A stretch of 61,600 nt of DNA from a virus. Positions 1-61,600 of the stretch are shown in pieces. The position numbers were made by a program, and so were the translations under genes. The notes under the pieces were generated by a model. The model was not told the DNA's origin. It was given only the letters and a program-made list of their open reading frames with translations, and searched no databases. How positions within the stretch are numbered: position 1 is the stretch's first letter; every line of letters begins with the position of its first letter. The stretch lies in the IMG/VR virus record IMGVR_UViG_3300029787_000035, positions 1 to 61,600 of that record; one strand, given 5' to 3'.

Positions 1-557
1 AAAGAACTCAAGCTAAGACTATAGGCCTTGGTATAATGTATGGAATGGGTAAAAATAAATTAGCATTATCATTAGGAGTTACTAAAGATGAAGCAGATGA
101 GTTAATTGAAAAGTACAACAAGAAGGTGCCTTTTATAAGAAAACTTTCTGACAGATGTAAATTAGCAGCCGATGAGAAGGGTGTGATTAGAACTAAAAAA
201 GGTAGAAAGTGTAGGTTTGATAAGTGGGAGACTAGAGACTTTGGACTACATCAAGCTGAAACATTTGATAATGCAGTAGCTAAATATGGTAAAGATAATA
301 TTAAGAGAGCCTATACATATAAAGCGTTAAATAGATTGATCCAAGGATCCTCAGCTGATCAAACAAAACAATCTATGTTGGATTGTTATAAACAAGGCCA
401 TTTACCAATGCTACAAATACATGATGAACTTTGTTTTAATATAAAAGATGATGCTCATGCAAATGAAATAAAAGGTATAATGGAAAAATCAATTGAATTT
501 AAAGTACCTTCAGTAGTTGATGTTGGATTAGGAAAGAGTTGGGGTGATGCTAAATAG
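1..557 (+). CDS. polA: DNA polymerase I (family A), C-terminal part of gene split by linearisation
   Basis: This is the 3' end of the polymerase whose 5' part is at 60183-61600; both share one frame when the ends are joined, giving a protein of about 624 residues. The window starts inside motif B (RTQAKTIGLGIMYGMG), which binds the incoming dNTP. Motif C (LQIHDEL) supplies the second catalytic aspartate at about base 420. The first in-frame ATG (base 36) is internal, not a real start. The stop overlaps the next gene, a homing endonuclease. Confidence 0.93.
   Translation, partial: RTQAKTIGLGIMYGMGKNKLALSLGVTKDEADELIEKYNKKVPFIRKLSDRCKLAADEKGVIRTKKGRKCRFDKWETRDFGLHQAETFDNAVAKYGKDNIKRAYTYKALNRLIQGSSADQTKQSMLDCYKQGHLPMLQIHDELCFNIKDDAHANEIKGIMEKSIEFKVPSVVDVGLGKSWGDAK
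3..100. repeat. Terminal direct repeat, left copy
   Basis: Bases 3-100 are identical to 61503-61600; base 2 differs from 61502, a synonymous Glu codon difference inside polA. A perfect overlap of about 100 bases at the ends of an assembled contig is the usual sign of a circular or circularly permuted molecule. The repeat lies inside the polA coding frame, so it is an assembly overlap rather than a physical phage end. Confidence 0.9.
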
Positions 558-975
558 AAATTTTCCTCATGATAACAAAGATTTAATAGCTTATGCAGCA
601 GGATTATTTGATGGTGAAGGTAACATTAATTACGCACAATATAAATGTAAAAAGCCAAACGGTAAAATATATTTAAAATGGAATGTTGCAATGGAAGTTG
701 CAATGACAGATTTAGATTGTATAAAAAATTTTTATGATATTGTTAAAGTAGGTAGTATTCATTTTAAAGGTATAGGTAAAGGTTCACTTGGTAAAACAGA
801 TCAATGGAGATGGAGATGCTCACATCAAAAAGCTTTACAGCTTGCAAAATTATTTTTACCTTATTGCACTGTCAAAAGAGAAAGACTATTAAAAATTATA
901 AACCACTATGAGTTTATTAAGCCGAAAGAATCCCTAGGAAAAAAGTTTAGTTTTTTAAAACCTAATAAAACTTAG
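547..975 (+). CDS. LAGLIDADG homing endonuclease (free-standing)
   Basis: The 142-residue product carries one LAGLIDADG-type motif near its N-terminus (AAGLFDGEGNI), in which the acidic residues coordinate the metal for DNA cleavage. One motif in a protein of this length implies it works as a homodimer. The ATG at 547 overlaps the last 11 bases of polA, and no intron boundary is seen, so this is a free-standing endonuclease next to a conserved gene. Such enzymes cut endonuclease-free alleles of a neighbouring gene and spread by repair; polA is the likely target locus (inference). It ends head-on with the minus-strand gene at 972. Confidence 0.85.
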   Translation: MLNRNFPHDNKDLIAYAAGLFDGEGNINYAQYKCKKPNGKIYLKWNVAMEVAMTDLDCIKNFYDIVKVGSIHFKGIGKGSLGKTDQWRWRCSHQKALQLAKLFLPYCTVKRERLLKIINHYEFIKPKESLGKKFSFLKPNKT

Positions 976-1157
976 CCTGTTGCAGCTAAGAGTTCTTGAA
1001 CATCTTGATGCTTTAATTCATTTCTAAGAGATTTTATTTCGCTCTCAGTCTTTAGCATTTCAGTAGTACATATTCCATTTGTCATAAGACTAGCTGACCA
1101 AGCGTGTTCTTTGTGTTGAAGTTTTTTTAATAACTCCAATTTTTCTTTACTTAACAT
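972..1157 (-). CDS. Small hypothetical helical protein
   Basis: 61 residues, mostly predicted helical and charged, with no recognised domain. It is the last gene of a four-gene minus-strand cluster whose members overlap or nearly abut. It overlaps the end of the homing endonuclease by 4 bases in convergent orientation. Function unknown. Confidence 0.6.
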   Translation of the reverse strand: MLSKEKLELLKKLQHKEHAWSASLMTNGICTTEMLKTESEIKSLRNELKHQDVQELLAATG

Positions 1158-1341
1158 TTACGATCTCCTCGTATGTTATGTGGATCCTTTTATTACCGGT
1201 GAAGCCATCATCGATAACTTCAGTAGTACCATTATCCACGTTGTCTGACACTTTCAATATCGCTTCTTTGCAATCGGTTGCTTCAACTACTTGGTCTACT
1301 TGCAAACCTCCCATGTATGCTTTGATACGATAAGCTGTCAT
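1147..1341 (-). CDS. Small hypothetical protein
   Basis: 64 residues starting MTAYRIKAYMGG, with alternating hydrophobic pattern suggesting a small beta-rich fold. It overlaps its downstream neighbour (972-1157) by 11 bases and its upstream neighbour by 4 bases, typical of translational coupling. Not recognised. Confidence 0.6.
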   Translation of the reverse strand: MTAYRIKAYMGGLQVDQVVEATDCKEAILKVSDNVDNGTTEVIDDGFTGNKRIHITYEEIVNVK

Positions 1342-1595
1342 AAGATATTATAAGATATTTCAAAGCTTTGGTCAATATCCATACCCTCACTGTCAATGGC
1401 ATAGCAAAATACATCATAAGAGGCCATAGAGCCCCCTAATCCTTCGATTTTTCGTTTTTGAGCTGTTCCTATAGCCCTAGCCATAGATCTGCATTCTGAG
1501 GCATCTGAGAGGTTATCTCTTAGGTATTGTCCACATTTTGTATCTCCATTTGGATAGGTCAAACAAAATGATGTTAATAAGATAAATTTAAACAT
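1338..1595 (-). CDS. Small cysteine-containing secreted or periplasmic peptide
   Basis: 85 residues. The N-terminus (MFKFILLTSFCLTY) is a short hydrophobic segment like a signal peptide, followed by a mature part with several cysteines (KCGQY, ECRSMA, VFCYA) that could form disulfides. It resembles the neighbouring 1626-1844 product in layout. Peptides of this form recur in marine phage genomes, where their role is unknown; I infer export to the host periplasm. Confidence 0.65.
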   Translation of the reverse strand: MFKFILLTSFCLTYPNGDTKCGQYLRDNLSDASECRSMARAIGTAQKRKIEGLGGSMASYDVFCYAIDSEGMDIDQSFEISYNIL

Positions 1596-1625
1596 ATTAA
1601 CTAATTACTGATTTTAGTTAGATTG

Positions 1626-1844
1626 TCAAATAGTCTGATTTTCTTTACAAGAAAATATTATATATGTTCTGTAGTCATTTATAAAAGTGTCACTAAAATT
1701 ATCCATTAATTCAGATGAATATTTATATCCATATCTTGCACATTCATGATAGCTGTTAAACTCAGTATTTTCTGGCACAAATGGCTTACAACTGTTACCA
1801 GAAATATTGCTGCATAATAGCATTACTAAAATAAATTTTGTCAT
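1626..1844 (-). CDS. Small cysteine-containing secreted peptide (MKFIL-type)
   Basis: 72 residues beginning MTKFILVMLLCSNISGNSC, then an acidic-aromatic body with HECARYGY and a final FSCKEN. I recognise the pattern (short hydrophobic start with CS, central 'Y.eCa..Gy', terminal Cys) as a recurrent small protein of marine phages without assigned function. It is first in the minus-strand cluster, divergent from the early operon at 1915. Confidence 0.7.
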   Translation of the reverse strand: MTKFILVMLLCSNISGNSCKPFVPENTEFNSYHECARYGYKYSSELMDNFSDTFINDYRTYIIFSCKENQTI

Positions 1845-1870
1845 TGACTTCTAATTACATCCCATATAAT
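1844..1870 (+). promoter_or_regulatory. Candidate sigma70-type promoter for the early operon
   Basis: TTGACT (1844-1849) and TATAAT (1865-1870) are separated by 15 bases, ahead of the gene at 1915, which has a good ribosome binding site (GAGGAG). The short spacer lowers confidence. A host-type promoter fits the absence of a phage RNA polymerase. Confidence 0.45.
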
Positions 1871-1914
1871 TAAGATAACACAATAAAAACAAACCAACAA
1901 TATGAGGAGACAAA

Positions 1915-2211
1915 ATGACTACAGATAATTTACTGCCACTTGGTCAAAAACCAGAAGGTGAACTACACGCACTAGAAAGAATGCAAAATGCATTTAATAA
2001 ACTGATGACTTCAATCAAAGTACTTGAAGAAAATATTAAGAAGCTAACAGAAGAAAATAAAAGACTTAAAGAAGCTTTAGGAATAACTGAAACATTAGAG
2101 CCATTACTTTTGACAGAAGATATGGAAGTTAAAGAACCAAGTTGGAAAGATTTAGTAAAAGAAGAAAGCCCTTTGAATGATTTGAAGGAGGTTATCAATG
2201 GACATAAATAA
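1915..2211 (+). CDS. Hypothetical coiled-coil protein
   Basis: 98 residues. A heptad-like segment at about residues 25-60 (VLEENIKKLTEENKRLKEAL) predicts a coiled coil, so the product probably oligomerises. It is the first gene of the plus-strand early operon, preceded by GAGGAG at a good distance from ATG. It overlaps the next gene by 14 bases. No family recognised. Confidence 0.75.
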   Translation: MTTDNLLPLGQKPEGELHALERMQNAFNKLMTSIKVLEENIKKLTEENKRLKEALGITETLEPLLLTEDMEVKEPSWKDLVKEESPLNDLKEVINGHK

Positions 2212-2425
2212 ATGGAAGTCAGTAGCAATACCCTCTAATGATTACAAGGTATTAAAAGCACTTTGTAAATCAAAGTATAGAGCCCCAGGTGCAATGATAT
2301 CTAAATTGTTAAATGACTATGTAGAACATCAAGCTAAGAAAAATAAAACAACTGTTGAAAATTTTAGAAAAAAATTATTAAACGGAGAAAGTAATGATGA
2401 CGGAGAGCGATCTAAAAAGAGTTGA
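2198..2425 (+). CDS. Small basic protein, possible ribbon-helix-helix DNA binder
   Basis: 75 residues with an N-terminal pattern WKSVAIPSNDYKVLKALCKS, like the strand plus first helix of ribbon-helix-helix regulators, followed by a second helix (GAMISKLLNDYVEHQ). It has a strong GGAGG ribosome site. The position at the head of an early operon suits a small regulator. The assignment is tentative. Confidence 0.55.
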   Translation: MDINKWKSVAIPSNDYKVLKALCKSKYRAPGAMISKLLNDYVEHQAKKNKTTVENFRKKLLNGESNDDGERSKKS

Positions 2426-2627
2426 TACTAGAATAAAAGCAAAAGAACTTTTTACTATTGAGTTAGATCATGCAAACAACACGCTTACCTTTATTGTAAA
2501 TGGTAAGATTATGAATGTTATAAAAACATTTAAAGCAGAAAACTTGTTTGATAGAATGTTGAAGATAGCAAAATTTAAATTTTTAAAAATGAGAGACTCT
2601 AGTAGAAAAGAATATATTGAAAACTAA
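2394..2627 (+). CDS. Hypothetical early protein
   Basis: 77 residues, no recognised domain. A GGAG lies 6 bases before the ATG. It overlaps the gene before by 32 bases and the methyltransferase start by 11 bases, so all four early genes form one tightly packed operon. Confidence 0.65.
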   Translation: MMTESDLKRVDTRIKAKELFTIELDHANNTLTFIVNGKIMNVIKTFKAENLFDRMLKIAKFKFLKMRDSSRKEYIEN

Positions 2628-3819
2628 ACTCAAGGTATTAGATTTATTCAGTGGGATTGGAGGCTTTAGTTTAGGTCTTCACTCTACTGATATATTTGAT
2701 ACAGTAAAGTTTGTAGAGTTTGATGAATTTTGTCAAAAAGTTTTAAAAAAAAATTTTCCAAACATACCAATTGAAGGAGATATAAGAAATGTCAAAGGAA
2801 AAGAATTTGAAGCAGATGTCATTGTTGGAGGATTCCCCTGTCAACCATTCAGTGTTGCAGGAAAACAAAAAGGGAGAGATGACAACAGATATCTCTGGCC
2901 AGAAATGTTTAGACTCATTAAAGAAATCAAACCCGAGTTCATTATTGGAGAGAATGTGCAGGGACTTGTTAACCTCCAAAACGGCATGGTCCTCAGACAG
3001 GTGCAAGATGACTTGGAAGGTGAAGGTTTCGAAGTCCAATGTTTCCTTATACCAGCTTCAGGCATCGGTGCTTGGCACCAAAGATTTAGGGTCTGGATTG
3101 TGGGCCACTCCAAACACAATGGATTACTTGCCGCCGAGAAGCGCAGCAGGGACAAAAAAATTAATGGAGGGACACAGGAAAGGCAGAACCAAACCATCGA
3201 ATCTGAGAGAACAAGTGGATCCAGAAACGATGAAGATGTATCCAACACCTCAAGCAGCCGATCACTTAGCAAACAAATCGGAGACACTAGAAGCATGGGA
3301 GAAGAGAGCAAAAAAGAAAAAGGAAGAGAACGGAGTGAATCTACAATTTGCACTTCGACACGCAGTTCAACGAGACGAGAGAGAAAAGTTAAAGATGTAT
3401 CCAACACCATCGGCCAACGAACAACAGTATCGACTGAAGGGAAACACTCAAGCATCGAAGTGCCTAGAAGCAATGGCAAGGAGAGGAGAGATAATGTATC
3501 CTACACCATCAGCGAGTTGTCAGATGGATGTAGTAGCACCACCAGAAACAGTGAAAAAGAATTCATCCGGTTGGAGTGTAACGAGGGTTGGCACTGGAAC
3601 GAAGTTCGGAGCGAAGTTGAACGATGTAGTGAACAAAGTAAATCAACCAATCAAACCTGGTGGCAAATTGAATCCGACCTTTGTGGAGTTCCTAATGGGA
3701 TTTCCAGAGAATTGGACAAAGATAGAGCAAGCAGAATCAAAAGTCTCGGAAACGCAATCGTCCCACAAATGGCAAGAATCTTCGGACTCGCAATTAAAAA
3801 AGTTTTATCCGACTCCTAG
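2617..3819 (+). CDS. dcm: DNA (cytosine-5-)-methyltransferase
   Basis: 400 residues from a TTG start; no ATG precedes motif I, so TTG is the likely initiator. The conserved C5-methyltransferase motifs appear in order: I (DLFSGIGGFSLG, residues 9-20, AdoMet binding), IV (GGFPCQPFS, catalytic Cys75), VI (ENV, 112-114), VIII (QRFR, 155-158) and X (LGNAIVP, about 377-383). Residues about 165-350, where the target-recognition domain lies, are low-complexity, Ser/Arg/Glu-rich, with repeated VSNT/VSYT motifs. That stretch is less AT-rich than the rest of the genome and is open in a second frame (see 2789-4333). The enzyme would methylate phage DNA at an unknown site, protecting it from host restriction or providing a 5-methylcytosine substrate for further modification. 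Confidence 0.92.
   Translation: MKTKLKVLDLFSGIGGFSLGLHSTDIFDTVKFVEFDEFCQKVLKKNFPNIPIEGDIRNVKGKEFEADVIVGGFPCQPFSVAGKQKGRDDNRYLWPEMFRLIKEIKPEFIIGENVQGLVNLQNGMVLRQVQDDLEGEGFEVQCFLIPASGIGAWHQRFRVWIVGHSKHNGLLAAEKRSRDKKINGGTQERQNQTIESERTSGSRNDEDVSNTSSSRSLSKQIGDTRSMGEESKKEKGRERSESTICTSTRSSTRRERKVKDVSNTIGQRTTVSTEGKHSSIEVPRSNGKERRDNVSYTISELSDGCSSTTRNSEKEFIRLECNEGWHWNEVRSEVERCSEQSKSTNQTWWQIESDLCGVPNGISRELDKDRASRIKSLGNAIVPQMARIFGLAIKKVLSDS
2774..2791 (+). promoter_or_regulatory. Internal ribosome binding site for the overprinted ORF
   Basis: AAGGAG at 2774-2779 lies 9 bases before the ATG at 2789, inside the methyltransferase gene. In the methyltransferase frame it codes for part of IEGDIRN. It is one of the better Shine-Dalgarno sites in this operon and supports internal initiation of the overlapping frame. 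Confidence 0.6.
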
Positions 3820-4333
3820 AGCAAATGAACCTGGTAGAACAACTAAAGGTTATGGTAGGGGTTTAGCAGAATTGATGGAAGGTAAAGAACAAAGAGAACC
3901 AAAGAAGATGTATAGAACACCTACTGCAATGGACAAGGGTGATAATAGTTTTAAGTATGCAGCTAAAATATTAAAAGGTAAATTAAATAGATCTCAGTCT
4001 AAGCAACCGGTACAGAAAACATTATCTATGGATGTAGCTATGGAGCATTTAAAAAACAATCAACACTTAATAGAAGCTTACGATGAAAAATTTAAGATGA
4101 GACCTCAGCTCCCACCTAAAGAAACATTTATTAAATATTTAAGAGAGAACCTGGATAAGAAAAAATTAGTTGAAGATAATATAATTAAGAAGACAACTAT
4201 TGATCATTGGTTAAGATCGGATCATTGCTTTGCATACCCTACCGTTGAATATTGGAATATGATTAAGCCATACTTAAAAGAAATTAAATTCGATTATCAA
4301 ATGACATTTGAAATCGAGTCTGATTGGGAATGA
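2789..4333 (+). CDS. PTP-repeat protein overprinted on the C5 methyltransferase
   Basis: 514 residues in a different frame from the methyltransferase; the first 1031 bases are shared, the last 514 are its own. Visible features are an MTWKVKVSKSN...YQLQAS segment, then repeated motifs of the form WATPNTMD, YPTPQAAD, YPTPSANE, YPTPSASC, YPTPRANE and YRTPTAMD, and FVEFLMGFPENWT where the other frame encodes VPNGIS. I recognise this arrangement from phage proteins usually labelled as methyltransferase-related. The unshared C-terminal part (KKTTIDHWLRSDHCFAYP...) resembles a small domain found at the end of phage methylases. The stop overlaps the next ATG as ATGA (4330-4333), so this frame is coupled to the Mom-like gene. 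The function is unknown; an accessory or DNA-recognition role in modification is inferred. Confidence 0.72.
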   Translation: MSKEKNLKQMSLLEDSPVNHSVLQENKKGEMTTDISGQKCLDSLKKSNPSSLLERMCRDLLTSKTAWSSDRCKMTWKVKVSKSNVSLYQLQASVLGTKDLGSGLWATPNTMDYLPPRSAAGTKKLMEGHRKGRTKPSNLREQVDPETMKMYPTPQAADHLANKSETLEAWEKRAKKKKEENGVNLQFALRHAVQRDEREKLKMYPTPSANEQQYRLKGNTQASKCLEAMARRGEIMYPTPSASCQMDVVAPPETVKKNSSGWSVTRVGTGTKFGAKLNDVVNKVNQPIKPGGKLNPTFVEFLMGFPENWTKIEQAESKVSETQSSHKWQESSDSQLKKFYPTPRANEPGRTTKGYGRGLAELMEGKEQREPKKMYRTPTAMDKGDNSFKYAAKILKGKLNRSQSKQPVQKTLSMDVAMEHLKNNQHLIEAYDEKFKMRPQLPPKETFIKYLRENLDKKKLVEDNIIKKTTIDHWLRSDHCFAYPTVEYWNMIKPYLKEIKFDYQMTFEIESDWE

Positions 4334-4908
4334 TTCGTTTAGAAATAACTTTAAAAAATGATGAACGACTTAAACAATCAATGGCTAAACATTACACAAA
4401 ACCAAAAGGTTTTGTAGGTAGATCTATTTGTTATGCGATTTACTATAATGATATTTATTATGGCCATATTATTGGTGGGAGCTGCACTTTGTTTTTACCA
4501 GGACGCAATGAATATTTTGGAATTGATAAATCTAAATTTCAACAGATTGTAAATAATATCTTCTATCATGTAGAAAAAGTAAATGGAAAGTATCCAATTC
4601 GTAACTTTACTTCACATGTATTGAAAGCTTGGAGATCTCAAATAAGTATTGATTGGTATAATAAATATAAAAATAAGGTCATAGGTTTTGAATCATTAAT
4701 TGAACCACCAAGGACTGCAGATTTATATAAAAAAGATAAATGGGACTTTGTTGGTAAGACTCATGGTTATACTTGTAAGAGAGTGTCTGGAAAAGAAAAA
4801 GGTGTATTTAAGAATGGTAAAAGAATTTGGGATAGAGAAAATTTAAAACCTAAGTTAGTTTATTGTAAAAAAATAATATCACTCCCTTGTACCCACGACA
4901 CTGATTAG
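4330..4908 (+). CDS. Mom/DruA-like (DUF4338-like) putative DNA modification protein
   Basis: 192 residues from the ATG at 4330, which overlaps the preceding stop. The pattern FVGRSICYAIYYNDIYYG, IVNNIFYHVEK, RNFTSHVLK, ISIDWYNKY, GFESLIEPPRTADLY and WDFVGKTHGYTCKRVSGK matches what I know of Mom-family adenine modification proteins and the related DUF4338 domain of DruA, both with a GNAT-like fold. Mu Mom converts adenine to a carbamoylmethyl form that blocks restriction. Directly after a cytosine methyltransferase, a second DNA-modifying activity makes sense. A Mom-type chemistry is inference; only the family pattern is seen. Confidence 0.65.
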   Translation: MIRLEITLKNDERLKQSMAKHYTKPKGFVGRSICYAIYYNDIYYGHIIGGSCTLFLPGRNEYFGIDKSKFQQIVNNIFYHVEKVNGKYPIRNFTSHVLKAWRSQISIDWYNKYKNKVIGFESLIEPPRTADLYKKDKWDFVGKTHGYTCKRVSGKEKGVFKNGKRIWDRENLKPKLVYCKKIISLPCTHDTD

Positions 4909-4946
4909 TTTATAATAAGTACTTGCCACTAAGGTAATTTTTTTAT

Positions 4947-5156
4947 ATGACTAAACTTAAACGCAACTACAAGATATGTACCGACTGTAAAGGAACGGGT
5001 AAAATCATAACTTCAAACAGATTGTTTGTATCTTGTATCATTTGCAATGGATCAGGATCCACGACTCACGGCTCATCATCAGAAGCACAACAAGTATTAT
5101 TATTTAAAGTAGCGTGGGATTATATTAATGGCAAACAAAACGGATGGTATCACTGA
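4947..5156 (+). CDS. Small DnaJ-type zinc-finger protein
   Basis: 69 residues. Two CxxCxGxG repeats (CTDCKGTGK and CIICNGSGS) at about residues 11-31 should bind one zinc ion, as in the cysteine-rich part of DnaJ. No J domain is present. Such small CxxCxGxG proteins are common in phages with unknown partners. It overlaps the next gene by 29 bases. Confidence 0.7.
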   Translation: MTKLKRNYKICTDCKGTGKIITSNRLFVSCIICNGSGSTTHGSSSEAQQVLLFKVAWDYINGKQNGWYH

Positions 5157-5427
5157 TCTAACAAAAGTATTAGTTAGTGCTGCTAAAAAATTTAATGAAA
5201 AAGAATATAGTAAACTACAATCTGTAATCTTTGCTATGCTCCATGGGGTTAACTATGGTTATACCGACATGGATGCTAGATTCCTGGAAGACTCAAACGA
5301 TTTATTTTTTATACACAAAGCTGATAAGATTCATAAAAAGATAACTAAGAAAACAAAAGTAAAATACAAAGATAACATAATTCAATTTAAAGATTTTAGT
5401 AGAAAGGATGTCACGAATGATGGCTGA
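5128..5427 (+). CDS. Hypothetical early protein
   Basis: 99 residues, basic C-terminus (KKITKKTKVKYK), no recognised domain. The start overlaps the zinc-finger gene and the end overlaps the next gene, consistent with co-translation. Confidence 0.65.
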   Translation: MANKTDGITDLTKVLVSAAKKFNEKEYSKLQSVIFAMLHGVNYGYTDMDARFLEDSNDLFFIHKADKIHKKITKKTKVKYKDNIIQFKDFSRKDVTNDG

Positions 5428-5632
5428 TAATTATACTAAAGCAGAAGCACAATTGGATTTTAGAGATATCTCTGAACATATAAGTGAAGAGGGATTAGAA
5501 GGCGCAGCCATTACAACTTTGATTGATGATGTACACGAACACTTTGAGGTCGCCACTCGATTAAATTTTAAAAAATCGAAAGGCCATTATCGTGCTCTAC
5601 TCAGTAGGCTTATTAAAACTTATGGGCACTAA
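5417..5632 (+). CDS. Hypothetical acidic early protein
   Basis: 71 residues from ATG 5417; an upstream ATG at 5408 is in frame, but AAAGGA at 5403-5408 is spaced correctly for 5417. The product is helical with an acidic N-terminal half. No family recognised. It overlaps the genes on both sides. Confidence 0.6.
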   Translation: MMADNYTKAEAQLDFRDISEHISEEGLEGAAITTLIDDVHEHFEVATRLNFKKSKGHYRALLSRLIKTYGH

Positions 5633-6065
5633 AATAGCTTCTGACATTGTTGCAGAAAATCATGTGTGCAATGAACAGAAGTTATGGAGGCATGTAATTT
5701 TAAATGCGTTTGAAGATACAAAAGTTTTAAGTTCAGATCGTAAAGCTAGTTTGGCAAAATGCGATGCACATTATTGGATTGCAAAGTCAAAAGATTTTGA
5801 ACAAATTTGTTGGTGGGCAGGATGGGAACCAGACAATGTAAGATACAGATATTCTAAGGCCTTAAGCAATGGAGATATAAAATTTAAAAGAAAACATTTT
5901 CTGTGGCACGAATATAATAAATTATTTCAAAGATTAAAAGCTGAACCCAATTTAGATTTAAGAAGAGAATTAAGACGGCATGTTGAAAACAAGCGTAGAC
6001 AAATAATGGATGCTGATAATGTGTATGTTAATAGTTTTAAGAAAGATTTAAATGTTGAACTTTAA
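5622..6065 (+). CDS. Conserved hypothetical early protein, possible DNA binder
   Basis: 147 residues from ATG 5622 (11 bases of overlap with the previous gene); a GTG 30 bases upstream is the only longer option. The central part (DFEQICWWAGWEPDNVRYRYSKAL) followed by a very basic helix (LRRELRRHVENKRRQ) resembles uncharacterised phage regulators with a helix-turn-helix-like core. It ends the early operon and runs straight into a perfect inverted repeat that may be its terminator. Confidence 0.6.
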   Translation: MGTKIASDIVAENHVCNEQKLWRHVILNAFEDTKVLSSDRKASLAKCDAHYWIAKSKDFEQICWWAGWEPDNVRYRYSKALSNGDIKFKRKHFLWHEYNKLFQRLKAEPNLDLRRELRRHVENKRRQIMDADNVYVNSFKKDLNVEL

Positions 6066-6103
6066 CCTGCAGTCAGGGAGCAAAATCTAAGCTGCAGGTT
6101 AAA
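6061..6103. terminator. Perfect 12-bp inverted repeat at the end of the early operon
   Basis: TTTAACCTGCAG (6061-6072) pairs perfectly with CTGCAGGTTAAA (6092-6103) around a 19-base loop. The left arm contains the stop codon of the last early gene. No T tract follows on the plus strand, so it may stabilise the 3' end or bind a protein rather than be a classical terminator. Confidence 0.5.
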
Positions 6104-6165
6104 GCAGTTAACTCATGATTTCTCCTAAGTTAGTTAAGTAACTTTAATATAAAAAAAATTTTTTT

Positions 6166-6381
6166 TCAAGTTTTTTTTCTTCTAAAAAATGTTCTCCAAA
6201 ACCATGATCTACAAATTGAAATAGCCGTGAATATTACTGCTATATGAAAAGACTCCCATACTGTTGGGTACATATCGAAAAATGGAAATATATATAGCTG
6301 CACTAATGTTGAAAGTAATAGCCCTGATCCTACATCAATAAGTGTTTCGAAGAGATTTCTCATAATAAAACCTAGGCTCAC
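6166..6381 (-). CDS. Small inner-membrane protein (DUF7220-like)
   Basis: 71 residues with two hydrophobic segments (about residues 14-35 and 43-57) and a basic C-terminus (RSWFWRTFFRRKKT). The pattern ETLxxxGxGxLxxxxVQLxxFP... followed by FTxxSxxRSxxxRxxF is one I recognise from a widespread family of small phage membrane proteins of unknown function. It stands alone on the minus strand; a long A/T tract (6150-6180) follows its stop and could act as a terminator. Confidence 0.75.
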   Translation of the reverse strand: MSLGFIMRNLFETLIDVGSGLLLSTLVQLYIFPFFDMYPTVWESFHIAVIFTAISICRSWFWRTFFRRKKT

Positions 6382-6431
6382 TAGAAAGGAATTTCAAAAA
6401 CGTGAGCCTAAGTTAACTAACAATTGAGGTA

Positions 6432-6559
6432 ATGAAAATGATAACAAACATTACTCAAGATAACTTTAGTGTATCGGCTTGGATCCGTCAATCGTTTATC
6501 TAGGTCAATGGCACAGTGACCACGGTTCACGGGGCTGGTTTCCTAATACACTTTCTTAG
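6432..6559 (+). pseudogene. Possible small gene broken by a frameshift
   Basis: From ATG 6432 (GAGG six bases upstream) the frame reads MKMITNITQDNFSVSAWIRQ and stops at 6501. A second frame overlapping the end reads YLGQWHSDHGSRGWFPNTLS from 6497 to a stop at 6557 and has no start of its own. Together they look like one peptide of about 40 residues interrupted by a one-base shift near 6490-6500. The join could be an assembly error, a mutation or a recoding site. The peptide is not assigned to a family. Confidence 0.35.
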
Positions 6560-6759
6560 AAAAAAAAATAAAAAAAAATATTTGTAAGGGTTTTTCTCTA
6601 GGAAACTAGGAAAAACATTGATATACAACAATTCTAGAGCAAAATAGACTAGGAAAACACTAGGAAAATTCCTAGTAATTCTAGGAAAATACTCTGCTTG
6701 AGGCCATTTTCTGCAAAAAAATAAAAATAAAAATGTTTGTAAGGAAGCGTATTAGGAAA
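6539..6759. repeat. Iteron-like CTAGGAAA cluster upstream of the small terminase
   Basis: CTAGGAAA occurs exactly at 6598, 6606, 6649, 6660 and 6681, with TTAGGAAA at 6752 and inverse copies at 6539 (TTTCCTAA) and 6669 (TTCCTAG). A second duplicated element, A-rich sequence followed by TTTGTAAGG, occurs at 6581 and 6736. The 6382-6783 gap otherwise holds only the broken small ORF. Clustered octamers before a terminase gene suit a terminase recognition (pac/cos) site or a replication origin. Confidence 0.6.
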
Positions 6760-6783
6760 AATTTTATGGTATAACAGGTCAAG

Positions 6784-7290
6784 ATGACTAAAAGAAAAAA
6801 TACCTTAAAATCAACATCTGAGCTTACATTGAAGCAAAAAGCATTTGTAGACATATATGTTAGTAACTGGGGAGAGATCTCCAAAACTGAAGCAGCCACA
6901 AGAGCTGGATATACATCTGATAAAAAAGAAGGACCAACTGAAATTGCAAGTAGACTTACCAATCCAAATAAAAATCCTCATGTAGTTAGATATATGGAGA
7001 TGAAATATAACCAAGAATTAAAAAAACATGAAGGCGATAAATTAAAAAAATACAAAAGATTTGAAACATTGAGTAAAAAAGCTGAAGATAAAAAACAATT
7101 TTCTGTAGCTGTAAACGCAGAATATCGTAGTGGACAAATGGCAGGATTCTTTGTAGATAAAAAAGAAGTTACTCATGTTGGATTGGAGGGTATGAGTCGT
7201 GAACAACTTGAAAAAAGGTTATCCGAACTTGAAGGAAAAATCGGAGAAGCCAAAAATATCATTGACGTTACGCCAGAAGAAATTACTTAA
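6784..7290 (+). CDS. terS: Terminase small subunit (probable)
   Basis: 168 residues. The N-terminal part (LTLKQKAFVDIYVSNWG...KTEAATRAGY) matches the helix-turn-helix DNA-binding region of small terminase subunits (Terminase_2 type, 'Lt.KQ..Fv..Y......naT.AA.rAGY'). A long charged helix follows, as expected for the oligomerising domain. The small subunit recognises the packaging site; the repeat cluster directly upstream is a candidate. It lies about 5.4 kb from the large subunit, which is unusual but seen in other phages. Confidence 0.75.
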   Translation: MTKRKNTLKSTSELTLKQKAFVDIYVSNWGEISKTEAATRAGYTSDKKEGPTEIASRLTNPNKNPHVVRYMEMKYNQELKKHEGDKLKKYKRFETLSKKAEDKKQFSVAVNAEYRSGQMAGFFVDKKEVTHVGLEGMSREQLEKRLSELEGKIGEAKNIIDVTPEEIT

Positions 7291-7383
7291 AGATGGTGGC
7301 TTTATGGTAGTGTTTAATGAAATTCATAATAGTCATTTAAACACTTCTGTAGGTATTGTTTCAGTTTTAACTGAGGATAAAAA

Positions 7384-7485
7384 ATGAAAACTTTGAAGAC
7401 ATATGTGGGAAATTTTTTCAAAACTTTGAAGACATATGTGGGAAATTTTTTCAAAACTTTGAAGACATATGTGGGAAATTTATGA
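7384..7485 (+). CDS. Possible 33-residue peptide made of 11-residue repeats
   Basis: The 33-base tandem repeat is open for its whole length from ATG 7384, giving M followed by KTLKTYVGNFF twice and KTLKTYVGNL. It overlaps by ATGA both the stop of a 27-residue ORF (7304-7387, MVVFNEIHNSHL...) and the start of the next gene (7482). These overlaps fit a chain of tiny coupled genes, but they could be chance in a short repeat. Low confidence as a gene. Confidence 0.25.
   Translation: MKTLKTYVGNFFKTLKTYVGNFFKTLKTYVGNL
7387..7482. repeat. Three tandem copies of a 33-bp repeat
   Basis: Units start at 7387, 7420 and 7453 (AAAACTTTGAAGACATATGT...GGGAAATTTTTTC); copies one and two are identical and the third diverges at its last bases. 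Each contains the palindrome CATATG. The unit resembles the 27-bp repeats at 10531-10672 (shared TTTGA-GA, ATGTGG and T tract). Confidence 0.9.
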
Positions 7486-7805
7486 AAACTAAAAAGCTTC
7501 AAAAATCAAAAATTTTAAATTTTAATTTTAAAAATTTAGGAAATAATATTTTAGATTATCCTTATGTTGAGATAAAATGGGTTGATATTGAGGGAGACGC
7601 AGGTTGGAGTTCAACAAAAGATTTAAAAAATCAAAACTTACCTGTATGTGTTTCAAAGGGATATTTATTATCTCAATCAAAAGGTATAACCAGAATATTT
7701 ACAGATTATATTGAGACAAAAGATAAACCAACATTTGATAATATAGGTAATACTACAATAATTCCAACATCTGTAATTCAATCAATAAAAAAAATAAAAC
7801 TTTAA
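7482..7805 (+). CDS. Conserved hypothetical phage protein
   Basis: 107 residues. The core (VEIKWVDIEGDAGWSST...LPVCVSKGYLLSQSKG) and the tail (TTIIPTSVIQSIKKI) match a small conserved phage protein I recognise by pattern (W.D..gd.gW....... ..c.svGyll, then ipk..i.si). It probably forms an SH3-like beta barrel. Function unknown. Confidence 0.7.
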   Translation: MKTKKLQKSKILNFNFKNLGNNILDYPYVEIKWVDIEGDAGWSSTKDLKNQNLPVCVSKGYLLSQSKGITRIFTDYIETKDKPTFDNIGNTTIIPTSVIQSIKKIKL

Positions 7806-7844
7806 TCTTGTAATTAAATTAATAGCGTATATCTCTATGTAATC

Positions 7845-7943
7845 ATGGATAATTTTCTGGCATTTTTAGTAAGATTAATTGTATTTTACCCTATACCCAC
7901 CTTAATTATTATTGTTTTAATTGCCTTTTTTGGCATAAAATAA
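7845..7943 (+). CDS. Tiny membrane peptide, copy 1
   Basis: 32 residues: MDNFLAFLVRLIVFYPIP then a hydrophobic stretch ending FFGIK. It is almost entirely one membrane span. It closely matches the 29-residue peptide at 11534-11623 in length, order of residues and the VFYPIP centre, which makes both credible as real genes despite their size. Role unknown; could modulate the host membrane. Confidence 0.6.
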   Translation: MDNFLAFLVRLIVFYPIPTLIIIVLIAFFGIK

Positions 7944-7947
7944 ACAT

Positions 7948-7975
7948 TTGACAAAATAATCTAATATCTTATATT
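7948..7975 (+). promoter_or_regulatory. Candidate sigma70-type promoter
   Basis: TTGACA (7948-7953) and TATATT (7970-7975) are separated by 16 bases, ahead of the gene starting at 8025. Confidence 0.45.
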
Positions 7976-8024
7976 CATGGGATATGAATATAAAACTAAC
8001 AAAAAAACTAACAAAGGAGCAATA

Positions 8025-8621
8025 ATGGGATTTGATCTAACAGGTATGAACCCAAAAAACTTACACTTTCAAGAACCAAAAAGACCAGATAATTTATTTG
8101 ATCTTCCAAAAGAAGAGCAAGATAAATATTTTGAAAAACAAAATGAGTATCATAATCAATCTGGGACTTATTTTAGAAACAATGTTTGGTGGTGGAGACC
8201 ACTTGCAGATTATGTTTTAAGATTTACAAAAGTAATTCCAGAAGAACAACAAGAATCTTGGGGTTATAATGATTGTACCGAGATATCTCAAGAAGATGCA
8301 GAAATGATATCACAACAATTAGATCATTTAATTAAAACAGGTCATTGTAAATCGTATGCAGTTCAGTTTGAAAGAATAAGAAAAAAAATTGAAAAACAAA
8401 ATGATAAGGTAGAAAAAGAGTTAGATAAATTTTGTAAATCAGTTGAAAAAAAACTTGGTAAGACTAATCTTGCACCAAACGATTTTCCAAAAGAAGACAA
8501 GAAAAAATGGGATAGTATTTATGAAAAGAAAAATCATAATGGCAGTTATCCTTTTTCTGTTGATAATGTAAAAGAGTTTTCAGAGTTTTGTAGAAATTCT
8601 GGTGGCTTTACTATTGGATAA
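8025..8621 (+). CDS. Conserved phage protein of the MGFDLTG / YFRNNVWWWRPL family
   Basis: 198 residues from ATG 8025, which has AAGGAG six bases upstream; an in-frame ATG at 7977 lacks such a site. The N-terminal MGFDLTGMNP, the YFRNNVWWWRPLADYV segment and the C-terminal SYPFSVDNVKEFSEFCRNSGGF are hallmarks of a widespread phage and bacterial family of unknown function. The middle holds a charged coiled coil where relatives have a CxxC zinc motif. A promoter lies upstream and a terminator downstream, so it is probably monocistronic. Confidence 0.8.
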   Translation: MGFDLTGMNPKNLHFQEPKRPDNLFDLPKEEQDKYFEKQNEYHNQSGTYFRNNVWWWRPLADYVLRFTKVIPEEQQESWGYNDCTEISQEDAEMISQQLDHLIKTGHCKSYAVQFERIRKKIEKQNDKVEKELDKFCKSVEKKLGKTNLAPNDFPKEDKKKWDSIYEKKNHNGSYPFSVDNVKEFSEFCRNSGGFTIG

Positions 8622-8671
8622 CAAAATTTTTTGTTTGTTTTTAACGATTGTTAAAAAATAAAAACAAACTT

Positions 8672-8712
8672 GAGTACCCTCTGAAAATAATTCATTGAGG
8701 GTACTCTTTATT
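8672..8712 (+). terminator. Rho-independent terminator
   Basis: GAGTACCCTC (8672-8681) pairs with GAGGGTACTC (8697-8706); the loop contains a further TGAA/TTCA pairing, and TTTATT follows. A second A/T hairpin (GTTTGTTTTTAAC / GTTAAAAA) lies just upstream at about 8633-8670. It ends the transcript of the gene at 8025. Confidence 0.75.
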
Positions 8713-8734
8713 AACAACTAACAATGGAGCAAAA

Positions 8735-9346
8735 ATGAGTAATAAACAAATAAGCAAAGATAATAGAGAATATTGGCAGAGAAAATTATCAAGTAAATTT
8801 GATGATAAAAAAAGTGCCATTAGATCTTTACATCAAGCAGAAATAAATGAAACAACTCAAAAAAACTTTCCAATTTTTAAAAAAAGATTAGGAATTGAAA
8901 AAGATATAGAAAACTATCTGAAAGTTGAAAAAGAGTTTAATGACTATTCTAAAAATTACCAAAAGAGACTTGAAGAAAAAAGAGAAATGGTAAAAAAACT
9001 TTTTTCTGTAATCAGAGATAAATTGGTTAATTGGTCAGAAACTCGTCAATGGGATACTTACGATCTTCCTAAATACGATTATGAAAGTAAGATGTATGAT
9101 TTAAAAGATAGGTTAGATAATTTTTTAAAATCACAATGCAAAGAAGAAACAAAAAATGCATTTTATAAATCTAAAAAAGGTTTAGAATTGCAGAAACTTG
9201 ATGAGTTAGAAGAAAAAGCAACTGATCTATTACATAGTGACATGATTGGTTCAGAGGTATTACAACAAATATCTTTGATTGCTAAACAAACTCAAATCAA
9301 TATGACAATTCCAACAGATACAATTAAATCATTACCTAATGGTTAG
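8735..9346 (+). CDS. Hypothetical helical protein
   Basis: 203 residues, Lys/Glu-rich and predicted mostly helical with coiled-coil stretches (about residues 45-90 and 140-165). No family recognised. TGGAG lies 6 bases before the ATG. It overlaps the next gene by 8 bases. Confidence 0.7.
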   Translation: MSNKQISKDNREYWQRKLSSKFDDKKSAIRSLHQAEINETTQKNFPIFKKRLGIEKDIENYLKVEKEFNDYSKNYQKRLEEKREMVKKLFSVIRDKLVNWSETRQWDTYDLPKYDYESKMYDLKDRLDNFLKSQCKEETKNAFYKSKKGLELQKLDELEEKATDLLHSDMIGSEVLQQISLIAKQTQINMTIPTDTIKSLPNG

Positions 9347-9551
9347 TATTGAGAGACTTGTTAAAATATATAATAACTTTGGCGATAGAGAAAATCTATC
9401 GCCATTGTGTAGTGCAGATGAGATGTTATTTGATGACAACCTCACAATTAAACAAAGAACTTGGATTGAAAGATTTATTGTTGTTTGGGATTATGCAACA
9501 AATCTTGATGTTCAACTTCATAAAATAAGTGCTATGGCAAGAAAGGAGTAA
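9339..9551 (+). CDS. Small hypothetical protein
   Basis: 70 residues containing NLTIKQRTWIERFIVVWDYATN, a helical segment. No family recognised. It overlaps the upstream gene and ends 2 bases before the next, with a GGAG close to its own stop serving the next start. Confidence 0.65.
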   Translation: MVSIERLVKIYNNFGDRENLSPLCSADEMLFDDNLTIKQRTWIERFIVVWDYATNLDVQLHKISAMARKE

Positions 9552-9553
9552 TT

Positions 9554-10015
9554 ATGGCTAAATATTCAAAAAATATTGAAGACATAAAAAGTGCAGTAAA
9601 AGAAAATCAATTAGTATGTGATAAAAACAATGCTTATTACATTACTTACAATAGAGACCAAGACGAATTTTTTATTATTTGTAGAAGTAATAATTATACT
9701 ATTGGCTTATCTCATATTGATAAAAAAACTAATAAAGAAAAAATTAATATGGGTGAACCAAAAGGTTATTGGCTTATACATACAATAGATGAAACTTGGG
9801 CTATGAGAATAGCAAAGTATTTAGAGGGAAGAACTATTGTTAGAGTTGATTATTGTTCAGAAGAAGAAATGGAAAATCAAGGTTGGCATTGTCAACCAAT
9901 TCAAATTCTTTTAGACAATGGAACTTGGCTTACACCAACAAGTGATGATGAGGGAAATAATGGTGGTGCAATTCATACAAATATAAAAGAATTGCCAATT
10001 ATTCCTGTAATCTGA
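9554..10015 (+). CDS. Hypothetical protein
   Basis: 153 residues, alpha/beta pattern with aromatic residues (GYWLIHTIDETWAMRIAKYL), no recognised domain. It is the last gene of a three-gene unit between the terminators at 8672 and 10071. Confidence 0.65.
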   Translation: MAKYSKNIEDIKSAVKENQLVCDKNNAYYITYNRDQDEFFIICRSNNYTIGLSHIDKKTNKEKINMGEPKGYWLIHTIDETWAMRIAKYLEGRTIVRVDYCSEEEMENQGWHCQPIQILLDNGTWLTPTSDDEGNNGGAIHTNIKELPIIPVI

Positions 10016-10070
10016 TATAATAAAATTCTTGATATTTGGGATACACAGACAACCAAGTATCTTGATTAAA

Positions 10071-10107
10071 GCCCTAATAAAGCGAGAGTGGAGTTAGGGC
10101 TTTTTTT
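10071..10107 (+). terminator. Rho-independent terminator
   Basis: GCCCTAA (10071-10077) pairs with TTAGGGC (10094-10100), followed by seven T residues (10101-10107). Confidence 0.8.
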
Positions 10108-10129
10108 ATGTTATTGACCTAATAACATA

Positions 10130-10495
10130 ATGAAAAAATCAGAGAGTAATTTGTGGAAACGCATAAAAAATCTTAAGTTAAAAGGTCAATTATTTCGCAT
10201 AGAAAGTAATACAATTAATGGAATTCCAGATGTTTATTGGTTGATAAATAACAAAAGTATTTGGATTGAACTTAAGTCAAATGATGTCAAGAATATTGGT
10301 TTATCAAAGTATCAGATTAATTGGCATTTAACACATTTTAAAAATGGTGGCACTTCATTTATCTTGCGAGAAGACCTCTCGCAGAGACCACCTCAAAATT
10401 TACAAATTTTCGTGGTTCGTGAACCGAGAACCATTACTCGTGCCTACTCATCACTCAATTTAAAAGATGCATTAAAAAAAATCCAAGACGCATGA
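10130..10495 (+). CDS. PD-(D/E)XK nuclease, VRR-NUC / resolvase-like
   Basis: 121 residues. Catalytic pattern of the PD-(D/E)XK fold is visible: Glu25 (RIES), GIPDVY with Asp34, IELK with Glu47 and Lys49, and Gln62 (LSKYQ). This layout fits the stand-alone VRR-NUC nucleases of phages, which cut branched or flap DNA. It probably helps resolve replication or packaging intermediates. It sits alone between a terminator and a hairpin. Confidence 0.75.
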   Translation: MKKSESNLWKRIKNLKLKGQLFRIESNTINGIPDVYWLINNKSIWIELKSNDVKNIGLSKYQINWHLTHFKNGGTSFILREDLSQRPPQNLQIFVVREPRTITRAYSSLNLKDALKKIQDA

Positions 10496-10513
10496 ACCTC
10501 GTCTCACGATTTC

Positions 10514-10540
10514 TTTACGCACAACGAAGTTGTGCGTAAA
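10514..10540. terminator. Perfect 12-bp hairpin with a GAA loop
   Basis: TTTACGCACAAC (10514-10525), loop GAA, GTTGTGCGTAAA (10529-10540). The right arm is also the first half of the first 27-bp repeat. It follows the nuclease gene; no T tract follows directly, so it may be a protein-binding or mRNA-processing site. Confidence 0.6.
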
Positions 10541-10672
10541 GTTTGAGATTGCATGTGGAATTTTTACATTAACCATTGAGCTTTATATGTGCGTAAAGTT
10601 TGAGATTGTATGTGGGCTTTTTTGTTTTTTATATATACCTTTACATGTGCGTAAAGTTTGAGATTGCATGTG
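10531..10672. repeat. Three spaced 27-bp direct repeats
   Basis: TGTGCGTAAAGTTTGAGA.. with the end TTG(C/T)ATGTG occurs at 10531-10557, 10588-10614 and 10646-10672, with intervals of 30 and 31 bases. The first and third copies are identical; the second has one change. The intervals are T-rich and end alike (ctttata, cctttaca), and a similar stretch follows copy three, so this is a degenerate tandem repeat of about 57 bases. The 10496-10832 gap holds only this array, the hairpin and a promoter. Confidence 0.85.
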
Positions 10673-10770
10673 AGGATTTTTCGTTTTCTTATTTACCTTT
10701 ATATATAAATAAAAATTATTTTTTATTTGGTCCTGAAGCTGGGGCAGCAGCTAGCAGCTAAAATAAAAAG

Positions 10771-10799
10771 TTGACAGCTAACGGCTCCCGCTGTAATAA
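10771..10799 (+). promoter_or_regulatory. Candidate sigma70-type promoter
   Basis: TTGACA (10771-10776), 17-base spacer, TAATAA (10794-10799), about 34 bases before the ATG at 10833. A GC-rich, CAGC/AGCT-rich stretch lies immediately upstream. Confidence 0.5.
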
Positions 10800-10832
10800 G
10801 ATTTATTAACTAACTAAAAAGGAAATAAAAAA

Positions 10833-11534
10833 ATGACTCTATTAAATTATTACAGCCAAACAAAAATGGCTAAGGGGGAAGCGTTTGGATATAAAACAGC
10901 TATTTTACATTTTGCGCCATATGATATGAGTGGCAGGAACGTTTGCCCAAAAGCTACCCTGGGGCCTGGTGGATGTGTTAAGCCTTGTTTAAATACATCA
11001 GGCCGGGGCCAAATGAATTCAGTGCAGCAGGCTCGAATAAATAAAACTAATTATTTTTGGAATAACAAAAACGGATTTTTGTGGGAGCTTTCAAAAGAAA
11101 TACAGACCCTGAAGCTAAGAGCTGCTCGAGCTGGTTTTAAATTTGCCGTAAGACTCAACGGCACCAGTGACTTACCATGGTTTAAATATAAAGTTGATGG
11201 AGGTGGCAGCCTTATGGATCTCCATCCTGATGTACAATTTTACGACTATTCAAAGGTCCTTAACTATCTTGATCATGGTAAAAAAAATTATCATGTTACC
11301 TTCAGTGACTCGGGCACTAATGATCAGGACCAATTAGCTGCTATAGCTAAGGGCGCAAATGTTGCCGTAGTCTTTAAGGATAAGCTGCCGTCTACCTGGA
11401 TGAGTCGTAAAGTAATAGACGGTGATGCGCATGATTTACGCTTTAAGGATCCGTCAGGCGTGGTTGTGGGTTTGGTAGCTAAAGGACTCGGTAAAAAAGT
11501 TGAGGTGAATTCCTTCATTAAGGTAGCATCGTAA
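10833..11534 (+). CDS. gp88-like (DUF7227) phage protein
   Basis: 233 residues. The sequence matches the 'gene product 88' family I recognise in phages: KGEAFGYKTAILHFAP near the start, cysteine motif NVCPKATLGPGGCVKPCLN, VQQARINKT, VRLNGTSDLPW, QFYDYSKV, NYHVTFS, NVAVVFK and VIDGDAHDLRFKDP. The conserved cysteines suggest a metal or Fe-S site. Biochemical function is unknown. It has its own promoter and shares its last base with the next tiny gene. Confidence 0.8.
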   Translation: MTLLNYYSQTKMAKGEAFGYKTAILHFAPYDMSGRNVCPKATLGPGGCVKPCLNTSGRGQMNSVQQARINKTNYFWNNKNGFLWELSKEIQTLKLRAARAGFKFAVRLNGTSDLPWFKYKVDGGGSLMDLHPDVQFYDYSKVLNYLDHGKKNYHVTFSDSGTNDQDQLAAIAKGANVAVVFKDKLPSTWMSRKVIDGDAHDLRFKDPSGVVVGLVAKGLGKKVEVNSFIKVAS

Positions 11535-11623
11535 TGGATGCATTCTTAGCGTTACTTGTTCGGATCCTGGTATTTTATCCAATACCATTATTAGTATTAC
11601 TTGCAATTATAGTACTAGTTTAG
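11534..11623 (+). CDS. Tiny membrane peptide, copy 2
   Basis: 29 residues: MDAFLALLVRILVFYPIP then a hydrophobic tail. It starts within the stop of the gp88-like gene (TAATG) and parallels the 32-residue peptide at 7845-7943. Duplication and conserved layout argue for function. Single membrane span; role unknown. Confidence 0.65.
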   Translation: MDAFLALLVRILVFYPIPLLVLLAIIVLV

Positions 11624-11635
11624 AATCATTATAAA

Positions 11636-11662
11636 CTACAGCCCTACAACTTAGGGCTGTAG
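11636..11662. terminator. 10-bp hairpin after the gp88-like unit
   Basis: CTACAGCCCT (11636-11645) pairs with AGGGCTGTAG (11653-11662) around a 7-base loop. It is followed by a duplicated AGCAGCTCAAA and an A tract, not a T tract, so it is an imperfect terminator candidate. Confidence 0.5.
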
Positions 11663-11777
11663 CAGCTCAAAAGCAGCTCAAAAAAAAATAAATTATTTTG
11701 TTGACTTCCTATAATCTCCCATTAAAGTGGGCTATGTGTTAAACATAAAAAAACAAACTAACAAATAGGAGTTAAAA

Positions 11778-12107
11778 ATGAAAACACAAACAATAAAAAA
11801 ACATAAACAACTAGAGGCAAATATAAATAAAAAATTGTTTTTAGCTTGTAAAGTTAACGAAAAAAGAAAATCATCTAATAAATTGTGGGTTGATGTTAAG
11901 GAGGAGGCGTTACCTATAGTCGAAGAGCGTGGAGGTTTTGTTATAGGTCAATTCCAAAACTTCGATTATTCATTAGAGACAATCAAAAAGAATACAACTC
12001 GATTTGATATAAAAGGGTTTAAAGAAAACTACCCTGAATTATATAAAACCTATTTAATAGATGGACAATCAATCGAGTTAAAAACAAACTACAAAAAGAT
12101 AAAATAA
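11778..12107 (+). CDS. Hypothetical protein
   Basis: 109 residues, basic, with no recognised domain. GGAG lies 7 bases before the ATG, and TTGACT at 11701 may be part of its promoter. It overlaps the next gene by one base. Confidence 0.65.
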   Translation: MKTQTIKKHKQLEANINKKLFLACKVNEKRKSSNKLWVDVKEEALPIVEERGGFVIGQFQNFDYSLETIKKNTTRFDIKGFKENYPELYKTYLIDGQSIELKTNYKKIK

Positions 12108-12259
12108 TGGAGATAGCATTATATATATTTTTAATCTTAATTAGTTTCACAATTGCATTCTTAGGCGTAATTGTACTATTTACGATTGATCCGTGGACGG
12201 GGTTTATTCTGTCCACGGGTGGGATTATTTTATCATTAAGAACTATAGGGAGGGTTTAA
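12107..12259 (+). CDS. Small two-span membrane protein
   Basis: 50 residues. Two hydrophobic segments (residues about 4-25 and 33-44) are separated by DPWTG. The ATG shares a base with the previous stop (TAATG), and the next gene starts two bases after its own stop with GGGAGG in front. Function unknown. Confidence 0.55.
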   Translation: MEIALYIFLILISFTIAFLGVIVLFTIDPWTGFILSTGGIILSLRTIGRV

Positions 12260-12260
12260 T

Positions 12261-12458
12261 ATGGCTAGATTATCTTACCGTACATGGTTTATAAATTGTA
12301 AACCATTAAAAAACGAGGCAAGGGACTGGCAACTTGAATTGGAGAAGGGCAACACAATTCACACCTTTACCATTTCTAATAAAAAGAAATTATTAGATGT
12401 TGAATATTTCGCATATAAAAAGATTGACGAATATATTAACGAGGAAATAAAAAAATAA
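12261..12458 (+). CDS. Small hypothetical protein
   Basis: 65 residues, WFINCKPLKNEARDWQLELEKG then a charged helix. GGGAGG precedes the ATG. It is the last of a three-gene unit and is followed by a strong hairpin. Not recognised. Confidence 0.6.
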   Translation: MARLSYRTWFINCKPLKNEARDWQLELEKGNTIHTFTISNKKKLLDVEYFAYKKIDEYINEEIKK

Positions 12459-12473
12459 GATAAGATCTTAAAA

Positions 12474-12498
12474 CATATGCCCACGGTGTGGGCATATG
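12474..12498. terminator. Perfect 11-bp hairpin before the large terminase
   Basis: CATATGCCCAC (12474-12484), loop GGT, GTGGGCATATG (12488-12498). The stem is strong for this genome. No T tract follows on the plus strand. It separates the accessory block from the packaging and structural block. Confidence 0.55.
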
Positions 12499-12682
12499 GC
12501 TCCCACCTATAGAGGTACCAACCAAAATCCAAAAATTAAAAATTTTATTTTTTATTTTTTTAGGATTTTTTTTTCTGCTGTTTACTAACTTTACCTTTAC
12601 TTGATATGACAGATAGAAGTAGTAAGGCTTCCTAGAATTAGGGGGTAGATTTAATGGGGACCCAAGGGTATAGTAAATTAAG

Positions 12683-14167
12683 ATGACTGATACAGAATTA
12701 TTGACCACCGATCAATTACGAGAGAGGCTCGAAAAAGTATGGTTAAAACATATAAAATTATGCCAAGACAACTTCTTGTATTTTGTAAAGAATGTTTGGC
12801 CAGATTTCATTTGCAGAACTGATAAGGATCCAGATAAGTGGGGACACCATCAACATATAGCACACGAGTTTACTAAGATATCTAAAAATAAAAAAGGAAG
12901 GCTCATAGTAAATATGCCTCCTAGACATACTAAATCAGAATTTGCATCCATATACTTTCCTGCTTGGATGATCGGAAAGAATCCTAAAATGAAAATTATG
13001 CAAGTATCACACAACGCAGAACTTTCAGGAAGGTTTGGTGCTAAGGTTAGAAACTTAATTGATAGTCCAGAGTATAAACAGATATTCGGAGATGTTAGAC
13101 TAAGAGAAGATAGTAAGGCAAAAGGACGATGGGAGACCAATCAAGGTGGGGAATACTTTGCAGCGGGTGTTGGCGGTTCTATCACAGGACGAGGGGCGGA
13201 CTTACTTATTATTGATGATCCACACACGGAACAAGATTCGTTATCCGATAGTGCAATGGAAAGAACTTTTGATTGGTACTTGTCTGGTCCTAGACAACGT
13301 TTACAACCTGGAGGCTCAATCGTACTTGTAATGACAAGATGGGCTCAAGATGATTTGACCGGTAGATTAATAAAATCAGAAAATGAACCTAAAGCAGACA
13401 AGTGGGAAAAAATTTCTTTTCCAGCTTTGCTTGGTGAAGATGAAAATGTACAACCCGTGTGGCCAGAGTATTGGTCTCTAGATGAATTAGAAAAAGTTAA
13501 AGCGTCAATATCAATTAGAAATTGGTCAGCTCAATACATGCAAAATCCTACTTCAGAAGAAGGAGCGATTTTAAAAAGAGAATGGTGGCAGCCTTGGGTC
13601 GGGGATCTTCCTACTTTAAAACATGTTATTCAATCTTACGACACTGCATTCAGTAAAAAAGAAACTGCCGACTATAGTGCAATTACTACATGGGGAATAT
13701 TCACGCCTCACGAATCCATGCCTGACGCTATTATATTAATAGATGCTATTAAAGGTAAATATGATTTTCCAGAATTAAAAATGGTAGCACTAGATCAATA
13801 CAAGTATTGGCAACCAGAAACAATTATAGTTGAAGCTAAAGCAAGTGGACAAAGTTTATTACAAGAATTAAGAAGAATGGGTATTCCTGTTATGGATTAC
13901 ACACCAGGAAGAGGACAGGATAAACATTCACGGGTCAACGCATGTGCTCCAATATTTGAATCTAAACAAGTATATTATCCTCGAGACGAACATTGGGCTC
14001 AAGAAGTAATTGAAGAATGTGCTGCGTTTCCTCATGGAGAACATGACGATTATGTGGACAGTACTACCCAAGCTATGTTAAGATATCGACAAGGTTCTTT
14101 TGTAACTACTTATTCTGACGAGGATGAGGTTAAAAGTTATAAAGAGCGTAAATATATATATTATTAA
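12683..14167 (+). CDS. terL: Terminase large subunit
   Basis: 494 residues. The N-terminal ATPase has Walker A MPPRHTKS (residues 78-85) and Walker B LLIIDDP (174-180); MTRWAQDD (218-224) is the coupling motif. The C-terminal RNase H-like nuclease has acidic residues Asp320 (SYDTAF), Glu384 (IIVEAK) and Asp455/456 (HDDYVD). It packages phage DNA into the prohead and cuts concatemers, with the small subunit at 6784. Length and motif order are normal. Confidence 0.95.
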   Translation: MTDTELLTTDQLRERLEKVWLKHIKLCQDNFLYFVKNVWPDFICRTDKDPDKWGHHQHIAHEFTKISKNKKGRLIVNMPPRHTKSEFASIYFPAWMIGKNPKMKIMQVSHNAELSGRFGAKVRNLIDSPEYKQIFGDVRLREDSKAKGRWETNQGGEYFAAGVGGSITGRGADLLIIDDPHTEQDSLSDSAMERTFDWYLSGPRQRLQPGGSIVLVMTRWAQDDLTGRLIKSENEPKADKWEKISFPALLGEDENVQPVWPEYWSLDELEKVKASISIRNWSAQYMQNPTSEEGAILKREWWQPWVGDLPTLKHVIQSYDTAFSKKETADYSAITTWGIFTPHESMPDAIILIDAIKGKYDFPELKMVALDQYKYWQPETIIVEAKASGQSLLQELRRMGIPVMDYTPGRGQDKHSRVNACAPIFESKQVYYPRDEHWAQEVIEECAAFPHGEHDDYVDSTTQAMLRYRQGSFVTTYSDEDEVKSYKERKYIYY

Positions 14168-14178
14168 AAGGAGAAGAC

Positions 14179-14784
14179 ATGTCAAAAAAATCAAGAAGAC
14201 GAAATAAAAAGTTACTTCTGGCGGGTGCAGCATTATTTGGTGCATCTAAATTAGGTATGCTAGGAAGTAAAGATGTAGGATCAAGTAATGTTGTTGGTAA
14301 AACTGATGAATTTAGAAAATCATTTGTAAAAAAGAAACCAAACTATATTACAAAAAAAGCATCAACTAAAGTATCGTACCCAAGACTTAAGGTAGATTCT
14401 GTAGGGAATGTTACTAAAGACGGTGTTACAAAGGTAACGGATAATAAAAAAACTTTATTTATAAATAGAGATTCAAAAGCAGGAACTGGAACTGGAATTT
14501 ATAAAGATGGTAAAAAAGTAAAAAGTTTAAATCAAAAATCTATTAATGTTTTAACAGATGGTAAAATTGAAACTGGTGGCAAAACTTATGAAAATAAGAA
14601 AGCTTATTCAGATGCAATGAAACTTAAAAGATCAAAAAAATCAAATACACTATCAAAAAAAAGCGATAGTGATAATCCTGGCTTATTTGGTTTTACATTT
14701 AAAAAATCTTTATTTAACAAAGGAACAATGGTAAAAGCTCGTGGTGGTGGAATGGCGAGAATGAAACCAACTAAACTTTATTAA
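14179..14784 (+). CDS. Hypothetical basic protein between terminase and portal
   Basis: 201 residues, Lys-rich, with an Ala/Gly-rich hydrophobic segment near the N-terminus (LLLAGAALFGAS) and a Gly/Arg-rich end (ARGGGMARMKPTKLY). AAGGAG precedes the ATG. Similar basic proteins with Gly-rich tails are common in the head cluster of marine phages. It may be a minor virion component. Confidence 0.65.
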   Translation: MSKKSRRRNKKLLLAGAALFGASKLGMLGSKDVGSSNVVGKTDEFRKSFVKKKPNYITKKASTKVSYPRLKVDSVGNVTKDGVTKVTDNKKTLFINRDSKAGTGTGIYKDGKKVKSLNQKSINVLTDGKIETGGKTYENKKAYSDAMKLKRSKKSNTLSKKSDSDNPGLFGFTFKKSLFNKGTMVKARGGGMARMKPTKLY

Positions 14785-14792
14785 ATTTTAAT

Positions 14793-17111
14793 ATGGCTGA
14801 AATAGACAAAGTAATTGAAGAGGAAGTTAAAACTCCTACTTCAGAGGAAGTTGATATTGAAGTTGAAGGTGAAGAACCAACAACGGTAGAAGAAGCTGTC
14901 AACGAGACTGAAGAATTTTTTAAGAATCTTGCAGAAGACATGTCTGACGAGACTCTTCAAAGAATGTCAAACCAGCTATTAGATGATTATAAAAAAGATA
15001 GAGTTTCAAGAAAAGATTGGGAAACAAGTTATACTAATAATTTAGATCTATTAGGAATAAAACACACAGAGATGACAAGACCGTTTAAAGGTTCGGCATC
15101 CGTGACTCATCCTCTTTTATCAGAAGCTGTAACATCATTTCAAGCACAAGCCTATAAAGAATTACTTCCGTCTCAAGGACCTGTAAGAACTAGAGTACTT
15201 GGAATGGAAGATAATGAAAAAATTAATCAAGCACAACGAGTTCAAGATTTTATGAACTACATGATTACAGAGGAGATGGAAGAGTATACTCCAGAGTTTG
15301 ATCAATTATTATTTTATTTAGCCTTAGCAGGATCAGCATTTAAAAAAGTTTATTATGATGAAGTGATGCAAAGAGCTGTATCAAAATTTATTCCTGCTGA
15401 AGATCTAGTAGTTCCCTACTACACAACTGATTTAATGGAATGTGAAAGAATTACTCATGTCATTAAAATGGGAGAAAATGAGATACTTAAAAAACAAGCT
15501 GCAGGATTCTATAGAGATGTAGAATTGAAACCAACTGCTACTGGACCTACAGAAATTGAAAAGAAATACCAAGAGTTAGAAGGAGTTACACCTTCAACTG
15601 ATAAGCAATATTCATACTCAGTGCTTGAGATGCATGTTGATTGTAATTTAGATGAGTTTGAAAACACTAATTCAGAAAAAGAAGTTAAAGTTCCTTACAT
15701 CATAAGCATTGATGAAGGCTCTGGAGAAGTATTATCTATCTATCGTAACTACGACATGACAGATGAGACTAAAAAAAGAAAAGAATATTTTGTACATTTT
15801 AAATTTTTACCAGGATTAGGCTTTTATGGTTTTGGATTAACACACATGATAGGTGGATTATCTAGAACTGCTACGCAATCTTTAAGACAATTACTAGATG
15901 CAGGTACATTATCTAACTTACCGGCTGGATTTAAGTCTAGAGGTATAAGAATTAGGGATGATGACCAACCATTTCAGCCAGGAGAGTTTAGAGATGTAGA
16001 TGCACCTGGGGGAAATATCAAAGATCAGTTTCAAATTTTACCATTTAAGGAGCCATCAGCTACATTATACCAATTAATGGGCTTTGTTGTGCAAGCAGGA
16101 CAAAAGTTTGCAGCAATAACTAACATGGATACTGGTAATGATTTACAAAATAGAGCTGTTGGTACGACTGTTTCGCTATTAGAGCGTGGTTCGAGGGTCA
16201 TGAGCGCAATACACAAGCGATGTTACTACTCAATGAGAAGAGAATTTAGACTTTTATCAAAAGTTTTTGCAACATATCTACCACCAATCTACCCATATTC
16301 AGTATATGGTGCAGATCAAGCAGTAAAACAAACTGATTTCGATGATAGAGTAGATGTTATACCGGTAGCCGACCCAAATATCATGAGTATGGCACAAAGA
16401 GTTACATTAGCTAACGAAAATTTAAAGATTGCTATGTCAAATCCTATGATGCACAACTTAAGAGAAGCATATCGTAGAGTTTACGAAGCATTAGGTACTC
16501 AAGATATAGATCAATTACTTATTCCACAAGAAAAACCAATGCCAAAGGATCCTGCAACAGAAAATATGGAAGCATTGTTTATGAAACCTTTAAAAGCATT
16601 CCCAACTCAAGATCATGATGCTCATATTGCTGCACATGCATCATTTATGGCTACAAGAATGGTCCAAATTAATCCTCAAGTCTATTCAGCTTTACAAGCT
16701 CACATATCTGAGCATGTATCTATGAAAGCACAAGGAGAAGTAGGTGCTATGATTCAAAATGATCCTCAAATGCAACAAATGTTACAACAAGATCCACAGG
16801 CAGCCGAAATTAGAGTTGCAGGCATGATTGCGCAAAGAGTTGCAGAGATAACAACGGAACTTGCTAAGGGTGAAGCAATGGGTCAACAGAAAGATCCACT
16901 AGTTGCTTTAAAAGAAAGAGAGTTAGATCTTAAAGCTGTAGACTTACAAAGAAAAGCTGAGCAAGATTTAGCTGGTAATGAAATTAGAGAGAATGAAATT
17001 GATGAAAGATTAGATATTGAAAAAATGAAACTAGAAAATAACGAAGATCAAGCAGCAGAAAGAATTAGAATTGCTGATGAAAAGTTAGATATAGCTAGGA
17101 GGAAAAAATAA
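14793..17111 (+). CDS. Portal protein
   Basis: 772 residues. The acidic N-terminus is followed by a conserved core: GSASVTHPLLSEAV, PSQGPVRTRV, LFYLALAGSAFKKVYYD and IPAEDLVVPYY, a pattern I associate with podovirus-type portal proteins. The C-terminal third is Gln/Met-rich and helical, ending in a coiled coil like the barrel of long portals. It forms the ring through which terminase pumps DNA. Its position after the terminase and before the capsid genes agrees. It overlaps the next start by one base. Confidence 0.88.
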   Translation: MAEIDKVIEEEVKTPTSEEVDIEVEGEEPTTVEEAVNETEEFFKNLAEDMSDETLQRMSNQLLDDYKKDRVSRKDWETSYTNNLDLLGIKHTEMTRPFKGSASVTHPLLSEAVTSFQAQAYKELLPSQGPVRTRVLGMEDNEKINQAQRVQDFMNYMITEEMEEYTPEFDQLLFYLALAGSAFKKVYYDEVMQRAVSKFIPAEDLVVPYYTTDLMECERITHVIKMGENEILKKQAAGFYRDVELKPTATGPTEIEKKYQELEGVTPSTDKQYSYSVLEMHVDCNLDEFENTNSEKEVKVPYIISIDEGSGEVLSIYRNYDMTDETKKRKEYFVHFKFLPGLGFYGFGLTHMIGGLSRTATQSLRQLLDAGTLSNLPAGFKSRGIRIRDDDQPFQPGEFRDVDAPGGNIKDQFQILPFKEPSATLYQLMGFVVQAGQKFAAITNMDTGNDLQNRAVGTTVSLLERGSRVMSAIHKRCYYSMRREFRLLSKVFATYLPPIYPYSVYGADQAVKQTDFDDRVDVIPVADPNIMSMAQRVTLANENLKIAMSNPMMHNLREAYRRVYEALGTQDIDQLLIPQEKPMPKDPATENMEALFMKPLKAFPTQDHDAHIAAHASFMATRMVQINPQVYSALQAHISEHVSMKAQGEVGAMIQNDPQMQQMLQQDPQAAEIRVAGMIAQRVAEITTELAKGEAMGQQKDPLVALKERELDLKAVDLQRKAEQDLAGNEIRENEIDERLDIEKMKLENNEDQAAERIRIADEKLDIARRKK

Positions 17112-18067
17112 TGAAAAGAAAATTTAGAGTTGCAAAACTTAGAGGTGGTGGGGCTGATTTTGGTGCCAAAGATAAAGCACAAGAAAGAGCCGATAAAGGT
17201 TATGGCTTTACAGGAGCTGCCGAAGATAAATCTACAAAAACACAAACAGCTAATCATAACAGAAATGTTACAAATAGAACTGGACAAACTACTACTATAA
17301 ACACTTCGACTAGAAAAGATCCACCACAAAAAGAATCAAAAAATATTTTTAAAACTGTTAAGTATGAAACAAAAAAATTAGCTTCTAAATATCTTGGATT
17401 AGATAAGCCTAAAACAAAATATAATTTAAATGATTATAGAGTTACTACAAGAGAGATAGGTCTAAATAATAGAAACTTAACTGGCAAAAATAGAACACTA
17501 GCTACTGCAAAAGATATTAAAGAAGCCTTTGAATTACAAGGAGCTTATGAAACAAAAAGAGGCATAGAAAAAATGCCATTAGGTGCAACAAAAGTAGCAG
17601 CTACATTTTTTAGTAAACCTTTACAAAAAGGAACTATAAGAAATAGAAAATTTTTTGAGAAAAATGTTTTAGGAACAGATAAAAAAGGAAGTCTATACAC
17701 AGATAAAACTTTTGACGGTTTAGGAGTAGAGAAAAGAAATGAAATGTATAAAAAATATGCAAAAGATAGAATGGACAAAAAAATTGATGCTTTTGGAAGA
17801 CCTATTCGTCAAAGAGATGGAGATGGTGGTGCACAAGCTAAATGTCCTGACGGTACTTTTCCACCATGTATAACAACACCATCTGTTAAAGTTGTACCAA
17901 AAACATTTCAACCTAAAAAGTTTTTTGATTTTCAAGCATATAATTCTGGAGGTGTATCAAAAGGTCCACCACCAAAGAAAGGACCTAACCCTCAAGTGCC
18001 TCCAGTAAAGATGTCTAAGGGTGGAGGAGCAGCAATAAGAGGAACTAAATTTAAAGGAGTATTCTAA
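17111..18067 (+). CDS. Hypothetical basic virion protein with GAAIRGTKFKGVF tail
   Basis: 318 residues, very basic, with low-complexity N-terminal part and a Pro/Lys-rich C-terminal part. The last residues (GGGAAIRGTKFKGVF) almost match the end of the protein at 30069-30494. No enzyme motif is seen. Placement after the portal suggests a structural or DNA-associated virion protein. Confidence 0.7.
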   Translation: MKRKFRVAKLRGGGADFGAKDKAQERADKGYGFTGAAEDKSTKTQTANHNRNVTNRTGQTTTINTSTRKDPPQKESKNIFKTVKYETKKLASKYLGLDKPKTKYNLNDYRVTTREIGLNNRNLTGKNRTLATAKDIKEAFELQGAYETKRGIEKMPLGATKVAATFFSKPLQKGTIRNRKFFEKNVLGTDKKGSLYTDKTFDGLGVEKRNEMYKKYAKDRMDKKIDAFGRPIRQRDGDGGAQAKCPDGTFPPCITTPSVKVVPKTFQPKKFFDFQAYNSGGVSKGPPPKKGPNPQVPPVKMSKGGGAAIRGTKFKGVF

Positions 18068-18456
18068 TGTGGTTTTCAGCTATTAAACTTGCAGTATCTG
18101 CAGGATCAAAAATTTACGCAAACAAACAAAAAGCTAAAATGGCAATGTCGGATGCACAATTATTACATGCAGAAAGACAAGCCCGAGGTGAGGAAGCTTA
18201 TCAAGGAAAACTTTTAGAAGCTAGACAGTCAGACTGGAAAGACGAGGCGGTACTTATAATATTAAGTTTGCCCGTTTTGGTGCTCGCTTGGGCGGTGATA
18301 TCGGACGATCCGACTGCAATGGACAAAGTAAAATTGTTTTTCGAGATGTTCTCGCAGCTTCCTGGATGGTTCACAAATTTGTGGATTCTTGTCGTGGCGA
18401 GCATCTATGGTATTAAGGGTACACAAATCTTCCGTAATGGTGGAGGTAAAAAATGA
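18067..18456 (+). CDS. Putative holin (GTA_holin_3TM-like)
   Basis: 129 residues. A charged N-terminal half ends in SDWKDEAVLIILSLPVLVLAWAVI, followed by a second span around LPGWFTNLWILVVASIYGI. The order SWKDE, hydrophobic span, LPxW, hydrophobic span fits the three-span holins of the gene-transfer-agent type (PF11351). The segment from about 18230 to 18410 uses more G/C-ending codons than its neighbours. The endolysin is far away at 28752, so lysis genes are dispersed. Confidence 0.6.
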   Translation: MWFSAIKLAVSAGSKIYANKQKAKMAMSDAQLLHAERQARGEEAYQGKLLEARQSDWKDEAVLIILSLPVLVLAWAVISDDPTAMDKVKLFFEMFSQLPGWFTNLWILVVASIYGIKGTQIFRNGGGKK

Positions 18457-18608
18457 ACCTAGAAAGAGATTTACAAAAACTTAAAAAAGAAAAACAAATG
18501 AAAGAATCTGCTATAGCTCAACTTAGAAAAAGAAGTAAAGATTCAATAGCTAGACCTAGAGCAGAAAAAAACATTTTATCAAACAATCCTAACATGCAGA
18601 AAATATAA
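18453..18608 (+). CDS. Small basic hypothetical protein
   Basis: 51 residues (MNLERDLQKLKKEKQMKE...), a charged helix. The ATG overlaps the holin stop as ATGA, and its own stop overlaps the next ATG. Its overlaps make it credible despite its size. Function unknown. Confidence 0.6.
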   Translation: MNLERDLQKLKKEKQMKESAIAQLRKRSKDSIARPRAEKNILSNNPNMQKI

Positions 18609-18766
18609 TGTGGAAGTGGCTTAAAAATTTATTCAAACCAAAAGATCAAACTGATCCACATATTAAACAATTTGAAGATGTAGATTATTCTAAGCTATCT
18701 AAAGGTGACCTTAAAAAACTTAAAGCACAAGGTAAAATAAAAAGTATTTACTTTCCATACAATTAA
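18608..18766 (+). CDS. Small hypothetical protein
   Basis: 52 residues starting MWKWLKNLFKPKDQ, an amphipathic aromatic N-terminus, then a charged part with LSKGDLKKLKAQGKI. It starts at the stop of the gene before (TAATG). Possibly peripheral to the membrane; function unknown. Confidence 0.6.
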   Translation: MWKWLKNLFKPKDQTDPHIKQFEDVDYSKLSKGDLKKLKAQGKIKSIYFPYN

Positions 18767-18780
18767 TATATAGATCTTTT

Positions 18781-18987
18781 ATGAGTCTAAGAAGAGCTTT
18801 ATTAGAAGCATTAGAAGATAGATATAATTCTCAGATATCTGAAGCTGATGCGACTATACAAATATATTTAGAAAAACCTGTTGCGATTGGTGAACACCCA
18901 CAACACATAGATGAAATTGATAAGTTAATAGAAAAGATTGCAACTGCAGAAGAAAAATTACAAGTACTAAAACAGTTTAAATTATAA
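18781..18987 (+). CDS. Conserved small helical phage protein
   Basis: 68 residues predicted as a helical hairpin. The motif YLEKPVAIGEHPQHI between two helices is one I recognise in many phage proteins of the head cluster ('vyl.npvGIGeHpd'). Function unknown. Overlaps the next gene by one base. Confidence 0.7.
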   Translation: MSLRRALLEALEDRYNSQISEADATIQIYLEKPVAIGEHPQHIDEIDKLIEKIATAEEKLQVLKQFKL

Positions 18988-19607
18988 TGTCATCTAAACC
19001 AAAAATATGGACTCACATAGCTTGGGATGATAATGAATTTGGAAGAAGATGTATGGGAAGAGCATACAATGATTGTTTAAATAAACATGATGATAATGAT
19101 TGGTTAGCTATCATAGATCATGATGCAATGTTTTGTTGCTATGATTGGTACTTACAATTACAACAAGCAATAATAGATAATCCAAAAGCTAAAGCTTTTA
19201 CTTGTAGAGTAAATAGACTTGCTAGTTTAAGACAAATGTTAGTTGGAGTAGATCCCCATAATCATGATTTATCTTATCATAGAAGAATAGGAACGAGATT
19301 AGCTAAAGCACAATGGGGAAAAACAACTCTTCATAATCGTGAAAAAGAAATAGGTCATTTTTCTGGAACTTTTCTATGTGTTCATGTAGGAACAATAAAA
19401 AATTTAGGTGGGTTTCCTGTTACTAATTCTACATTAGGACAAGATAATCAAATACATGAACAAATAATTAATGCAGGTTATGAGTTTCGTGTAGTAGATG
19501 GTATTTATGTTTATCATTGGTATAAAGCAGATGATCCTTATAAAGAAACACAAAAAGCAATTGACATTCTTGAAGATGAACATTTTAATGGATTACAATT
19601 ACCCTAA
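18987..19607 (+). CDS. GT-A type glycosyltransferase (GT2-like)
   Basis: 206 residues. WLAIIDHDAMF supplies a D-x-D-like metal motif (DHDA) of GT-A glycosyltransferases. GHFSGTFLCVHVGTIKNLGGFP and the later GQDNQIHEQIINAGY match the acceptor-side loop and the E/D-D-x2-H/R pattern of small GT2 enzymes. It probably moves a sugar from a nucleotide-sugar to an unknown acceptor (fibre, capsid or cell envelope). It is the first of four glycosyltransferase genes and lies inside the head cluster. Confidence 0.7.
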   Translation: MSSKPKIWTHIAWDDNEFGRRCMGRAYNDCLNKHDDNDWLAIIDHDAMFCCYDWYLQLQQAIIDNPKAKAFTCRVNRLASLRQMLVGVDPHNHDLSYHRRIGTRLAKAQWGKTTLHNREKEIGHFSGTFLCVHVGTIKNLGGFPVTNSTLGQDNQIHEQIINAGYEFRVVDGIYVYHWYKADDPYKETQKAIDILEDEHFNGLQLP

Positions 19608-19810
19608 TGCTTGATTATCATACAAAAGAACAAATTGTTAATGTAATAAATAAATCTATAAAAGATACCAAGGACCATATTTGCTATGGGGTTGAAACGG
19701 AATCTCAGTTGATGTATGCTAGGGGCAGACTCAGCGCTTTAGAAACGCTGCTTCAGGATATTAAAAACCTGCAAAAGGAGGATAACGATGGTACAATTGA
19801 TAAAACCTAA
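19607..19810 (+). CDS. Small hypothetical protein
   Basis: 67 residues, helical; relatives in phage genomes have a similar length and the pattern 'mya.GrlsaLetlLqdl'. It overlaps both the glycosyltransferase (1 base) and the GroES gene (23 bases). Function unknown. Confidence 0.65.
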   Translation: MLDYHTKEQIVNVINKSIKDTKDHICYGVETESQLMYARGRLSALETLLQDIKNLQKEDNDGTIDKT

Positions 19811-20228
19811 ACTTACAGATTTCGGTAACGAAAAAAATAAGAAAGAGGTTAAATCACAGATTCCAACAGATCCCAAAGGCATCAAAGAATATCTTGAAAT
19901 CATACCTAACCCAGTAGGATACCGTATGCTTGTTAGACCATGGTCTGGACAGGCTAAAACAAAAGGCGGTGTCATTTTAGCAGATGAAACTCAAGACAAA
20001 ATCCAAATGACAACTGTTGTTGGACTTGTTGTAAAACAGGGTGACCTTTGTTATCAAGATAAAGAAAAATTTCCTAAAGGTGCTTGGTGTAAAGAAGGAG
20101 AATTTGTTATTTATGGCAGATACTCTGGAAGTAGATTTCAAACTAAATACGGTGAACACCGAATACTCAATGATGACGAGATCATAGGAACTATAGGTAA
20201 GCCAGAAGATATTCTCCATTTATTTTAA
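19788..20228 (+). CDS. groES: GroES-like co-chaperonin
   Basis: 146 residues. Residues about 40-140 have the GroES pattern: PVGYRMLVRPW, TKGGVILADETQDK (the mobile-loop region), VVKQGDLCY, GAWCKEGEFVIYGRYSG and RILNDDEIIGTI. Phage GroES homologues, like T4 gp31, replace host GroES so that GroEL can fold the major capsid protein. No phage GroEL is present. It lies just upstream of the scaffold and capsid genes. AAAGGAGG precedes the ATG. Confidence 0.82.
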   Translation: MVQLIKPKLTDFGNEKNKKEVKSQIPTDPKGIKEYLEIIPNPVGYRMLVRPWSGQAKTKGGVILADETQDKIQMTTVVGLVVKQGDLCYQDKEKFPKGAWCKEGEFVIYGRYSGSRFQTKYGEHRILNDDEIIGTIGKPEDILHLF

Positions 20229-20244
20229 ATAAAGGAGAATAAAA

Positions 20245-21318
20245 ATGGCAGAAGTAAAAGACTATAGTGCGGAAGCACTTATGGCAAAAGAACATGAGGT
20301 AGAATTAGATACCGATAATGTTAAAGAAGAAAATGTTCAAGTAGAAGAAAAACCAACAGAAGAAAAAGAAAAAGTACCTAACTTAAATGTTGGTGAAGTT
20401 GATTTAGGTTATACTGGACATGATAAACCAGAAGAAGATAAAACTGAAAAACCAGAAATAGAAGTTACAGAAGATAAACCTGAAACTCCTGTCGAAGAAA
20501 AAGTTGAATCTAAAACTGAAAAAGAAAAACCAAACCTTAATGAGTCGAGAAGAGATTATCAAAAAAGAATTGATAAACTAGTCTTTCAAAAGAAAGAAGC
20601 TGAAAGAAGAGAAAAAGCAGCTCTTGATTTTGCAGAAGGTATTAAAAAGAAATTTGACTCAAGTGTTCAAAAGTTAAATTCTACTGACGAACAGTATCTT
20701 AAAGAATTAGATGCAAGAGTAGATGCACAAAGAGAACAAGTCAAAGTAGCTCTTCAATCAGCTATCGAAAGCCAAGATGCTTCTAAAATTATGGAAGCTA
20801 ACGATAGATTAACTCAATTAGCTGTAGAAAAAGAAAAAGCTAGATTAGAGATGGTTAATCGTGAAGAAAAAAAGAAAGCTGAAGAAGAAAAAAGTAAACA
20901 ACAACAAAACGTACAAGCTGAACCTCAAACAGCGGAAACATCACAAACGACACCACAAATTACACCTAGAGCCAAGAAATGGGCTGAGGAAAATACATGG
21001 TTCGGGACTGATGAGGTCATGACCAATGCTGCTATCACCATACACAACAATATTTCTCAAGAGGGTATTGAAGTAGACAGTGATGAGTATTATAATGAAG
21101 TTAATTCAAGACTTAAAGGATATTTTCCAGAAAGTTTTGGTAACACTACTGACGAGCCAAAAAAAGAGACACCTAAACCCGTCCAAACGGTTGCCTCGGC
21201 TGGTCGTAGTCAACAAGGACGCAGAACTGTGAAACTCACAAAGTCACAGGTAGCGATTGCTAAAAGATTAAATGTGCCACTAGAGGAATATGCTAGATAC
21301 GTGAAGGAGGAAAAATAG
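20245..21318 (+). CDS. Capsid scaffolding protein (probable)
   Basis: 357 residues, extremely rich in Glu and Lys, with long coiled-coil regions (residues about 110-235) and a short structured C-terminus that ends in a basic helix. This composition and the position just before the capsid genes fit a scaffolding protein that guides prohead assembly and is then lost. Sequence similarity cannot be judged because scaffolds evolve quickly. Confidence 0.7.
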   Translation: MAEVKDYSAEALMAKEHEVELDTDNVKEENVQVEEKPTEEKEKVPNLNVGEVDLGYTGHDKPEEDKTEKPEIEVTEDKPETPVEEKVESKTEKEKPNLNESRRDYQKRIDKLVFQKKEAERREKAALDFAEGIKKKFDSSVQKLNSTDEQYLKELDARVDAQREQVKVALQSAIESQDASKIMEANDRLTQLAVEKEKARLEMVNREEKKKAEEEKSKQQQNVQAEPQTAETSQTTPQITPRAKKWAEENTWFGTDEVMTNAAITIHNNISQEGIEVDSDEYYNEVNSRLKGYFPESFGNTTDEPKKETPKPVQTVASAGRSQQGRRTVKLTKSQVAIAKRLNVPLEEYARYVKEEK

Positions 21319-21320
21319 TT

Positions 21321-21791
21321 ATGAATACAATTAAGAGAACTTCACGGGAGTCAGAGAATAAAGCAACGAAAGAAGCTCCAAAAGCTTGGACTCCACCATC
21401 CAGTTTGGATGCACCACCCGCTCCGAACGGTTACGCCCATAGATGGATCCGTACCACCGTTCAAGGTTTTGAGGATACAGCTAATGTATCTAAAAAATTA
21501 AGGGAAGGATGGGATTTTGTTACAGTCGAACAAGTTCAAAACGAGATCGGCACTAATAAATATCCTTTCTATACCGAAGGTAAATACGAGGGGTGTATAG
21601 GAATTGGAGGCCTTGTGCTGGCAAGGATACCAGAGGAGATTTTGGTTTCACGTGCTGAGTATTTTAAAAAACTTACTCAAGACAGAATGAACGCGGTAGA
21701 CAATGATCTTATGAAGGAACAGCACCCGGATATGCCTATCAATATTGATAGACAGTCCAGAGTGACCTTTGGTGGTAGTCGTAAAAAATAA
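21321..21791 (+). CDS. Conserved hypothetical head-cluster protein
   Basis: 156 residues. The segment APNGYAHRWIRTTVQGFEDTANVSKKLREGWDFV is typical of a small protein that sits between scaffold and capsid genes in marine phages. No enzymatic motif. It probably has an assembly role. Confidence 0.7.
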   Translation: MNTIKRTSRESENKATKEAPKAWTPPSSLDAPPAPNGYAHRWIRTTVQGFEDTANVSKKLREGWDFVTVEQVQNEIGTNKYPFYTEGKYEGCIGIGGLVLARIPEEILVSRAEYFKKLTQDRMNAVDNDLMKEQHPDMPINIDRQSRVTFGGSRKK

Positions 21792-21851
21792 TTTTTTTGC
21801 AATACCTACCGGGTTATTAAAATAAACTGTTAAACAACGGAGAAAACAAAT

Positions 21852-22430
21852 ATGTCAAACGTAAGTGAAAAGTTTGGTCTTAGACCTTACAGAAAACTAG
21901 ACGGAACACCTCTTGTTGGAGCCCAAAACAGATATACGATTGCATCAGGTTATGCTTCTGCGATTTTCCAAGGCGAAATGGTTGAACCATTAGGCACTGG
22001 AAATATCCAAAGACATGGCCCGAACACTTCGGATGCTGTTGTGGGTGTTTTTAACGGATGTTTTTATACGGACCCAACTACTCAAAAGCCGACTTACAGC
22101 AATTACTATCCAGGTGGTATTGCTGCTTCTGACATCACAGCATTTATTATTGATGATCCAGATGCAGTATTCCTAATGGATGCTGATGCGACTTTTTCAA
22201 GAGCCGATCTGTACAAGAACTACTCTGTTACTAACACAACAGGTGTAACACAAACAGGAATGTCAAAACAACAACTTGATGTTAGTGTATCAGGAACTGC
22301 TACTACTTTTGCTGTACAAGCAATCGATATTTCGCAAGATCCAGAAAACTCTGACACAGGTTCTGCAAATGCAAACATTCTTGTTAGAATCAACAACCAC
22401 TTCTACAGAAGTGGAACAGGTATAGCGTAA
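21852..22430 (+). CDS. Putative capsid decoration protein
   Basis: 192 residues, rich in Thr, Asn and Gly, predicted beta. FGLRPYRKLDGTPLVGAQNRYTIASGY and a central DPDAVFLMDADATF are patterns seen in proteins coded right before phage major capsid proteins. GGAG precedes the ATG. Likely binds the outside of the capsid. Confidence 0.65.
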   Translation: MSNVSEKFGLRPYRKLDGTPLVGAQNRYTIASGYASAIFQGEMVEPLGTGNIQRHGPNTSDAVVGVFNGCFYTDPTTQKPTYSNYYPGGIAASDITAFIIDDPDAVFLMDADATFSRADLYKNYSVTNTTGVTQTGMSKQQLDVSVSGTATTFAVQAIDISQDPENSDTGSANANILVRINNHFYRSGTGIA

Positions 22431-22445
22431 TAAAGGAGACATACT

Positions 22446-23363
22446 ATGGCAATATCACGATCCCAACTAGTCAAAGAACTAGAGCCAGGTTTGAATGCTT
22501 TATTCGGCCTGGAATACAACAGATACGAGAATCAGCATGCTGAAATTTTCGTAACTGAAACATCTGACAGAGCTTTTGAAGAAGAAGTAATGTTAAGCGG
22601 TTTCGCTTCTGCACCAACTAAACAAGAGGGTGCTGGAGTAGTGTTTGATACAGCAGGTGAAACTTTCACAGCTAGATACAACCACGAAACAATTGCTTTA
22701 GCATTTTCAATCACTGAAGAAGCAATCGAAGATAACCTATATGACAGATTAGCTGCAAGATACACAAGAGCTCTTGCAAGATCTATGTCAAACACGAAGC
22801 AAGTTAAAGCTGCAAACGTGCTTAACCAAGCACAATTTACTGCTGTAACTGGTGGTGACGGTGTTCCGTTAATTGCGAACAATCACCCACTAGCAACAGG
22901 TGGTACATTCTCAAATGTACTAGCAGTAGCTGCAGATCTTAACGAAACTTCTCTTGAGCAGTCGTTAATCGACATTGCTGGATTCGTAGACGAAAGAGGT
23001 CTAAGAATCGCTTCTCAAGGTAGAAAGATGATAATTCCAAAAGAATTACAATTTACTGCTGAGAGATTGATGAAAACTCCACAAAGAGTTGGAACAGCTG
23101 ATAACGACATCAATGCAATCGCTTCAATGGGTATGGTACCGGAAGGATACTCAGTTAACAATTTCTTAACTGATACTGACTCGTTCTACCTAATGACTGA
23201 TGTTCCTAACGGGTTAAAACACTTTGTTAGATCACCAATCAAAACTGCGATTGAAGGTGACTTCGATACTGGCAACGTAAGGTTTAAAGCTAGAGAAAGA
23301 TACTCTTTTGGATTCTCAGATCCTAGAGCAATCTTTGGTAACGGAAACTTACCAACTAGTTAA
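22446..23363 (+). CDS. Major capsid protein
   Basis: 305 residues. It begins MAISRSQLVKELEPGLNALFGLEY and has ETIALAFSITEEAIEDNLYDRLAARYTRALARSM, the long helix region of HK97-fold capsid proteins, then GVPLIANNHPL and a C-terminal FKARERYSFGFSDPRAIFGN. Codons are more optimised and G/C-ending than in neighbours, as expected for the most highly expressed gene. A strong terminator follows. Confidence 0.88.
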   Translation: MAISRSQLVKELEPGLNALFGLEYNRYENQHAEIFVTETSDRAFEEEVMLSGFASAPTKQEGAGVVFDTAGETFTARYNHETIALAFSITEEAIEDNLYDRLAARYTRALARSMSNTKQVKAANVLNQAQFTAVTGGDGVPLIANNHPLATGGTFSNVLAVAADLNETSLEQSLIDIAGFVDERGLRIASQGRKMIIPKELQFTAERLMKTPQRVGTADNDINAIASMGMVPEGYSVNNFLTDTDSFYLMTDVPNGLKHFVRSPIKTAIEGDFDTGNVRFKARERYSFGFSDPRAIFGNGNLPTS

Positions 23364-23392
23364 TAAATTATAATACAATTAGTATTACTTAA

Positions 23393-23419
23393 GGGGGGCT
23401 TTCGAGCCCCCTTTTTTTT
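23393..23419 (+). terminator. Strong Rho-independent terminator after the capsid gene
   Basis: GGGGGCT (23394-23400), TTCG tetraloop, AGCCCCC (23405-23411), then eight T residues. It would end or attenuate transcription after the major capsid protein gene. Confidence 0.9.
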
Positions 23420-23422
23420 ATG

Positions 23423-23493
23423 TATAATATAAAGACCTAGAAAAATAATTATTTTGTAGACTGACTAGGCGGACGGTATAGAGACTACAAAAT
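23423..23493 (+). promoter_or_regulatory. Leader with TATAAT and inverted repeat
   Basis: TATAAT (23423-23428) follows the terminator, and ATTTTGTAG (23451-23459) pairs with CTACAAAAT (23485-23493). No good -35 element is visible, so the promoter is weakly supported. The leader probably restarts or controls transcription of the downstream virion genes. Confidence 0.35.
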
Positions 23494-23518
23494 TAAATGC
23501 TATACAAAGGAGAATATT

Positions 23519-24073
23519 ATGGCAAATACAACATTTACGGGACCAGTCAGATCCGAAAACGGATTTCAGTCCATAGTAAAAAATACATCAACAGGTGCAA
23601 TTACACCAAACTACTTAAACGTTAAATTTGATTTTGTTGGTATGACTCATGCAGTAGTTGCTGCAGGAGCTGGAGTCGCTTTACCTGCAGATCAAGTTAG
23701 CACAGTAAACTTTACAGGTGCAGCAGCTTGTTCAATGGTTTTACCTGCAGCTACATCTGGAACAAGAGTAGCTTACGTTCAAAGTGTAGACACAACTGGT
23801 GGAACAAACACTTTAACTTTTGATGCATTAGGAACTGATGCATGGGTAACAGGAAGTTTAATTGAAACAAGAGCGGCTGATGCTGTGTCTTTTGATACAT
23901 CAACATCAGGCGAAGGTTCGTTAGTCTTTACTGCGGCTAATGCAACTACAAACTTTTTTACAATAGGAAGTATTGTATATTTCTCTTGTACTCAAAATGG
24001 CTTATGGCATGTAGGTCTTGACTCAGCTAAAGATCCTTTAGCGGTTAAAGGCGCATTTGCTTGGGCAGCGTAA
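23519..24073 (+). CDS. Putative virion structural protein
   Basis: 184 residues, rich in Thr, Ala, Val and Gly, predicted beta. The N-terminus MANTTFTGPVRSENGFQ resembles short beta-rich phage surface proteins. It has its own leader with AAAGGAG and codon use like the capsid gene, so it may be abundant in the virion. Confidence 0.7.
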   Translation: MANTTFTGPVRSENGFQSIVKNTSTGAITPNYLNVKFDFVGMTHAVVAAGAGVALPADQVSTVNFTGAAACSMVLPAATSGTRVAYVQSVDTTGGTNTLTFDALGTDAWVTGSLIETRAADAVSFDTSTSGEGSLVFTAANATTNFFTIGSIVYFSCTQNGLWHVGLDSAKDPLAVKGAFAWAA

Positions 24074-24083
24074 TAAATAATTA

Positions 24084-24103
24084 GTGGCTCCTTCGGGAGC
24101 CAC
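24084..24103. terminator. Hairpin with TTCG loop
   Basis: GTGGCTCC (24084-24091), TTCG, GGAGCCAC (24096-24103). The T tract of a true terminator is missing; it may act as an mRNA-stabilising hairpin at the end of the abundant virion transcript. Confidence 0.55.
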
Positions 24104-24117
24104 GAACCAGGAGATTT

Positions 24118-24444
24118 ATGTTTAAAGGTGATATACAAGCTACAAGATCAACTGCTGCTGCAGGAGCAGTCGCAATTATTTCACAACCAATAAGACTAAA
24201 AGGAATTATTGTTTCTAGTGATGGTGGTGGAGCAGGAGTATTAGAATTAACAACAACTTCAAATTCTGGAGATACAATGTTTATTGCAGATGTACCTACT
24301 GGTGATTTAGTTAATTTTTCTTTTCCTGATGACGGTATTTTATTTCCTAAAGGAATTTTTTGTAAAACAAAAACAAATATTTCAGCTTACACATTATTAA
24401 CAGATAAATATTCTGGTCCTAATTTAACAGGGAGTAACGGATAA
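24118..24444 (+). CDS. Small beta-rich virion protein, paralogue A
   Basis: 108 residues. PIRLKGIIVSSDGGGAGVLEL and DDGILFPKGIF correspond in order and spacing to segments of the next gene product, so the two are likely paralogues. Such small proteins accompany the capsid genes of marine phages; a decoration role is inferred. Overlaps the next gene by one base. Confidence 0.65.
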   Translation: MFKGDIQATRSTAAAGAVAIISQPIRLKGIIVSSDGGGAGVLELTTTSNSGDTMFIADVPTGDLVNFSFPDDGILFPKGIFCKTKTNISAYTLLTDKYSGPNLTGSNG

Positions 24445-24749
24445 TGGGTGGTTCAAGTTTTTCATCAGACCAATCGGTCGCTCACGCAACAGCCACAGGT
24501 CAAATGGTAGCCGTTGGTGGAACAGGCAAAACAAACAGAGCAAGATTAACTTCTATTCAAGGTAAAGGTAATAGTTCAAGTGGCTCAATCATATTTAGAA
24601 GTGGTGGTGCTACTGGAGATATTATTGCAACATATTTATTTGGAGAAGAAGGTTTAGACATGTATCTACCTGGTAATGGTATCTTATTTGAAGATGGTAT
24701 TCATGCAACTATTGCAGGGACAGGTGGAGTAACAATCACATTTACTTAA
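24444..24749 (+). CDS. Small beta-rich virion protein, paralogue B
   Basis: 101 residues. RARLTSIQGKGNSSSGSIIF and PGNGILFEDGIHATI align with the preceding product. Predicted beta fold, probably a virion component. The first residues (MGGSSFSSDQS) are low-complexity. Confidence 0.65.
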   Translation: MGGSSFSSDQSVAHATATGQMVAVGGTGKTNRARLTSIQGKGNSSSGSIIFRSGGATGDIIATYLFGEEGLDMYLPGNGILFEDGIHATIAGTGGVTITFT

Positions 24750-24750
24750 A

Positions 24751-25065
24751 ATGGATTTAGATTATTACTCAGATATAATCAAATTAAAAAGAGGTGGCAT
24801 GCCACCTAGAAATAAAAAAAATTATAGACCTACTGAAAAAGGTGCAGGGATGACTGAAGCTGGAGTAGCTGCATATAGAAGAGCTAATCCAGGATCAAAA
24901 CTTAAAACTGCAGTTACAGGAAAAGTAAAAAAAGGGTCAAAAGATGCTAATCGTAGAAAATCATATTGTGCAAGATCATTAGGTCAATTAAAAAGGTCTT
25001 CTGCAAAAACACGAAATGATCCAAATTCAAGAATAAGACAAGCAAGAAGAAGATGGAAATGTTAA
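24751..25065 (+). CDS. DUF6321-like basic protein
   Basis: 104 residues. KGAGMTEAGVAAYRRANPGSKLKTAVTG, then KKGSKDANRRKSYCARSLGQLK and DPNSRIRQARRRWKC form the DUF6321 pattern common in phages. The protein is very basic and may bind nucleic acid. It overlaps the next small gene by 7 bases. Confidence 0.8.
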   Translation: MDLDYYSDIIKLKRGGMPPRNKKNYRPTEKGAGMTEAGVAAYRRANPGSKLKTAVTGKVKKGSKDANRRKSYCARSLGQLKRSSAKTRNDPNSRIRQARRRWKC

Positions 25066-25199
25066 GAGATTTACTTAAAAAAATATTTGGATACAATGAT
25101 CTTGAGAAAAGAATTAGAATATTAGAAAGAAAAAATTATTGGAGAGAAAAATATAAACATGGCTTATCTCAATTCAAACATCCCTCCAATATACTGTAA
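25059..25199 (+). CDS. Small hypothetical protein
   Basis: 46 residues (MLRDLLKKIFGYNDLEKRIRI...), amphipathic and basic. It starts inside the DUF6321 gene and ends inside the next gene, overlapping that by 41 bases. The overlaps are longer than usual here, so confidence is moderate. Confidence 0.4.
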   Translation: MLRDLLKKIFGYNDLEKRIRILERKNYWREKYKHGLSQFKHPSNIL

Positions 25200-25866
25200 A
25201 ATTAGAAAGGAGTATCTTTATGATCTTAAAGAACATATGGGAGAAAGTGAAGACTGTGTTATCTTCGCCATTACATCAATTTCAGGCCGTGCAATCTTAT
25301 TTAATATCATGTTACCAAATGGTGCATGCTATTGGCGCTTGCCTATCTCAGCGTTTTTCCAAAAATCGTATGATAGAGCCAATGTGCCGAATATGCAGAC
25401 GCACGAGTTGGAACTGTGGAACAGTTTTAGTTACTGGCCTAGTGTTACTTGCTTTGATTGGTTGGATGGTGTAGCAGGAAAATTTTTGGGGTTGGATAAC
25501 AAGTTTTACCATGGAAAATATTTATTCACAATTGATTGGGCACACCCTGATGTTAACATCTTGGATACAGAGCACTCTGAAATTCCTCAAGAACATAAGT
25601 GTGCACATATATTGGAGTTGTCTAATGGTAATTATGCAGCTCAGCCTAATAACCGTATTTTGTGGCACATTAATAGTTATACTACTGATAACAGTTGGCC
25701 AGACTATAAAGTTCAAAGCAATTATTGGGATGCAGAAGATAATGGTATGGTTACAGAAGATACCGATAAAATGTTTTATAAAATGGAAGAAAAAAACCCA
25801 AAGAGAACATATGAAAAATATCAAGAGTATGGAGAAGATATGTCTTATGAAGGAGAAAAAAAATGA
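25159..25866 (+). CDS. Conserved phage protein (MAYLNxNIP family)
   Basis: 235 residues. MAYLNSNIPPIYCKIRKEYLYDLKEH, CYWRLPISAF, HGKYLFTIDWAHPD, PQEHKCAHILELSNGNYAAQPNNRI and YKVQSNYWDAE mark a widespread phage protein of unknown function found among structural genes. The first half has fewer A/T-ending codons than the second. Probably a virion or assembly protein. Confidence 0.8.
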   Translation: MAYLNSNIPPIYCKIRKEYLYDLKEHMGESEDCVIFAITSISGRAILFNIMLPNGACYWRLPISAFFQKSYDRANVPNMQTHELELWNSFSYWPSVTCFDWLDGVAGKFLGLDNKFYHGKYLFTIDWAHPDVNILDTEHSEIPQEHKCAHILELSNGNYAAQPNNRILWHINSYTTDNSWPDYKVQSNYWDAEDNGMVTEDTDKMFYKMEEKNPKRTYEKYQEYGEDMSYEGEKK

Positions 25867-25961
25867 TAGATAGATTTATATATAATTTTTTTGGTGCACT
25901 AGACAAAGCTGCAGCATGGATTGATAATATATTCTTTGGCAAAAAAAAGAAAAAGAAATAA
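25863..25961 (+). CDS. Tiny basic-tailed peptide
   Basis: 32 residues with an aromatic helix (FIYNFFGALDKAAAWIDNIFFG) and a poly-lysine end. The ATG overlaps the previous stop (ATGA). Likely a peripheral or inserted membrane peptide. Confidence 0.5.
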   Translation: MIDRFIYNFFGALDKAAAWIDNIFFGKKKKKK

Positions 25962-25963
25962 TT

Positions 25964-26056
25964 ATGGAGTACCAAAGGATGAACTATTACTTTACAGGTT
26001 TACTAATAGTAATGTTAGTTACATTGGCTTTATGTGGAGGACCAAGTGTCCAATAA
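25964..26056 (+). CDS. Tiny single-span membrane peptide
   Basis: 30 residues (MEYQRMNYYFTGLLIVMLVTLALCGGPSVQ). One hydrophobic span ends in LALCGG, close to but not matching a lipobox. It overlaps the start of the spanin-like gene. Might be a lysis accessory peptide. Confidence 0.5.
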   Translation: MEYQRMNYYFTGLLIVMLVTLALCGGPSVQ

Positions 26057-26420
26057 ACCACTTAACATCGGAGAAGAGGCACGGGTGCAGATGCCAATGA
26101 AAACGGTAGCTAGCCTGATCGTGCTCGTAGCGATGGGCGTGTTCGCATACACAGAGCTGACTGCGAGGTTGGTATCGTTAGAGACATCAAGAGAATTATT
26201 TGAAAATGATTTGCTTAAAAAAAGTGAGCAGGTCCCTACGGATCAGGAGCAACATTTTTTAATTGAGGATTTGTACAAGTCTGTAGAGAAGATGGAAGAG
26301 ACTCAAGAGATGAACATGACAAACAAAGTTAATATAGAATTTTTAAGAGAACAGCTAGACAAAGCTTTAGCTGATATCGAAGTATTAAAAGATAAAGTAA
26401 GACAAAACGGAGGTCATTAA
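26046..26420 (+). CDS. Inner-membrane coiled-coil protein, i-spanin-like
   Basis: 124 residues from GTG 26046, which has GGAGG in front; an in-frame GTG at 26034 is less well placed. One membrane span (about residues 20-37, VASLIVLVAMGVFAYTELT) is followed by a periplasmic coiled coil (LETSRELFENDLLKKSE... and NIEFLREQLDKALADIEVLKDKV). This is the layout of inner-membrane spanins and is common in marine phages next to the gene at 26420. The first 100 bases are G/C-richer than the surroundings, as in the other lysis candidates. Confidence 0.6.
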   Translation: MSNKPLNIGEEARVQMPMKTVASLIVLVAMGVFAYTELTARLVSLETSRELFENDLLKKSEQVPTDQEQHFLIEDLYKSVEKMEETQEMNMTNKVNIEFLREQLDKALADIEVLKDKVRQNGGH

Positions 26421-26653
26421 TGGAGTTGATTGTAGCCCTACTTATGATTGTTAATGGAGAGATCAAAGAACATAGAATTCAAATTGATCTTGAGTCAGGC
26501 AAACCCTCAATGTCAATGTGTTTAAAAGGCAAAAGGGTTGCAATGAGATCGAATAAAAATAATAATGTTATTTATCAATGTATCAAGTCGATGGCTGAAT
26601 TAGAATCAAATATAGACGGTAGCAAAAGTATAAAAAAACTGATATTAGAATGA
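26420..26653 (+). CDS. Small conserved exported protein
   Basis: 77 residues. A hydrophobic start (MELIVALLMIVNGEIKEHRI) is followed by MCLKGKRVAMR and YQCIKSMAELESNIDG. The two cysteines and the IKEHRIQ motif recur in a small phage protein that follows spanin-like genes. It may form a disulfide in the periplasm; function unknown. Confidence 0.7.
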   Translation: MELIVALLMIVNGEIKEHRIQIDLESGKPSMSMCLKGKRVAMRSNKNNNVIYQCIKSMAELESNIDGSKSIKKLILE

Positions 26654-26656
26654 TGA

Positions 26657-28264
26657 ATGAATATATTATCATTACATCTGGGGCACGATGGTGCTGTCAC
26701 TATTATTTCTGATAATGAGGTTATTGTCCATCATCAACTAGATAGATTTAATAAATTTAAAAACGAATTTTTTCCTACATTTGAAGTTCTTCAAAAAATA
26801 AAAGATTTAAATATTAAAATTGATAAAGTTATTACTACCTCTATGGGAGGTATAAATTTTCCAATATGGTATTTTATAAAAAAATTTTTTAATTTAGAAC
26901 AAGAAAACTTGTTAGATATTGGACAAACACAACATCATATTTTTCATGCAGAATGTGTAAAATATTTTTATCAACAAAAAGAAAATTTTATAACATTTGT
27001 AGCAGATGGAGATGGTGCAGAACATTTTTTAAAACATGACTCACAATATTTAAATACATTAAAAGTTATTGAAAACGAAACTATTTTTAATGATAAACAC
27101 GAAAACTTATATAAAAAATATCATTGTGGTAAACCTATGAATGTATATTCTGATAAATTAAGAATACATGACAGTATATCTTATGGTAAAGGCTATCAAA
27201 AATTAACCTATGAATTAGGACTTGAAGAACATGAAGAAGGTAAAGCAATGGCTTTATCATCTTTTGGAACATTTAAAGATGAGATATTTAAAAACTTAAT
27301 TTTTAATGATTCTTGGAATCTTAATTTGGTTAACGATATACAAGATAGCTATGACTCTAAAAATACTTACAATAGATTTATGTTGAATCCTAATGTAAAT
27401 CATTTGTTAGAAAATTCACCAAGTTTAGATTTTGTTCATACTTTTCAAAAAGCATTTGAAGCATTATATCTTAATACACTTAAAAAAGTAGACTATAAAA
27501 ATAAAACAATATTATTAAGTGGTGGTTGTGCTCAAAATGTACTTAATAATACCAATTTAAAAAATACTTTAAAAAACAAAATTTTACCAGACCCTTTTAA
27601 TGGTGATTTTGGTATATCCTTGGGAGCAGCATTAGTAGCAGATAATAACAAAACTAAACCTCTTAAACATATATGTTCGGGGTTTGAGCCAGATAAAAAT
27701 ATCTCTTATTTTAATAATTTTAAAATAAAAAATACAACTGCTAAAGAAGTTGCAGCAATATTAGTTAATGAACCAGTCGCTATTGTATCTGGTAAAAGTG
27801 AACAAGGACAAAGAGGTTTAGGTTTTAGGTCTTTATTAGGCAATCCATTCAAGAAAGATATTTTAAATAAAATTAATAAAATAAAAAAAAGAGAGTGGTA
27901 TAGACCATTTGCTTGTACTGTTATTGAACAAGATGCTAGTAAATACTTTGAAATTGATAACAATGAAACATCTCCCTATATGATGTTTGTCTATAAAGCA
28001 AAAAATGACATTACAAAAAATGTTTGTTCTGTTGATGGTTATAGTAGAATTCAAACATTAAATAAAAATTTTCATCCTAAATACTTTAATTTAATTACAT
28101 GTTTTAAAAAACTCACAAAACATGGTGTTGTTTTAAATACTTCATTAAATTTACCAGGGCATGTTTTATGTGAAGAATATTCCGAAGTAGCACATATGAT
28201 GAAGAATTCAGATTTAAAATATTGCTATTTATCAGATTTAAATAAATTAGTATGCAAGAAATAG
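26657..28264 (+). CDS. Carbamoyltransferase, NodU/CmcH/TobZ family (copy 1)
   Basis: 535 residues, normal length for the family. The N-terminal Kae1-like domain starts MNILSLHLGHDGAVTII and has the HH motif (QTQHHIFHAEC) and the glycine motif ILLSGGCAQN. The C-terminal YrdC-like domain has SEQGQRGLGFRS, YRPFACTVIE, SRIQTL and VVLNTSLNLPG. The family transfers a carbamoyl group from carbamoyl phosphate through carbamoyl-adenylate to a hydroxyl of a sugar or base. It shares 13 bases with the downstream 2OG oxygenase gene, so the two are co-translated. Acceptor unknown. It is only distantly similar to the second carbamoyltransferase at 42683. Confidence 0.88.
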   Translation: MNILSLHLGHDGAVTIISDNEVIVHHQLDRFNKFKNEFFPTFEVLQKIKDLNIKIDKVITTSMGGINFPIWYFIKKFFNLEQENLLDIGQTQHHIFHAECVKYFYQQKENFITFVADGDGAEHFLKHDSQYLNTLKVIENETIFNDKHENLYKKYHCGKPMNVYSDKLRIHDSISYGKGYQKLTYELGLEEHEEGKAMALSSFGTFKDEIFKNLIFNDSWNLNLVNDIQDSYDSKNTYNRFMLNPNVNHLLENSPSLDFVHTFQKAFEALYLNTLKKVDYKNKTILLSGGCAQNVLNNTNLKNTLKNKILPDPFNGDFGISLGAALVADNNKTKPLKHICSGFEPDKNISYFNNFKIKNTTAKEVAAILVNEPVAIVSGKSEQGQRGLGFRSLLGNPFKKDILNKINKIKKREWYRPFACTVIEQDASKYFEIDNNETSPYMMFVYKAKNDITKNVCSVDGYSRIQTLNKNFHPKYFNLITCFKKLTKHGVVLNTSLNLPGHVLCEEYSEVAHMMKNSDLKYCYLSDLNKLVCKK

Positions 28265-28755
28265 TATCATCAATTTTACCTCAAAATATTAATCAAGAAA
28301 TTATTAAGTTATTAAAAATGACTGAAGGTTGGTATTTTGGATTTGATGATAAAACACAGAATAGTGAAATAGAAACAGATGAAGGATTAGCATTAAGAAC
28401 TTTTGGTAATAACTGTGTTACTAATAATAATACAAAAACATTAAATATGTTTGCATATATAATTGCATCAATTGTAAGCAACAAATTAAATATAAATTTT
28501 AAAGGATTAAAAAGAGTAAATTATAACTTTTATCATTCATTTTCTGAAGGAAAGCAACATATTGACAGTGAGCATCCAAAGTGTGTTAGTATACTTTATA
28601 ATTTAAATACAAATGATGGAACGACTGAAATTGGAAACGAAAAGTTTATTAGCAACGCTTCAGAGGCTGTTGTCTTTGATAGTAATAAACTTCACAAAGG
28701 AACTGGACCTACAAAAGGATTAAGGTATAACTTAAATATTATTATTTACACATGA
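28252..28755 (+). CDS. Fe(II)/2-oxoglutarate-dependent oxygenase (P4H-like)
   Basis: 167 residues. The double-stranded beta-helix ligands are visible: His103-x-Asp105 (QHIDSEHP), His148 (KLHKGTGPTK) and Arg158 for 2-oxoglutarate. The short length fits prolyl-4-hydroxylase-like viral enzymes. It starts inside the carbamoyltransferase gene and overlaps the endolysin start by 4 bases. A hydroxylase next to a carbamoyltransferase suggests it makes the hydroxyl that is then carbamoylated (inference). Confidence 0.75.
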   Translation: MQEIVSSILPQNINQEIIKLLKMTEGWYFGFDDKTQNSEIETDEGLALRTFGNNCVTNNNTKTLNMFAYIIASIVSNKLNINFKGLKRVNYNFYHSFSEGKQHIDSEHPKCVSILYNLNTNDGTTEIGNEKFISNASEAVVFDSNKLHKGTGPTKGLRYNLNIIIYT

Positions 28756-29228
28756 ATCTTTCTCGTAATTTTACCCTTCAAGAGTTAATTAAATCGGACA
28801 CTGCGATTAGGTTGGATATAAACAATAATCCAAACTCTGGTCAAATAGAAAAATTAAAAGCACTTTGTGAAAATATTTTACAACCAGTGCGGGACCATTT
28901 CGGCAGAGTAAAGGTAACATCAGGTTTTCGTAGCGAGCAACTCTGCCTAAAAATAGGTAGCTCAATCAACAGCCAACATGCAAAAGCTGAGGCGGCAGAT
29001 TTTGAATGTATGGGAACTGACAACGCTGAATTAGCTGATTGGATTTATATGAACCTAGAATTCGATCAATTGATTCTCGAGTTCTACACTCCTGGCGAAC
29101 CCAATTCGGGATGGATACACTGCAGCTTTACTACTGACCAACCTAGAAAACAATTTTTACATGCATTTAAATCAGAGGGTAAAACAAAATATAAACCAGT
29201 AATTGGAAAAGCAAAAGATTTGGTGTAA
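28752..29228 (+). CDS. Endolysin, peptidase M15 (D-Ala-D-Ala carboxypeptidase-like)
   Basis: 158 residues. Zinc ligands His76 and Asp83 lie in SQHAKAEAADFE and His123 in SGWIHCSF, the M15A pattern; VTSGFRSEQL is the conserved preceding segment. It cleaves peptide bonds in peptidoglycan to release progeny. No signal peptide, so it needs a holin (18067 or 52366 are candidates). The central 250 bases are G/C-richer than the flanking oxygenase genes. Confidence 0.88.
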   Translation: MNLSRNFTLQELIKSDTAIRLDINNNPNSGQIEKLKALCENILQPVRDHFGRVKVTSGFRSEQLCLKIGSSINSQHAKAEAADFECMGTDNAELADWIYMNLEFDQLILEFYTPGEPNSGWIHCSFTTDQPRKQFLHAFKSEGKTKYKPVIGKAKDLV

Positions 29229-29887
29229 TGATTTTTCCAACTTTGATAGTTGATAATTTTTTTAGTGACCCCTATAAAATTAAAACAATATCTGACAAAC
29301 TTAATTTTAAAAAAGATCCTAATGGAGAATGGCCTGGAGAAAGATCAGAACAATTACATAAAGTAAATTTTAATTTATTTAACTTTATTAATTTAAAAAT
29401 TTTATCTTTACTTTATCCTAAAGATCACCATCAAATAAATTTTACAGCCAGTAGCACCTTTCAAAAAATATCAAAAGAACGATATCCTCATGAAGGGTGG
29501 GTGCATAAAGATAACCCCTCTGAAATAACAGCTATTGTTTATTTAAGTAAACACAAAAATTGTGGAACATCTTTATGGAAAGCAAAAGATTTTTTTGTTC
29601 CAAATAATATGGATGATAAAAAATATTATTACAAAAAAGATACATTTGATGAAGAACAATTAAAATTTTTAAAAGAACACAACAATAATTATGAAAAAAT
29701 TTTAGAAGTTGATTCTTTGTTTAATAGAGTTTTAATATTTGATTCTAACCATCCACATTCTGCAAATAATTTTGTAGATCTTAATGTAGATGATGATAGA
29801 CTAACCTTAATAACTTTTATTAAAAAATTACAAATAAACAACGAACCTTTAAAATACCCTATTACAGAATGTAACAGGTTAGGATAA
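29228..29887 (+). CDS. DUF6445-like 2OG-Fe(II) oxygenase
   Basis: 219 residues. GWVHKDNP gives His93 and Asp95, and FDSNHPHSANNF gives the distal histidine (175 or 177), with Arg191 following. The layout TAIVYLS, CGTSLW, FNRVLIFDSNHPHSA matches the DUF6445 group of the oxygenase fold in phages. Substrate unknown. It starts one base inside the endolysin stop. Confidence 0.7.
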   Translation: MIFPTLIVDNFFSDPYKIKTISDKLNFKKDPNGEWPGERSEQLHKVNFNLFNFINLKILSLLYPKDHHQINFTASSTFQKISKERYPHEGWVHKDNPSEITAIVYLSKHKNCGTSLWKAKDFFVPNNMDDKKYYYKKDTFDEEQLKFLKEHNNNYEKILEVDSLFNRVLIFDSNHPHSANNFVDLNVDDDRLTLITFIKKLQINNEPLKYPITECNRLG

Positions 29888-29905
29888 AGTAAAAGGAGAA
29901 ACACA

Positions 29906-30046
29906 ATGGCAATAACTAGAGGACAAATATCAAAGCAAGTAGAGGGTAAGTTGAGTGGTGCTAGGGACGAAAAAGAGAAGAAGAAAAAAGTAAAATTAGC
30001 AATTAAGCGTAAAAAAAACCCATTGGCTAAGACATTTACTGTCTAG
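29906..30046 (+). CDS. Small basic protein
   Basis: 46 residues, MAITRGQISKQVEGKLSGAR followed by a Lys-rich stretch ending NPLAKTFTV. AAAGGAG precedes the ATG. Nucleic-acid binding is possible. Short basic peptides of this type are frequent in marine phage structural regions. Confidence 0.6.
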   Translation: MAITRGQISKQVEGKLSGARDEKEKKKKVKLAIKRKKNPLAKTFTV

Positions 30047-30068
30047 TCAAAAAATGTTATAATCTTGC

Positions 30069-30494
30069 ATGACTAAATTATGTGCAAGAGGCAAAGCTGC
30101 AGCCAAAAGAAAATTTAAGGTTTATCCTTCTGCATATGCAAACGCATATGCTTCTAAAATTTGTGCAGGAAAAGCAAAAGATCCATCAGGTTTAAAAAGA
30201 AAAGATTGGGGGCCAAAGAAAGCTTCTGAAGGAGCAGAAATAAAAATTGAAAAACTTAAAGTTGAAGCACAAAAAATAATTGATAATTTTCCAAAAGAAA
30301 AAAAATATAAATATAAAAAACCAAAAAAGAAACCTTACAATCTAACTGAGCCAACTGGTTTAGGTAGAGCCATGACACTTGACACTACTACAAATATTAA
30401 AGGAGCTGCAGTCCCATTACAAAAGATGTGTGGAGGCGAGGTGCGTGGAACAGGTGCTGCTATCAAAGGTAAAAGTTTTAAAGGCGTATTCTAA
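30069..30494 (+). CDS. Basic DUF5872-like protein with GAAIKGKSFKGVF tail
   Basis: 141 residues. The N-terminal block KLCARGKAAAKRKFKVYPSA followed by YANAYASKICAGK is a motif shared by many phage and giant-virus basic proteins. The end, GTGAAIKGKSFKGVF, nearly equals the end of the protein at 17111-18067. Probably DNA-associated or virion-internal. One base of overlap with the next gene. Confidence 0.72.
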   Translation: MTKLCARGKAAAKRKFKVYPSAYANAYASKICAGKAKDPSGLKRKDWGPKKASEGAEIKIEKLKVEAQKIIDNFPKEKKYKYKKPKKKPYNLTEPTGLGRAMTLDTTTNIKGAAVPLQKMCGGEVRGTGAAIKGKSFKGVF

Positions 30495-30763
30495 TGAGCC
30501 TAAAAAAATGGTTTAATGAAAAATGGGTTGATATAGGATCACCAAAAAAGGGGGGAGGATATAAAGAATGTGGAAGAAAATCTGCAAGTGGATCAAAAAG
30601 AAAGTACCCCAAATGCGTGCCTGCTGCAAAAGCAAACCGAATGACAGACTCGCAAAAGCGTTCTGCTGTTGCAAGAAAGAGAGCAGCCGGTAATCCTGGA
30701 GGCAAACCAACAAACGTCAGCACCTTTACCAAGAAGTATTACGGTGGTATGATAGACGTATAA
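30494..30763 (+). CDS. DUF5872-like basic protein
   Basis: 89 residues. LKKWFNEKWVDIGSPKKGGGY, CGRKSASGSKRKYPKCVPAAKA and RSAVARKRAAGNPGGKPTNV are the hallmarks of DUF5872, found in viruses and some bacteria. Very basic; probably binds DNA. Follows a related basic gene. Confidence 0.82.
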   Translation: MSLKKWFNEKWVDIGSPKKGGGYKECGRKSASGSKRKYPKCVPAAKANRMTDSQKRSAVARKRAAGNPGGKPTNVSTFTKKYYGGMIDV

Positions 30764-30780
30764 TATTTAAGGAGAAAATT

Positions 30781-30981
30781 ATGGCATTAAAAGGTGATCA
30801 AGCAAAATTAGATAAAAACAAAGATGGTAAAATATCTGGTGAAGATTTTAAATTAATGAAAAAAAACATGGGTGGTGAGTCTAAGCAAGGTTTTGGCGCA
30901 GCTAGAACTTCTGGCATGGGCTTACAAGATGAGAATTTAATACCAGGAAAGTCTTTGGATTATTACAAAGACATAATGTAA
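30781..30981 (+). CDS. Small EF-hand calcium-binding protein
   Basis: 66 residues. A canonical EF-hand loop is present at residues about 11-22 (DKNKDGKISGED), with Asp, Asn, Asp, Lys, Ser and Asp/Glu in the ligand positions. A Gly-rich part follows. In sea water calcium is abundant, so a virion-associated calcium site is plausible. AAGGAG precedes the ATG. Confidence 0.7.
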   Translation: MALKGDQAKLDKNKDGKISGEDFKLMKKNMGGESKQGFGAARTSGMGLQDENLIPGKSLDYYKDIM

Positions 30982-30987
30982 TGAATT

Positions 30988-31683
30988 ATGGCAACGTCAG
31001 GAACTACAGCATTCGATCTTCAGATCGATGACATTATTGAAGAAGCATACGAACGATGTGGTATGCGAACTAATAGTGGTAATGACTTACGAAGCGCAAG
31101 AAGAAGTTTAAATCTTTTATTTTCAGAATGGGGTAACAGAGGTATTCACCTTTGGAAAGTTAAACTTAATGAACAAGCCTTAACTGCAGGAACTGCAACT
31201 TATACTGTTGCAACAGATGTTAATGATGTATTAGAAGCATACATCTCAACAACAAACGCAGCAGGTAATACTGCATCTACAAATGATATTTCTTTAACAA
31301 AAATTGATAGATCAGCTTATGCTGCACTACCAAATAAATTACAAACTGGACAACCATCACAGTATTATGTTGATAGACAAACGACACCAACTATAAGTTT
31401 ATATCTCGCACCCGATGCATCGACTTACACAACTTTAAAATTTTATACAATTAATAGAATTGAAGATGCAGGTGGTTTTACTAAAACAGCTGATGTAGCT
31501 TACAGATTTTTACCTTGTATGTGTTCTGGTCTTGCTTATTATTTGTCACAAAAAAGAGCTCCAGATAGAATACAATTATTAAAACAACTTTACGAGGATG
31601 AATTAATTAGAGCATTAAATGAAGATGGATCAAGAACTTCAGTTTATATATCACCTCAAACTTATTTTGGAGATGGTGTATAA
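30988..31683 (+). CDS. Head-tail adaptor, P22 gp4-like
   Basis: 231 residues. The N-terminal helices (IIEEAYERCGMRTNSGNDLRSARRSLNLLFSEW) and the following beta part, with a C-terminal helical FLPCMCSGLAYYLSQKRAP, match tail accessory factors of the P22 gp4 type, which extend the portal. First of a run of tail genes, each overlapping the next by one base. Confidence 0.75.
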   Translation: MATSGTTAFDLQIDDIIEEAYERCGMRTNSGNDLRSARRSLNLLFSEWGNRGIHLWKVKLNEQALTAGTATYTVATDVNDVLEAYISTTNAAGNTASTNDISLTKIDRSAYAALPNKLQTGQPSQYYVDRQTTPTISLYLAPDASTYTTLKFYTINRIEDAGGFTKTADVAYRFLPCMCSGLAYYLSQKRAPDRIQLLKQLYEDELIRALNEDGSRTSVYISPQTYFGDGV

Positions 31684-32078
31684 TGAGTTTTGCAACAGGT
31701 AAAAGAAGTAAGGCAATATCAGATAGATCTGGACAAGCTTTTCCTTATAAAGAAATGGTTAAAGAGTGGACAGGTGCTTTAGTACATATATCAGAGTTTG
31801 AACCTAAACACCCACAACTAGATCCTCCTTATCATAAAGCAGATGCAGTTGCTTTAAAAAATACTAGATCACAAGATTTTCAACAACCAAAATTTGTTAA
31901 TAATGCATTTGCTTCTTCTGGTGGACAAGGAATGATTACAGCTAATTTAACTTTACCAGGAGATTTTGGTTTTATGAACCAAGGTTCATCAGCTATGATT
32001 CCTGCAGACCCATCATTACAAAATAGAGGAAGACAAGCAAATTTAATATTAGCAAATGTAACAGTGAGTATTTCATAA
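31683..32078 (+). CDS. Conserved virion protein
   Basis: 131 residues. It starts MSFATGKRSKAISDRSGQAFPYKEMV, a pattern found between gp4-like and adaptor genes of marine phages, then ISEFEPKHPQLDPP and a Gly/Ala-rich C-terminal half. A structural role is inferred from the position. Confidence 0.65.
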   Translation: MSFATGKRSKAISDRSGQAFPYKEMVKEWTGALVHISEFEPKHPQLDPPYHKADAVALKNTRSQDFQQPKFVNNAFASSGGQGMITANLTLPGDFGFMNQGSSAMIPADPSLQNRGRQANLILANVTVSIS

Positions 32079-32734
32079 TGACTATATCGCATTCAGATTT
32101 CATAACACAAGTGAGAGACTACACAGAAGTTGATGCTAATGTTCTTACAGATTCTATTATTCAAAATTTTATTAGATCTACAGAATTAGATATTGCTGGA
32201 AAAGTAGATTATGATGATTTAAGAAAATACTCAACTTCTACATTCAATACTGGTAAAAGATTTGTTACCTTACCTGCGGATCTTACAATCATAAGATCAT
32301 TACAAGTAATTAATGGATCAGATAGAATTTATGCAGAAAAAAGAGATACTAGTTTTATAGCAGAATATAATAATAATGGTGCAACAGGTGTACCTAAATA
32401 TTGGGCTAACTGGGATGATTTTAATTTGATTGTTGCACCAACACCAGATCAAGCTTATACTATTCAAGTAAATTATATAACTGATCCACCAGATTTTACT
32501 TCTACAAACACAACTTTTTTATCTAAGTACCAAGAATCAATGCTACTGCATGGTGTTCTAACTGAGGCTTTTTCTTACTTAAAAGGCCCTATGGATCTAT
32601 ACAACCTGTATAAAAGTAAGTATAATGAAGAAGTACAGAATTTTGCCCTACAACAAATGGGTAGAAGAAGACGTGCGGAGTTTGATGATGGTGTACCAAG
32701 AATAGTAGTGCCTTCACCTTCTCCAAACGAATAA
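32078..32734 (+). CDS. Tail adaptor / virion structural protein
   Basis: 218 residues. DFITQVRDYTEVDANVLTDSIIQNFI and IIRSLQVINGSDRIYAEKRDTSFI, followed by LTEAFSYLKGPMDLYNLY, match a conserved adaptor-like protein of podovirus-type phages. It probably forms part of the neck or tail tube. Its last part is basic and then Pro-rich. Confidence 0.68.
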   Translation: MTISHSDFITQVRDYTEVDANVLTDSIIQNFIRSTELDIAGKVDYDDLRKYSTSTFNTGKRFVTLPADLTIIRSLQVINGSDRIYAEKRDTSFIAEYNNNGATGVPKYWANWDDFNLIVAPTPDQAYTIQVNYITDPPDFTSTNTTFLSKYQESMLLHGVLTEAFSYLKGPMDLYNLYKSKYNEEVQNFALQQMGRRRRAEFDDGVPRIVVPSPSPNE

Positions 32735-32750
32735 TTTAAGGAGAACAATT

Positions 32751-33188
32751 ATGGCGATCACAGCAAATACAATCACTAACTCTTTTAAAAAGGAATTGAT
32801 TGAAGGTAAACATAACTTCAGCAATCCTGGAGGAAGTGTTTTTAAATTAGCAATGTACACAAACTCTGCTACTTTAGGAAGTGGAACTACATCATTTACA
32901 ACTGGGGGACAAGCAAGTTCACCATCTGGTGGGTACTCATCTGGAGGAAGAGCTTTGGTAAATACAGGAACATCTGTTTCATCTGGAATAGCAATTACAG
33001 ATTTTGCAAACTTGTCTTTTACTGGAGTAACTTTAACTGCAAGAGGTGCATTGATTTACAATACGTCTAATTCTAATTCGGCTGTAGCTGTTTTGGATTT
33101 TGGTGGTGATAAGACTGCAACTGCAGGAACATTTACTATTCAATTCCCAGCATTTACAACTTCGGCTGCTATATTAAGAATAGCGTAA
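32751..33188 (+). CDS. Putative tail surface protein
   Basis: 145 residues, predicted beta, rich in Thr, Ser and Gly. FKKELIEGKHNFSNPGGSVFKLAMYTNSATLG near the start is a pattern found in small phage proteins close to fibres. Probably a baseplate or fibre accessory protein. AAGGAG precedes the ATG. Confidence 0.65.
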   Translation: MAITANTITNSFKKELIEGKHNFSNPGGSVFKLAMYTNSATLGSGTTSFTTGGQASSPSGGYSSGGRALVNTGTSVSSGIAITDFANLSFTGVTLTARGALIYNTSNSNSAVAVLDFGGDKTATAGTFTIQFPAFTTSAAILRIA

Positions 33189-33200
33189 GGAAGAATATGA

Positions 33201-34592
33201 ATGGCGAATACTTGGGGTGCGCTTAGTTGGGGACAGGGAAATTTTGGTGATCAAAATAATCACTCTGAAATTCCTACCGGACTACTTGCTACCCTAAGTG
33301 TTGGCTCAGGAACCTACGAAGGAATAATCAACGAAGGTTGGGGAAGAAAAGGATGGGATACACTATCCTGGGGTATTGCTGGTACTCTAATATCTGACGG
33401 ATTACAATTAACATCATCATCTGGACAAGTCGAAATCGATACTGAAATAAATATTGGTTGGGGTCGTCTAGGTTGGAGTGTTAATCCATGGGGTATTGGT
33501 GGAACTGTAATGCCTTCACAGTTGTCTATGACAACTGCAATAGGTTCTGTTACTACAACTGCTGAAGTAAACCTAGGTTGGGGTAGACTTGATGGTTGGG
33601 GTACAAGAGGTTGGGGTAATGCTGAACAAGCAGTAACTGCTGCTACTTTAGCAATTTCAAATATAACATTTAATGGAGCAGGCGTAACCATAGATGCAGA
33701 AGTCAATGCAGGTTGGGGCAGAGAGTCATGGGGTAAATCTGGATGGGGTATTCAAGGTACTCTACAAGCAACTTCACTACAAGCTAACATTAGTGCAGGT
33801 CAAGTAACTGCAGTTGGAAAAGTACAAAAAGGTTGGGGTAGAGAAGAAGGTTGGGGTACAAGAGCATGGGGTGCTTTTGAACAGATTGCTGCTATTACTG
33901 GTCAACAATTAACTTCTGGTATCGGTACAGTAGATATTGACGCAAAAATTCAAATTGGTTGGGGTAGACAAGAATGGGGTAACCAAGCTTGGGGTGTAGC
34001 ATTCTCTGCGGCTGCAACAGGTTTACAATTAACTTCTTCATTAGGTGAAGAAGCTGCAGGTACTAATTTTACTGCAGAGGTATCTGGTTTTGGATTACAA
34101 ACTTCTATTTCAGCTGTAGGAACTTCTGCAAATAACGATACAGAAATTGCACATAGTTTCTTAGCGAATATATCTATGGGTGATAGCACACAAATAGGTA
34201 TTGCTAATGTTCCTGTAACAGGAACACAAGCGACTATATCAGTTGGTCAAGCAGTTGGTGGATTAATAACTCCTGTAGATGTTTCTGGAATTCAATTATC
34301 TGCATCACTTGGAAGTATAACTTTAATCCAATCAACAAATGAATCTATTACAGGATTTGGCATGACTGCATCCATGGGAGAAGAAGGACCTATCCCACAA
34401 GTTATGGTTGGTACAACAGGTCAACAATTAGCGTCTTCAGTTGGTTCTGTAGGACCAATAACTGGTACTGCAAATGTTGAATTAACTGGCATAGTATTGA
34501 CATCTTCAGCTGGACAACTTAATATAAATGCGTGGGCAGAAATCGATCCTGATGTAAATAATATTTGGACAGAGGTTGATATAGCCGCATAG
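33201..34592 (+). CDS. Tail fibre-like protein with repeated GWGRxxWG modules
   Basis: 463 residues. Six modules of about 45-48 residues each contain GWGR followed by W-G pairs (GWGRKGWDTLSWGIAGT, GWGRLGWSVNPWGIGGT, GWGRLDGWGTRGWGNAEQ, and so on), alternating between two variants, in residues 45-270. The C-terminal half is beta-rich without tryptophans but continues the S-x-G-x-(V/I) periodicity. Repetitive Trp-rich fibres of this form occur in marine phages; host-surface binding is inferred. Repeat-driven recombination could change module number. Confidence 0.72.
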   Translation: MANTWGALSWGQGNFGDQNNHSEIPTGLLATLSVGSGTYEGIINEGWGRKGWDTLSWGIAGTLISDGLQLTSSSGQVEIDTEINIGWGRLGWSVNPWGIGGTVMPSQLSMTTAIGSVTTTAEVNLGWGRLDGWGTRGWGNAEQAVTAATLAISNITFNGAGVTIDAEVNAGWGRESWGKSGWGIQGTLQATSLQANISAGQVTAVGKVQKGWGREEGWGTRAWGAFEQIAAITGQQLTSGIGTVDIDAKIQIGWGRQEWGNQAWGVAFSAAATGLQLTSSLGEEAAGTNFTAEVSGFGLQTSISAVGTSANNDTEIAHSFLANISMGDSTQIGIANVPVTGTQATISVGQAVGGLITPVDVSGIQLSASLGSITLIQSTNESITGFGMTASMGEEGPIPQVMVGTTGQQLASSVGSVGPITGTANVELTGIVLTSSAGQLNINAWAEIDPDVNNIWTEVDIAA

Positions 34593-34628
34593 ATTTGGTA
34601 AAATTATAATATTTAGGAGAAAAATTTT

Positions 34629-36020
34629 ATGGCATCATCATATTCAACAGACCTCAAACTGGAGTTAATGGTAACCGGTGAAAACGCTGGTACATGGGGT
34701 GATAAAACAAACACAAATTTAAATTTAGTACAACAAGCAATTGCAGGTTTCGAGCAAGTTACACTTTCAAGTGGTGGTACTTTAGCTCTTGCAATGTCTG
34801 ATGGTGCACTATCAAACGCAAGAAATTTAGTTATTAAATTTGCTACAGCATCAATCGCTGCTAGCACAATTTGTACTATTCCAAATGGAATAGAAAAATT
34901 TTATATTTTTGATTGCACAGGATTAACTAACCCAACAAATTTAACAATTAAAACTGCTTCAGGAACAGGATTTACTCCAGACGCTGCAAAAATTTATGCT
35001 GCATATGCTGATGGAACAAACCTTAAAGAAGTATCTTTAGACACTTTAGGTGGCACGGTAGCTGCAGCTCAAATAGCTGATAGTGCTGTGACGACTGCCA
35101 AAATTGCTGCCGATGCTGTGACTGCTGCTAAAATTGCAGACAATGCAGTTGTAACTGCAGCGATAAATGCAGACGCAGTAACAAGTGCAAAAATTGCAGA
35201 TGATGCTGTTGGTGTAGATCAATTAGCAAACACTGCAGTAACTGCTGCAACATATACAGTAGCAACAATAACAGTTGATGCTCAAGGAAGAATTACTAAT
35301 GCATCTTCTGGATCAGCTGGTGAAGCAGATGAATTATTTTTTATTGAAGGAAGCGGTCAAACTGGTGTTATTCAAAACCCAGAAACTAAAATGAAAGCTG
35401 GATCAGAAGTAATGGTTTATGCTCAAGGTGGAGCCGGTGGCGGTGGTGGAAACCTAGGTGAAAACGGTGGACCATTTGGTGGAGCGCAAGGTGCTCCAGG
35501 TGGAATGGTTTTTTTCGTAACAACTTTATCAACTGCTTTAGCTTCATCTCCATACACACTTGGAGCTGCAGGCGCAGGAGGACCATCTGGTCCTAACCCA
35601 GGCGTGGCAGGTGGAGACACTATCGTAACAAACTTTGTTACTGCACCAGGAGGAACTGGTGGTGATGCTGGAAACAGAGGACCTTCATCTGGAGGAAACC
35701 CTTCTAACAGAGGTATAGGAATACCTCCAGTTAACAATAGTGCTACAGTAAGTTACAGTCCAAAAGCACCTACAAATGCTTATGGTCCAAATAGTGATGG
35801 AACTTTAAACAACACATTTACAAACCCTAAAGCAATGAGTGGACACATTATGAGAAATGTTTTCTCAGCACCTGGTACATTTGCTACATTTGGAAATAAC
35901 ACAGGTGGTGCAGGAGCAAATACTAACCAGAACTCTGGAGGAGTTCCAGGTAGTGTTCCTCCATCAGCAGGTTTTGCTGCTACTGGTAATGCATTCATTG
36001 GTATAATGGTTAAGAATTAA
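34629..36020 (+). CDS. Tail fibre / adhesin with glycine-rich tip
   Basis: 463 residues in three parts. Residues 1-60 (STDLKLELMVTGENAGTWGD and following) are a conserved fibre attachment module. Residues about 140-205 hold short alanine-rich repeats (SAVTTAKIAADAVTAAKIAD), typical of trimeric fibre shafts. The last 200 residues are Gly/Pro/Asn-rich (AGGAGGGGGNLGE, GAAGAGGPSGPNPG), like polyglycine-sandwich adhesin tips. It is the likely receptor-binding protein. The tip's GP/PG content makes it a possible substrate for the nearby hydroxylases (inference). Confidence 0.82.
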   Translation: MASSYSTDLKLELMVTGENAGTWGDKTNTNLNLVQQAIAGFEQVTLSSGGTLALAMSDGALSNARNLVIKFATASIAASTICTIPNGIEKFYIFDCTGLTNPTNLTIKTASGTGFTPDAAKIYAAYADGTNLKEVSLDTLGGTVAAAQIADSAVTTAKIAADAVTAAKIADNAVVTAAINADAVTSAKIADDAVGVDQLANTAVTAATYTVATITVDAQGRITNASSGSAGEADELFFIEGSGQTGVIQNPETKMKAGSEVMVYAQGGAGGGGGNLGENGGPFGGAQGAPGGMVFFVTTLSTALASSPYTLGAAGAGGPSGPNPGVAGGDTIVTNFVTAPGGTGGDAGNRGPSSGGNPSNRGIGIPPVNNSATVSYSPKAPTNAYGPNSDGTLNNTFTNPKAMSGHIMRNVFSAPGTFATFGNNTGGAGANTNQNSGGVPGSVPPSAGFAATGNAFIGIMVKN

Positions 36021-36032
36021 GGAGAATAAATT

Positions 36033-36491
36033 ATGGCTAAATACATTGGATTTTTTCACGAAGGACACACACCAGATAAACTTGCATCAAGCGATGCAGA
36101 AAAAGCTGCAATTACTGAACATGCACCTTATACAATTTGGGTAACTGTTTCTGATGAAGATTATGCAAAAGTTCACAATTCAACTCAGGAATGCCATGAA
36201 AACGGAGGAAGTATTGACTGGGGAGTTCAACATAATCAAGTTTCAATTCCAAAAGAAAATACAGAATCTGACATAGCTCATGAAGTAGAAACAATAAATG
36301 CTTGGCTTAATTCACCTGTAGCTACTGATTCAACAACTATAAATAAATGGACAGCTTATAGAAATGAATTACTTCAGTTAGATTTAGATTCAGTTTCAAC
36401 TACATGGCCTGTAACAGGGAATAATCCTATATTACCTTTAGAATTAAATGGTGATATTACTGAGTTTATGAATATCAAAAGATTACCGTAG
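36033..36491 (+). CDS. Hypothetical fibre-associated protein
   Basis: 152 residues. MAKYIGFFHEGHTPDKLAS then YTIWVTVSDEDYAKVHN; the C-terminal part (TTINKWTAYRNELLQLDLDS) resembles fibre-assembly chaperone segments in being helical and charged. No firm family. AAGGAG precedes the ATG, directly after the fibre gene. Confidence 0.6.
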   Translation: MAKYIGFFHEGHTPDKLASSDAEKAAITEHAPYTIWVTVSDEDYAKVHNSTQECHENGGSIDWGVQHNQVSIPKENTESDIAHEVETINAWLNSPVATDSTTINKWTAYRNELLQLDLDSVSTTWPVTGNNPILPLELNGDITEFMNIKRLP

Positions 36492-36522
36492 TATTTTTTA
36501 AATAATTCTATATATATCTTCT

Positions 36523-37260
36523 ATGAATAAAATCATAGAATTCTATACTCAACCAGAAATAGCTTCAGATAAATCAATTTTACCTATTCCAGTTAAATTG
36601 AATATTCCAGAGTGGTTTAAAAAACTAGATGGAAAAAAAGAATTAGTTAAAAATTGTATGCCTTTTTTGGATACAATTACTACTGGTTACGCTTTAAAAA
36701 CAACATCTGATATATATGTAAACCACAACTTCCTTGATGATAATAATCAACCATCAACTGAAATGAAATGCCCATATGAAGCAAACCCTCATTTTTATGA
36801 CAGCTTAAGAATGAATGTAAATAAACTTAAGAATGCCGAACATCCTAGATGGCAGCTAGAGGGTTCTCCTATATTAAATAAAAATTCTAATTTAAAAATA
36901 AATAAAATAGTTTATCCATTTACAGTTAGAACACCTAAAAATTACAGTTGTTTATTTGTACCTCCTCTTAATAACAAAGATGATAGATTTGAAATTATAC
37001 CTGGTATTGTAGATACAGATACATTTCCAATGGAAACAAATTTTCCATTTATTGTAAATGGTGATAAATATAATAAATTAGAATTTACTATAAAAAAGGG
37101 AACTGTATTTGCACAGATTATTCCTTTTAAAAGAGAAAGTTGGAAAATGGTAGTAAAAGAAAATAGATCTTTTGCTTCAGATAATTACATATATAGGTAC
37201 TTTACAACATTTAAACATAAGTATAAAAACATGGCATGGAACAAAAAAACTTTTCGTTAA
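36523..37260 (+). CDS. DUF6065-like conserved phage protein
   Basis: 245 residues. IPEWFKKLDG, NCMPFLDTITTGYALKTTSDIY, RTPKNYSCLFVPPLN, GIVDTDTF and KKGTVFAQIIPFKRESWKM are landmarks of a protein found beside 2OG oxygenases in phages (DUF6065). The fold seems to be a beta barrel, perhaps cupin-like, but no metal triad is clear. It overlaps the next oxygenase gene by 25 bases, so they are likely to work together. Confidence 0.68.
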   Translation: MNKIIEFYTQPEIASDKSILPIPVKLNIPEWFKKLDGKKELVKNCMPFLDTITTGYALKTTSDIYVNHNFLDDNNQPSTEMKCPYEANPHFYDSLRMNVNKLKNAEHPRWQLEGSPILNKNSNLKINKIVYPFTVRTPKNYSCLFVPPLNNKDDRFEIIPGIVDTDTFPMETNFPFIVNGDKYNKLEFTIKKGTVFAQIIPFKRESWKMVVKENRSFASDNYIYRYFTTFKHKYKNMAWNKKTFR

Positions 37261-37835
37261 CTGATCACATACACACGATACATGAGTTTCTGGATTATAA
37301 AACAGTAAGTCAATTACTTAAATATATTAACAGGCTTGATAAACAAAATAAATTTGGTGATGCACAAATAATAGGAGAAACCAAAGATCCTAGTCAATCA
37401 ACAGTAGATACAAAAATAAGAGATACAAGAAATTACGCTCTTACAAATTTAAACGATTCTAAAACAGATCAACACTGGTGTAATTTATTAATAAGTTCTT
37501 TTAGAAAAGCTTCTGATGTTTATCGTAAACAATATCATCATATAGATATTGCAGATATTATAGATATTCAAATATTAAAATATTCAGTGGGTGGTCACTA
37601 TATACAACATGTAGATGATCATTATAATATACCAAGAACGTTAAGTTTTATATATAGACTTAATAATGATTTTAAAGGTGGAGATTTAGTTTTTAATGAT
37701 AGAGATAAAGAAATGCTAAGATTAAAACCAGAACCTAATTCTTTAATTATGTGGCCTAGTAATTTTTTATATCCTCATGGAGTAGAGCCTGTAAGTGAAG
37801 GAACAAGATGGAGTATTGTAGCATGGGCAAGATAG
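37236..37835 (+). CDS. 2OG-Fe(II) oxygenase, prolyl 4-hydroxylase type
   Basis: 199 residues. HVDDHYNIPRTLSFIYRLN gives His125 and Asp127; YPHGVEPVSEGTRWSIVAWA gives His181 and Arg191. FKGGDLVFND between them is the conserved strand of P4H-like enzymes. Such enzymes hydroxylate prolines or other residues in proteins. It lies three genes after the glycine-rich fibre, a possible substrate (inference). Overlaps neighbours on both sides. Confidence 0.82.
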   Translation: MEQKNFSLTDHIHTIHEFLDYKTVSQLLKYINRLDKQNKFGDAQIIGETKDPSQSTVDTKIRDTRNYALTNLNDSKTDQHWCNLLISSFRKASDVYRKQYHHIDIADIIDIQILKYSVGGHYIQHVDDHYNIPRTLSFIYRLNNDFKGGDLVFNDRDKEMLRLKPEPNSLIMWPSNFLYPHGVEPVSEGTRWSIVAWAR

Positions 37836-38383
37836 CAAATGGTTATAAAGTAATAAAAAATATTCTTACAAAAGAAGAACAATTATTATTAAAAGGTTAC
37901 ACTGATATTCAACATAGATTTAATACTAAAAATTTTGATACTATGGGGCAAAGCGATAACATGGATACTTGTTTTTATGAAGACCCGTTAATGGAAGCTT
38001 TATTACTATCAAAGCAAAGTATAATGGAGAAAGAAACAAATTTAAAATTATTTCCAACATACAGTTTTTGGAGAATGTATACTTATGGTGCTACTCTAGC
38101 TAAACATACAGATAGAAGTTCTTGTGAAATATCAGTTACAATTAATATGGCTGGAGATGGAACACCATGGCCAATCTATATTGGTAAATCAGAAATTAAC
38201 CTAGAGCCTGGTGATGGTGTTATTTATGAAGGTATTGATAATGAACATTGGAGAGATGAGTATTTAGGTGATGGACAAGCACAAGTATTTTTACATTATG
38301 TAGATCAAAATGGTGATCATAAAGACTGGAAATACGATAAAAGACATGGGATAGGTTACCCTATAACTTACAAACATAATTAA
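37808..38383 (+). CDS. 2OG-Fe(II) oxygenase
   Basis: 191 residues from ATG 37808; an internal ATG at 37823 would give a shorter overlap with the previous gene. FWRMYTYGATLAKHTDRSSCEIS gives His100 and Asp102; NEHWRDEYLGDGQAQVFLHYVDQNG gives His147 and the conserved end of the domain. This subgroup is common in marine phages and bacteria. Substrate unknown. Confidence 0.78.
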   Translation: MEYCSMGKIANGYKVIKNILTKEEQLLLKGYTDIQHRFNTKNFDTMGQSDNMDTCFYEDPLMEALLLSKQSIMEKETNLKLFPTYSFWRMYTYGATLAKHTDRSSCEISVTINMAGDGTPWPIYIGKSEINLEPGDGVIYEGIDNEHWRDEYLGDGQAQVFLHYVDQNGDHKDWKYDKRHGIGYPITYKHN

Positions 38384-38406
38384 TTTTGATATAATGGTCT
38401 AAAATT

Positions 38407-40551
38407 ATGCCATTAACAAATATACAAATTAGACCTGGATTTAATAAACAAGTCACTGCTACTGGTGCTGAAGGGCAATGGGCAGATGGAGACTTTGTAA
38501 GATTTAGGTATGGTTTACCTGAAAAGATAGGTGGATGGGCTCAAATTACAAGTAAGACTCTTGTTGGAGCAGTTAGAGAACAACTTGTTTGGGCTGATCT
38601 AGACGGAAGAAAGTATGCTGCACTTGGCACTAACAAAGCATTAATTATATACTATGAAGGTGCTTTCTATGACATCACTCCTTTTGATAGGACAATAACA
38701 GGTGCTACTTTTAACACGACAGATACTTCTGCGACAGTGACAGTAAATAAAACTGCTCACGGTCTTATAGCTGGTGACTTACTTACTTTTAGTGCAGTTA
38801 CAGTACCAGTTGGATCTGGATATTCAACATCTGATTTTACAACAAACACTTATGAAGTTGTTACAGTTCCAACATCGGATACCTTTACTGTAACCATGGC
38901 CACTGCAGCAACTGGCACAACATCTGGAGCTGGTGCTGCTACCATCAATCCTTATGTAAATGTAGGTCCCTTAACGCAGACTGCAGGTTACGGTTGGGGC
39001 ACATCTTCTTGGGGAGGAGCAACCGGTACCTTATCAACTTTAGACGGTGCTCTAGCTGACGATACTGCTGGTAACAATGGATCGTCAACAGATATCACAC
39101 TCACTAGCACGACAAATTTTCCAACTGCCGGTACAATAAAGGTAGGTACAGAATTTATCTCATACACAGCAATAAGTGGAAATATATTGCAACAAATAAC
39201 AAGAGGTGTAGCCGGAACAAGAAGCAGTCATTCTAATGGATCGACAGTTGAGTTCTATACAGCTTGGGGAGAAACATCTACTACAAGTTCGGTAATCCTA
39301 GAGCCAGCCTCTTGGTCTCTTGATCATTTTGGCGAAAAGCTAATTGCTACTGTAAAAAATGGTAAAACATATGAATGGAATCCTATACAAGCATCTGGTA
39401 ACGCTTTAGAAACTAGAGCCTCTGTAGTTACTGGTGCACCCACTAGATCAGTCATGTCAATTGTTTCTGAAAGAGATAGACACTTAATTATTATGGGAAC
39501 AGAAACAAGTATAGGTAATACTACATCACAAGATAAAATGTTTATTAGATTTTCAGACCAAGAAAATTTAAGTGATTATTTACCTACTTCAACAAATACT
39601 GCAGGAACATTTAGGTTAGACTCAGGTGTAAAAATTGTTGGAGCTGCTAAAGCAAAAGATTATATTTTAATTTTAACAGATACATCTGCTTATGTAATGC
39701 AGTTTGTTGGACCACCTTTTACATTTTCAATTAGACAAGTAGGTAGTAATTGTGGATTGATTGGACAACACGCTATCAAATATGTAAATGGTGCAGTTTG
39801 GTGGATGGGTCAAGCAGGAGGATTTTTTGTTTATGATGGTACAGTAAAAAGTGTACCTTGTTTAGTAGAAGATTTTGTATTTACATCAAAAGGAGATAAT
39901 TTAGGTATAAATTATACTTCTGGTGAACAAGTATATGCTGGCTTAAATCATTTGTATGAAGAGATAAGTTGGTTCTACCCTAAAGCTAATTCTACTGCTG
40001 TTGATAGAGTTGTTACTTATAATTATACAGAAAATACTTGGACGACTGGTTCATTATCAAGAACTACTTGGTTTGATGCTACACTTTACGATAACCCTTA
40101 TGCTTCTGAATTTATAGGCACTGGTACACCTTCTTTCCCAACAATACTTGGAGTAAGTGCAGCTAATGGTGCATCTACATACTATGCACATGAAGTTGGA
40201 AATGATCAAGTAGATTTTGCAGGCACCCCAACTGCAATCCCTGCATTTATAGAATCTGGTGATTTTGATTTAGGAGAAGGGCAAGATTTCATGAGCATGA
40301 GAAGATTTGTTCCTGATTTTAAATTACTTACTGGTAATGCACAGGTAACAATAAACCTTAGAAATTATTCGACTGACGCATCAAAGTCCTCGCCTCTCGG
40401 ACCTTTTACGATAACTTCAACGACTGACAAAGTTAATACTAGAGCAAGAGGTAGAGCTGCTAGTTTAAAAATTGCTAATTTATCTACAGGCCAAAATTGG
40501 AGATTTGGAACATTTAGAGCCGATGTACAACCCGATGGTATGCGAGGATAA
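38407..40551 (+). CDS. P22 gp10-like tail hub / packaged DNA stabilisation protein
   Basis: 714 residues. It begins MPLTNIQIRPGFNKQVTATGAEGQW and continues WADGDFVRFRYGLPEKIGGW, the conserved start of P22 gp10-like tail proteins in marine phages; VNGAVWWMGQAGGFFVYDG and the C-terminal MSMRRFVPDF segment agree. Residues about 90-300 appear to be inserted beta domains. It plugs the tail tube or links hub to needle. Confidence 0.75.
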   Translation: MPLTNIQIRPGFNKQVTATGAEGQWADGDFVRFRYGLPEKIGGWAQITSKTLVGAVREQLVWADLDGRKYAALGTNKALIIYYEGAFYDITPFDRTITGATFNTTDTSATVTVNKTAHGLIAGDLLTFSAVTVPVGSGYSTSDFTTNTYEVVTVPTSDTFTVTMATAATGTTSGAGAATINPYVNVGPLTQTAGYGWGTSSWGGATGTLSTLDGALADDTAGNNGSSTDITLTSTTNFPTAGTIKVGTEFISYTAISGNILQQITRGVAGTRSSHSNGSTVEFYTAWGETSTTSSVILEPASWSLDHFGEKLIATVKNGKTYEWNPIQASGNALETRASVVTGAPTRSVMSIVSERDRHLIIMGTETSIGNTTSQDKMFIRFSDQENLSDYLPTSTNTAGTFRLDSGVKIVGAAKAKDYILILTDTSAYVMQFVGPPFTFSIRQVGSNCGLIGQHAIKYVNGAVWWMGQAGGFFVYDGTVKSVPCLVEDFVFTSKGDNLGINYTSGEQVYAGLNHLYEEISWFYPKANSTAVDRVVTYNYTENTWTTGSLSRTTWFDATLYDNPYASEFIGTGTPSFPTILGVSAANGASTYYAHEVGNDQVDFAGTPTAIPAFIESGDFDLGEGQDFMSMRRFVPDFKLLTGNAQVTINLRNYSTDASKSSPLGPFTITSTTDKVNTRARGRAASLKIANLSTGQNWRFGTFRADVQPDGMRG

Positions 40552-40563
40552 TACATTTTTTAT

Positions 40564-41109
40564 ATGATAAGAAATGATCTATTTGAAACTCCAATATGGA
40601 GCACACAAGTTGAATTAGATATAAATACACTTATAAAAATATTTGATGAAGCAGTAAAAAATAATTACACTGCATTAAATAGTTCTACAGATGGTTCTAT
40701 ACAAACACAAAATTTGTGTAAAACAGATGCTTTTAAAGATATTAAAATAAATATTGAAGAAATATTTAAAGATGAAACAAACCAAGAAGTATCTATTACA
40801 AGTGCTTGGATTTGTAAAAACCCACCAGGTTCAAGAAACAAAAACCATATACATGGTGCATGTGATTTATCTGGAGTATATTATATTCAAACACCTAAAA
40901 ATTCTGGAGATATAGTGTTTTCTAATCCTAATCCAATAGTTCAACACAAAGAACTTTATAACAAAGATAAATGTTTTTGGCATCAATATAAGCTTGAACC
41001 TGTAGAAAAAGGTATTTTATTTTTTCCTTGTTGGGTGCCTCATGAAGTAGAAACTAATAAATCAGAAAAAAACCGACTAGCATTATCTTTCAATATGGTT
41101 TATATTTAG
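40564..41109 (+). CDS. 2OG-Fe(II) oxygenase (TIGR02466-like)
   Basis: 181 residues. DLFETPIWSTQ at the start, SAWICKNPPGSRNKNHIHGACDLSGVYYI (His95/His97, Asp101), GILFFPCWVPHEV (His160) and RLALSFN (Arg171) match the TIGR02466 / 2OG-FeII_Oxy_5 group. This group is frequent in marine phages and its substrates are unknown. Confidence 0.78.
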   Translation: MIRNDLFETPIWSTQVELDINTLIKIFDEAVKNNYTALNSSTDGSIQTQNLCKTDAFKDIKINIEEIFKDETNQEVSITSAWICKNPPGSRNKNHIHGACDLSGVYYIQTPKNSGDIVFSNPNPIVQHKELYNKDKCFWHQYKLEPVEKGILFFPCWVPHEVETNKSEKNRLALSFNMVYI

Positions 41110-41111
41110 CT

Positions 41112-41276
41112 ATGGCAAAAATTAATATTATTATACCAGAACCTACTGATCAATATTCTGAGGATAACCAAAGACAAATTGCTCAAGCATTAAGAACATT
41201 AGCAGATCAATTAAATACAACATTTCAAGTTGATCAAGCAGAGGAGGACCAAGCATTTACTTGGTTTAATAACTAA
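41112..41276 (+). CDS. Small conserved phage protein
   Basis: 54 residues. SEDNQRQIAQALRTLADQLNTTFQ followed by EEDQAFTWFNN is a pattern I recognise from tiny phage proteins after tail genes. Helical. Its stop overlaps the next start (TAATG). Confidence 0.7.
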   Translation: MAKINIIIPEPTDQYSEDNQRQIAQALRTLADQLNTTFQVDQAEEDQAFTWFNN

Positions 41277-41620
41277 TGTCCTTACAATATAAAAATCAAT
41301 CATTTAATCTTACAACATCAAATCTTACAACAGTATTGACTATCGATTCTCAATCAAGAGCATTAATAAAAGGTATGAATATAACAAATCAACTGGGTAG
41401 TACTGTGTTAGTTAAATGTCAAGTTAAGGATAATAGTGCTTCAAGCAATACAGAATTTTTTCATAAGACTGTTGCAAACGCTTCTACAGAAACTGATGTA
41501 GCAGGAAAAGTTTTAGTTTTAGAAGAAAGTGATAGTATAAAAGTACAATCTGCTACAGCTGATGCTATTCAAGGTGTCATTTCTTATGCTTTGATAAATA
41601 GATCTGATCAAAATGGCTAA
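41276..41620 (+). CDS. Putative virion protein
   Basis: 114 residues, predicted beta sandwich: TTVLTIDSQSRALIKGMNITNQ then VLVLEESDSIKVQSATADAIQGVISY. This resembles small phage proteins that bind or decorate virions. Overlaps genes on both sides. Confidence 0.6.
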   Translation: MSLQYKNQSFNLTTSNLTTVLTIDSQSRALIKGMNITNQLGSTVLVKCQVKDNSASSNTEFFHKTVANASTETDVAGKVLVLEESDSIKVQSATADAIQGVISYALINRSDQNG

Positions 41621-41753
41621 ACAAAAATTTACGCATTTTATCCCTAGGGATAAGCCAAAGAAAAGAGGACCAGGAGCACACAAGAAAAATAAAAATAAAG
41701 ATGAAAAAAGAAGATGTAAAAAACAACGTTATAAAGGACAAGGAAGAGTATGA
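41613..41753 (+). CDS. Small basic protein
   Basis: 46 residues, MAKQKFTHFIPRDKPKKRGPGAH then a Lys/Arg-rich stretch ending KGQGRV. The start FxHFxPRDKPKKR and end YKGQGR recur in small phage proteins of marine origin. RNA or DNA binding is likely. Overlaps the genes on both sides. Confidence 0.65.
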   Translation: MAKQKFTHFIPRDKPKKRGPGAHKKNKNKDEKRRCKKQRYKGQGRV

Positions 41754-41974
41754 TATTTAAAAGATTAGAAGGCACTGCAAACTTTAGAATAGAGTTTGAT
41801 GATGATGAAATTAAGTTAATAAATAAACAAAAACATTTCGAGTTAACCCCTGAAGGAGTTGCTAAATTTGCAGGAAAATTAATGGGTGCTGCAGTTGAAA
41901 TACGCTCAGAAGTGTATAAAATAAATAAAGATATAGGAAATGAAATTTTTAAAGAAACAGAGGTAATAAAATAA
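41750..41974 (+). CDS. Hypothetical protein
   Basis: 74 residues, FKRLEGTANFRIEFDDDEIKLINKQKHFELTPEGVAKFAGKLM: a small beta hairpin followed by a helix. No family. One base of overlap with the next gene. Confidence 0.6.
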   Translation: MIFKRLEGTANFRIEFDDDEIKLINKQKHFELTPEGVAKFAGKLMGAAVEIRSEVYKINKDIGNEIFKETEVIK

Positions 41975-42174
41975 TGTCTGACGATTTAATTACAATACCA
42001 GCGGTAGCGAAAGAAATTGTTAAGCACAAAAGAACAGGTAAGGTGTATGATAGCAAAGCTCATTTTGATTCTGATGTTGCTGATCCCAACACTGATACTA
42101 CTGTGGATGATTTTCAACAAGACCTAGAAATAAAGGTTGCAAAATTGGAGCTAGTTAGTAAAACCAAAGAATAA
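41974..42174 (+). CDS. Small phage protein of the GKVYDS type
   Basis: 66 residues. IVKHKRTGKVYDSKAHFDSDVADPNTDTT and DFQQDLEIKV are patterns seen in small phage proteins of similar size. Function unknown. It shares its last base with the next start. Confidence 0.65.
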   Translation: MSDDLITIPAVAKEIVKHKRTGKVYDSKAHFDSDVADPNTDTTVDDFQQDLEIKVAKLELVSKTKE

Positions 42175-42686
42175 TGTATCAACAATTATTTGGTAGTCCT
42201 ATTTGGGTAACTAAAATACAACCACCAAAAATTTTTCTAGATAGCAAGAATTTTAAACCAAATTGGGGAAGTCAAACTTTGTCTTCTTTCAGTCAAAATC
42301 CAGAGGATAATATATTAAAAGAAAATGGTGAAACATATCTTTTAAATAAAATTAATAATTGTCTTATTGATTTAAATGTAAAAAAAATAAGATTAATTAA
42401 TATTTGGCGAAACATTTATCAAAATACTTTTCAAGATAGACACATGCATGTAAAGTCACATTTTAGTTTTACTATATATGAAAAGTTACCAAAACCTCAA
42501 ACTGTATTTTTTCACCCTGCTCATGATATGATTTATGCATTAGGATTAGAAAATTATATAGATCCTACAATTGCACCAAATGTTGTTGAAGGAGATATGG
42601 TTTTATTTCCAAGTTATTTAGAACATATGGTAAAGCCTAACGATCAAGCCATGACTATTAGTGGTAACATAGAAATAGTAGAATGA
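42174..42686 (+). CDS. 2OG-Fe(II) oxygenase-like protein coupled to a carbamoyltransferase
   Basis: 170 residues. It begins LFGSPIWVTKI like TIGR02466 oxygenases. DRHMHVKSHFSFTIYE provides His90 and His92, and EGDMVLFPSYLEHMVKP provides His151. The usual C-terminal arginine that binds 2-oxoglutarate is not evident (TISGNIEIVE), so it may bind another co-substrate or be degenerate. Its stop overlaps the carbamoyltransferase start as ATGA, so the two are coupled. Confidence 0.65.
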   Translation: MYQQLFGSPIWVTKIQPPKIFLDSKNFKPNWGSQTLSSFSQNPEDNILKENGETYLLNKINNCLIDLNVKKIRLINIWRNIYQNTFQDRHMHVKSHFSFTIYEKLPKPQTVFFHPAHDMIYALGLENYIDPTIAPNVVEGDMVLFPSYLEHMVKPNDQAMTISGNIEIVE

Positions 42687-44185
42687 AATTTTTGGGTCTT
42701 AGATTATGTGAGCATGACTCAAATATTTCTTACTCTGATGGCACAAGTGTAAAGTATTTTAAACACGAACGGTACAATCAAATTAAACATTATGGATGTA
42801 ATAATCTTTTTGAATGGTGTGAAATAGAAAATTATTTAAATATAAAACTATCTGACCTAGACGCAATAGCTATAGTGATTGATGTTTTTAGATATCCTCA
42901 CCTTAAAAAAGAAGATCCAGAAGCTCTTTTTGAAAAATTTAAAATACCACAAAAACCATTTACTGATTTAGACTGTCCAGTATTTAGAGTTGATCATCAT
43001 TATGCTCATAGTTTATCTAATTGGCCACTTGTTGATAAAGCAGATGTTGACTTTGTATTAGATGGGTTTGGTGACTTAAGAAGATCTTGTAGTATTTTTT
43101 CTAATAATAAATTTGTAGATGTATTTACTTTAGAAACAATGTTTTCTTTGGGTAAACAATTGTCACTTATGGGTGAACACATGAACATCTTTGCAGTTGG
43201 TGATGATGCTGCAGGCAAACTAATGGCCTTAAAAGCTTTTGGTAATTTTAATCAAAAGTATTATGATTACATGTCACAATTCGAATTAAATGATACTAAA
43301 AAAATATTTGATTATAATGAATTTGTAAAATGTGTAGGAAGTGAACTAGCAGCTAATTATAAATTTATAGATTATTTAAGAACTCTGCATGACTACATGG
43401 AAGTTGCGTTTCCTAAATTTTTTATGAAGTATGCAAAATCAAATGATGTTATTACTTATTCTGGTGGGGTAGCACACAATGTGTGTATAAATACACAAAT
43501 AAGAAAACAGTTTCCTAATTTAATTATACCACCTCATTGTAATGATGAAGGCTTGTCTTTAGGTTGTATTGAATTTTTAAGGCAACATTACAATCAACCA
43601 AAATTTAAAAACACTGGCTATCCTTATTGGCAATCTGATATGAGACCAGAAAAAGACGCTTCTTCAGAAACAATTAAAAAAACTGCAGAAGATTTAGCTA
43701 ATGGTAAAATTATTGGTTGGTATCAAGGACATGGTGAAATAGGACCAAGAGCTTTAGGTAATAGATCAATACTTATGAGTCCAGAAGTTAAAAATGGAAA
43801 ACATATACTTAATAGTAAAGTAAAACATAGAGAAGATTATAGACCTTTTGCAGCATCAATTTTAATAGAAGATACAAAAAATTATTTTGATTGGGAAGGA
43901 GAAAGTGATTATATGAAATACAGTGTTAAATTTAAAGACAAAGTATTTGAACCTATTTCACATATAGATAATACTAGCAGAATACAAACAGTAAAACCTA
44001 ATCTAAATATTTATTATGAACTTATATCTGAGTTTAAAAAACTGACTGGTCTTCCAATGTTATTAAATACTTCTTTGAATGATAATGGTAAACCAATAGC
44101 AGGTAAACCTGCAGACGCATTAGCTTTACTTAAAAATTCTGAATTAGATAGTTTAGTTATTGGTGATACAACTATAAACAAATGA
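42683..44185 (+). CDS. Carbamoyltransferase, NodU/CmcH family (copy 2)
   Basis: 500 residues. MKFLGLRLCEHDSNISY, VDHHYAHSLSN (HxxxH region), ITYSGGVAHN and the C-terminal YrdC-like GEIGPRALGNRSILMSP, REDYRPFAASI, SRIQTV and MLLNTSLNDNG show all canonical motifs, closer to the family consensus than copy 1. It should O-carbamoylate a hydroxylated acceptor. It lies between an oxygenase gene and a run of glycosyltransferase genes, overlapping both by 4 bases; all read as one operon. Confidence 0.92.
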   Translation: MKFLGLRLCEHDSNISYSDGTSVKYFKHERYNQIKHYGCNNLFEWCEIENYLNIKLSDLDAIAIVIDVFRYPHLKKEDPEALFEKFKIPQKPFTDLDCPVFRVDHHYAHSLSNWPLVDKADVDFVLDGFGDLRRSCSIFSNNKFVDVFTLETMFSLGKQLSLMGEHMNIFAVGDDAAGKLMALKAFGNFNQKYYDYMSQFELNDTKKIFDYNEFVKCVGSELAANYKFIDYLRTLHDYMEVAFPKFFMKYAKSNDVITYSGGVAHNVCINTQIRKQFPNLIIPPHCNDEGLSLGCIEFLRQHYNQPKFKNTGYPYWQSDMRPEKDASSETIKKTAEDLANGKIIGWYQGHGEIGPRALGNRSILMSPEVKNGKHILNSKVKHREDYRPFAASILIEDTKNYFDWEGESDYMKYSVKFKDKVFEPISHIDNTSRIQTVKPNLNIYYELISEFKKLTGLPMLLNTSLNDNGKPIAGKPADALALLKNSELDSLVIGDTTINK

Positions 44186-44745
44186 TAAATAAAATAATAC
44201 ATAGTTTCGATGAAATAAAATGTCAAAAGTTATTCGAAGATTTTATTTTTATACACTGGACTGAAAAAGAAATTAAAGATTTTATTGAAAAAAATTATAA
44301 GGATAAATTAAAATTCTATGACAATATAAATTTTTATTTAAAAAAAGATTTTGTAAAAGCTTGTCTCTTACATAGATATGGTGGAATATTTATAAACAAA
44401 AATTTAGATATACAAAAAAACTTTTATAATAATTTAGATCCTGTTAGGTTAAATATTCTTGAACGATATGAAAATAATCAAATACAATTAGATGATTCAA
44501 TGGTTGCAATAGAAAACAATATGCAGGGTTTAATGCTTATATTAGATGATATAATAAATGATAGTCTTTTTGAAAATGTAAATAAATCTAACTATACAGA
44601 ATATGGTTTTTTAAAAAGTGCAAAAGAGCTGTATAAAAATTCTAGACATGCTTATAAAGTGTTGCCTCATACTCAATTTAATGTTAAACAAACTGATATT
44701 AACTTATACAATAAAGAACAAATATATATTATAAATGGATTCTAG
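44182..44745 (+). CDS. GT32-like glycosyltransferase domain with altered DXD
   Basis: 187 residues. FVKACLLHRYGGIFINKNLDIQKNF matches the K..D..R...L...GGIY.D.D block of GT32 (OCH1-like) sugar transferases, but the first aspartate of DXD is replaced (NKNLD), so activity is uncertain. The last residues (KEQIYIINGF) look like the first beta strand of the next protein's GT-B fold rather than the end of a GT32 domain. See the finding on a possible frameshift. Confidence 0.6.
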   Translation: MINKIIHSFDEIKCQKLFEDFIFIHWTEKEIKDFIEKNYKDKLKFYDNINFYLKKDFVKACLLHRYGGIFINKNLDIQKNFYNNLDPVRLNILERYENNQIQLDDSMVAIENNMQGLMLILDDIINDSLFENVNKSNYTEYGFLKSAKELYKNSRHAYKVLPHTQFNVKQTDINLYNKEQIYIINGF

Positions 44746-45664
44746 AGGTGGTACAGAGTTACAAATGGAAATGCTTTTAAAGCATTGTCCAAAAGATTTA
44801 GTAGAATCAGTACAGATATGTACATCTATACCGGGTAAGGTTCCTTTAGATCCAAATAAAATAAATATATTATGGCAAAAAAATTCATACGATCAACCTA
44901 ACTTACAAGAGTTTTTTGGAAACAAAGAAAGACATAAAGAATATGACTGGTATGTTTTTAACAGTCATTGGAACTACGAAAAATTTAGATATTTTTTTGA
45001 CATACCAACTGATAAATCAATAGTAATTAAGAATGGGTGTTTGAGTTTTCCAACAAGAAAAATATATAAAAAAGGTGACCCGATTAAAATAATACATCAT
45101 TGTACTCCATGGAGAGGTTTAAATGTTTTGTTAGGAGCAATGCAAGAAATAAAAGATCCTAATATAACATTGGATGTTTATAGTTCTACACAAGTCTATG
45201 GTAGTGACTTTAGTAAAGAACATGATGAACAATTTAAACCTTTATATGATCAAGCAAAAAAATTACCAAATGTAAATTACATTGGTTATAAACCCCATGA
45301 ATATATTTTAGAAAAAATGCCTGAGTATGACATGTTTGTATACCCTAGCATATTTGAAGAAACTTCTTGTATCTCAGCTATGGAAGCATTGTCAGCTGGT
45401 GTTCATGTTATTACCAATAATCTAGGTGCTCTTTACGAAACTTGTGGTGAATGGCCTGTGTATGTTAATTACACAGATGATTTAGAAAGTATGGCTATTG
45501 CTACGGCACATGCAATACAAGTAGCAGCAGGTTATTTACATGAAGATTTTATGCAAGAACATTTAACAGAACAACAAAAATTTTATAAAAGATTTTATAA
45601 TTGGAATAAGAAAGGCATGGAATGGGAGAATTTTTTAAAAGGAGCGTTGCGTGCAAAAAGATAA
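44735..45664 (+). CDS. GT4-like (GT-B) glycosyltransferase
   Basis: 309 residues. SRGGTEL at the N-terminus is the glycine loop of GT4 enzymes, VYSSTQVYG and FVYPSIFEETSCISAMEALSAG the nucleotide-sugar site with its E-x7-E-like motif. The first beta strand expected before the glycine loop is missing from this frame: a TAA directly precedes the ATG, and the strand appears at the end of the overlapping upstream frame. It probably transfers a sugar onto the same acceptor as the other modification enzymes. Confidence 0.78.
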   Translation: MDSRGGTELQMEMLLKHCPKDLVESVQICTSIPGKVPLDPNKINILWQKNSYDQPNLQEFFGNKERHKEYDWYVFNSHWNYEKFRYFFDIPTDKSIVIKNGCLSFPTRKIYKKGDPIKIIHHCTPWRGLNVLLGAMQEIKDPNITLDVYSSTQVYGSDFSKEHDEQFKPLYDQAKKLPNVNYIGYKPHEYILEKMPEYDMFVYPSIFEETSCISAMEALSAGVHVITNNLGALYETCGEWPVYVNYTDDLESMAIATAHAIQVAAGYLHEDFMQEHLTEQQKFYKRFYNWNKKGMEWENFLKGALRAKR

Positions 45665-46562
45665 AACATATGTAAATGAAGATACATATCAAACTCTAAA
45701 AGACCTACAAGTAAACCCTTTGAAACCTAGACCTAAAGTTAAAGAATATACAACGGCTATTACACCACTTTGGAAGAAAGAAGAACTACCTAAACTACAA
45801 CTTGACGAGTCTCCTTATAGAGTATTAGTATGTACACCTGTACATAGTGATGTATCTCTACATTACACTCAAGCATTATTATTATTTCAACAAGCATGTT
45901 TTCAAAAAAAAATAAATGTTCAATTTCAATTAATGAAATCATCATTAGTTACTCAAGGAAGAAATTTGTGTGTTGCAGCCTTTCTTGAATCAAAAGCAAC
46001 ACATATGTTATTTATTGATTCTGATATATCTTTCGATCCAGACTCAATATTTAAAATGTTAGATTTAGACAAAGATGTAATATCTATACCTTATCCGTTA
46101 AAAACTTTTTCTTGGGAAAAAGGTTATGAAAAATTTCAAAAGGGGCAAGTTAAATCACCTAATGATTTAAGAAAATCTATGAATCAATACCCTATGAGAG
46201 TAGAAAATGATAATAATATTAAAATGGATAAAGGAATTATAGAAGTAACTCATGCACCAACTGGGTGTATGCTTATAAAAAAAGAAGTAATTAATAAAAT
46301 GGTTAAGGCTTATCCAGACAAAGAAATCGTTCAAAATACTATTATTAATGGTAAACTAGTAGTTAAGCCACACATGTGGAATTTCTTTGATACTCTACAC
46401 GATCCTAAAACTAAAACATTCTTAGGGGAAGATTTTGCATTTTGCAAATTATGGAAAGATATAGGTGGTAAATGTTACGCATATATTTTAGATAATATTA
46501 GCCATGTTGGAGAACATCAATACGAAGGTCGTTTTGTTGACGAGTTGATATTGAACAAGTAA
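45651..46562 (+). CDS. GT-A glycosyltransferase
   Basis: 303 residues from GTG. YRVLVCTPVHSDVSLHYTQALL, then SSLVTQGRNLCVAAFLESKATHMLFIDSDISF (DSD metal motif, residues about 124-126), and HAPTGCMLIKK with FLGEDFAFCKLWKDIGG near the end form the GT-A pattern of a phage glycosyltransferase often seen in marine genomes. Overlaps the GT4 gene by 14 bases. Confidence 0.8.
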   Translation: MQKDKTYVNEDTYQTLKDLQVNPLKPRPKVKEYTTAITPLWKKEELPKLQLDESPYRVLVCTPVHSDVSLHYTQALLLFQQACFQKKINVQFQLMKSSLVTQGRNLCVAAFLESKATHMLFIDSDISFDPDSIFKMLDLDKDVISIPYPLKTFSWEKGYEKFQKGQVKSPNDLRKSMNQYPMRVENDNNIKMDKGIIEVTHAPTGCMLIKKEVINKMVKAYPDKEIVQNTIINGKLVVKPHMWNFFDTLHDPKTKTFLGEDFAFCKLWKDIGGKCYAYILDNISHVGEHQYEGRFVDELILNK

Positions 46563-46597
46563 AATGGTAATATATGCTAATATTAGGAAAGTAGACT

Positions 46598-47542
46598 ATG
46601 GATCCATTTACATTAGCATTAGCCACATTTGGCGTACAAAAACTTAGAGGTAAGTCAACAAAACGAGCATTAAGAGATGCAGCTCTTTTAGGTGGTGGAG
46701 CTTATGCTTTAGGTGCAGCAGGTATAGGAGGTCAAACTTTTACAGGAGCACCTCTCTCAAGTGCAAGAAATTTTTTTGGTTTAGGCCAAACAACAACACC
46801 AGTTCCAAAAGGTAATTTAGGGTCTAGTTTTTTAAACAAAGCTAATATGCCCAAAGGTAAAGTTATAGGTGTAGATAAATTTGGTAAAGATATTGTATCA
46901 AGAGGTGGAGAACTATCTGGATTAAATGTTGTAGAAGCTGCTAAACCTTCTGGACTAGAAAGTTTATTAACTAAAGTAAAAGACAATCCATTAAAAGCTG
47001 CATTAGCAGCCGGTACTGTATTACCGTTATTAGCAGGTGAAGAAGAGGAACCAGATCCACCGTTTACAGAAGAAGATTATAAAAGAGCATATGCAGAACA
47101 ATCCGAAAAATTAGCGGGTTCTTTTGTTCCAGCTGAAAATACAAGACCATCAAGAGCAGAGACTTATGGATCTAATATGTTCTATGCAAATCAAGGTGGT
47201 TTAGCAACAGCAATAAAAAAATTTAATCAAGGTGGTGTAAACTATTTACCATCAAAAACAGACCATGATGAGAATGATTACAATAATTATGTAAGAGCTA
47301 AGGGTTATGTAGAAGATGGAGCAGGTAATGGTGACAAGGATGAAGATACAATGCTTGCACAATTAGCTGATGGTGAATTTGTATCTAGAGCTGATGCAGT
47401 ACTAGGTGCAGGAATTTTATCAGGTGGTGATCCTAAAAGTTACAAAAGTATGAGAAAAGCTGGTGCTAGTTTCTTTTATGATCAACAAAAAAAATTAAAA
47501 CGAATTTATGATTTAGTAGATGCAAGCAGAAAAGATAATTAA
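46598..47542 (+). CDS. Putative internal virion protein
   Basis: 314 residues. Gly/Ala-rich hydrophobic N-terminus, acidic middle, and a C-terminal DEDTMLAQLADGEFVSRADAVLGAG segment that I recognise from virion proteins of marine podoviruses. It begins the ejection-protein block. Confidence 0.68.
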   Translation: MDPFTLALATFGVQKLRGKSTKRALRDAALLGGGAYALGAAGIGGQTFTGAPLSSARNFFGLGQTTTPVPKGNLGSSFLNKANMPKGKVIGVDKFGKDIVSRGGELSGLNVVEAAKPSGLESLLTKVKDNPLKAALAAGTVLPLLAGEEEEPDPPFTEEDYKRAYAEQSEKLAGSFVPAENTRPSRAETYGSNMFYANQGGLATAIKKFNQGGVNYLPSKTDHDENDYNNYVRAKGYVEDGAGNGDKDEDTMLAQLADGEFVSRADAVLGAGILSGGDPKSYKSMRKAGASFFYDQQKKLKRIYDLVDASRKDN

Positions 47543-47978
47543 AAACGATATTGAAATAATACCAATTATTCCTTCTAAGGTAGAGGATATATGGTCATTA
47601 GTTCATTTTATGATAGCAGAGGCTTTAGTTTACAGTGGGCGTTATGCAGAACCAGAAGATATAAAACAATTACTTCTTTCTGGAGATAACCAATTGTTTT
47701 TAATATTCGGCTCTGAAAAAGGAGAAACAAATAAAGTTTATGGTGTTGTAACAACAAGAATATTTGAAAACCCAAACTTTAAAGAATTACAAGGTTTAAT
47801 ATGTACAGGCACAAAAATGAATTTATGGGAAAAAAAATTAATTGACGCTTTAGAACAATTTGCAAAAGTAAATGGTTGTAAAAAAATTAAAGCATACATG
47901 AGACCAGGCTACAAAAAAGTTATGCCTAAGTATGGATATAAATCAAGACATGTTGAATTTGAGAAGGAGTTAAACTAA
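47520..47978 (+). CDS. GNAT-family acetyltransferase
   Basis: 152 residues. DIWSLVHFMIAEALVYSGRYAEPEDIKQLL then GVVTTRIFENPNFKELQGLICTGTKMNLWEKKLIDALEQFAKVNGCKKIKAY matches the small GNAT proteins found between ejection-protein genes of podoviruses. They may acetylate a virion or host protein. Substrate unknown. Confidence 0.72.
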   Translation: MQAEKIIKNDIEIIPIIPSKVEDIWSLVHFMIAEALVYSGRYAEPEDIKQLLLSGDNQLFLIFGSEKGETNKVYGVVTTRIFENPNFKELQGLICTGTKMNLWEKKLIDALEQFAKVNGCKKIKAYMRPGYKKVMPKYGYKSRHVEFEKELN

Positions 47979-48910
47979 TGAGTATTTTCAGCGGAGGCGG
48001 AGGCGGAGGCGGAGGCGGCTCTACTACAGGAACACAAACAACTATTGCAAGAGAAGCACCAGGAGTTGAAGCTAGAAAATTAGCTTTATATGATGAAGCT
48101 GCTAATTTAGCCAAGTCACCGGTAGGTATTCCTGGGGTACAAGTAGCACCACTTTCAGCTATAGAACAAGCAGGGATAACTCAAGCAGGACAAACAGGCG
48201 TTGGTGCTGGAGCAGTTACTTCAGGTATAGGTGCTTTTCAAGGGGCTCCAACTTTAGCTAATCAATATGCAAGCGGTGCAACACAAATGGCAGCTAATGC
48301 ACCAAACATCGGACAGTTTTTAAATCCGTATCAACAATATGTTACAAATGAAATAGGTAGACAAGGACAAATTGCACAAAATCAATTATCTGCTTCAGCC
48401 ATTGATGCAGGAGCATTTGGTGGTGGAAGACAAGGTGTTCAACAAGCAGAACTACAAAACAGAACTTTACAAGCTATGGGTCAAGCACAGGCTCAAGGTT
48501 TTAACACTGCATTAAGTGCAGCTCAACAACAACAAGCTTTAGGTACTCAAACTCAATTATCGGCTGGACAATTAGCAAGTAATGTTGGACTTGCTGCTGC
48601 ACAAGGTTTAGGACAATTAGGTGGTCAACAACAAGCTATGTCATTAGCTGATATTAATGCTCAGATGCAAGCAGGTGCAGTACAAAGAGGTATTGGTCAA
48701 CAAGCATTAGATGCTCAAAGAGCAACACAATTACAAAGAGCTTATGAACCTTATCAAAGAGTTGAATTCTTAAAAGGTATTATGACTAATTTACCAACAA
48801 CACAAAGTAGTGTTACTGCGACCACGGCTCCCGGCTCTAATCCTTTATCACAAGCAGTAGGAACTGGTTTAGCTGGATACGCAGCTTATAACATGATGCA
48901 GCCGAGGTAG
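47978..48910 (+). CDS. Internal virion / ejection protein with polyglycine start
   Basis: 310 residues. Nine consecutive glycines follow MSIFS. The body is Gln/Ala-rich and helical (QYVTNEIGRQGQIAQNQLSASAIDAGAFGGGRQG), a pattern I recognise in injected proteins of podovirus-type marine phages. It would be ejected with the DNA and help cross the envelope. Confidence 0.72.
   Translation: MSIFSGGGGGGGGGSTTGTQTTIAREAPGVEARKLALYDEAANLAKSPVGIPGVQVAPLSAIEQAGITQAGQTGVGAGAVTSGIGAFQGAPTLANQYASGATQMAANAPNIGQFLNPYQQYVTNEIGRQGQIAQNQLSASAIDAGAFGGGRQGVQQAELQNRTLQAMGQAQAQGFNTALSAAQQQQALGTQTQLSAGQLASNVGLAAAQGLGQLGGQQQAMSLADINAQMQAGAVQRGIGQQALDAQRATQLQRAYEPYQRVEFLKGIMTNLPTTQSSVTATTAPGSNPLSQAVGTGLAGYAAYNMMQPR
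47993..48016. repeat. GGAGGC hexanucleotide microsatellite
   Basis: Four perfect copies of GGAGGC, within a GC-only run from 47991 to 48019 apart from A residues, code for the polyglycine start of the ejection protein. Each unit adds or removes two glycines in frame. Very unusual composition for this genome. Confidence 0.9.
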
Positions 48911-48912
48911 TT

Positions 48913-49767
48913 ATGGATAAAGTATTAACTAGAAAAATGTTTAAGGACAGATACTTCAAGTCATTGAAGCCTACTATAAAACATTTTCAAGCTGGTGGTT
49001 TAGGTTCGCTATCTCCAAAAGAGAAAGCTATTTATGCCGCAACTTTAGCAGCACCATTACTTCAAGCTAAAGGAAAAGGAATTGCTCCTGCACTAGATGC
49101 ATTAGGAGAGGGTGTTGGTAAATTGCCTGCAACTATTTTATCTGTAGAAAAAACTAAAGGAAAAGGTGTAAGAACTTTATCAGACTCAGAATTAAAATCT
49201 TATAATTTACCTAAAGGCACAGTGGCTCAAGTTGATGGTGAAGGAAAAATTACAGTTGTATCTAAACCGTCAGCTGAATCAATAAAACAAATTCAAGGAA
49301 GTAAAAGAGTAAGAACTATTTTATCTAGGATTGGTGATGACTATTATAGATTAGGTAAACCTGTCGGATTTGGTGACTTAGGTAGAATTAGAGCATCAAT
49401 TGGTAAAGTAGGTGGCTCACAATTTTCAAAAGACTATGGTGCTTTTAAAAGTAGAATACAACAAGCAACTTCATTTGTAACACAAGCAATCTCTGGTGCT
49501 GCAGTATCAGAACAAGAAGCAGAAAGAATTACAAAACTTATACCACAAGTAGGTGATACTGAAGCTACATTTGAAGCAAAGCTACAAGCATTAGATAGTT
49601 ATTTTGCAGATGCTATTGCAATTGCAGAAGATAATAATGCAGACTTTACTACTGCCTTAGAAATTATGGAGGCTTCTGGAAGAGGTGCTTCTAACTATAT
49701 TGATTTAAGTGAAGGTGTTACTATTAAACAATACGATGGTAACAAATACGATGTTAGTGCAAATTAA
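48913..49767 (+). CDS. Putative internal virion protein
   Basis: 284 residues, basic start (TRKMFKDRYFKSLKPTIKHFQAGGL), then Ala-rich helical regions. The position between two ejection-protein genes suggests it is part of the injected set. No enzymatic motif seen. Confidence 0.65.
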   Translation: MDKVLTRKMFKDRYFKSLKPTIKHFQAGGLGSLSPKEKAIYAATLAAPLLQAKGKGIAPALDALGEGVGKLPATILSVEKTKGKGVRTLSDSELKSYNLPKGTVAQVDGEGKITVVSKPSAESIKQIQGSKRVRTILSRIGDDYYRLGKPVGFGDLGRIRASIGKVGGSQFSKDYGAFKSRIQQATSFVTQAISGAAVSEQEAERITKLIPQVGDTEATFEAKLQALDSYFADAIAIAEDNNADFTTALEIMEASGRGASNYIDLSEGVTIKQYDGNKYDVSAN

Positions 49768-49775
49768 GGATTTAT

Positions 49776-52385
49776 ATGGCAGAAATAGTTGTACAAGGAA
49801 ATACATTTAAAATTAAGGGAACAGAGCCTACTCCAAAAGAACAGGTAGCTATCGATTCTGTTTTAGCAGCTAAAAAAGCTGAAGGTAAAGATGGATTAAG
49901 TTTTGATGATGAAATGAAACTTATGATTACACCTGAAGAAGTTTTATCAGACGCACAAAAAGGAAAGTATAATAAAGATACAGAAAGTTTTTTAGCAAGC
50001 CCAGACTTTATGAGAATAGTAACAGAGGTAGGTTTATCTATCGCTGGTGGTATTGCAGGTGTTGCGGCAGCTCCATTTACTGGAGGTTCTTCTTTAGTTG
50101 GTACAGGATTGATGGCAGCAAGAGTTGCTAGAATAGCTAGACCACTTTTAAATTTAAGTAAAAATAAACAAAGATTAATTGGAGGTGTAACCGGTGCAGG
50201 ATTAGGGGGTGGAGCTGGTGCAGCTATATCACAAACATTTGATCCTAAAGAAAGTATTGTAAGAGAAGTTGCAAGAGGTACAGCTCAAGGTGCTTTTGGT
50301 GAATTACTTGGTTTTGGTATGGCAGGAGCCTTAGCTAAAACATACAACAAGGTTACAGGGTTTTCTTTAAAAACAATTGATGGTGCTCAAGATGTAGTAA
50401 GAGGGTTAGACGGAGATAAACTATTTTATAAAGAAATAGCTAAGTTCAAAGAAACAGGTAAACTTCCAAGCAAAGAGGTCTTAGATAAATTATCAGATGA
50501 AACACAAAAAGTATTTATTACACCACAACAAAGATCTATTTTAGAAAGTACAGAGTTAGCTGATGATGCATTTTTAAGTGCACAAAAAGGTAATCCAGAT
50601 TTCTTTAACGTAAAAAGAGGTAAATACAAATTTGAAGATGCTAATATTATTGCAGGTAAGATTACAGAACAATCTGGTGTCGAATTAGCAAGTTCACTAT
50701 CTGCTGCATCAATTGGTGGTGGTGCTTTTATTAGAAATACAGAGGGTTTAAGTAGATTAATGACTATAGAATCTATTGATAATTTTACAAAAGTATTAAC
50801 AAAAGACTTACCAAAAATAGATTACGATACTGCTGCCGATGGTGTAACTGCTTTTTTAAATTCACAAATAAGAGGGGGACAACAGGTCTATAAATCTACA
50901 AAAGATAAATTGTGGGATGAATTAGCAGAAGGTGTTACTAAGACGACAATGAGAGCAGACGGAACATATAATCCTGCTTTCAATGTAAAAATTAGAGGAC
51001 CTGAGGTACCAACTAAAATTGATGTAAATAATACTTATAAAGGAATAAATGAAACAGTTGACAATTTAAGTGAGTATATAAAAAGAGCAACAAAAGAAAA
51101 TATAGTTCCTGATAATGGTGATGTAAATCAGATGCTTGGAATTTTAAATAGAATGGGTAATGAAACAGATTACAATACTTTTAGATTAGCTTATTCTGAA
51201 ATAGCTAGTATGCGACCTGTTGGAAGAGCACAATCAGTTCAAGCTGAAATAGTAAAAAGGATGGAATCTATGTTAGCAAACTCTCCTTTACCAGCTTCAG
51301 TTAATGCTGCAAGAAAAGCTGCATCCGATTTTACAAAACTAGGTGGAAGAGCATTTGAAGGTAAAGTTGTTGGTGATTTACTAAAAAGTGATTTTGGCCA
51401 AGAAAGATTATACAAAAATATTATTGGTGCAGGTAAACCAACTTACTTTAGAGCTTTTCAAAAAAGTTTAGATGATGCTAAAATTAATGCAGGTGGTAAA
51501 CAATATGATTTATTTCCACAAAGAGAGGCAATACAAGGAGCGTTACAAGGACAGTTCTTTAAAGATTTTTTAAGAAGTAGTGTCGATAAATCTGGTCAAT
51601 ATTACAAACTTAATAAAACTGGTGCAGAAAAATTTTTAAAAGACTATGATTGGCTACTTAAAGATGATGTTGGTTTTTTAACAAAGTCACAAATAAAAGG
51701 TATTAAAGATTACACTAGAAGACTACAATTAATTGAAGGTAAAATAAAACCACCAGGTGCTGCAGGAACAAGTGGAGATATGCTTGTACAGATGAAACAA
51801 GCCGGTGCATTATCACAAATAGTTGGTGTAGTTGGTTTTGGTACGGGTACAATTGATCCAGGTGCTGCTACATTTTTTGTATTAGGTCCTGCTGGTTTAG
51901 CTTACGCAATGTCTAGACCTGCAACAACAAGAGCATTAATTGAAGGTTTAGGTAGGGGAAACAAAGGAATTGATAGTTATCAAGGGTTAACTAGATATAT
52001 TGGTCAATTAAGTAGTGCATTAGTTTCAGAAGGTATTATTGGTCCAGTAGAAGCTAAAGCAGCTATTGATAAAGTGCAAGGAAACAAAGAAGCATATGAA
52101 CAATATTTTAAAACAGGTATTATGCCCAATGCTCCTGCCAAAAGAGAATTTGATCCAGAGAATGCGCCTGCAATTGAAATAGATCCATATTTACAATCTG
52201 GAATAAAAAGACAAGGTTCAGGACAAAGAACAGGTTCAATAGTAAGATCTGGATCTGATATACCATTACCGAATGTAACACCATCAAACTTACCAATGGG
52301 TGGACAACAATCGAACACAGAACTAGCACAGGCCTTAAACCTTTTTAGTAAGGGAGGGATAGTCAGTGCCAAGAAAAGCTTCTAA
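49776..52385 (+). CDS. Large internal virion (DNA ejection) protein
   Basis: 869 residues, the longest protein here. It has Gly/Ala-rich hydrophobic stretches (residues about 84-150 and 670-710) that may insert in membranes, with helical parts between them. A large protein at the end of the structural block, after smaller internal proteins, parallels T7 gp16 and P22 gp16/gp20 order. No lytic transglycosylase motif is evident. Confidence 0.68.
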   Translation: MAEIVVQGNTFKIKGTEPTPKEQVAIDSVLAAKKAEGKDGLSFDDEMKLMITPEEVLSDAQKGKYNKDTESFLASPDFMRIVTEVGLSIAGGIAGVAAAPFTGGSSLVGTGLMAARVARIARPLLNLSKNKQRLIGGVTGAGLGGGAGAAISQTFDPKESIVREVARGTAQGAFGELLGFGMAGALAKTYNKVTGFSLKTIDGAQDVVRGLDGDKLFYKEIAKFKETGKLPSKEVLDKLSDETQKVFITPQQRSILESTELADDAFLSAQKGNPDFFNVKRGKYKFEDANIIAGKITEQSGVELASSLSAASIGGGAFIRNTEGLSRLMTIESIDNFTKVLTKDLPKIDYDTAADGVTAFLNSQIRGGQQVYKSTKDKLWDELAEGVTKTTMRADGTYNPAFNVKIRGPEVPTKIDVNNTYKGINETVDNLSEYIKRATKENIVPDNGDVNQMLGILNRMGNETDYNTFRLAYSEIASMRPVGRAQSVQAEIVKRMESMLANSPLPASVNAARKAASDFTKLGGRAFEGKVVGDLLKSDFGQERLYKNIIGAGKPTYFRAFQKSLDDAKINAGGKQYDLFPQREAIQGALQGQFFKDFLRSSVDKSGQYYKLNKTGAEKFLKDYDWLLKDDVGFLTKSQIKGIKDYTRRLQLIEGKIKPPGAAGTSGDMLVQMKQAGALSQIVGVVGFGTGTIDPGAATFFVLGPAGLAYAMSRPATTRALIEGLGRGNKGIDSYQGLTRYIGQLSSALVSEGIIGPVEAKAAIDKVQGNKEAYEQYFKTGIMPNAPAKREFDPENAPAIEIDPYLQSGIKRQGSGQRTGSIVRSGSDIPLPNVTPSNLPMGGQQSNTELAQALNLFSKGGIVSAKKSF

Positions 52386-52581
52386 TAAAGATATACTTGC
52401 TCATCAAAGAATGGATGACCATGAGAAGTTATGTAGAATTATGCAAGAAGAAACTAATAAAAAAATAAATGATGTTCATCAAGATATACATAGACTTGAA
52501 AAAATAATGATAGCATCTACAGGATTTTTAATGACAACAATGCTAGGAATAATTGTTGCTCTTATTTTAAAATTAAACTAA
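52366..52581 (+). CDS. XhlA-like membrane protein, possible holin
   Basis: 71 residues from GTG with GGGAGGG in front. A charged coiled coil (NKKINDVHQDIHRLEKIMI) precedes a C-terminal membrane span (GFLMTTMLGIIVALILKLN), the layout of XhlA/haemolysin-type phage proteins. It starts inside the ejection protein gene by 20 bases. It may be a second holin. Confidence 0.65.
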   Translation: MPRKASNKDILAHQRMDDHEKLCRIMQEETNKKINDVHQDIHRLEKIMIASTGFLMTTMLGIIVALILKLN

Positions 52582-52589
52582 AAGACCTT

Positions 52590-53330
52590 GTGCGTCTTGT
52601 TAGAGAAAATAATTCATTTTATATTACCGACTTAAAACTCAAAAAGAAATATGAGTATGCTAAGTATACTCGGGACAACGACCTCGGCTCACGGCACTAT
52701 AATGTTGGAGATATAAAGATACCATCAGTTACAACTATATTATCAGCTACACAATCAGAAGATAAGAAAGCAGGGTTAGATGCATGGCGTGAAAGAGTAG
52801 GATACCAAGAAGCGCAGCGTATAACTAATCAAGCTGCAACTAGGGGAACTGAGATGCATTATGTATTAGAGAATTACATTGACGGTAGAGGTTACATTAA
52901 TCTGTCACCAGAGGGTGCCTTACCACGACTCATGGCTCACGAAATTGTAGACAACCTAGGTAAGTTAAAAGAAGTATGGGGTAATGAAGTTAGTCTTGCA
53001 TATGAAGATAGATGGGCAGGTGCAACAGATGTAGTTGGTTTATATGATGATCAACCTACGATCATTGACTTCAAACAATCAAACAAATTAAAAAGAGAAG
53101 AATATGTTGAAGACTATTATTATCAAATAGCAGCATACTCACTAGCACATAAGAAACAATATGGTCCTATAACACAAGGCCTTATCTGTATTTGTACTAA
53201 AGATAAAATTTATCAAGAGTTTAAAATGGATCAAGAAAAATTAGATGAGTATGAAGCTAAATGGTTAGAGAGAGTTGATAACTACCATAAGACTAAAGCC
53301 ATTTCTGAACCTGTTCCCCAAGAGTCTTAG
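52590..53330 (+). CDS. PD-(D/E)XK exonuclease, MGME1/RecB-like
   Basis: 246 residues from GTG. PSVTTILSAT, RGTEMHYVLENYI (His of motif), EVSLAYEDRWAGATDVVG (Glu and Asp) and TIIDFKQ (D-x-K) followed by YYYQIAAYSL show the RecB-type nuclease site as in phage MGME1-like exonucleases. It probably trims single-stranded ends for recombination-dependent replication. Its 3' end overlaps the SNF2 gene on the other strand by 38 bases. Confidence 0.82.
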   Translation: MRLVRENNSFYITDLKLKKKYEYAKYTRDNDLGSRHYNVGDIKIPSVTTILSATQSEDKKAGLDAWRERVGYQEAQRITNQAATRGTEMHYVLENYIDGRGYINLSPEGALPRLMAHEIVDNLGKLKEVWGNEVSLAYEDRWAGATDVVGLYDDQPTIIDFKQSNKLKREEYVEDYYYQIAAYSLAHKKQYGPITQGLICICTKDKIYQEFKMDQEKLDEYEAKWLERVDNYHKTKAISEPVPQES

Positions 53331-54699
53331 CAGATAATTCAATTTTGTTTTCGAGATTATGTAATACCATTTGATCAATAGTATCTCTAGCAATTATATC
53401 AATGTAAGTTACTTGAGACTTCTGCCCTATTCTATGAGCCCTGTCTTCACTTTGTTGTCTGACTTCGAGATTATATGAGTTACTAAAATAGATAACATAC
53501 TTAGCAGCAGTCAATGTCAAACCATAGCCACCTACTGTTGGGTTACCTACCAAGAATCTACACTCTTCTTTGTTTTGAAATTTTTCTACTGCTTGATTAC
53601 GAACATCAACAGAGTCTTTACCATAGATAGATACTACTGAGTCTACACCATAAGTCTCGGCTAATTTCTTTTTTATACCTTCAATGTTGTGTACATAGTT
53701 TGCCCAGATAATACATTTGTCTTCTGTCTCTCCAATAATATTCATAAGCTCTGTTAGTTTTGCATTACTTTTAAAATCAACAATGTCACCTTCATTTGTT
53801 TTAACAAACCCATTAGACACTTGTTGTAATTTTAATAACTCAGTAAGTTTATTATTGTAGGATACTTCTGCATCTCTAAGTATCATCAATGCAGATTGTT
53901 TAAGTTGTTCATAAGCTTTTCTTTGTTCGTCTGGTAGATCTACATATCTTTGTACATACATCTTTTCTGGTAAATCAAGACAATCTTTTTTTCTTACCCT
54001 ATATGAAAAGTTTTTTAATTTATATTCTAATTCTTCTAAATTTACATAATACTTTGGTATCTGTATATTATACCCACCACGTTCTATACTAAACATAACT
54101 GCATACTTAGCTTTGAATACCGTGTAGTTATCATACCCTAATAACTTCTTATCTAAAAATGCACATTGTGAAAACAAATCTAATGGAGACTTAGTAATCG
54201 GAGAGCCTGTAAGAATTCTTTTATATCTAGCAAGTTGACCTAATTTAATTATAGCTTTAGTTCTTGATGCTCTTAAATTTTTAATTGAAGTACTTTCATC
54301 TAATATAATCATACTTCTCATACCATGTTTTTGTAATTTAGACTCTAACCATTTCTTACCTGAAGCATGAGATAACGCTTCAACATTCATAAGAACGAAT
54401 GTAAGTTTATTTGGATCCATTCTAAATGTTTTATCTTTTGATACTTTCCAAATATAGATATTAGTTTCTTCTGGGCAGTGTGCATTAATTTCTTTTTTCC
54501 AATTTTGATACACAGAGTTTGGTGCAATTACAAATGCAAAATCAATTCTTTTATCTTGATATAAGTAAGCTGCATTATCTATAGCAACCTTTGTCTTACC
54601 TGTTCCCATCTCCATAAAGTATGCAAAGTTGTAAGGTTTAGCCCCTTCTACTAACGATCTTCTTTGATGACTGAAGGGTTCTGTTTTGTATTTATACAT
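53293..54699 (-). CDS. SNF2-family helicase / ATPase
   Basis: 468 residues. Motif I MGTGKT (31-36), Ib and FVIAPNSVYQNW, motif II DEST (134-137), III LTGSP, and a second RecA domain ending QQSEDRAHRIGQK (motif VI) place it in superfamily 2, SNF2. Phage SNF2 proteins are thought to act as DNA translocases in recombination or replication restart. It is the only long minus-strand gene, convergent with the exonuclease and divergent from the replication operon. Confidence 0.9.
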   Translation of the reverse strand: MYKYKTEPFSHQRRSLVEGAKPYNFAYFMEMGTGKTKVAIDNAAYLYQDKRIDFAFVIAPNSVYQNWKKEINAHCPEETNIYIWKVSKDKTFRMDPNKLTFVLMNVEALSHASGKKWLESKLQKHGMRSMIILDESTSIKNLRASRTKAIIKLGQLARYKRILTGSPITKSPLDLFSQCAFLDKKLLGYDNYTVFKAKYAVMFSIERGGYNIQIPKYYVNLEELEYKLKNFSYRVRKKDCLDLPEKMYVQRYVDLPDEQRKAYEQLKQSALMILRDAEVSYNNKLTELLKLQQVSNGFVKTNEGDIVDFKSNAKLTELMNIIGETEDKCIIWANYVHNIEGIKKKLAETYGVDSVVSIYGKDSVDVRNQAVEKFQNKEECRFLVGNPTVGGYGLTLTAAKYVIYFSNSYNLEVRQQSEDRAHRIGQKSQVTYIDIIARDTIDQMVLHNLENKIELSAKTLGEQVQKWL

Positions 54700-54714
54700 T
54701 GAGAATGATTTAAA

Positions 54715-54743
54715 TTATTTATTTGCAAAGATCAAATAAATAA
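54715..54743. promoter_or_regulatory. Inverted repeat in the divergent SNF2 / replication intergenic region
   Basis: TTATTTATTTG (54715-54725) and CAAATAAATAA (54733-54743) form a perfect 11-bp dyad with a 7-base centre, between the divergent starts at 54699 and 54771. The position suits an operator controlling both directions. No clear -35/-10 pair could be fixed. Confidence 0.5.
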
Positions 54744-54770
54744 TATATTGATTCGACCAAGGAGGTTCTT

Positions 54771-55316
54771 ATGGACTTAGAAGCAGAATCTATTGTAAAG
54801 ATAGATATGGCGATGTCATCGAACATCACCGAATCTTGCAAAAAGTTATTGGAAACTCAGAAAAAAATAGAAACGACTGAAGAAGAACTAAAAAAGTTAA
54901 AAGAGGTTGAGACTAATCTTTCTGAGCAAACAATCCCAAACTTAATGCAACAAGCAGGTGTAGAGTTGATTAAACTTGAAGGAGGAATATCCGTAGAAGT
55001 TAAACCGTTCTACTCTGCAAGAATACCAGCATCTAGAAGTGAAGAAGCTTTTGAATGGCTTCGTGCAAACGGCCATGGAGATCTGATTAAAAACCAGGTA
55101 TCCTTGGAGTTTAAAATGAAGCAAGACAATGAAGCTAAAGCACTTGTAGAAGAGTTGAAGAATAAGGGTCTAGCAGTTCAACAGAAAACATCAGTACATC
55201 CTAGTAGTCTAAGATCGTTTGTAAAAGAACAGATTGCAGATTTAGGAAAAGATGTTCCTGCAGAATTGTTTGGAACCTACGTTGCAAATAAAACTAAAAT
55301 AACCACGAAGGAGTAA
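54771..55316 (+). CDS. Conserved replication-module protein
   Basis: 181 residues. An N-terminal coiled coil (residues about 22-50) precedes a conserved part: GVELIKLEGGISVEVKPFYSARIPASR, EAFEWLRANGHGDLIKNQVS and VHPSSLRSFVKEQI. I recognise this as a widespread phage protein coded before SSB-like and primase genes, with no defined function. A strong AAGGAGG precedes the ATG. Confidence 0.75.
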   Translation: MDLEAESIVKIDMAMSSNITESCKKLLETQKKIETTEEELKKLKEVETNLSEQTIPNLMQQAGVELIKLEGGISVEVKPFYSARIPASRSEEAFEWLRANGHGDLIKNQVSLEFKMKQDNEAKALVEELKNKGLAVQQKTSVHPSSLRSFVKEQIADLGKDVPAELFGTYVANKTKITTKE

Positions 55317-55318
55317 TC

Positions 55319-56134
55319 ATGATAGAAAAGCAACAAGAAAAAGCGATAGTAAAGAAAAAAGAAAACCTACCAGTTCAATTTAATTTAGAGGATATGGCAG
55401 GTCAAGGTCAAGAGTTTACAACAGCTCGAGATCAAAAACTTCCAATGTTAAAAATACTTTATGCCAACTCTCCTGTATTAGATGAGACAGATGGTAAATT
55501 TGTTGAGTCTGCTAGACAGGGTGACATATGGAGTGAAACATCTGGTACAGTGTGGAAAGGTAAAGAAGGTCTGATAGTAGCACCATGTCTTTACATAAAC
55601 ACATTTAATGAGTGGAAGGACAAAGGTGAAGGTTTAGGAAGACCTGTAGCAATACACACGGATCCTGCAATTATGTCTGAGACTACAAGGTCTGCAGATA
55701 ATAAAGATAGATTGCCAAATGGTAATTATATCGAGGATACAGGAAATCATTTTGTTTACATATTGGATAAAGATATGAATCCAATTGAACAAGCCTTGAT
55801 ACCTTTGAAGTCAACTCAAAAAAAGAAATCCAAAACTTGGAATTCTATGATTCAGTCTAGAAGAGCGCAGGGTAAGAATGGTATGTACAATCCACCATCT
55901 TGGTCAACAACTTATAAACTGAGTACGACTAAAGAATCTAATTCTAAAAACTCATGGTATGGATGGGTAATAGAATTTAATTCATTCTTAAATCCTACTG
56001 AGCATCTAAAAGTATTAGAAGCGACTCAAGGGTTTTATAAGAGTGCAATGAAGAGCGATATCTTTGGTAAGGTAGACTTCTCACAAGAGAATCAATCTCA
56101 AGGCAATCAGGTTAAGGAAGCAACTCCGTTTTAA
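55319..56134 (+). CDS. Putative single-stranded DNA-binding protein
   Basis: 271 residues. LPMLKILYANSPVL, QGDIWSETSGTVWKGKEGLIVAPCLYINTFNEW and LIPLKSTQKKKSKTWNSMI are typical of a phage replication protein often annotated as SSB-like; the C-terminal tail (ENQSQGNQVKEATPF) is low-complexity like SSB tails. It lies just ahead of the primase gene. DNA binding is inferred, not seen as a motif. Confidence 0.6.
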   Translation: MIEKQQEKAIVKKKENLPVQFNLEDMAGQGQEFTTARDQKLPMLKILYANSPVLDETDGKFVESARQGDIWSETSGTVWKGKEGLIVAPCLYINTFNEWKDKGEGLGRPVAIHTDPAIMSETTRSADNKDRLPNGNYIEDTGNHFVYILDKDMNPIEQALIPLKSTQKKKSKTWNSMIQSRRAQGKNGMYNPPSWSTTYKLSTTKESNSKNSWYGWVIEFNSFLNPTEHLKVLEATQGFYKSAMKSDIFGKVDFSQENQSQGNQVKEATPF

Positions 56135-56140
56135 TTAATC

Positions 56141-57691
56141 ATGGAGCAAAAACTCTTAAAGATATTTGAGGGTAATTCTGAACTGTTCATCACTACTTCT
56201 CTTACAGGGGAAGTAGATGAACGGGGCAAGAAACAGGTTAAAGTACTCACGGTCCACGAACCTGTTACCCTTGAGTTATGGAAACAACATTTAAAAGGAG
56301 AAACACGGATTGGGATAAAACCTGAGAACGGTGACGTGTGCAAATGGGGATGTATTGATATTGATCCTCGTAACTATACTACATTTTCAGAAAAGAAAAT
56401 TGTAGATATTATAAGAAACAATCAACTACCATTAATAGCAGTAAGATCTAAATCTGGTGGCCTACATTTATTTTTATTCTTAAATGATTGGTACCCTGTA
56501 AAAGAAGTTCTTAAAGTTCTTAATGATTGGAATAAAACTTTCTTCTACTCTGAAGAAGTATTTCCAATGAATAAATGTTTGAACATGCCTTACTTCAATA
56601 TGGATCAAACTACTGAGTTTGCTTACAATGATAACAACACTCCAGTAATGATAAACAATTTTTTAGAAATGATAACTAAAAAGACTGTTACATTAGAGCA
56701 GTTAAAAAATATTAAAGTTAAAGAGTATGAGCCAGAGAGTGATTGGAAACATTATCCTCCTTGTGTTCAAAAAATGATTTCAGAAAAATGGGAAGGTAAT
56801 CACAGGAACGAATTGTTATTTAATGTTGGTGTACTTGAGATGAAGAAAGCCGATGGCAGCTTAAATGCAAGTGAGATACAAAACATTTTACAGAAAAGGA
56901 ACTATGAAATATTTACAACACCGTTAGATCCTAAAGAGGTAGAAACACTTGCAAAGTCTATATCTAAAAAAGATTATGCATATAAGTGTCCACCTAAAAC
57001 AAATGCAATTGCACCACTATGTAATAAAGATCTATGTAAGTTAAGAAAGCTTGGTATTGGTTCACAAGTCCCAGATATGATTGATGACTTTGAAGATGTA
57101 GAGTTTATAAGATCTACTAAATCAATTGAATATACATTTAAGTTCCAAGATGAAAAAATAATAATTAATCCAGAAGATATGAAGGATGAAAAATCTTTTA
57201 GAGTTAAGTTATTAAGATATGGGATTTATTGGATGACATTACCTAAGCCTAAGTCGGGACCATCACCATTTGAAATGCTCATGGCTACATTAGTTAGGAA
57301 AGCAGTTGAGAATGAAAAGATGAAATTTGAAGATACACTTGGTGAAGAGAAATATAATTTTCTTAAAAAATTTTTTGAGAGTCATATTGAAGAAGATGAC
57401 TTTGAAAAACTACAAGACAATTATGTTATACTGGATTCCAAAACAAACATTTGTTACTTTAAAAAAATTACTTTTGAAAAATTTTTAGGTAGTGATAAAA
57501 CATTTAAGAGTGCTAGTGAAGCATTAAATCTACTTAATTGTGATAGACATGATTACCATGAAGGTGTCAAGAATGTGTGGTCAGTTATAATGCCTAAGTT
57601 TGTTGATTACAAAGTAGCAGAGAAAAAAGAAACAAAGAAAACTGTAACGGAGATGGATGACGAATTCCACACAGGAAAGTTTAGAACTTAA
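56141..57691 (+). CDS. Archaeo-eukaryotic-type primase (AEP / TOTE-like)
   Basis: 516 residues. WGCIDIDPRN supplies the catalytic D-x-D (73-75), and VRSKSGGLHLFLFL the sxGGxHxxxF motif (103-113) of archaeo-eukaryotic primases. The middle part (PPCVQKMISEKWEGNHRNELLF) and a cysteine group (KCPP, LCNKDLCKLRK) match the C-terminal PriCT/zinc region of phage versions. It primes replication; no DnaG or DnaB homologue is present. It overlaps the UvrD gene by 35 bases. Confidence 0.82.
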   Translation: MEQKLLKIFEGNSELFITTSLTGEVDERGKKQVKVLTVHEPVTLELWKQHLKGETRIGIKPENGDVCKWGCIDIDPRNYTTFSEKKIVDIIRNNQLPLIAVRSKSGGLHLFLFLNDWYPVKEVLKVLNDWNKTFFYSEEVFPMNKCLNMPYFNMDQTTEFAYNDNNTPVMINNFLEMITKKTVTLEQLKNIKVKEYEPESDWKHYPPCVQKMISEKWEGNHRNELLFNVGVLEMKKADGSLNASEIQNILQKRNYEIFTTPLDPKEVETLAKSISKKDYAYKCPPKTNAIAPLCNKDLCKLRKLGIGSQVPDMIDDFEDVEFIRSTKSIEYTFKFQDEKIIINPEDMKDEKSFRVKLLRYGIYWMTLPKPKSGPSPFEMLMATLVRKAVENEKMKFEDTLGEEKYNFLKKFFESHIEEDDFEKLQDNYVILDSKTNICYFKKITFEKFLGSDKTFKSASEALNLLNCDRHDYHEGVKNVWSVIMPKFVDYKVAEKKETKKTVTEMDDEFHTGKFRT

Positions 57692-59300
57692 AATACTTAA
57701 AGATCTTTACCATAAGACAGTAAAGATCTTTGGTCCTCCAGGTACAGGTAAAACATATACACTGATTGAGAAGGTACTTAAAAGTTATTTAAGAAAAGGT
57801 ATTAGGCCAAATGACATTGCTTATCTATCCTTTACTAACAAAGCTGTTAACACTGCAGTCAGAAGAGCTATGGAGTCTTTTCCAAATTATTCTACAGAAG
57901 ATTTTTCAAGATTTAAAACATTACATACTTATTGTCGTAGATATTTTCCAGAAGAAGTATTTGATCCTAAAGATTGTACAATTGATTTTGCATTACAGAC
58001 CAAAGTAATTAAGACTTCAGATAAAAGATTAGCAGATGATAACTTCATGTATAAAGATTGGTCACTAGGAGTCTACAGTAAAGCTAGGAATTTATTAATT
58101 GATCCAGAAGAAGCATACAAGATGGAGAGTTATAAAAGAGATTCACTTACAGTATTTAAAAGAAAGATAGATACTTACGAACATTATAAAACAGGTGGAG
58201 GAGAAAGATCATTCATAGACTTTGATGATATGATTCAAAGAGCAATAACAGAAGTAACTTTCCCACCACTTAAAGTTTTAATCTTAGATGAAGCACAGGA
58301 CTGTACACCGTTACAATGGTCGGTGTTATATAAGATGGCACCTAAAGTAGATAGAATATATCTTGCAGGGGATGATGACCAAGCTATATATAAATGGAAT
58401 GGAGCTGATCCAAAATATTTTACTAAGTTCTTTCCAGGTCGGAAAGTAAAATTAAGAAAGACCGAAAGATTTGGTGAAGCCATACATCGATTCTCTCAAG
58501 TAATTAGAAGAGGAATAAGAGATAGTGAAGAGAAAGAGTATCAACCAGGAGACTCAAAAGGATCTGTTAAAAGTTATTTATCATTTAAAGAGATACCTTT
58601 CGAAACATTAAAAGAAGATTGGTATATCTTAGGTCGTATAAATGAAACTGTAAATGAACTTAGAATGTTAGCTAAGGATGCAGGTTTATATTACAAAGAC
58701 AATAGAGGTACTAAATGTTTTGATCAGAAACAATGGGAAGCTATTAAAGCTTGGACAACAATTAGTAATAATAAAAAGATAGATAAAAGAGCAGCACGAA
58801 ACATGGTTAAGTATATAAGGGAACTTGATGATCCTGCTTATAGATTAGATAAATTTTGGAGAAACGAACCAGACTTAAGAGAGTATGACTTTCAAACTTT
58901 AAAAGAATGGTGTGGTTTAGCATTAGAAGATAAACAAAAAAATAAACCATGGTATTGGATATTAAGAAGAAATTTTAAACCTAGACAAGTAAGACATTTT
59001 ATTAGATTGTTAAGAAGGTATGGACAAAAAGAATTAGATAAAGATCCTATAATAACAATTGATACAATTCATAGTGTTAAAGGTGGTGAAGCAAACCATG
59101 TTGTACTTTACAGTAAAGGTAATTATCCATCTGATTATGCAAATAAAAACAAACAAGAAAAAAGTGATGAGCGTAAAGTTTGGTACACCGGTGCAACAAG
59201 AGCAAGAAAAACTTTACATTTATTAAGAACAGACTATAAGTTTAATTACCCCATTGGGTCAGACTATTTAATTTATGTACAAGAAAAAAATAAAAAATAA
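57657..59300 (+). CDS. UvrD/Rep-family DNA helicase
   Basis: 547 residues. Walker A FGPPGTGKT (25-33), Ia SFTNKAV, II DEAQD (211-215), III GDDDQAIYKWNGA (238-250), IV RKTERF, V TIHSVKGGEA and VI YTGATRARKTL define a superfamily 1A helicase. It is shorter than bacterial UvrD because the 1B/2B insertions are small. It is probably the replicative helicase, with the primase and PolA. Confidence 0.93.
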   Translation: MTNSTQESLELKILKDLYHKTVKIFGPPGTGKTYTLIEKVLKSYLRKGIRPNDIAYLSFTNKAVNTAVRRAMESFPNYSTEDFSRFKTLHTYCRRYFPEEVFDPKDCTIDFALQTKVIKTSDKRLADDNFMYKDWSLGVYSKARNLLIDPEEAYKMESYKRDSLTVFKRKIDTYEHYKTGGGERSFIDFDDMIQRAITEVTFPPLKVLILDEAQDCTPLQWSVLYKMAPKVDRIYLAGDDDQAIYKWNGADPKYFTKFFPGRKVKLRKTERFGEAIHRFSQVIRRGIRDSEEKEYQPGDSKGSVKSYLSFKEIPFETLKEDWYILGRINETVNELRMLAKDAGLYYKDNRGTKCFDQKQWEAIKAWTTISNNKKIDKRAARNMVKYIRELDDPAYRLDKFWRNEPDLREYDFQTLKEWCGLALEDKQKNKPWYWILRRNFKPRQVRHFIRLLRRYGQKELDKDPIITIDTIHSVKGGEANHVVLYSKGNYPSDYANKNKQEKSDERKVWYTGATRARKTLHLLRTDYKFNYPIGSDYLIYVQEKNKK

Positions 59301-59314
59301 ATTGGAGAACCACA

Positions 59315-59935
59315 TTGGAAGAGCATAAGATAGAACCCTTATTTTCAATACCTTTATATAGTTCTAAATTAAAACGAGAGCTGACTAAACAAGAAAATGA
59401 TTTTATTTTTAACCACACTTCAAAGGTTGTTCAAAATAGAGGTGGTAATTATATGTCTTATGATAATAAAATTTTAAACAATGAAAATTTAAAAGAATTA
59501 AAGGAATTTTTTCTTACACATATCAATAACTATTTTGACAAAATCATACAAACTAATAATAAAATTACTCCATACATTACACAGTCTTGGTTAAATTATA
59601 ATAATAAAAATACAAATCACCATGTACATAGTCATCCTAATTCATTTATTTCTGGAGTCTTTTATATTTCAAGCGAGATAGATAAGGACTCTATAGAATT
59701 TCTTATAGATGATAATGCTATTACTTTTTCTGAAATTAAAAAATTTAATGTTTTTAATTCAACACATTGGACAATACCTGTAGAAAATGGTTTATTACTC
59801 TTGTTCCCTTCAAATTTAAAACATTGTGTAAAAAATCATGTATACGATTATATCAGAATAAGTTTATCTTTTAATGTTTTTGTAAAAGGAATAATAGGAT
59901 CAAATTTAAATCAACTTAATTTAGATGAGGGATAA
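59315..59935 (+). CDS. 2OG-Fe(II) oxygenase (TIGR02466-like)
   Basis: 206 residues from a TTG start with GGAG in front; the next ATG would remove the conserved IEPLFSIPLYSS beginning. SWLNYNNKNTNHHVHSHPNSFISGVFYIS gives His103 and His105, LLLFPSNLKHCVKNH gives His170, and RISLSFNV gives Arg181. It lies between helicase and polymerase genes, which raises the possibility that this one acts on DNA or nucleotides. Confidence 0.78.
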   Translation: MEEHKIEPLFSIPLYSSKLKRELTKQENDFIFNHTSKVVQNRGGNYMSYDNKILNNENLKELKEFFLTHINNYFDKIIQTNNKITPYITQSWLNYNNKNTNHHVHSHPNSFISGVFYISSEIDKDSIEFLIDDNAITFSEIKKFNVFNSTHWTIPVENGLLLLFPSNLKHCVKNHVYDYIRISLSFNVFVKGIIGSNLNQLNLDEG

Positions 59936-60186
59936 TGATGACAAATAAAGGAATGTTTGATGAAGCTAAAGATGCAGATGAAAAACAGATTGGAGGATCC
60001 CACTATAAATCGTTTATCATTCAACCGTGGACTTTTATAAGAAAGAATGGTCTAAATCCCTTTCAAGCAAATGTAATTAAATATGTATGTAGATATTTAT
60101 TCAAAGGTAAAACAATTGAGGATATTGATAAAATTATTCATTACTGTGAATTAGAGAAGCAACATTTGAAAGAAGAGAAAAAATGA
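59935..60186 (+). CDS. DUF3310 protein (SaV-like)
   Basis: 83 residues. QIGGSHYKSFIIQPWTFIRKN, VIKYVCRYLFKGKTIEDIDKIIHYCEL is the DUF3310 signature, common in phage replication regions; related proteins were once called nucleotide kinases. ATG 59938 is an alternative start. Its stop overlaps the polymerase start (ATGA). Confidence 0.87.
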   Translation: MMTNKGMFDEAKDADEKQIGGSHYKSFIIQPWTFIRKNGLNPFQANVIKYVCRYLFKGKTIEDIDKIIHYCELEKQHLKEEKK

Positions 60187-61600
60187 ACGGACTACAACTT
60201 ACATTAACTTTTAAAAAATCTATGTGGAATACACCAAGTGAATATAAAGATTTATCTGGTGCAAGTGAAATAGCTATTGATCTAGAGACAAGGGATGATG
60301 GTATTAATGAAAAACTTGGAGCTGGTTGGGCTTTAGGTAAGGGAGAGATTGTAGGATTTGCAGTAGCTGTTGATGGATGGCAGGGATACTTTCCGTTTGG
60401 TCATTTAGGTGGTGGTAATATGATACCTGAACAAGTTAAAGCATACATGAAAAAAGTTTGTAGCTTACCTTGTACTAAAGTATTTCATAATGCTCAGTAC
60501 GATGTAGGATGGCTTGAAGCATCAGGGATCACGGTCAACGGACAAATAGTAGATACAATGATAGCTGCAGCACTTATAGATGAAAACAGATTTCAATATA
60601 ATTTAAATAGTTTATCAGTTGATTATCTTGGAGAAATAAAAGCAGAAACAGAATTAAGAGAAGCTGCCGCAGCACATGGTATAGATCCTAAAGCAGAGAT
60701 GTGGAAGTTACCTGCAGAACATGTTGGATATTATGCAGAACAAGATGCAGTGCTTACTTTAAAGTTGTGGCAAAGATTTAAACAAGAAATAAGAACTCAG
60801 AGTTTAGAAACAATTTGGGATCTAGAACAACAATTAATTCCTGTCTTAATAAAAATGCGTCAACGAGGAGTGAGAGTCCAAGTGGAATTAGCTGAACAAT
60901 TAAAAAAACAAATGTTGATCCAAGAAAAAGAATTACTGGTGGCCATACAAAAAGAATCAGGAATAGAAGTAGACATTTGGGCATCACGCCAGATTGCCAA
61001 AGCTTTTGACAAAATGAAGTTAGATTATCCACGAACTGAAAAAACAAAAGAGCCTTCCTTTACACAAAATTGGTTAATAAATAACAAACATAAACTAGCA
61101 CAGTTGATTGTGCAAGCCAGAGAGGTAAATAAATTTCATAGTACCTTTCTTTCATCTATACTTCGATACCAGGTTAAAGGTAGAATCCATGGAGAGATAC
61201 AACAATTAAGATCAGATTCTGGAGGAACTGTATCGGGTAGACTATCTATGAGTAACCCAAACTTACAACAAGTACCAGCTAGAAATAAAGATCTTGGTCC
61301 TAAAATAAGATCGCTATTCATACCAGAAGAAGGCTATCAATGGGGTTCATTTGACTATTCACAACAAGAACCAAGGATGACTGTGCATTATGCAGCATCT
61401 ATTGGAGACAATGGTTATGCAGGATCTCAAGAATTAGTTGAAGCATACAAAGATAATAGTGCAGACTTTCATCAAACAGTTGCAGATCTTGTAGGTATTG
61501 AGAGAACTCAAGCTAAGACTATAGGCCTTGGTATAATGTATGGAATGGGTAAAAATAAATTAGCATTATCATTAGGAGTTACTAAAGATGAAGCAGATGA
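60183..61600 (+). CDS. polA: DNA polymerase I (family A), N-terminal and central part
   Basis: Runs off the window end and continues at base 3 of the left end. The 3'-5' exonuclease is present: ExoI AIDLET (Asp33, Glu35), ExoII HNAQYD (Asp107), ExoIII YYAEQD (Tyr184, Asp188). The polymerase domain has SGRLSMSNPNLQQVPAR, motif A FDYSQQEPR, and motif B RTQAKTIGLGIMYG at the window edge. No 5' nuclease domain. This is the replicative polymerase of T7/SAR11-phage type. It overlaps the DUF3310 stop by 4 bases. Confidence 0.95.
   Translation, partial: MNGLQLTLTFKKSMWNTPSEYKDLSGASEIAIDLETRDDGINEKLGAGWALGKGEIVGFAVAVDGWQGYFPFGHLGGGNMIPEQVKAYMKKVCSLPCTKVFHNAQYDVGWLEASGITVNGQIVDTMIAAALIDENRFQYNLNSLSVDYLGEIKAETELREAAAAHGIDPKAEMWKLPAEHVGYYAEQDAVLTLKLWQRFKQEIRTQSLETIWDLEQQLIPVLIKMRQRGVRVQVELAEQLKKQMLIQEKELLVAIQKESGIEVDIWASRQIAKAFDKMKLDYPRTEKTKEPSFTQNWLINNKHKLAQLIVQAREVNKFHSTFLSSILRYQVKGRIHGEIQQLRSDSGGTVSGRLSMSNPNLQQVPARNKDLGPKIRSLFIPEEGYQWGSFDYSQQEPRMTVHYAASIGDNGYAGSQELVEAYKDNSADFHQTVADLVGIERTQAKTIGLGIMYGMGKNKLALSLGVTKDEAD
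61503..61600. repeat. Terminal direct repeat, right copy
   Basis: Identical to bases 3-100. It shows that the contig closes into a circle of about 61.5 kb or comes from circularly permuted DNA. Confidence 0.9.

Follow-up and report, generated by a model that had tools for sequence, protein, structure and literature searches.

The window analysed here, a stretch of 61,600 nucleotides, comes from a marine phage and carries two nested reading frames, alpha and beta, which lie on the same strand, are offset by one base and have 1,028 bases in common (Table 1). Alpha encodes the catalytic chain of a C5 cytosine methyltransferase; beta continues beyond the end of alpha and stops in an ATGA that overlaps the start of the next open reading frame (4324/4330-4908). 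A preliminary description of this DNA had pointed to the two coding frames, to the AAGGAG ahead of beta and to the joining of the beta stop to the next gene, and all three were recovered. The base-by-base correspondence that it gave between the PTP motifs of beta and the VSNT-type stretches of alpha is exact, and, as it had noted, the series continues: two more PTP motifs start where the methyltransferase ends or later. Its observation that the shared stretch is less AT-rich holds for most of the genome, where GC is ~30-33% against 43% at 3001-4000, but other segments also reach 40-44%.

Table 1. Features of the nested alpha/beta locus, in window coordinates
Feature	Position	Strand	Remarks
alpha, catalytic subunit, C5 cytosine methyltransferase	2617..3819	+	TTG start, 400 aa
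alpha motif I, DLFSGIGGF	2641..2667	+	
beta ribosome-binding site, AAGGAG	2774..2779	+	9 bases 5' of beta ATG
beta, proposed specificity subunit	2789..4333	+	ATG start, +1 frame, 514 aa
beta N-terminal conserved domain, residues 1-104	2789..3100	+	conserved S36, G37, W76, L90
alpha motif IV, GGFPCQPFS	2827..2853	+	catalytic Cys
alpha motif VI, ENV	2947..2967	+	
alpha motif VIII region, WHQRFRVWIV	3073..3102	+	
beta module 1, WATPNTMD...	3101..3238	+	
alpha residues 185-362, open, predicted disordered	3169..3702	+	alpha-frame reading of beta modules and motif IX
beta module 2, YPTPQAAD...	3239..3397	+	
beta module 3, YPTPSANE...	3398..3496	+	
beta module 4, YPTPSASC...	3497..3655	+	
beta motif-IX-like element, PGGKLNPTFVEFLMGFPENWTK	3656..3721	+	most conserved beta segment
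alpha motif X, RIKSLGNAIVPQ	3733..3768	+	helices 370-378 and 383-399 in model
beta module 5, YPTPRANE...	3806..3910	+	3' of motif IX, straddles alpha stop
beta module 6, YRTPTAMD..., with HWxR domain	3911..4330	+	beyond alpha
ATGA, beta stop overlapping ATG of next open reading frame	4330..4333	+	

At least the last 50 bases of the record are repeated at its start (61500-61600 compared with 1-100), and the gene for DNA polymerase A spans the record ends (60183-61598 and 36-557), which makes it probable that the whole genome is present, in circular or redundant-ended form. An open reading frame for a LAGLIDADG endonuclease (544-975), probably a homing gene, overlaps the 3' end of the polymerase gene. 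The phage also has two carbamoyltransferase genes (26657-28261 and 42683-44182), one Nol-like by PHROGs and the other with Pfam Carbam_trans domains.

The openness of the two frames was evaluated by resampling codons from the usage of this genome with the alpha protein held fixed. In 2,000 trials the beta frame acquired a mean of 20.3 stops and never fewer than 10, whereas the real sequence has none; the third frame has 30. When the beta codons were resampled instead, 18.8 alpha-frame stops (minimum 9) were expected over the module array, where none is present. Both frames are being kept open, and the beta reading frame is real.

Loci found through beta comprised 64 and then 80 viral loci, 80 on contigs of bacterial or archaeal genomes and those of annotated phages, and in 230 of 230 both frames are open with the same +1 offset. 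The length of the overlap varies from ~250 bases, in fragments, to about 1,620; since the offset is nevertheless always 1, insertions and deletions come in threes. A few loci (L038, L141, L194 and L217) carry frameshifts. A search with alpha alone, made to avoid conditioning on beta, also put to the test the refuting condition of the preliminary description, namely methyltransferase homologues with stops in the second frame, and dual coding withstood it: a nested beta was present in 153 of 154 loci, the last being cut by its contig end. These 154 are the closest relatives returned, and more distant canonical methyltransferases have no beta. A Shine-Dalgarno core precedes the beta start in 51/56 loci, and the alpha residues encoded there vary (E-G-D or E-E-D). 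Judged from these sequences, the nesting of alpha and beta recurs in many phages and proviruses, and is widespread and little recognised. One of the loci, L151, lies on a contig assigned to a Lokiarchaeota metagenome-assembled genome; it has an alpha/beta end 51% similar to the window and belongs either to an archaeal provirus or to phage DNA that was mis-binned. A single Roseovarius chromosome assembly (OX638333.1) has alpha/beta loci that look identical at five separate positions, perhaps near-identical prophages.

Selection on the two frames was read from the pairwise differences at alpha codon positions 1/2/3. Upstream of beta these are.173/.127/.393. Both overlap ends are slow at every position (.103/.045/.173 and.101/.070/.141), while across the module array the values are.381/.228/.218, the fastest being the first alpha position, equivalent to the third of beta. 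Past the alpha stop the values of.334/.123/.057 correspond to the ordinary periodicity of a gene in the beta frame. Synonymous-site conservation, which the preliminary description had also put forward as a check, was borne out: codons for identical alpha residues differ in 41% of cases upstream and in 21, 10 and 11% within the overlap. We rely here on codon-difference rates and not on a codon-resampling comparison of identities, which exaggerates because the real divergence is unsaturated. In addition, alpha-frame stops are absent from the HWxR module in the five loci that hold it within alpha (L094, L120, L135, L140 and L149) and number 11-27 in the 25 loci where it lies beyond. The substitution phases and the HWxR stops therefore show that the ends of the overlap (2789-3100 and ~3656-3816) are dually constrained and that the middle is mainly under beta constraint. 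In the 555-base array the alpha frame is, on this sequence evidence, merely kept open. The dual constraint over about 1 kb that had been proposed for this locus thus stands at both ends; in its uniform form it is ruled out by the beta-driven substitutions in the array.

These data also bear on whether the second frame could be a shadow open reading frame, that is, an untranslated by-product of conservation or composition of the methyltransferase frame. Apparent families of alternative-frame proteins do arise in this manner in GC-rich genomes. This genome, however, is AT-rich, and the stop counts already contradict such an origin, as do the reduced synonymous change, the beta-phase periodicity over the array and past the alpha stop, and the existence of relatives, described below, with beta in a gene of its own that is not nested. 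We regard this explanation as highly improbable.

The alpha chain matches the profiles PF00145 (E=1.9e-52), TIGR00675 and phrog_363, and has motifs I, IV (PCQ), VI (ENV), VIII and X in the order typical of C5 cytosine methyltransferases. The earlier statement that all catalytic motifs lie in one frame is correct for these five, but no motif IX is recognisable in the alpha frame, and the Pfam DNA_methylase match ends at residue 276 of 400. In the structure model, residues 1-170, which hold motifs I-VIII, have pLDDT values mostly of 80-96, and the motif X helices are also confident. The folded part resembles M.HaeIII and M.HhaI (Foldseek E ~1e-14), in agreement with the sequence comparison. Residues 185-362 are modelled with pLDDT ~30-43 and next to no secondary structure. 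Alpha therefore does not display the motif IX and folded target-recognition domain (TRD) that a monomeric enzyme has in the same chain. Since residues 185-362 are modelled as disordered and only motifs I-VIII and X as folded, the small domain that contains the TRD and motif IX of known enzymes appears to be missing from alpha.

For beta, profile matches came from PHROGs only, the best being phrog_1008 (E=2.2e-30), labelled 'DNA methyltransferase'; Pfam and NCBIfam gave no match. Behind a conserved N-terminal domain, beta consists of modules that open with a [WY]xTP signature and of a conserved element with the pattern LNPxFVEFLMGFPxxWT, upstream of which typically 2-7 modules are found per beta. 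Strict clustering, used after loose clustering had chained modules through the PTP signature, divided the 685 modules of 205 distinct arrays into 176 families. Among the 50 families seen in at least three loci, 46 occupy more than one array position, and the same family is repeated within only 5 of the 205 arrays. By this comparison, the modules are shuffled among loci. Profile comparison of the conserved element with motif IX of canonical C5 methyltransferases gave no significant match, and the label motif IX accordingly rests on its position and on the pattern (K/R)LxPxxxxxLMGFPxxW. The structure model of beta is of low confidence (pLDDT 67, pTM 0.29) and no fold relative was found with it; a poor model would be expected, though this is not proof, if beta folds only together with alpha. 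Modules 5 and 6 follow motif IX, unlike the TRDs in known multispecific enzymes. The HWxR domain of module 6 is also found within an N4/N6 methyltransferase of Staphylococcus phage Alsa_4 (L069, 1928-3070), between its TSPPY and C-terminal DPF motifs, which is likely the recognition region; this gene adjoins a Mom-like gene.

The place of the beta parts in a methyltransferase can be seen in relatives with other gene layouts. Cornucopia gp70 and Babsiella gp54, from mycobacteriophages, and gp4 of the Gordonia phage Jabberwocky contain motifs I-VIII, PTP modules, the motif-IX-like element and motif X in a single chain. LHTSCC gp81/gp80, Chickaboom gp41/gp42, phiBT1, L142 and L211 are split over two un-nested genes with motif X on the second. 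In both groups the motif-IX-like element lies in the same frame as motif X and directly before it. From this layout it follows that the PTP array takes the place of the TRD and that the conserved element stands where motif IX would be. The window divides the same set of parts between two nested genes, with motif X back on alpha. Position and relatives thus suggest that beta is the subunit that supplies target recognition and motif IX to the enzyme of which alpha is a part.

Several of these relatives show features of their own. For phiBT1 (L248, 726-1830), the annotation calls gp9.1 a methylase and adds that it 'may be inactive'. This gene is followed by an unannotated +1 frame with beta-type modules, the motif-IX-like element and motif X; since this frame carries the missing parts, the enzyme may be intact but split. 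In Babsiella (L244, 563-871), gp55 is nested in the +1 frame inside gp54 and has further PTP modules, so that arrays occur in both frames of one gene. The annotated start of LHTSCC gp80 (L238, 1417-2512) is a TTG at a PTP motif, and the beta frame is open farther upstream with sequence like that of the N-terminal domain; the annotated start is probably too far downstream. A standalone beta-like open reading frame with alpha-phase stops (L235, 2717-3181) directly follows a nested pair on a plasmid of Paenibacillus bovis; the beta family can therefore be encoded without overlap.

That standalone frame would also fit a beta that is an independent protein, for example an anti-restriction factor, a DNA mimic or a regulator, which merely overlaps the methyltransferase gene. 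The lack of any Pfam, NCBIfam or fold match for beta and the extension of extra modules past alpha point in the same direction. Nevertheless, we consider such independence unlikely, given that the same modules and motif occur inside single-chain methyltransferases between VIII and X, that motif X is in the beta frame of the un-nested pairs, that alpha has no small domain of its own, and that no beta was found without a methyltransferase nearby. A second alternative retains the link with the methyltransferase and makes the functional product a fused chain (I-VIII, modules, IX), generated by ribosomal frameshifting near alpha motif VIII, the internal start of beta being minor. The constant offset is compatible with such a shift, which would restore the single-chain order of Cornucopia and Jabberwocky; yet it would leave motif X in the other frame, and the Shine-Dalgarno sequence and start of beta are conserved, as is its N-terminal domain, which lies upstream of any such shift. 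Fusion by frameshifting is likewise improbable.

The preferred interpretation, to which we assign a probability of roughly 0.8, is that the two nested genes together specify a single DNA cytosine-5 methyltransferase, split and multispecific, with alpha as its catalytic subunit and beta as a specificity subunit with several TRDs. Its basis in the present data is the conservation of both frames, an alpha chain that has no folded small domain, and the position of the modules and motif IX in relatives. The half that alpha lacks is most likely beta, which would choose the DNA sequences to be marked. Alpha would provide AdoMet binding and catalysis through motifs I-VIII plus X, and beta, translated from its own ribosome-binding site, would supply the missing small domain. 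The conserved N-terminal part of beta probably docks on alpha, the PTP modules may each act as a TRD, and beta would also contribute motif IX. The two chains would associate and methylate one short sequence per module, a single target per module being proposed by analogy with the multispecific methyltransferases of Bacillus phages (PMC12707154). With several specificities, one enzyme could shield phage DNA against a number of host restriction systems. Over the beta array alpha would form a disordered linker, and its frame would be stop-free there because this linker must reach motif X.

It is about an even question, in our estimate, whether this extends to a library of recognition cassettes, of at least 176 families, that phages of many host phyla maintain, share and shuffle, with each cassette open in both frames, serving as a recognition module in one and as a stop-free alpha linker in the other. 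Recombination between cassettes of this type could swap methylation specificities and leave both subunits intact. If such a library exists, the nested pair would be among the widest and oldest known in prokaryotic viruses. The split-enzyme interpretation by itself would bring together, as a catalytic subunit and its specificity subunit, a large set of phage genes that at present bear the labels 'DNA methyltransferase', 'Mte8-like', 'hypothetical' or, for phiBT1 gp9.1, 'may be inactive'. The naturally shuffled modules would help to learn how C5 methyltransferases read DNA, and the locus would give a clear case of ancient overlapping coding, for which the un-nested and single-chain relatives serve as controls. 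It would also be a warning that annotation pipelines that drop one of two overlapping genes lose half an enzyme.

The preliminary description had assigned both frames to recurring phage families, and these are in part already annotated. Beta belongs to the same family as phrog_1008 and the 'Mte8-like protein' of Escherichia coli K1 phages; in the E. coli phage K1H the latter is nested with a 'C-specific methylase', and in Paenibacillus phage Bloom the nested pair is annotated as two 'DNA cytosine methyltransferases'. The name 'Mte8-like protein' comes with no functional account, and the beta of the window is longer, with modules past the alpha stop. Its description as a protein of no described function agrees with a literature search outside subscription journals, which found no functional description of the phage beta family; position and relatives now indicate a TRD/motif IX subunit. 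Hidden out-of-frame HNH genes are discussed in a 2025 account of homing insertions into the methylase of phage ShiLan, whose passages on them make no mention of beta (PMC11855218).

Several known systems resemble the locus in part. As in M.AquI, LHTSCC gp81/80 and phiBT1 gp9.1 with its beta, the large subunit carries motifs I-VIII and the small one would carry the recognition region and motif IX. In contrast to the M.AquI type, which is un-nested with X on the small subunit, the window has X on alpha and nested genes; IX and X are found together on the small subunit in L142, L211 and LHTSCC. As for nesting, Lee et al. 1995 reportedly placed the small-subunit gene of M.EcoHK31I, too, within that of the large subunit, read in a different frame. 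Split C5 enzymes are established in M.AquI and M.EcoHK31I, the latter (YGGCCR) being made of two polypeptides with motif IX on the small subunit (PMC3404938). By motif layout, alpha can be likened to the large subunit of M.EcoHK31I, with I-VIII and X and no IX, and the beta element has the pattern and position of a motif IX, its profile match to canonical motif IX being not significant. M.EcoHK31I differs in that its predicted TRD is on the large subunit, while the array at the TRD place in the window is on the small one and made of shuffled modules (2-7). The methyltransferases of the Bacillus phages SPbeta, phi3T and rho11 have several TRDs in one chain and act against many restriction-modification systems (PMC12707154). 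The window locus is likewise phage-borne with tandem variable modules, of which 1-4 precede motif IX and occupy the place of a TRD. The SPbeta type, however, is a single chain with a canonical motif IX, whereas in the window an overlapping frame encodes the array as part of a second polypeptide, and the PTP signature that opens each module sets it further apart; all domains are in one chain in relatives such as Cornucopia gp70. By analogy with these systems we conclude that the locus would combine a split of the M.EcoHK31I type with an SPbeta-like stacking of recognition domains.

Follow-up and report, generated by a model that had tools for sequence, protein, structure and literature searches.

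The window, as we call the whole 61,600-nucleotide stretch analysed (IMG/VR record IMGVR_UViG_3300029787_000035), belongs to a relative of the HTVC023P-type pelagiphages, an ocean phage whose hosts are probably SAR11 bacteria. It contains two oxygenase-carbamoyltransferase pairs, CT1 with OX1 and OX2 with CT2. The first-pass annotation had described both pairs, and with exactly the overlaps listed below, but it overlooked five further oxygenase-like genes (at 29228, 37236, 37808, 40564 and 59315). The relevant features are the following.

2617..3819, + strand: C5 cytosine methyltransferase, accessory gene (PF00145, 1.3e-53 at 2629-3444)
26657..28264, + strand: CT1, NodU/TobZ-type O-carbamoyltransferase, 535 aa, with HHxxxH and downstream Asp motifs
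28252..28755, + strand: OX1, PKHD/P4H-like 2OG-Fe(II) oxygenase, 167 aa, overlapping CT1 by 13 bases
29228..29887, + strand: third oxygenase near pair 1 (DUF6445 / phrog_1644), weak 2OG-FeII_Oxy_3 match
34629..36020, + strand: tail-fibre-like protein with glycine-rich C-terminal part, PHROG tail fibre matches, within an exchanged block
36523..37260, + strand: phrog_7084 / DUF6065-like protein, overlapping the oxygenase gene at 37236
37236..37835, + strand: 2OG-FeII_Oxy_3 oxygenase (PF13640, 1.7e-18)
37808..38383, + strand: oxygenase-like protein with the PHROGs label 'ferrochelatase', invariant H100-x-D102-R103 and H147-x-R149
40564..41109, + strand: 2OG-FeII_Oxy_5 oxygenase (profile match), usual Arg present
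42174..42686, + strand: OX2, 2OG-FeII_Oxy_5-like oxygenase, 170 aa, overlapping CT2 by 4 bases
42683..44185, + strand: CT2, NodU/TobZ-type O-carbamoyltransferase, 500 aa, with both family domains
44182..44745, + strand: putative glycosyltransferase, Gly_transf_sug-like (below cut-off), missing from HTVC023P along with OX2 and CT2
44735..45664, + strand: glycosyltransferase group 1, two genes downstream of CT2, retained in HTVC023P
45651..46562, + strand: putative glycosyltransferase, Anp1-like (below-cut-off match)
59315..59935, + strand: 2OG-FeII_Oxy_5 oxygenase (profile match), replication region

Judged by their sequences, CT1 and CT2 are intact members of the O-carbamoyltransferase family. 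The Carbam_trans_N and Carbam_trans_C domains were found in both proteins, all above the curated cut-offs (PF16861 1.5e-41 and PF02543 4.4e-15 in CT1; 3.8e-55 and 1.1e-10 in CT2), and both carry the HHxxxH, Asp-Gly and Arg-x-Leu-Gly-x-Arg-Ser motifs, whose residues presumably play the same roles as in TobZ. Domain searches returned only Carbam_trans, HypF_C_2 and YrdC-type matches and no PyrB-type domain. The related solved structures are TobZ, NovN, GdmN and 7xb6, the first three of which carbamoylate antibiotics. As proposed earlier, the two genes did not arise by recent duplication, because they share only 32% identity over 343 aa and fall into two deeply separated clades of the carbamoyltransferase tree. 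In a scan of genome contigs for a cellular origin of CT2, 109 pattern matches came down to one locus, in a Myxococcales MAG (40%), which says little since the patterns were narrow.

The partner oxygenases differ from each other, and so does the gene order, with the carbamoyltransferase first in pair 1 and the oxygenase first in pair 2. A Pfam search with OX1 gave no match. Its HxD...H facial triad and 2OG-binding Arg (H103, D105, H148 and R158) are invariant in 12 of 12 aligned sequences, and the predicted fold (pLDDT 90.6) is a prolyl-hydroxylase-like double-stranded beta-helix, matched by Foldseek to PHD2/P4H at E about 1e-7 and closest to SnoN (Z 16.6, rmsd 2.3, 154 aligned) and 3dkq (Z 16.4, rmsd 2.4, 148 aligned). 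OX2 belongs to PF13759 (1.7e-9, 38.4 bits against a cut-off of 27) and compares best with 2rg4 (Z 16.4, rmsd 2.5, 163 aligned) and 3bvc (Z 16.1, rmsd 2.8, 166 aligned). Its HxH...H motif is invariant, the three His being present in 160 of 160 aligned relatives. The 2OG-binding Arg near the C-terminus is missing from all 27 aligned family members (26 of the 31 relatives found were used), where A, S or another residue stands instead. Pair 2 may therefore not hydroxylate its substrate. Lys104 looked attractive as a substitute for the Arg on 27 sequences, but a clean swap is unsupported across the 160 relatives (67 with K and no R, 45 with R and no K, 27 with neither and 21 with both). For the 'ferrochelatase' family of the 37808 gene, we found no solved relatives up to E 1.

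With seven oxygenases among 96 called genes, chance would place an oxygenase beside each of the two carbamoyltransferases with P about 0.011 and beside at least one of them with P about 0.21. Because of the five further oxygenases, adjacency within one genome is modest evidence, and the evidence beyond chance comes from relatives. Single-sequence scans recovered only close relatives (5 and 4 loci), so alignment scans were run, from which 80 of 325 and 80 of at least 104 confirmed relatives were retained. The matches listed yielded 166 carbamoyltransferases at 161 loci (88 representatives at 85% identity, counting CT1 and CT2), with genes called by a simple ORF caller. Carbamoyltransferases shorter than 400 aa were left out, as were 12 loci (copies of the window or of another contig, plus three annotated phage records).

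Among the matches listed, an oxygenase adjoined the carbamoyltransferase at 18 of 21 CT2-clade loci (local-shuffle mean 9.5, none of 20,000 shuffles as high) and at 13 of 15 CT1-clade loci (mean 8.4, P 0.0015). The coupling is thus conserved beyond chance in relatives, and the lack of co-occurrence that the first-pass annotation had named as grounds for abandoning its proposal was not seen. Same-strand oxygenase-carbamoyltransferase pairs among the listed matches were also packed more tightly than other carbamoyltransferase neighbours: 40 of 48 overlapped, 26 of them by exactly 4 bases, against 32 of 90 and nine, respectively. Such neighbourhoods were found again at different genome sites in relatives. 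A search of open-licence PMC text found no description of the coupling.

A rather unlikely explanation, but one with evidence on its side, is that common tailoring oxygenases and carbamoyltransferases accumulate independently in the same variable hotspots, so that neighbours need not act sequentially. The seven oxygenases of the window fit it, as do arrays of seven consecutive oxygenases at two related loci (L228 and L229). The partners in relatives are drawn from all seven seed-defined oxygenase subtypes, and the coupling is not obligate: 17 of 79 OX2 relatives have a carbamoyltransferase next downstream, and a few carbamoyltransferases have no adjoining oxygenase (L020, L032 and L045). Since such phages carry oxygenase-rich accessory hotspots, a hotspot effect is possible for part of the adjacency. 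However, the shuffles were made within the same local neighbourhoods and were exceeded, so oxygenase density alone is insufficient. The enrichment of tight overlaps also argues against independent accumulation, as does the joint absence of the pairs from HTVC023P.

In this isolate neither CT1 nor CT2 was found. CT1 and OX1 are missing together, and the homologue of 41974-42174 continues directly into the glycosyltransferase gene, with OX2, CT2 and the 44182 gene missing. A second environmental phage, G001, has a backbone divergent from that of the window phage and yet carries both pairs, within two tail-fibre-region blocks that are closely similar in the two genomes. In these blocks, whose limits were set after the identity profile was seen, all 12 genes with matches in both genomes are closer to G001 than to HTVC023P, and 14 further genes were found in G001 and not in HTVC023P. 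Outside them, 28 of 34 genes are closer to HTVC023P. The blocks in which the modules are gained, lost and exchanged are those of the fibre genes. Both pairs are under purifying selection: against G001, dN/dS is 0.043 for CT2, 0.095 for CT1 and 0.18-0.21 for OX2 and OX1, compared with 0.28-0.40 for two tail-region proteins.

On balance, we lean towards the pairs being swappable tailoring modules that hydroxylate and then O-carbamoylate a recognition-surface glycan or protein; what we infer is the order of the reactions, the substrate and the side concerned, virion or host. Each pair would form an overlapping, probably translationally coupled two-enzyme module. The Fe(II) oxygenase would add a hydroxyl (or another oxidation) to the substrate, and the ATP/carbamoyl-phosphate-dependent O-carbamoyltransferase would then cap the hydroxyl as a carbamate. 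ATP and carbamoyl phosphate are cytoplasmic, so the substrate should be reachable in the cytoplasm; candidates are sugars, lipid-linked precursors of glycans and freshly synthesised virion proteins. The recognition surface would be the likeliest kind of target, whether a glycan or residue of the phage's tail-fibre apparatus or, on the host side, the surface polymer to which the fibre binds. A fibre or cell-surface sugar had been the secondary suggestion of the first-pass annotation, and it is favoured by the location of the pairs in exchanged tail-fibre-region blocks and of CT2 near glycosyltransferases. Among relatives, a locus with a CT1 homologue of 65% identity (L098) has a sugar aminotransferase (DegT) nearby, and an oxygenase-poor sister clade adjoins sugar epimerase, PfkB and HAD phosphatase genes. 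Against this reading, a window-type glycosyltransferase lies within six genes at only one of 15 CT1-clade loci, and some CT1 relatives (L032 and L113) are in the replication region, away from fibres.

We consider it improbable that, during infection, the island serves to produce or alter a soluble compound resembling a natural product. Antibiotic-pathway enzymes are among the solved relatives of the carbamoyltransferases, and related islands join oxygenases and a carbamoyltransferase to Trp-halogenase-type flavoproteins (all 13 halogenase-like genes have an oxygenase or carbamoyltransferase at most three genes away). However, the scanned proteins included no recognisable scaffold-building enzyme, and the pairs sit among virion genes. 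A tryptophan-rich tail protein, considered as halogenase substrate, showed no clear co-occurrence.

The route originally put forward, in which the C5 methyltransferase makes 5mC, an oxygenase converts it to 5hmC and a carbamoyltransferase yields 5-carbamoyloxymethylcytosine in phage DNA, has little probability. The methyltransferase is indeed present, and a characterised member of the carbamoyltransferase superfamily acts on 5hmC (PMC8670742, eLife 2021). PF00145 was, however, found in none of 29 other records, G001 with both its pairs included, and the gene is probably outside the oxygenase-carbamoyltransferase system. The DNA-modifying carbamoyltransferases in PMC8670742 co-occur with thymidylate synthase, but the window showed no partner gene of the thymidylate synthase / dCMP hydroxymethylase kind: neither ThyA (PF00303) nor ThyX (PF02511) was detected in it, whereas positive controls were. 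The seven oxygenases gave no Tet/JBP match at E 0.1. In the W408/G421/R423 signature columns (TobZ-based numbering of PMC8670742, correspondence inferred by alignment) the 5hmC enzyme has I/C/T, against W/G/R in CT2 and I/G/R in CT1, and the G and R are present in 96 of 97 aligned carbamoyltransferases. DNA modification was rejected as the most likely function on the methyltransferase distribution, the thymidylate synthase search, the signature residues and the carbamoyltransferase tree. A metabolic use, with the carbamoyltransferase feeding pyrimidine synthesis or the oxygenases serving DNA repair, as passages on cyanophages S-SZBM1 and ms29 state (PMC9146016, PMC10436341), is very unlikely, given that CT1 and CT2 are members of the O-carbamoyltransferase and not the aspartate carbamoyltransferase family, that the S-SZBM1 gene is itself 40.6% identical to CT2, and that the pairs lie in fibre-linked blocks.

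Returning to surface tailoring, a broader and more tentative idea is that exchangeable islands of small Fe oxygenases, O-carbamoyltransferases, Trp-halogenase-type flavoproteins and glycosyltransferases beside tail-fibre genes let marine phages diversify their own receptor-binding apparatus post-translationally or by glycan chemistry. The oxygenase-carbamoyltransferase pair would be the basic module of one such chemistry, and the OX2 family, with its missing Arg, perhaps a new three-His, possibly 2OG-independent oxygenase class. If so, host recognition would evolve through the swapping of both chemistry and protein sequence.

Among the accessory genes of cyanophages and pelagiphages, 2OG oxygenases and 'carbamoyltransferases' keep recurring without an explanation; passages in the two cyanophage papers give them roles in DNA repair and pyrimidine synthesis (PMC9146016, PMC10436341). 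Surface chemistry tied to host recognition is suggested instead by the coupling, by the exchange with fibre-region blocks and by the family to which the carbamoyltransferases belong. Similar neighbourhoods exist in cultured phages, namely HTVC008M (Pelagibacter HTCC1062) and S-SSM5 (Synechococcus WH8102).

CT1 and CT2 resemble the NodU/CmcH/TobZ family in having PF02543 and PF16861 above cut-off and the His/Asp and Arg-Leu-Gly motifs, although CT1 reads QRGLGFRS where the family usually has GPRALGNRS; unlike that family, the phage branches are coupled to small Fe oxygenases. In cephamycin C biosynthesis, a hydroxyl introduced by the 2OG hydroxylase CefF is carbamoylated by the CmcH-type enzyme; this bacterial antibiotic pathway differs from the phage pairs in setting and would be a chemical parallel to them. 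The 5hmC carbamoyltransferase (PMC8670742) shares its superfamily, and presumably its chemistry, with CT1 and CT2 (best local match among the carbamoyltransferases examined 24.8% over 456 aa, at L132), but differs in signature residues and in the thymidylate synthase partner that the window lacks. HTVC023P-type pelagiphages, like the window, have several non-orthologous 2OG-Fe(II) oxygenases clustered near 'ferrochelatases' (Wittmers 2022, PMC9599517); the main text of that paper nowhere contains the word 'carbamoyl', and the carbamoyltransferase coupling and fibre-block exchange come from the present analysis. Finally, the heptose carbamoyltransferase WapO of the Pseudomonas LPS core is encoded by a bacterial chromosomal gene. 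The passages concerned propose that it O-carbamoylates a surface sugar (PMC8005017), as the phage pairs may do, and mention no oxygenase that works with it.

The last 98 bases of this 61.6 kb virus record repeat bases 3-100, which suggests that the window is a complete genome. The portal protein is 88.9 % identical, over 95 % of its length, to that of Pelagibacter phage HTVC023P, a cultured pelagiphage isolate, and for most genes of replication, terminase and capsid the identity to this isolate is 73-95 %. From these identities we place the phage among the HTVC023P-type pelagiphage relatives; its host is presumably SAR11. The first-pass annotation had claimed two overlapping pairs of an oxygenase (OX1, OX2) and a carbamoyltransferase (CT1, CT2), and the coordinates bear out both overlaps; both carbamoyltransferases are of the NodU/TobZ O-carbamoyltransferase type. 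Five further oxygenase-like genes had been overlooked, making seven in all.

Carbamoyltransferase and oxygenase-like genes of the window
26657-28264, carbamoyltransferase CT1, 13-base overlap with OX1
28252-28755, oxygenase OX1, 13-base overlap with CT1
42174-42686, oxygenase OX2, 4-base overlap with CT2
42683-44185, carbamoyltransferase CT2, 4-base overlap with OX2
29228, 37236, 37808, 40564 and 59315, further oxygenase-like genes

With seven oxygenases among 96 called genes, the chance of both carbamoyltransferases touching one is about 0.011, so the adjacency in this genome alone is only suggestive. We surveyed IMG/VR relatives (the best 80 of 325 CT2-type and the best 80 of 104 CT1-type, giving 88 representatives). 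Among these best relatives, an oxygenase lies directly upstream of the carbamoyltransferase (position -1) in 21 of 36 CT2-type loci, and at positions -2 to -6 in 6-9 of 29-36 loci. In their tree, adjacent oxygenases accompany 18 of the 21 carbamoyltransferases in the CT2 clade (9.5 expected when genes are shuffled within each neighbourhood, 0 of 20,000 shuffles as high), 13 of the 15 in the CT1 clade (8.4 expected, P 0.0015) and 12 of the other 52 (6.8 expected, P 0.004), figures to be read with the caveat that the loci, being related, do not count as independent and that the adjacency label is clustered on the tree. The claimed pairing thus holds above shuffle expectation in both clades, and with the window rows left out the counts are 17/20 (P 5e-5) and 12/14 (P 0.005). 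Of 48 same-strand oxygenase-carbamoyltransferase pairs, 40 overlap, and in 26 the shared stretch is exactly 4 bases; among other carbamoyltransferase neighbours 32 of 90 overlap (9 by 4 bases). The partner may be any of seven oxygenase subtypes.

The coupling is not obligate. A search with OX2 only gave 80 loci, 79 with a match. Of these 79, 17 have a carbamoyltransferase as the next gene downstream, 24 a further oxygenase and 36 some other gene, and in 2 the contig ends there; the nearest OX2 relatives are mostly coupled and remote ones often lie within oxygenase arrays. In three loci (L020, L032 and L045) no oxygenase adjoins the CT2-type gene. An array was noted in L228 and L229, the latter with seven consecutive 2OG-oxygenase-like genes straight after a large fibre-like protein. 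In the cultured pelagiphage HTVC008M (L013, 1306-3891), a pair of 2OG oxygenase genes that overlap or abut comes after a CT2-type gene. An island of S-SSM5 (L015/L264) holds a carbamoyltransferase, a 2OG oxygenase, a 'ferrochelatase', two PF05721-domain proteins and a leprecan-like protein, with a fibre gene a few genes away.

Iterative profile searches seeded with all seven oxygenases overlap, joining them in one superfamily. Residues H103, D105, H148 and R158 are kept in 12/12 OX1 relatives, and the predicted OX1 model (pLDDT 90.6) has PHD2 and bacterial P4H as top Foldseek matches and SnoN, 3dkq and PiuC as the top by structural Z. The OX2 model (pLDDT 92.5) matches 2rg4 (Z 16.4) and 3bvc (Z 16.1), far ahead of the next match, a collagen prolyl hydroxylase from a virus (Z 12.9). 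OX2 keeps H90, H92 and H151, but the Arg of 2rg4, 3bvc and the window's other PF13759 (2OG-FeII_Oxy_5) members is missing in 27/27 aligned OX2-family sequences, so that hydroxylation by pair 2 seems less certain than by pair 1. Both carbamoyltransferase domains are present in CT1 and in CT2, which share 32 % identity over 343 aa and fall in deeply separated clades; the closest solved structures are 7xb6, TobZ, NovN and GdmN. In the family of the gene at 37808-38383 (phrog_2954), HxDR and HxR motifs are invariant and iterative searches connect it with the oxygenases; its PHROG label 'ferrochelatase' is probably wrong.

HTVC023P has no PF16861 (carbamoyltransferase domain) gene and also lacks OX1. 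Its homologue of 41974-42174 continues directly into a glycosyltransferase gene, so OX2, CT2 and the Gly_transf_sug-like gene at 44182 are absent as a set. Both pairs are present in G001, an environmental phage record of 63,122 bp that has a 159-base repeat (98 %) at its ends and a distant backbone (polymerase ~62 %, primase 25 %). Two window blocks, ~25.9-29.2 and 32-46 kb (limits chosen after the identity profile was seen), align to G001 nearly full length, mostly at 79-87 % DNA identity. Inside them, 12/12 genes with matches in both genomes are nearer G001 than HTVC023P and 14 are G001-only; outside, 28/34 are nearer HTVC023P, with 19 HTVC023P-only, 5 G001-only and 12 in neither. These comparisons indicate that the pairs are gained, lost and exchanged together with blocks of the fibre region. 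Against G001, dN/dS is 0.043 for CT2, 0.095 for CT1, 0.176 for OX2 and 0.208 for OX1, so purifying selection acts on all four enzymes; two tail-region proteins give 0.28 and 0.40. A tail-region protein at 33201-34592 shows, in translation, about six Trp-rich repeats of the GWGR...W(G) type.

As targets, the first-pass annotation had considered DNA and, alternatively, a fibre or cell-surface sugar. The latter stands as the best reading, given the fibre-region blocks and the glycosyltransferases by CT2: the pairs would tailor a recognition surface, the substrate being suggested by gene context. CT2 is followed by the Gly_transf_sug-like gene, a group-1 glycosyltransferase and an Anp1-like gene, and in L098 a CT1 relative (65 %) precedes an oxygenase and a DegT sugar aminotransferase. 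An oxygenase-poor sister branch of carbamoyltransferases has a conserved ~310-aa protein upstream, with weak heptosyltransferase (GT9) matches in 8/18. Of 54 neighbours collected for this branch, 10 were left out, and the 44 scanned include 8 epimerases, 7 PfkB kinases and 8 HAD-type phosphatases, a set that we take to recall heptose synthesis. Against a glycan link, window-type glycosyltransferases lie within six genes in only 9/21 CT2-clade and 1/15 CT1-clade loci of the best-relatives survey. Related islands also carry Trp-halogenase-type genes (4/4 scanned positive); all 13 found have an oxygenase or carbamoyltransferase within three genes. Such flavoproteins stand beside oxygenases and carbamoyltransferases in L099, L100, L103, L104, L214, L220, L225, L230, L231, L232, L234 and L173.

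The DNA route, from 5mC through 5hmC to a carbamoylated base, is unlikely for the pairs. As the annotation says, a carbamoyltransferase that acts on 5hmC is known (PMC8670742), and the window does encode a C5 methyltransferase. However, none of 26 related records, mostly fragments but including the complete or near-complete G001, HTVC008M, S-SSM4 and S-SSM5, has PF00145, nor does any of three HTVC023P-type genomes, and the segment holding the methyltransferase has no aligned counterpart in HTVC023P or G001. None of the seven window oxygenases matched Tet_JBP. DNA-modifying carbamoyltransferases co-occur with thymidylate synthase, according to the available text of PMC8670742, and neither ThyA nor ThyX was found in the window. 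At the three positions flagged there, mapped by our own alignment, the 5hmC enzyme has I/C/T, CT2 has W/G/R and CT1 has I/G/R; the G and R, so mapped, are kept in 96/97 aligned carbamoyltransferases. The same portion of that paper describes carbamoyltransferases of unmodified contigs flanked by unrelated genes, e.g. group-1 glycosyltransferases, and the context of CT2 resembles these. In S-RIM44 (L252) the carbamoyltransferase is annotated in two pieces, the first of which overlaps thyX and keeps the G and R. ORF 2789-4333, itself a match to phrog_1008 (2e-30), lies over the window's PF00145 frame (2617-3819) in a different reading frame; within 2617-4333 (+), some 1 kb appears to encode two conserved proteins.

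In their accessible portions, PMC9146016 and PMC10436341 place cyanophage carbamoyltransferases of this type in pyrimidine synthesis and give such oxygenases a role in DNA repair or other metabolism; domain assignment and sequence comparison with the cyanophage homologue speak against a pyrimidine role. PMC9599517 describes oxygenases of HTVC023P-type phages alongside 'ferrochelatase' partners; that label is used there in print for the partner of 2OG oxygenases, and the main text, as available, does not mention carbamoyltransferases. Searches of the open-licence literature returned no description of the oxygenase-carbamoyltransferase coupling. The pairing is a real, conserved gene coupling that sets known enzyme families in a new context.
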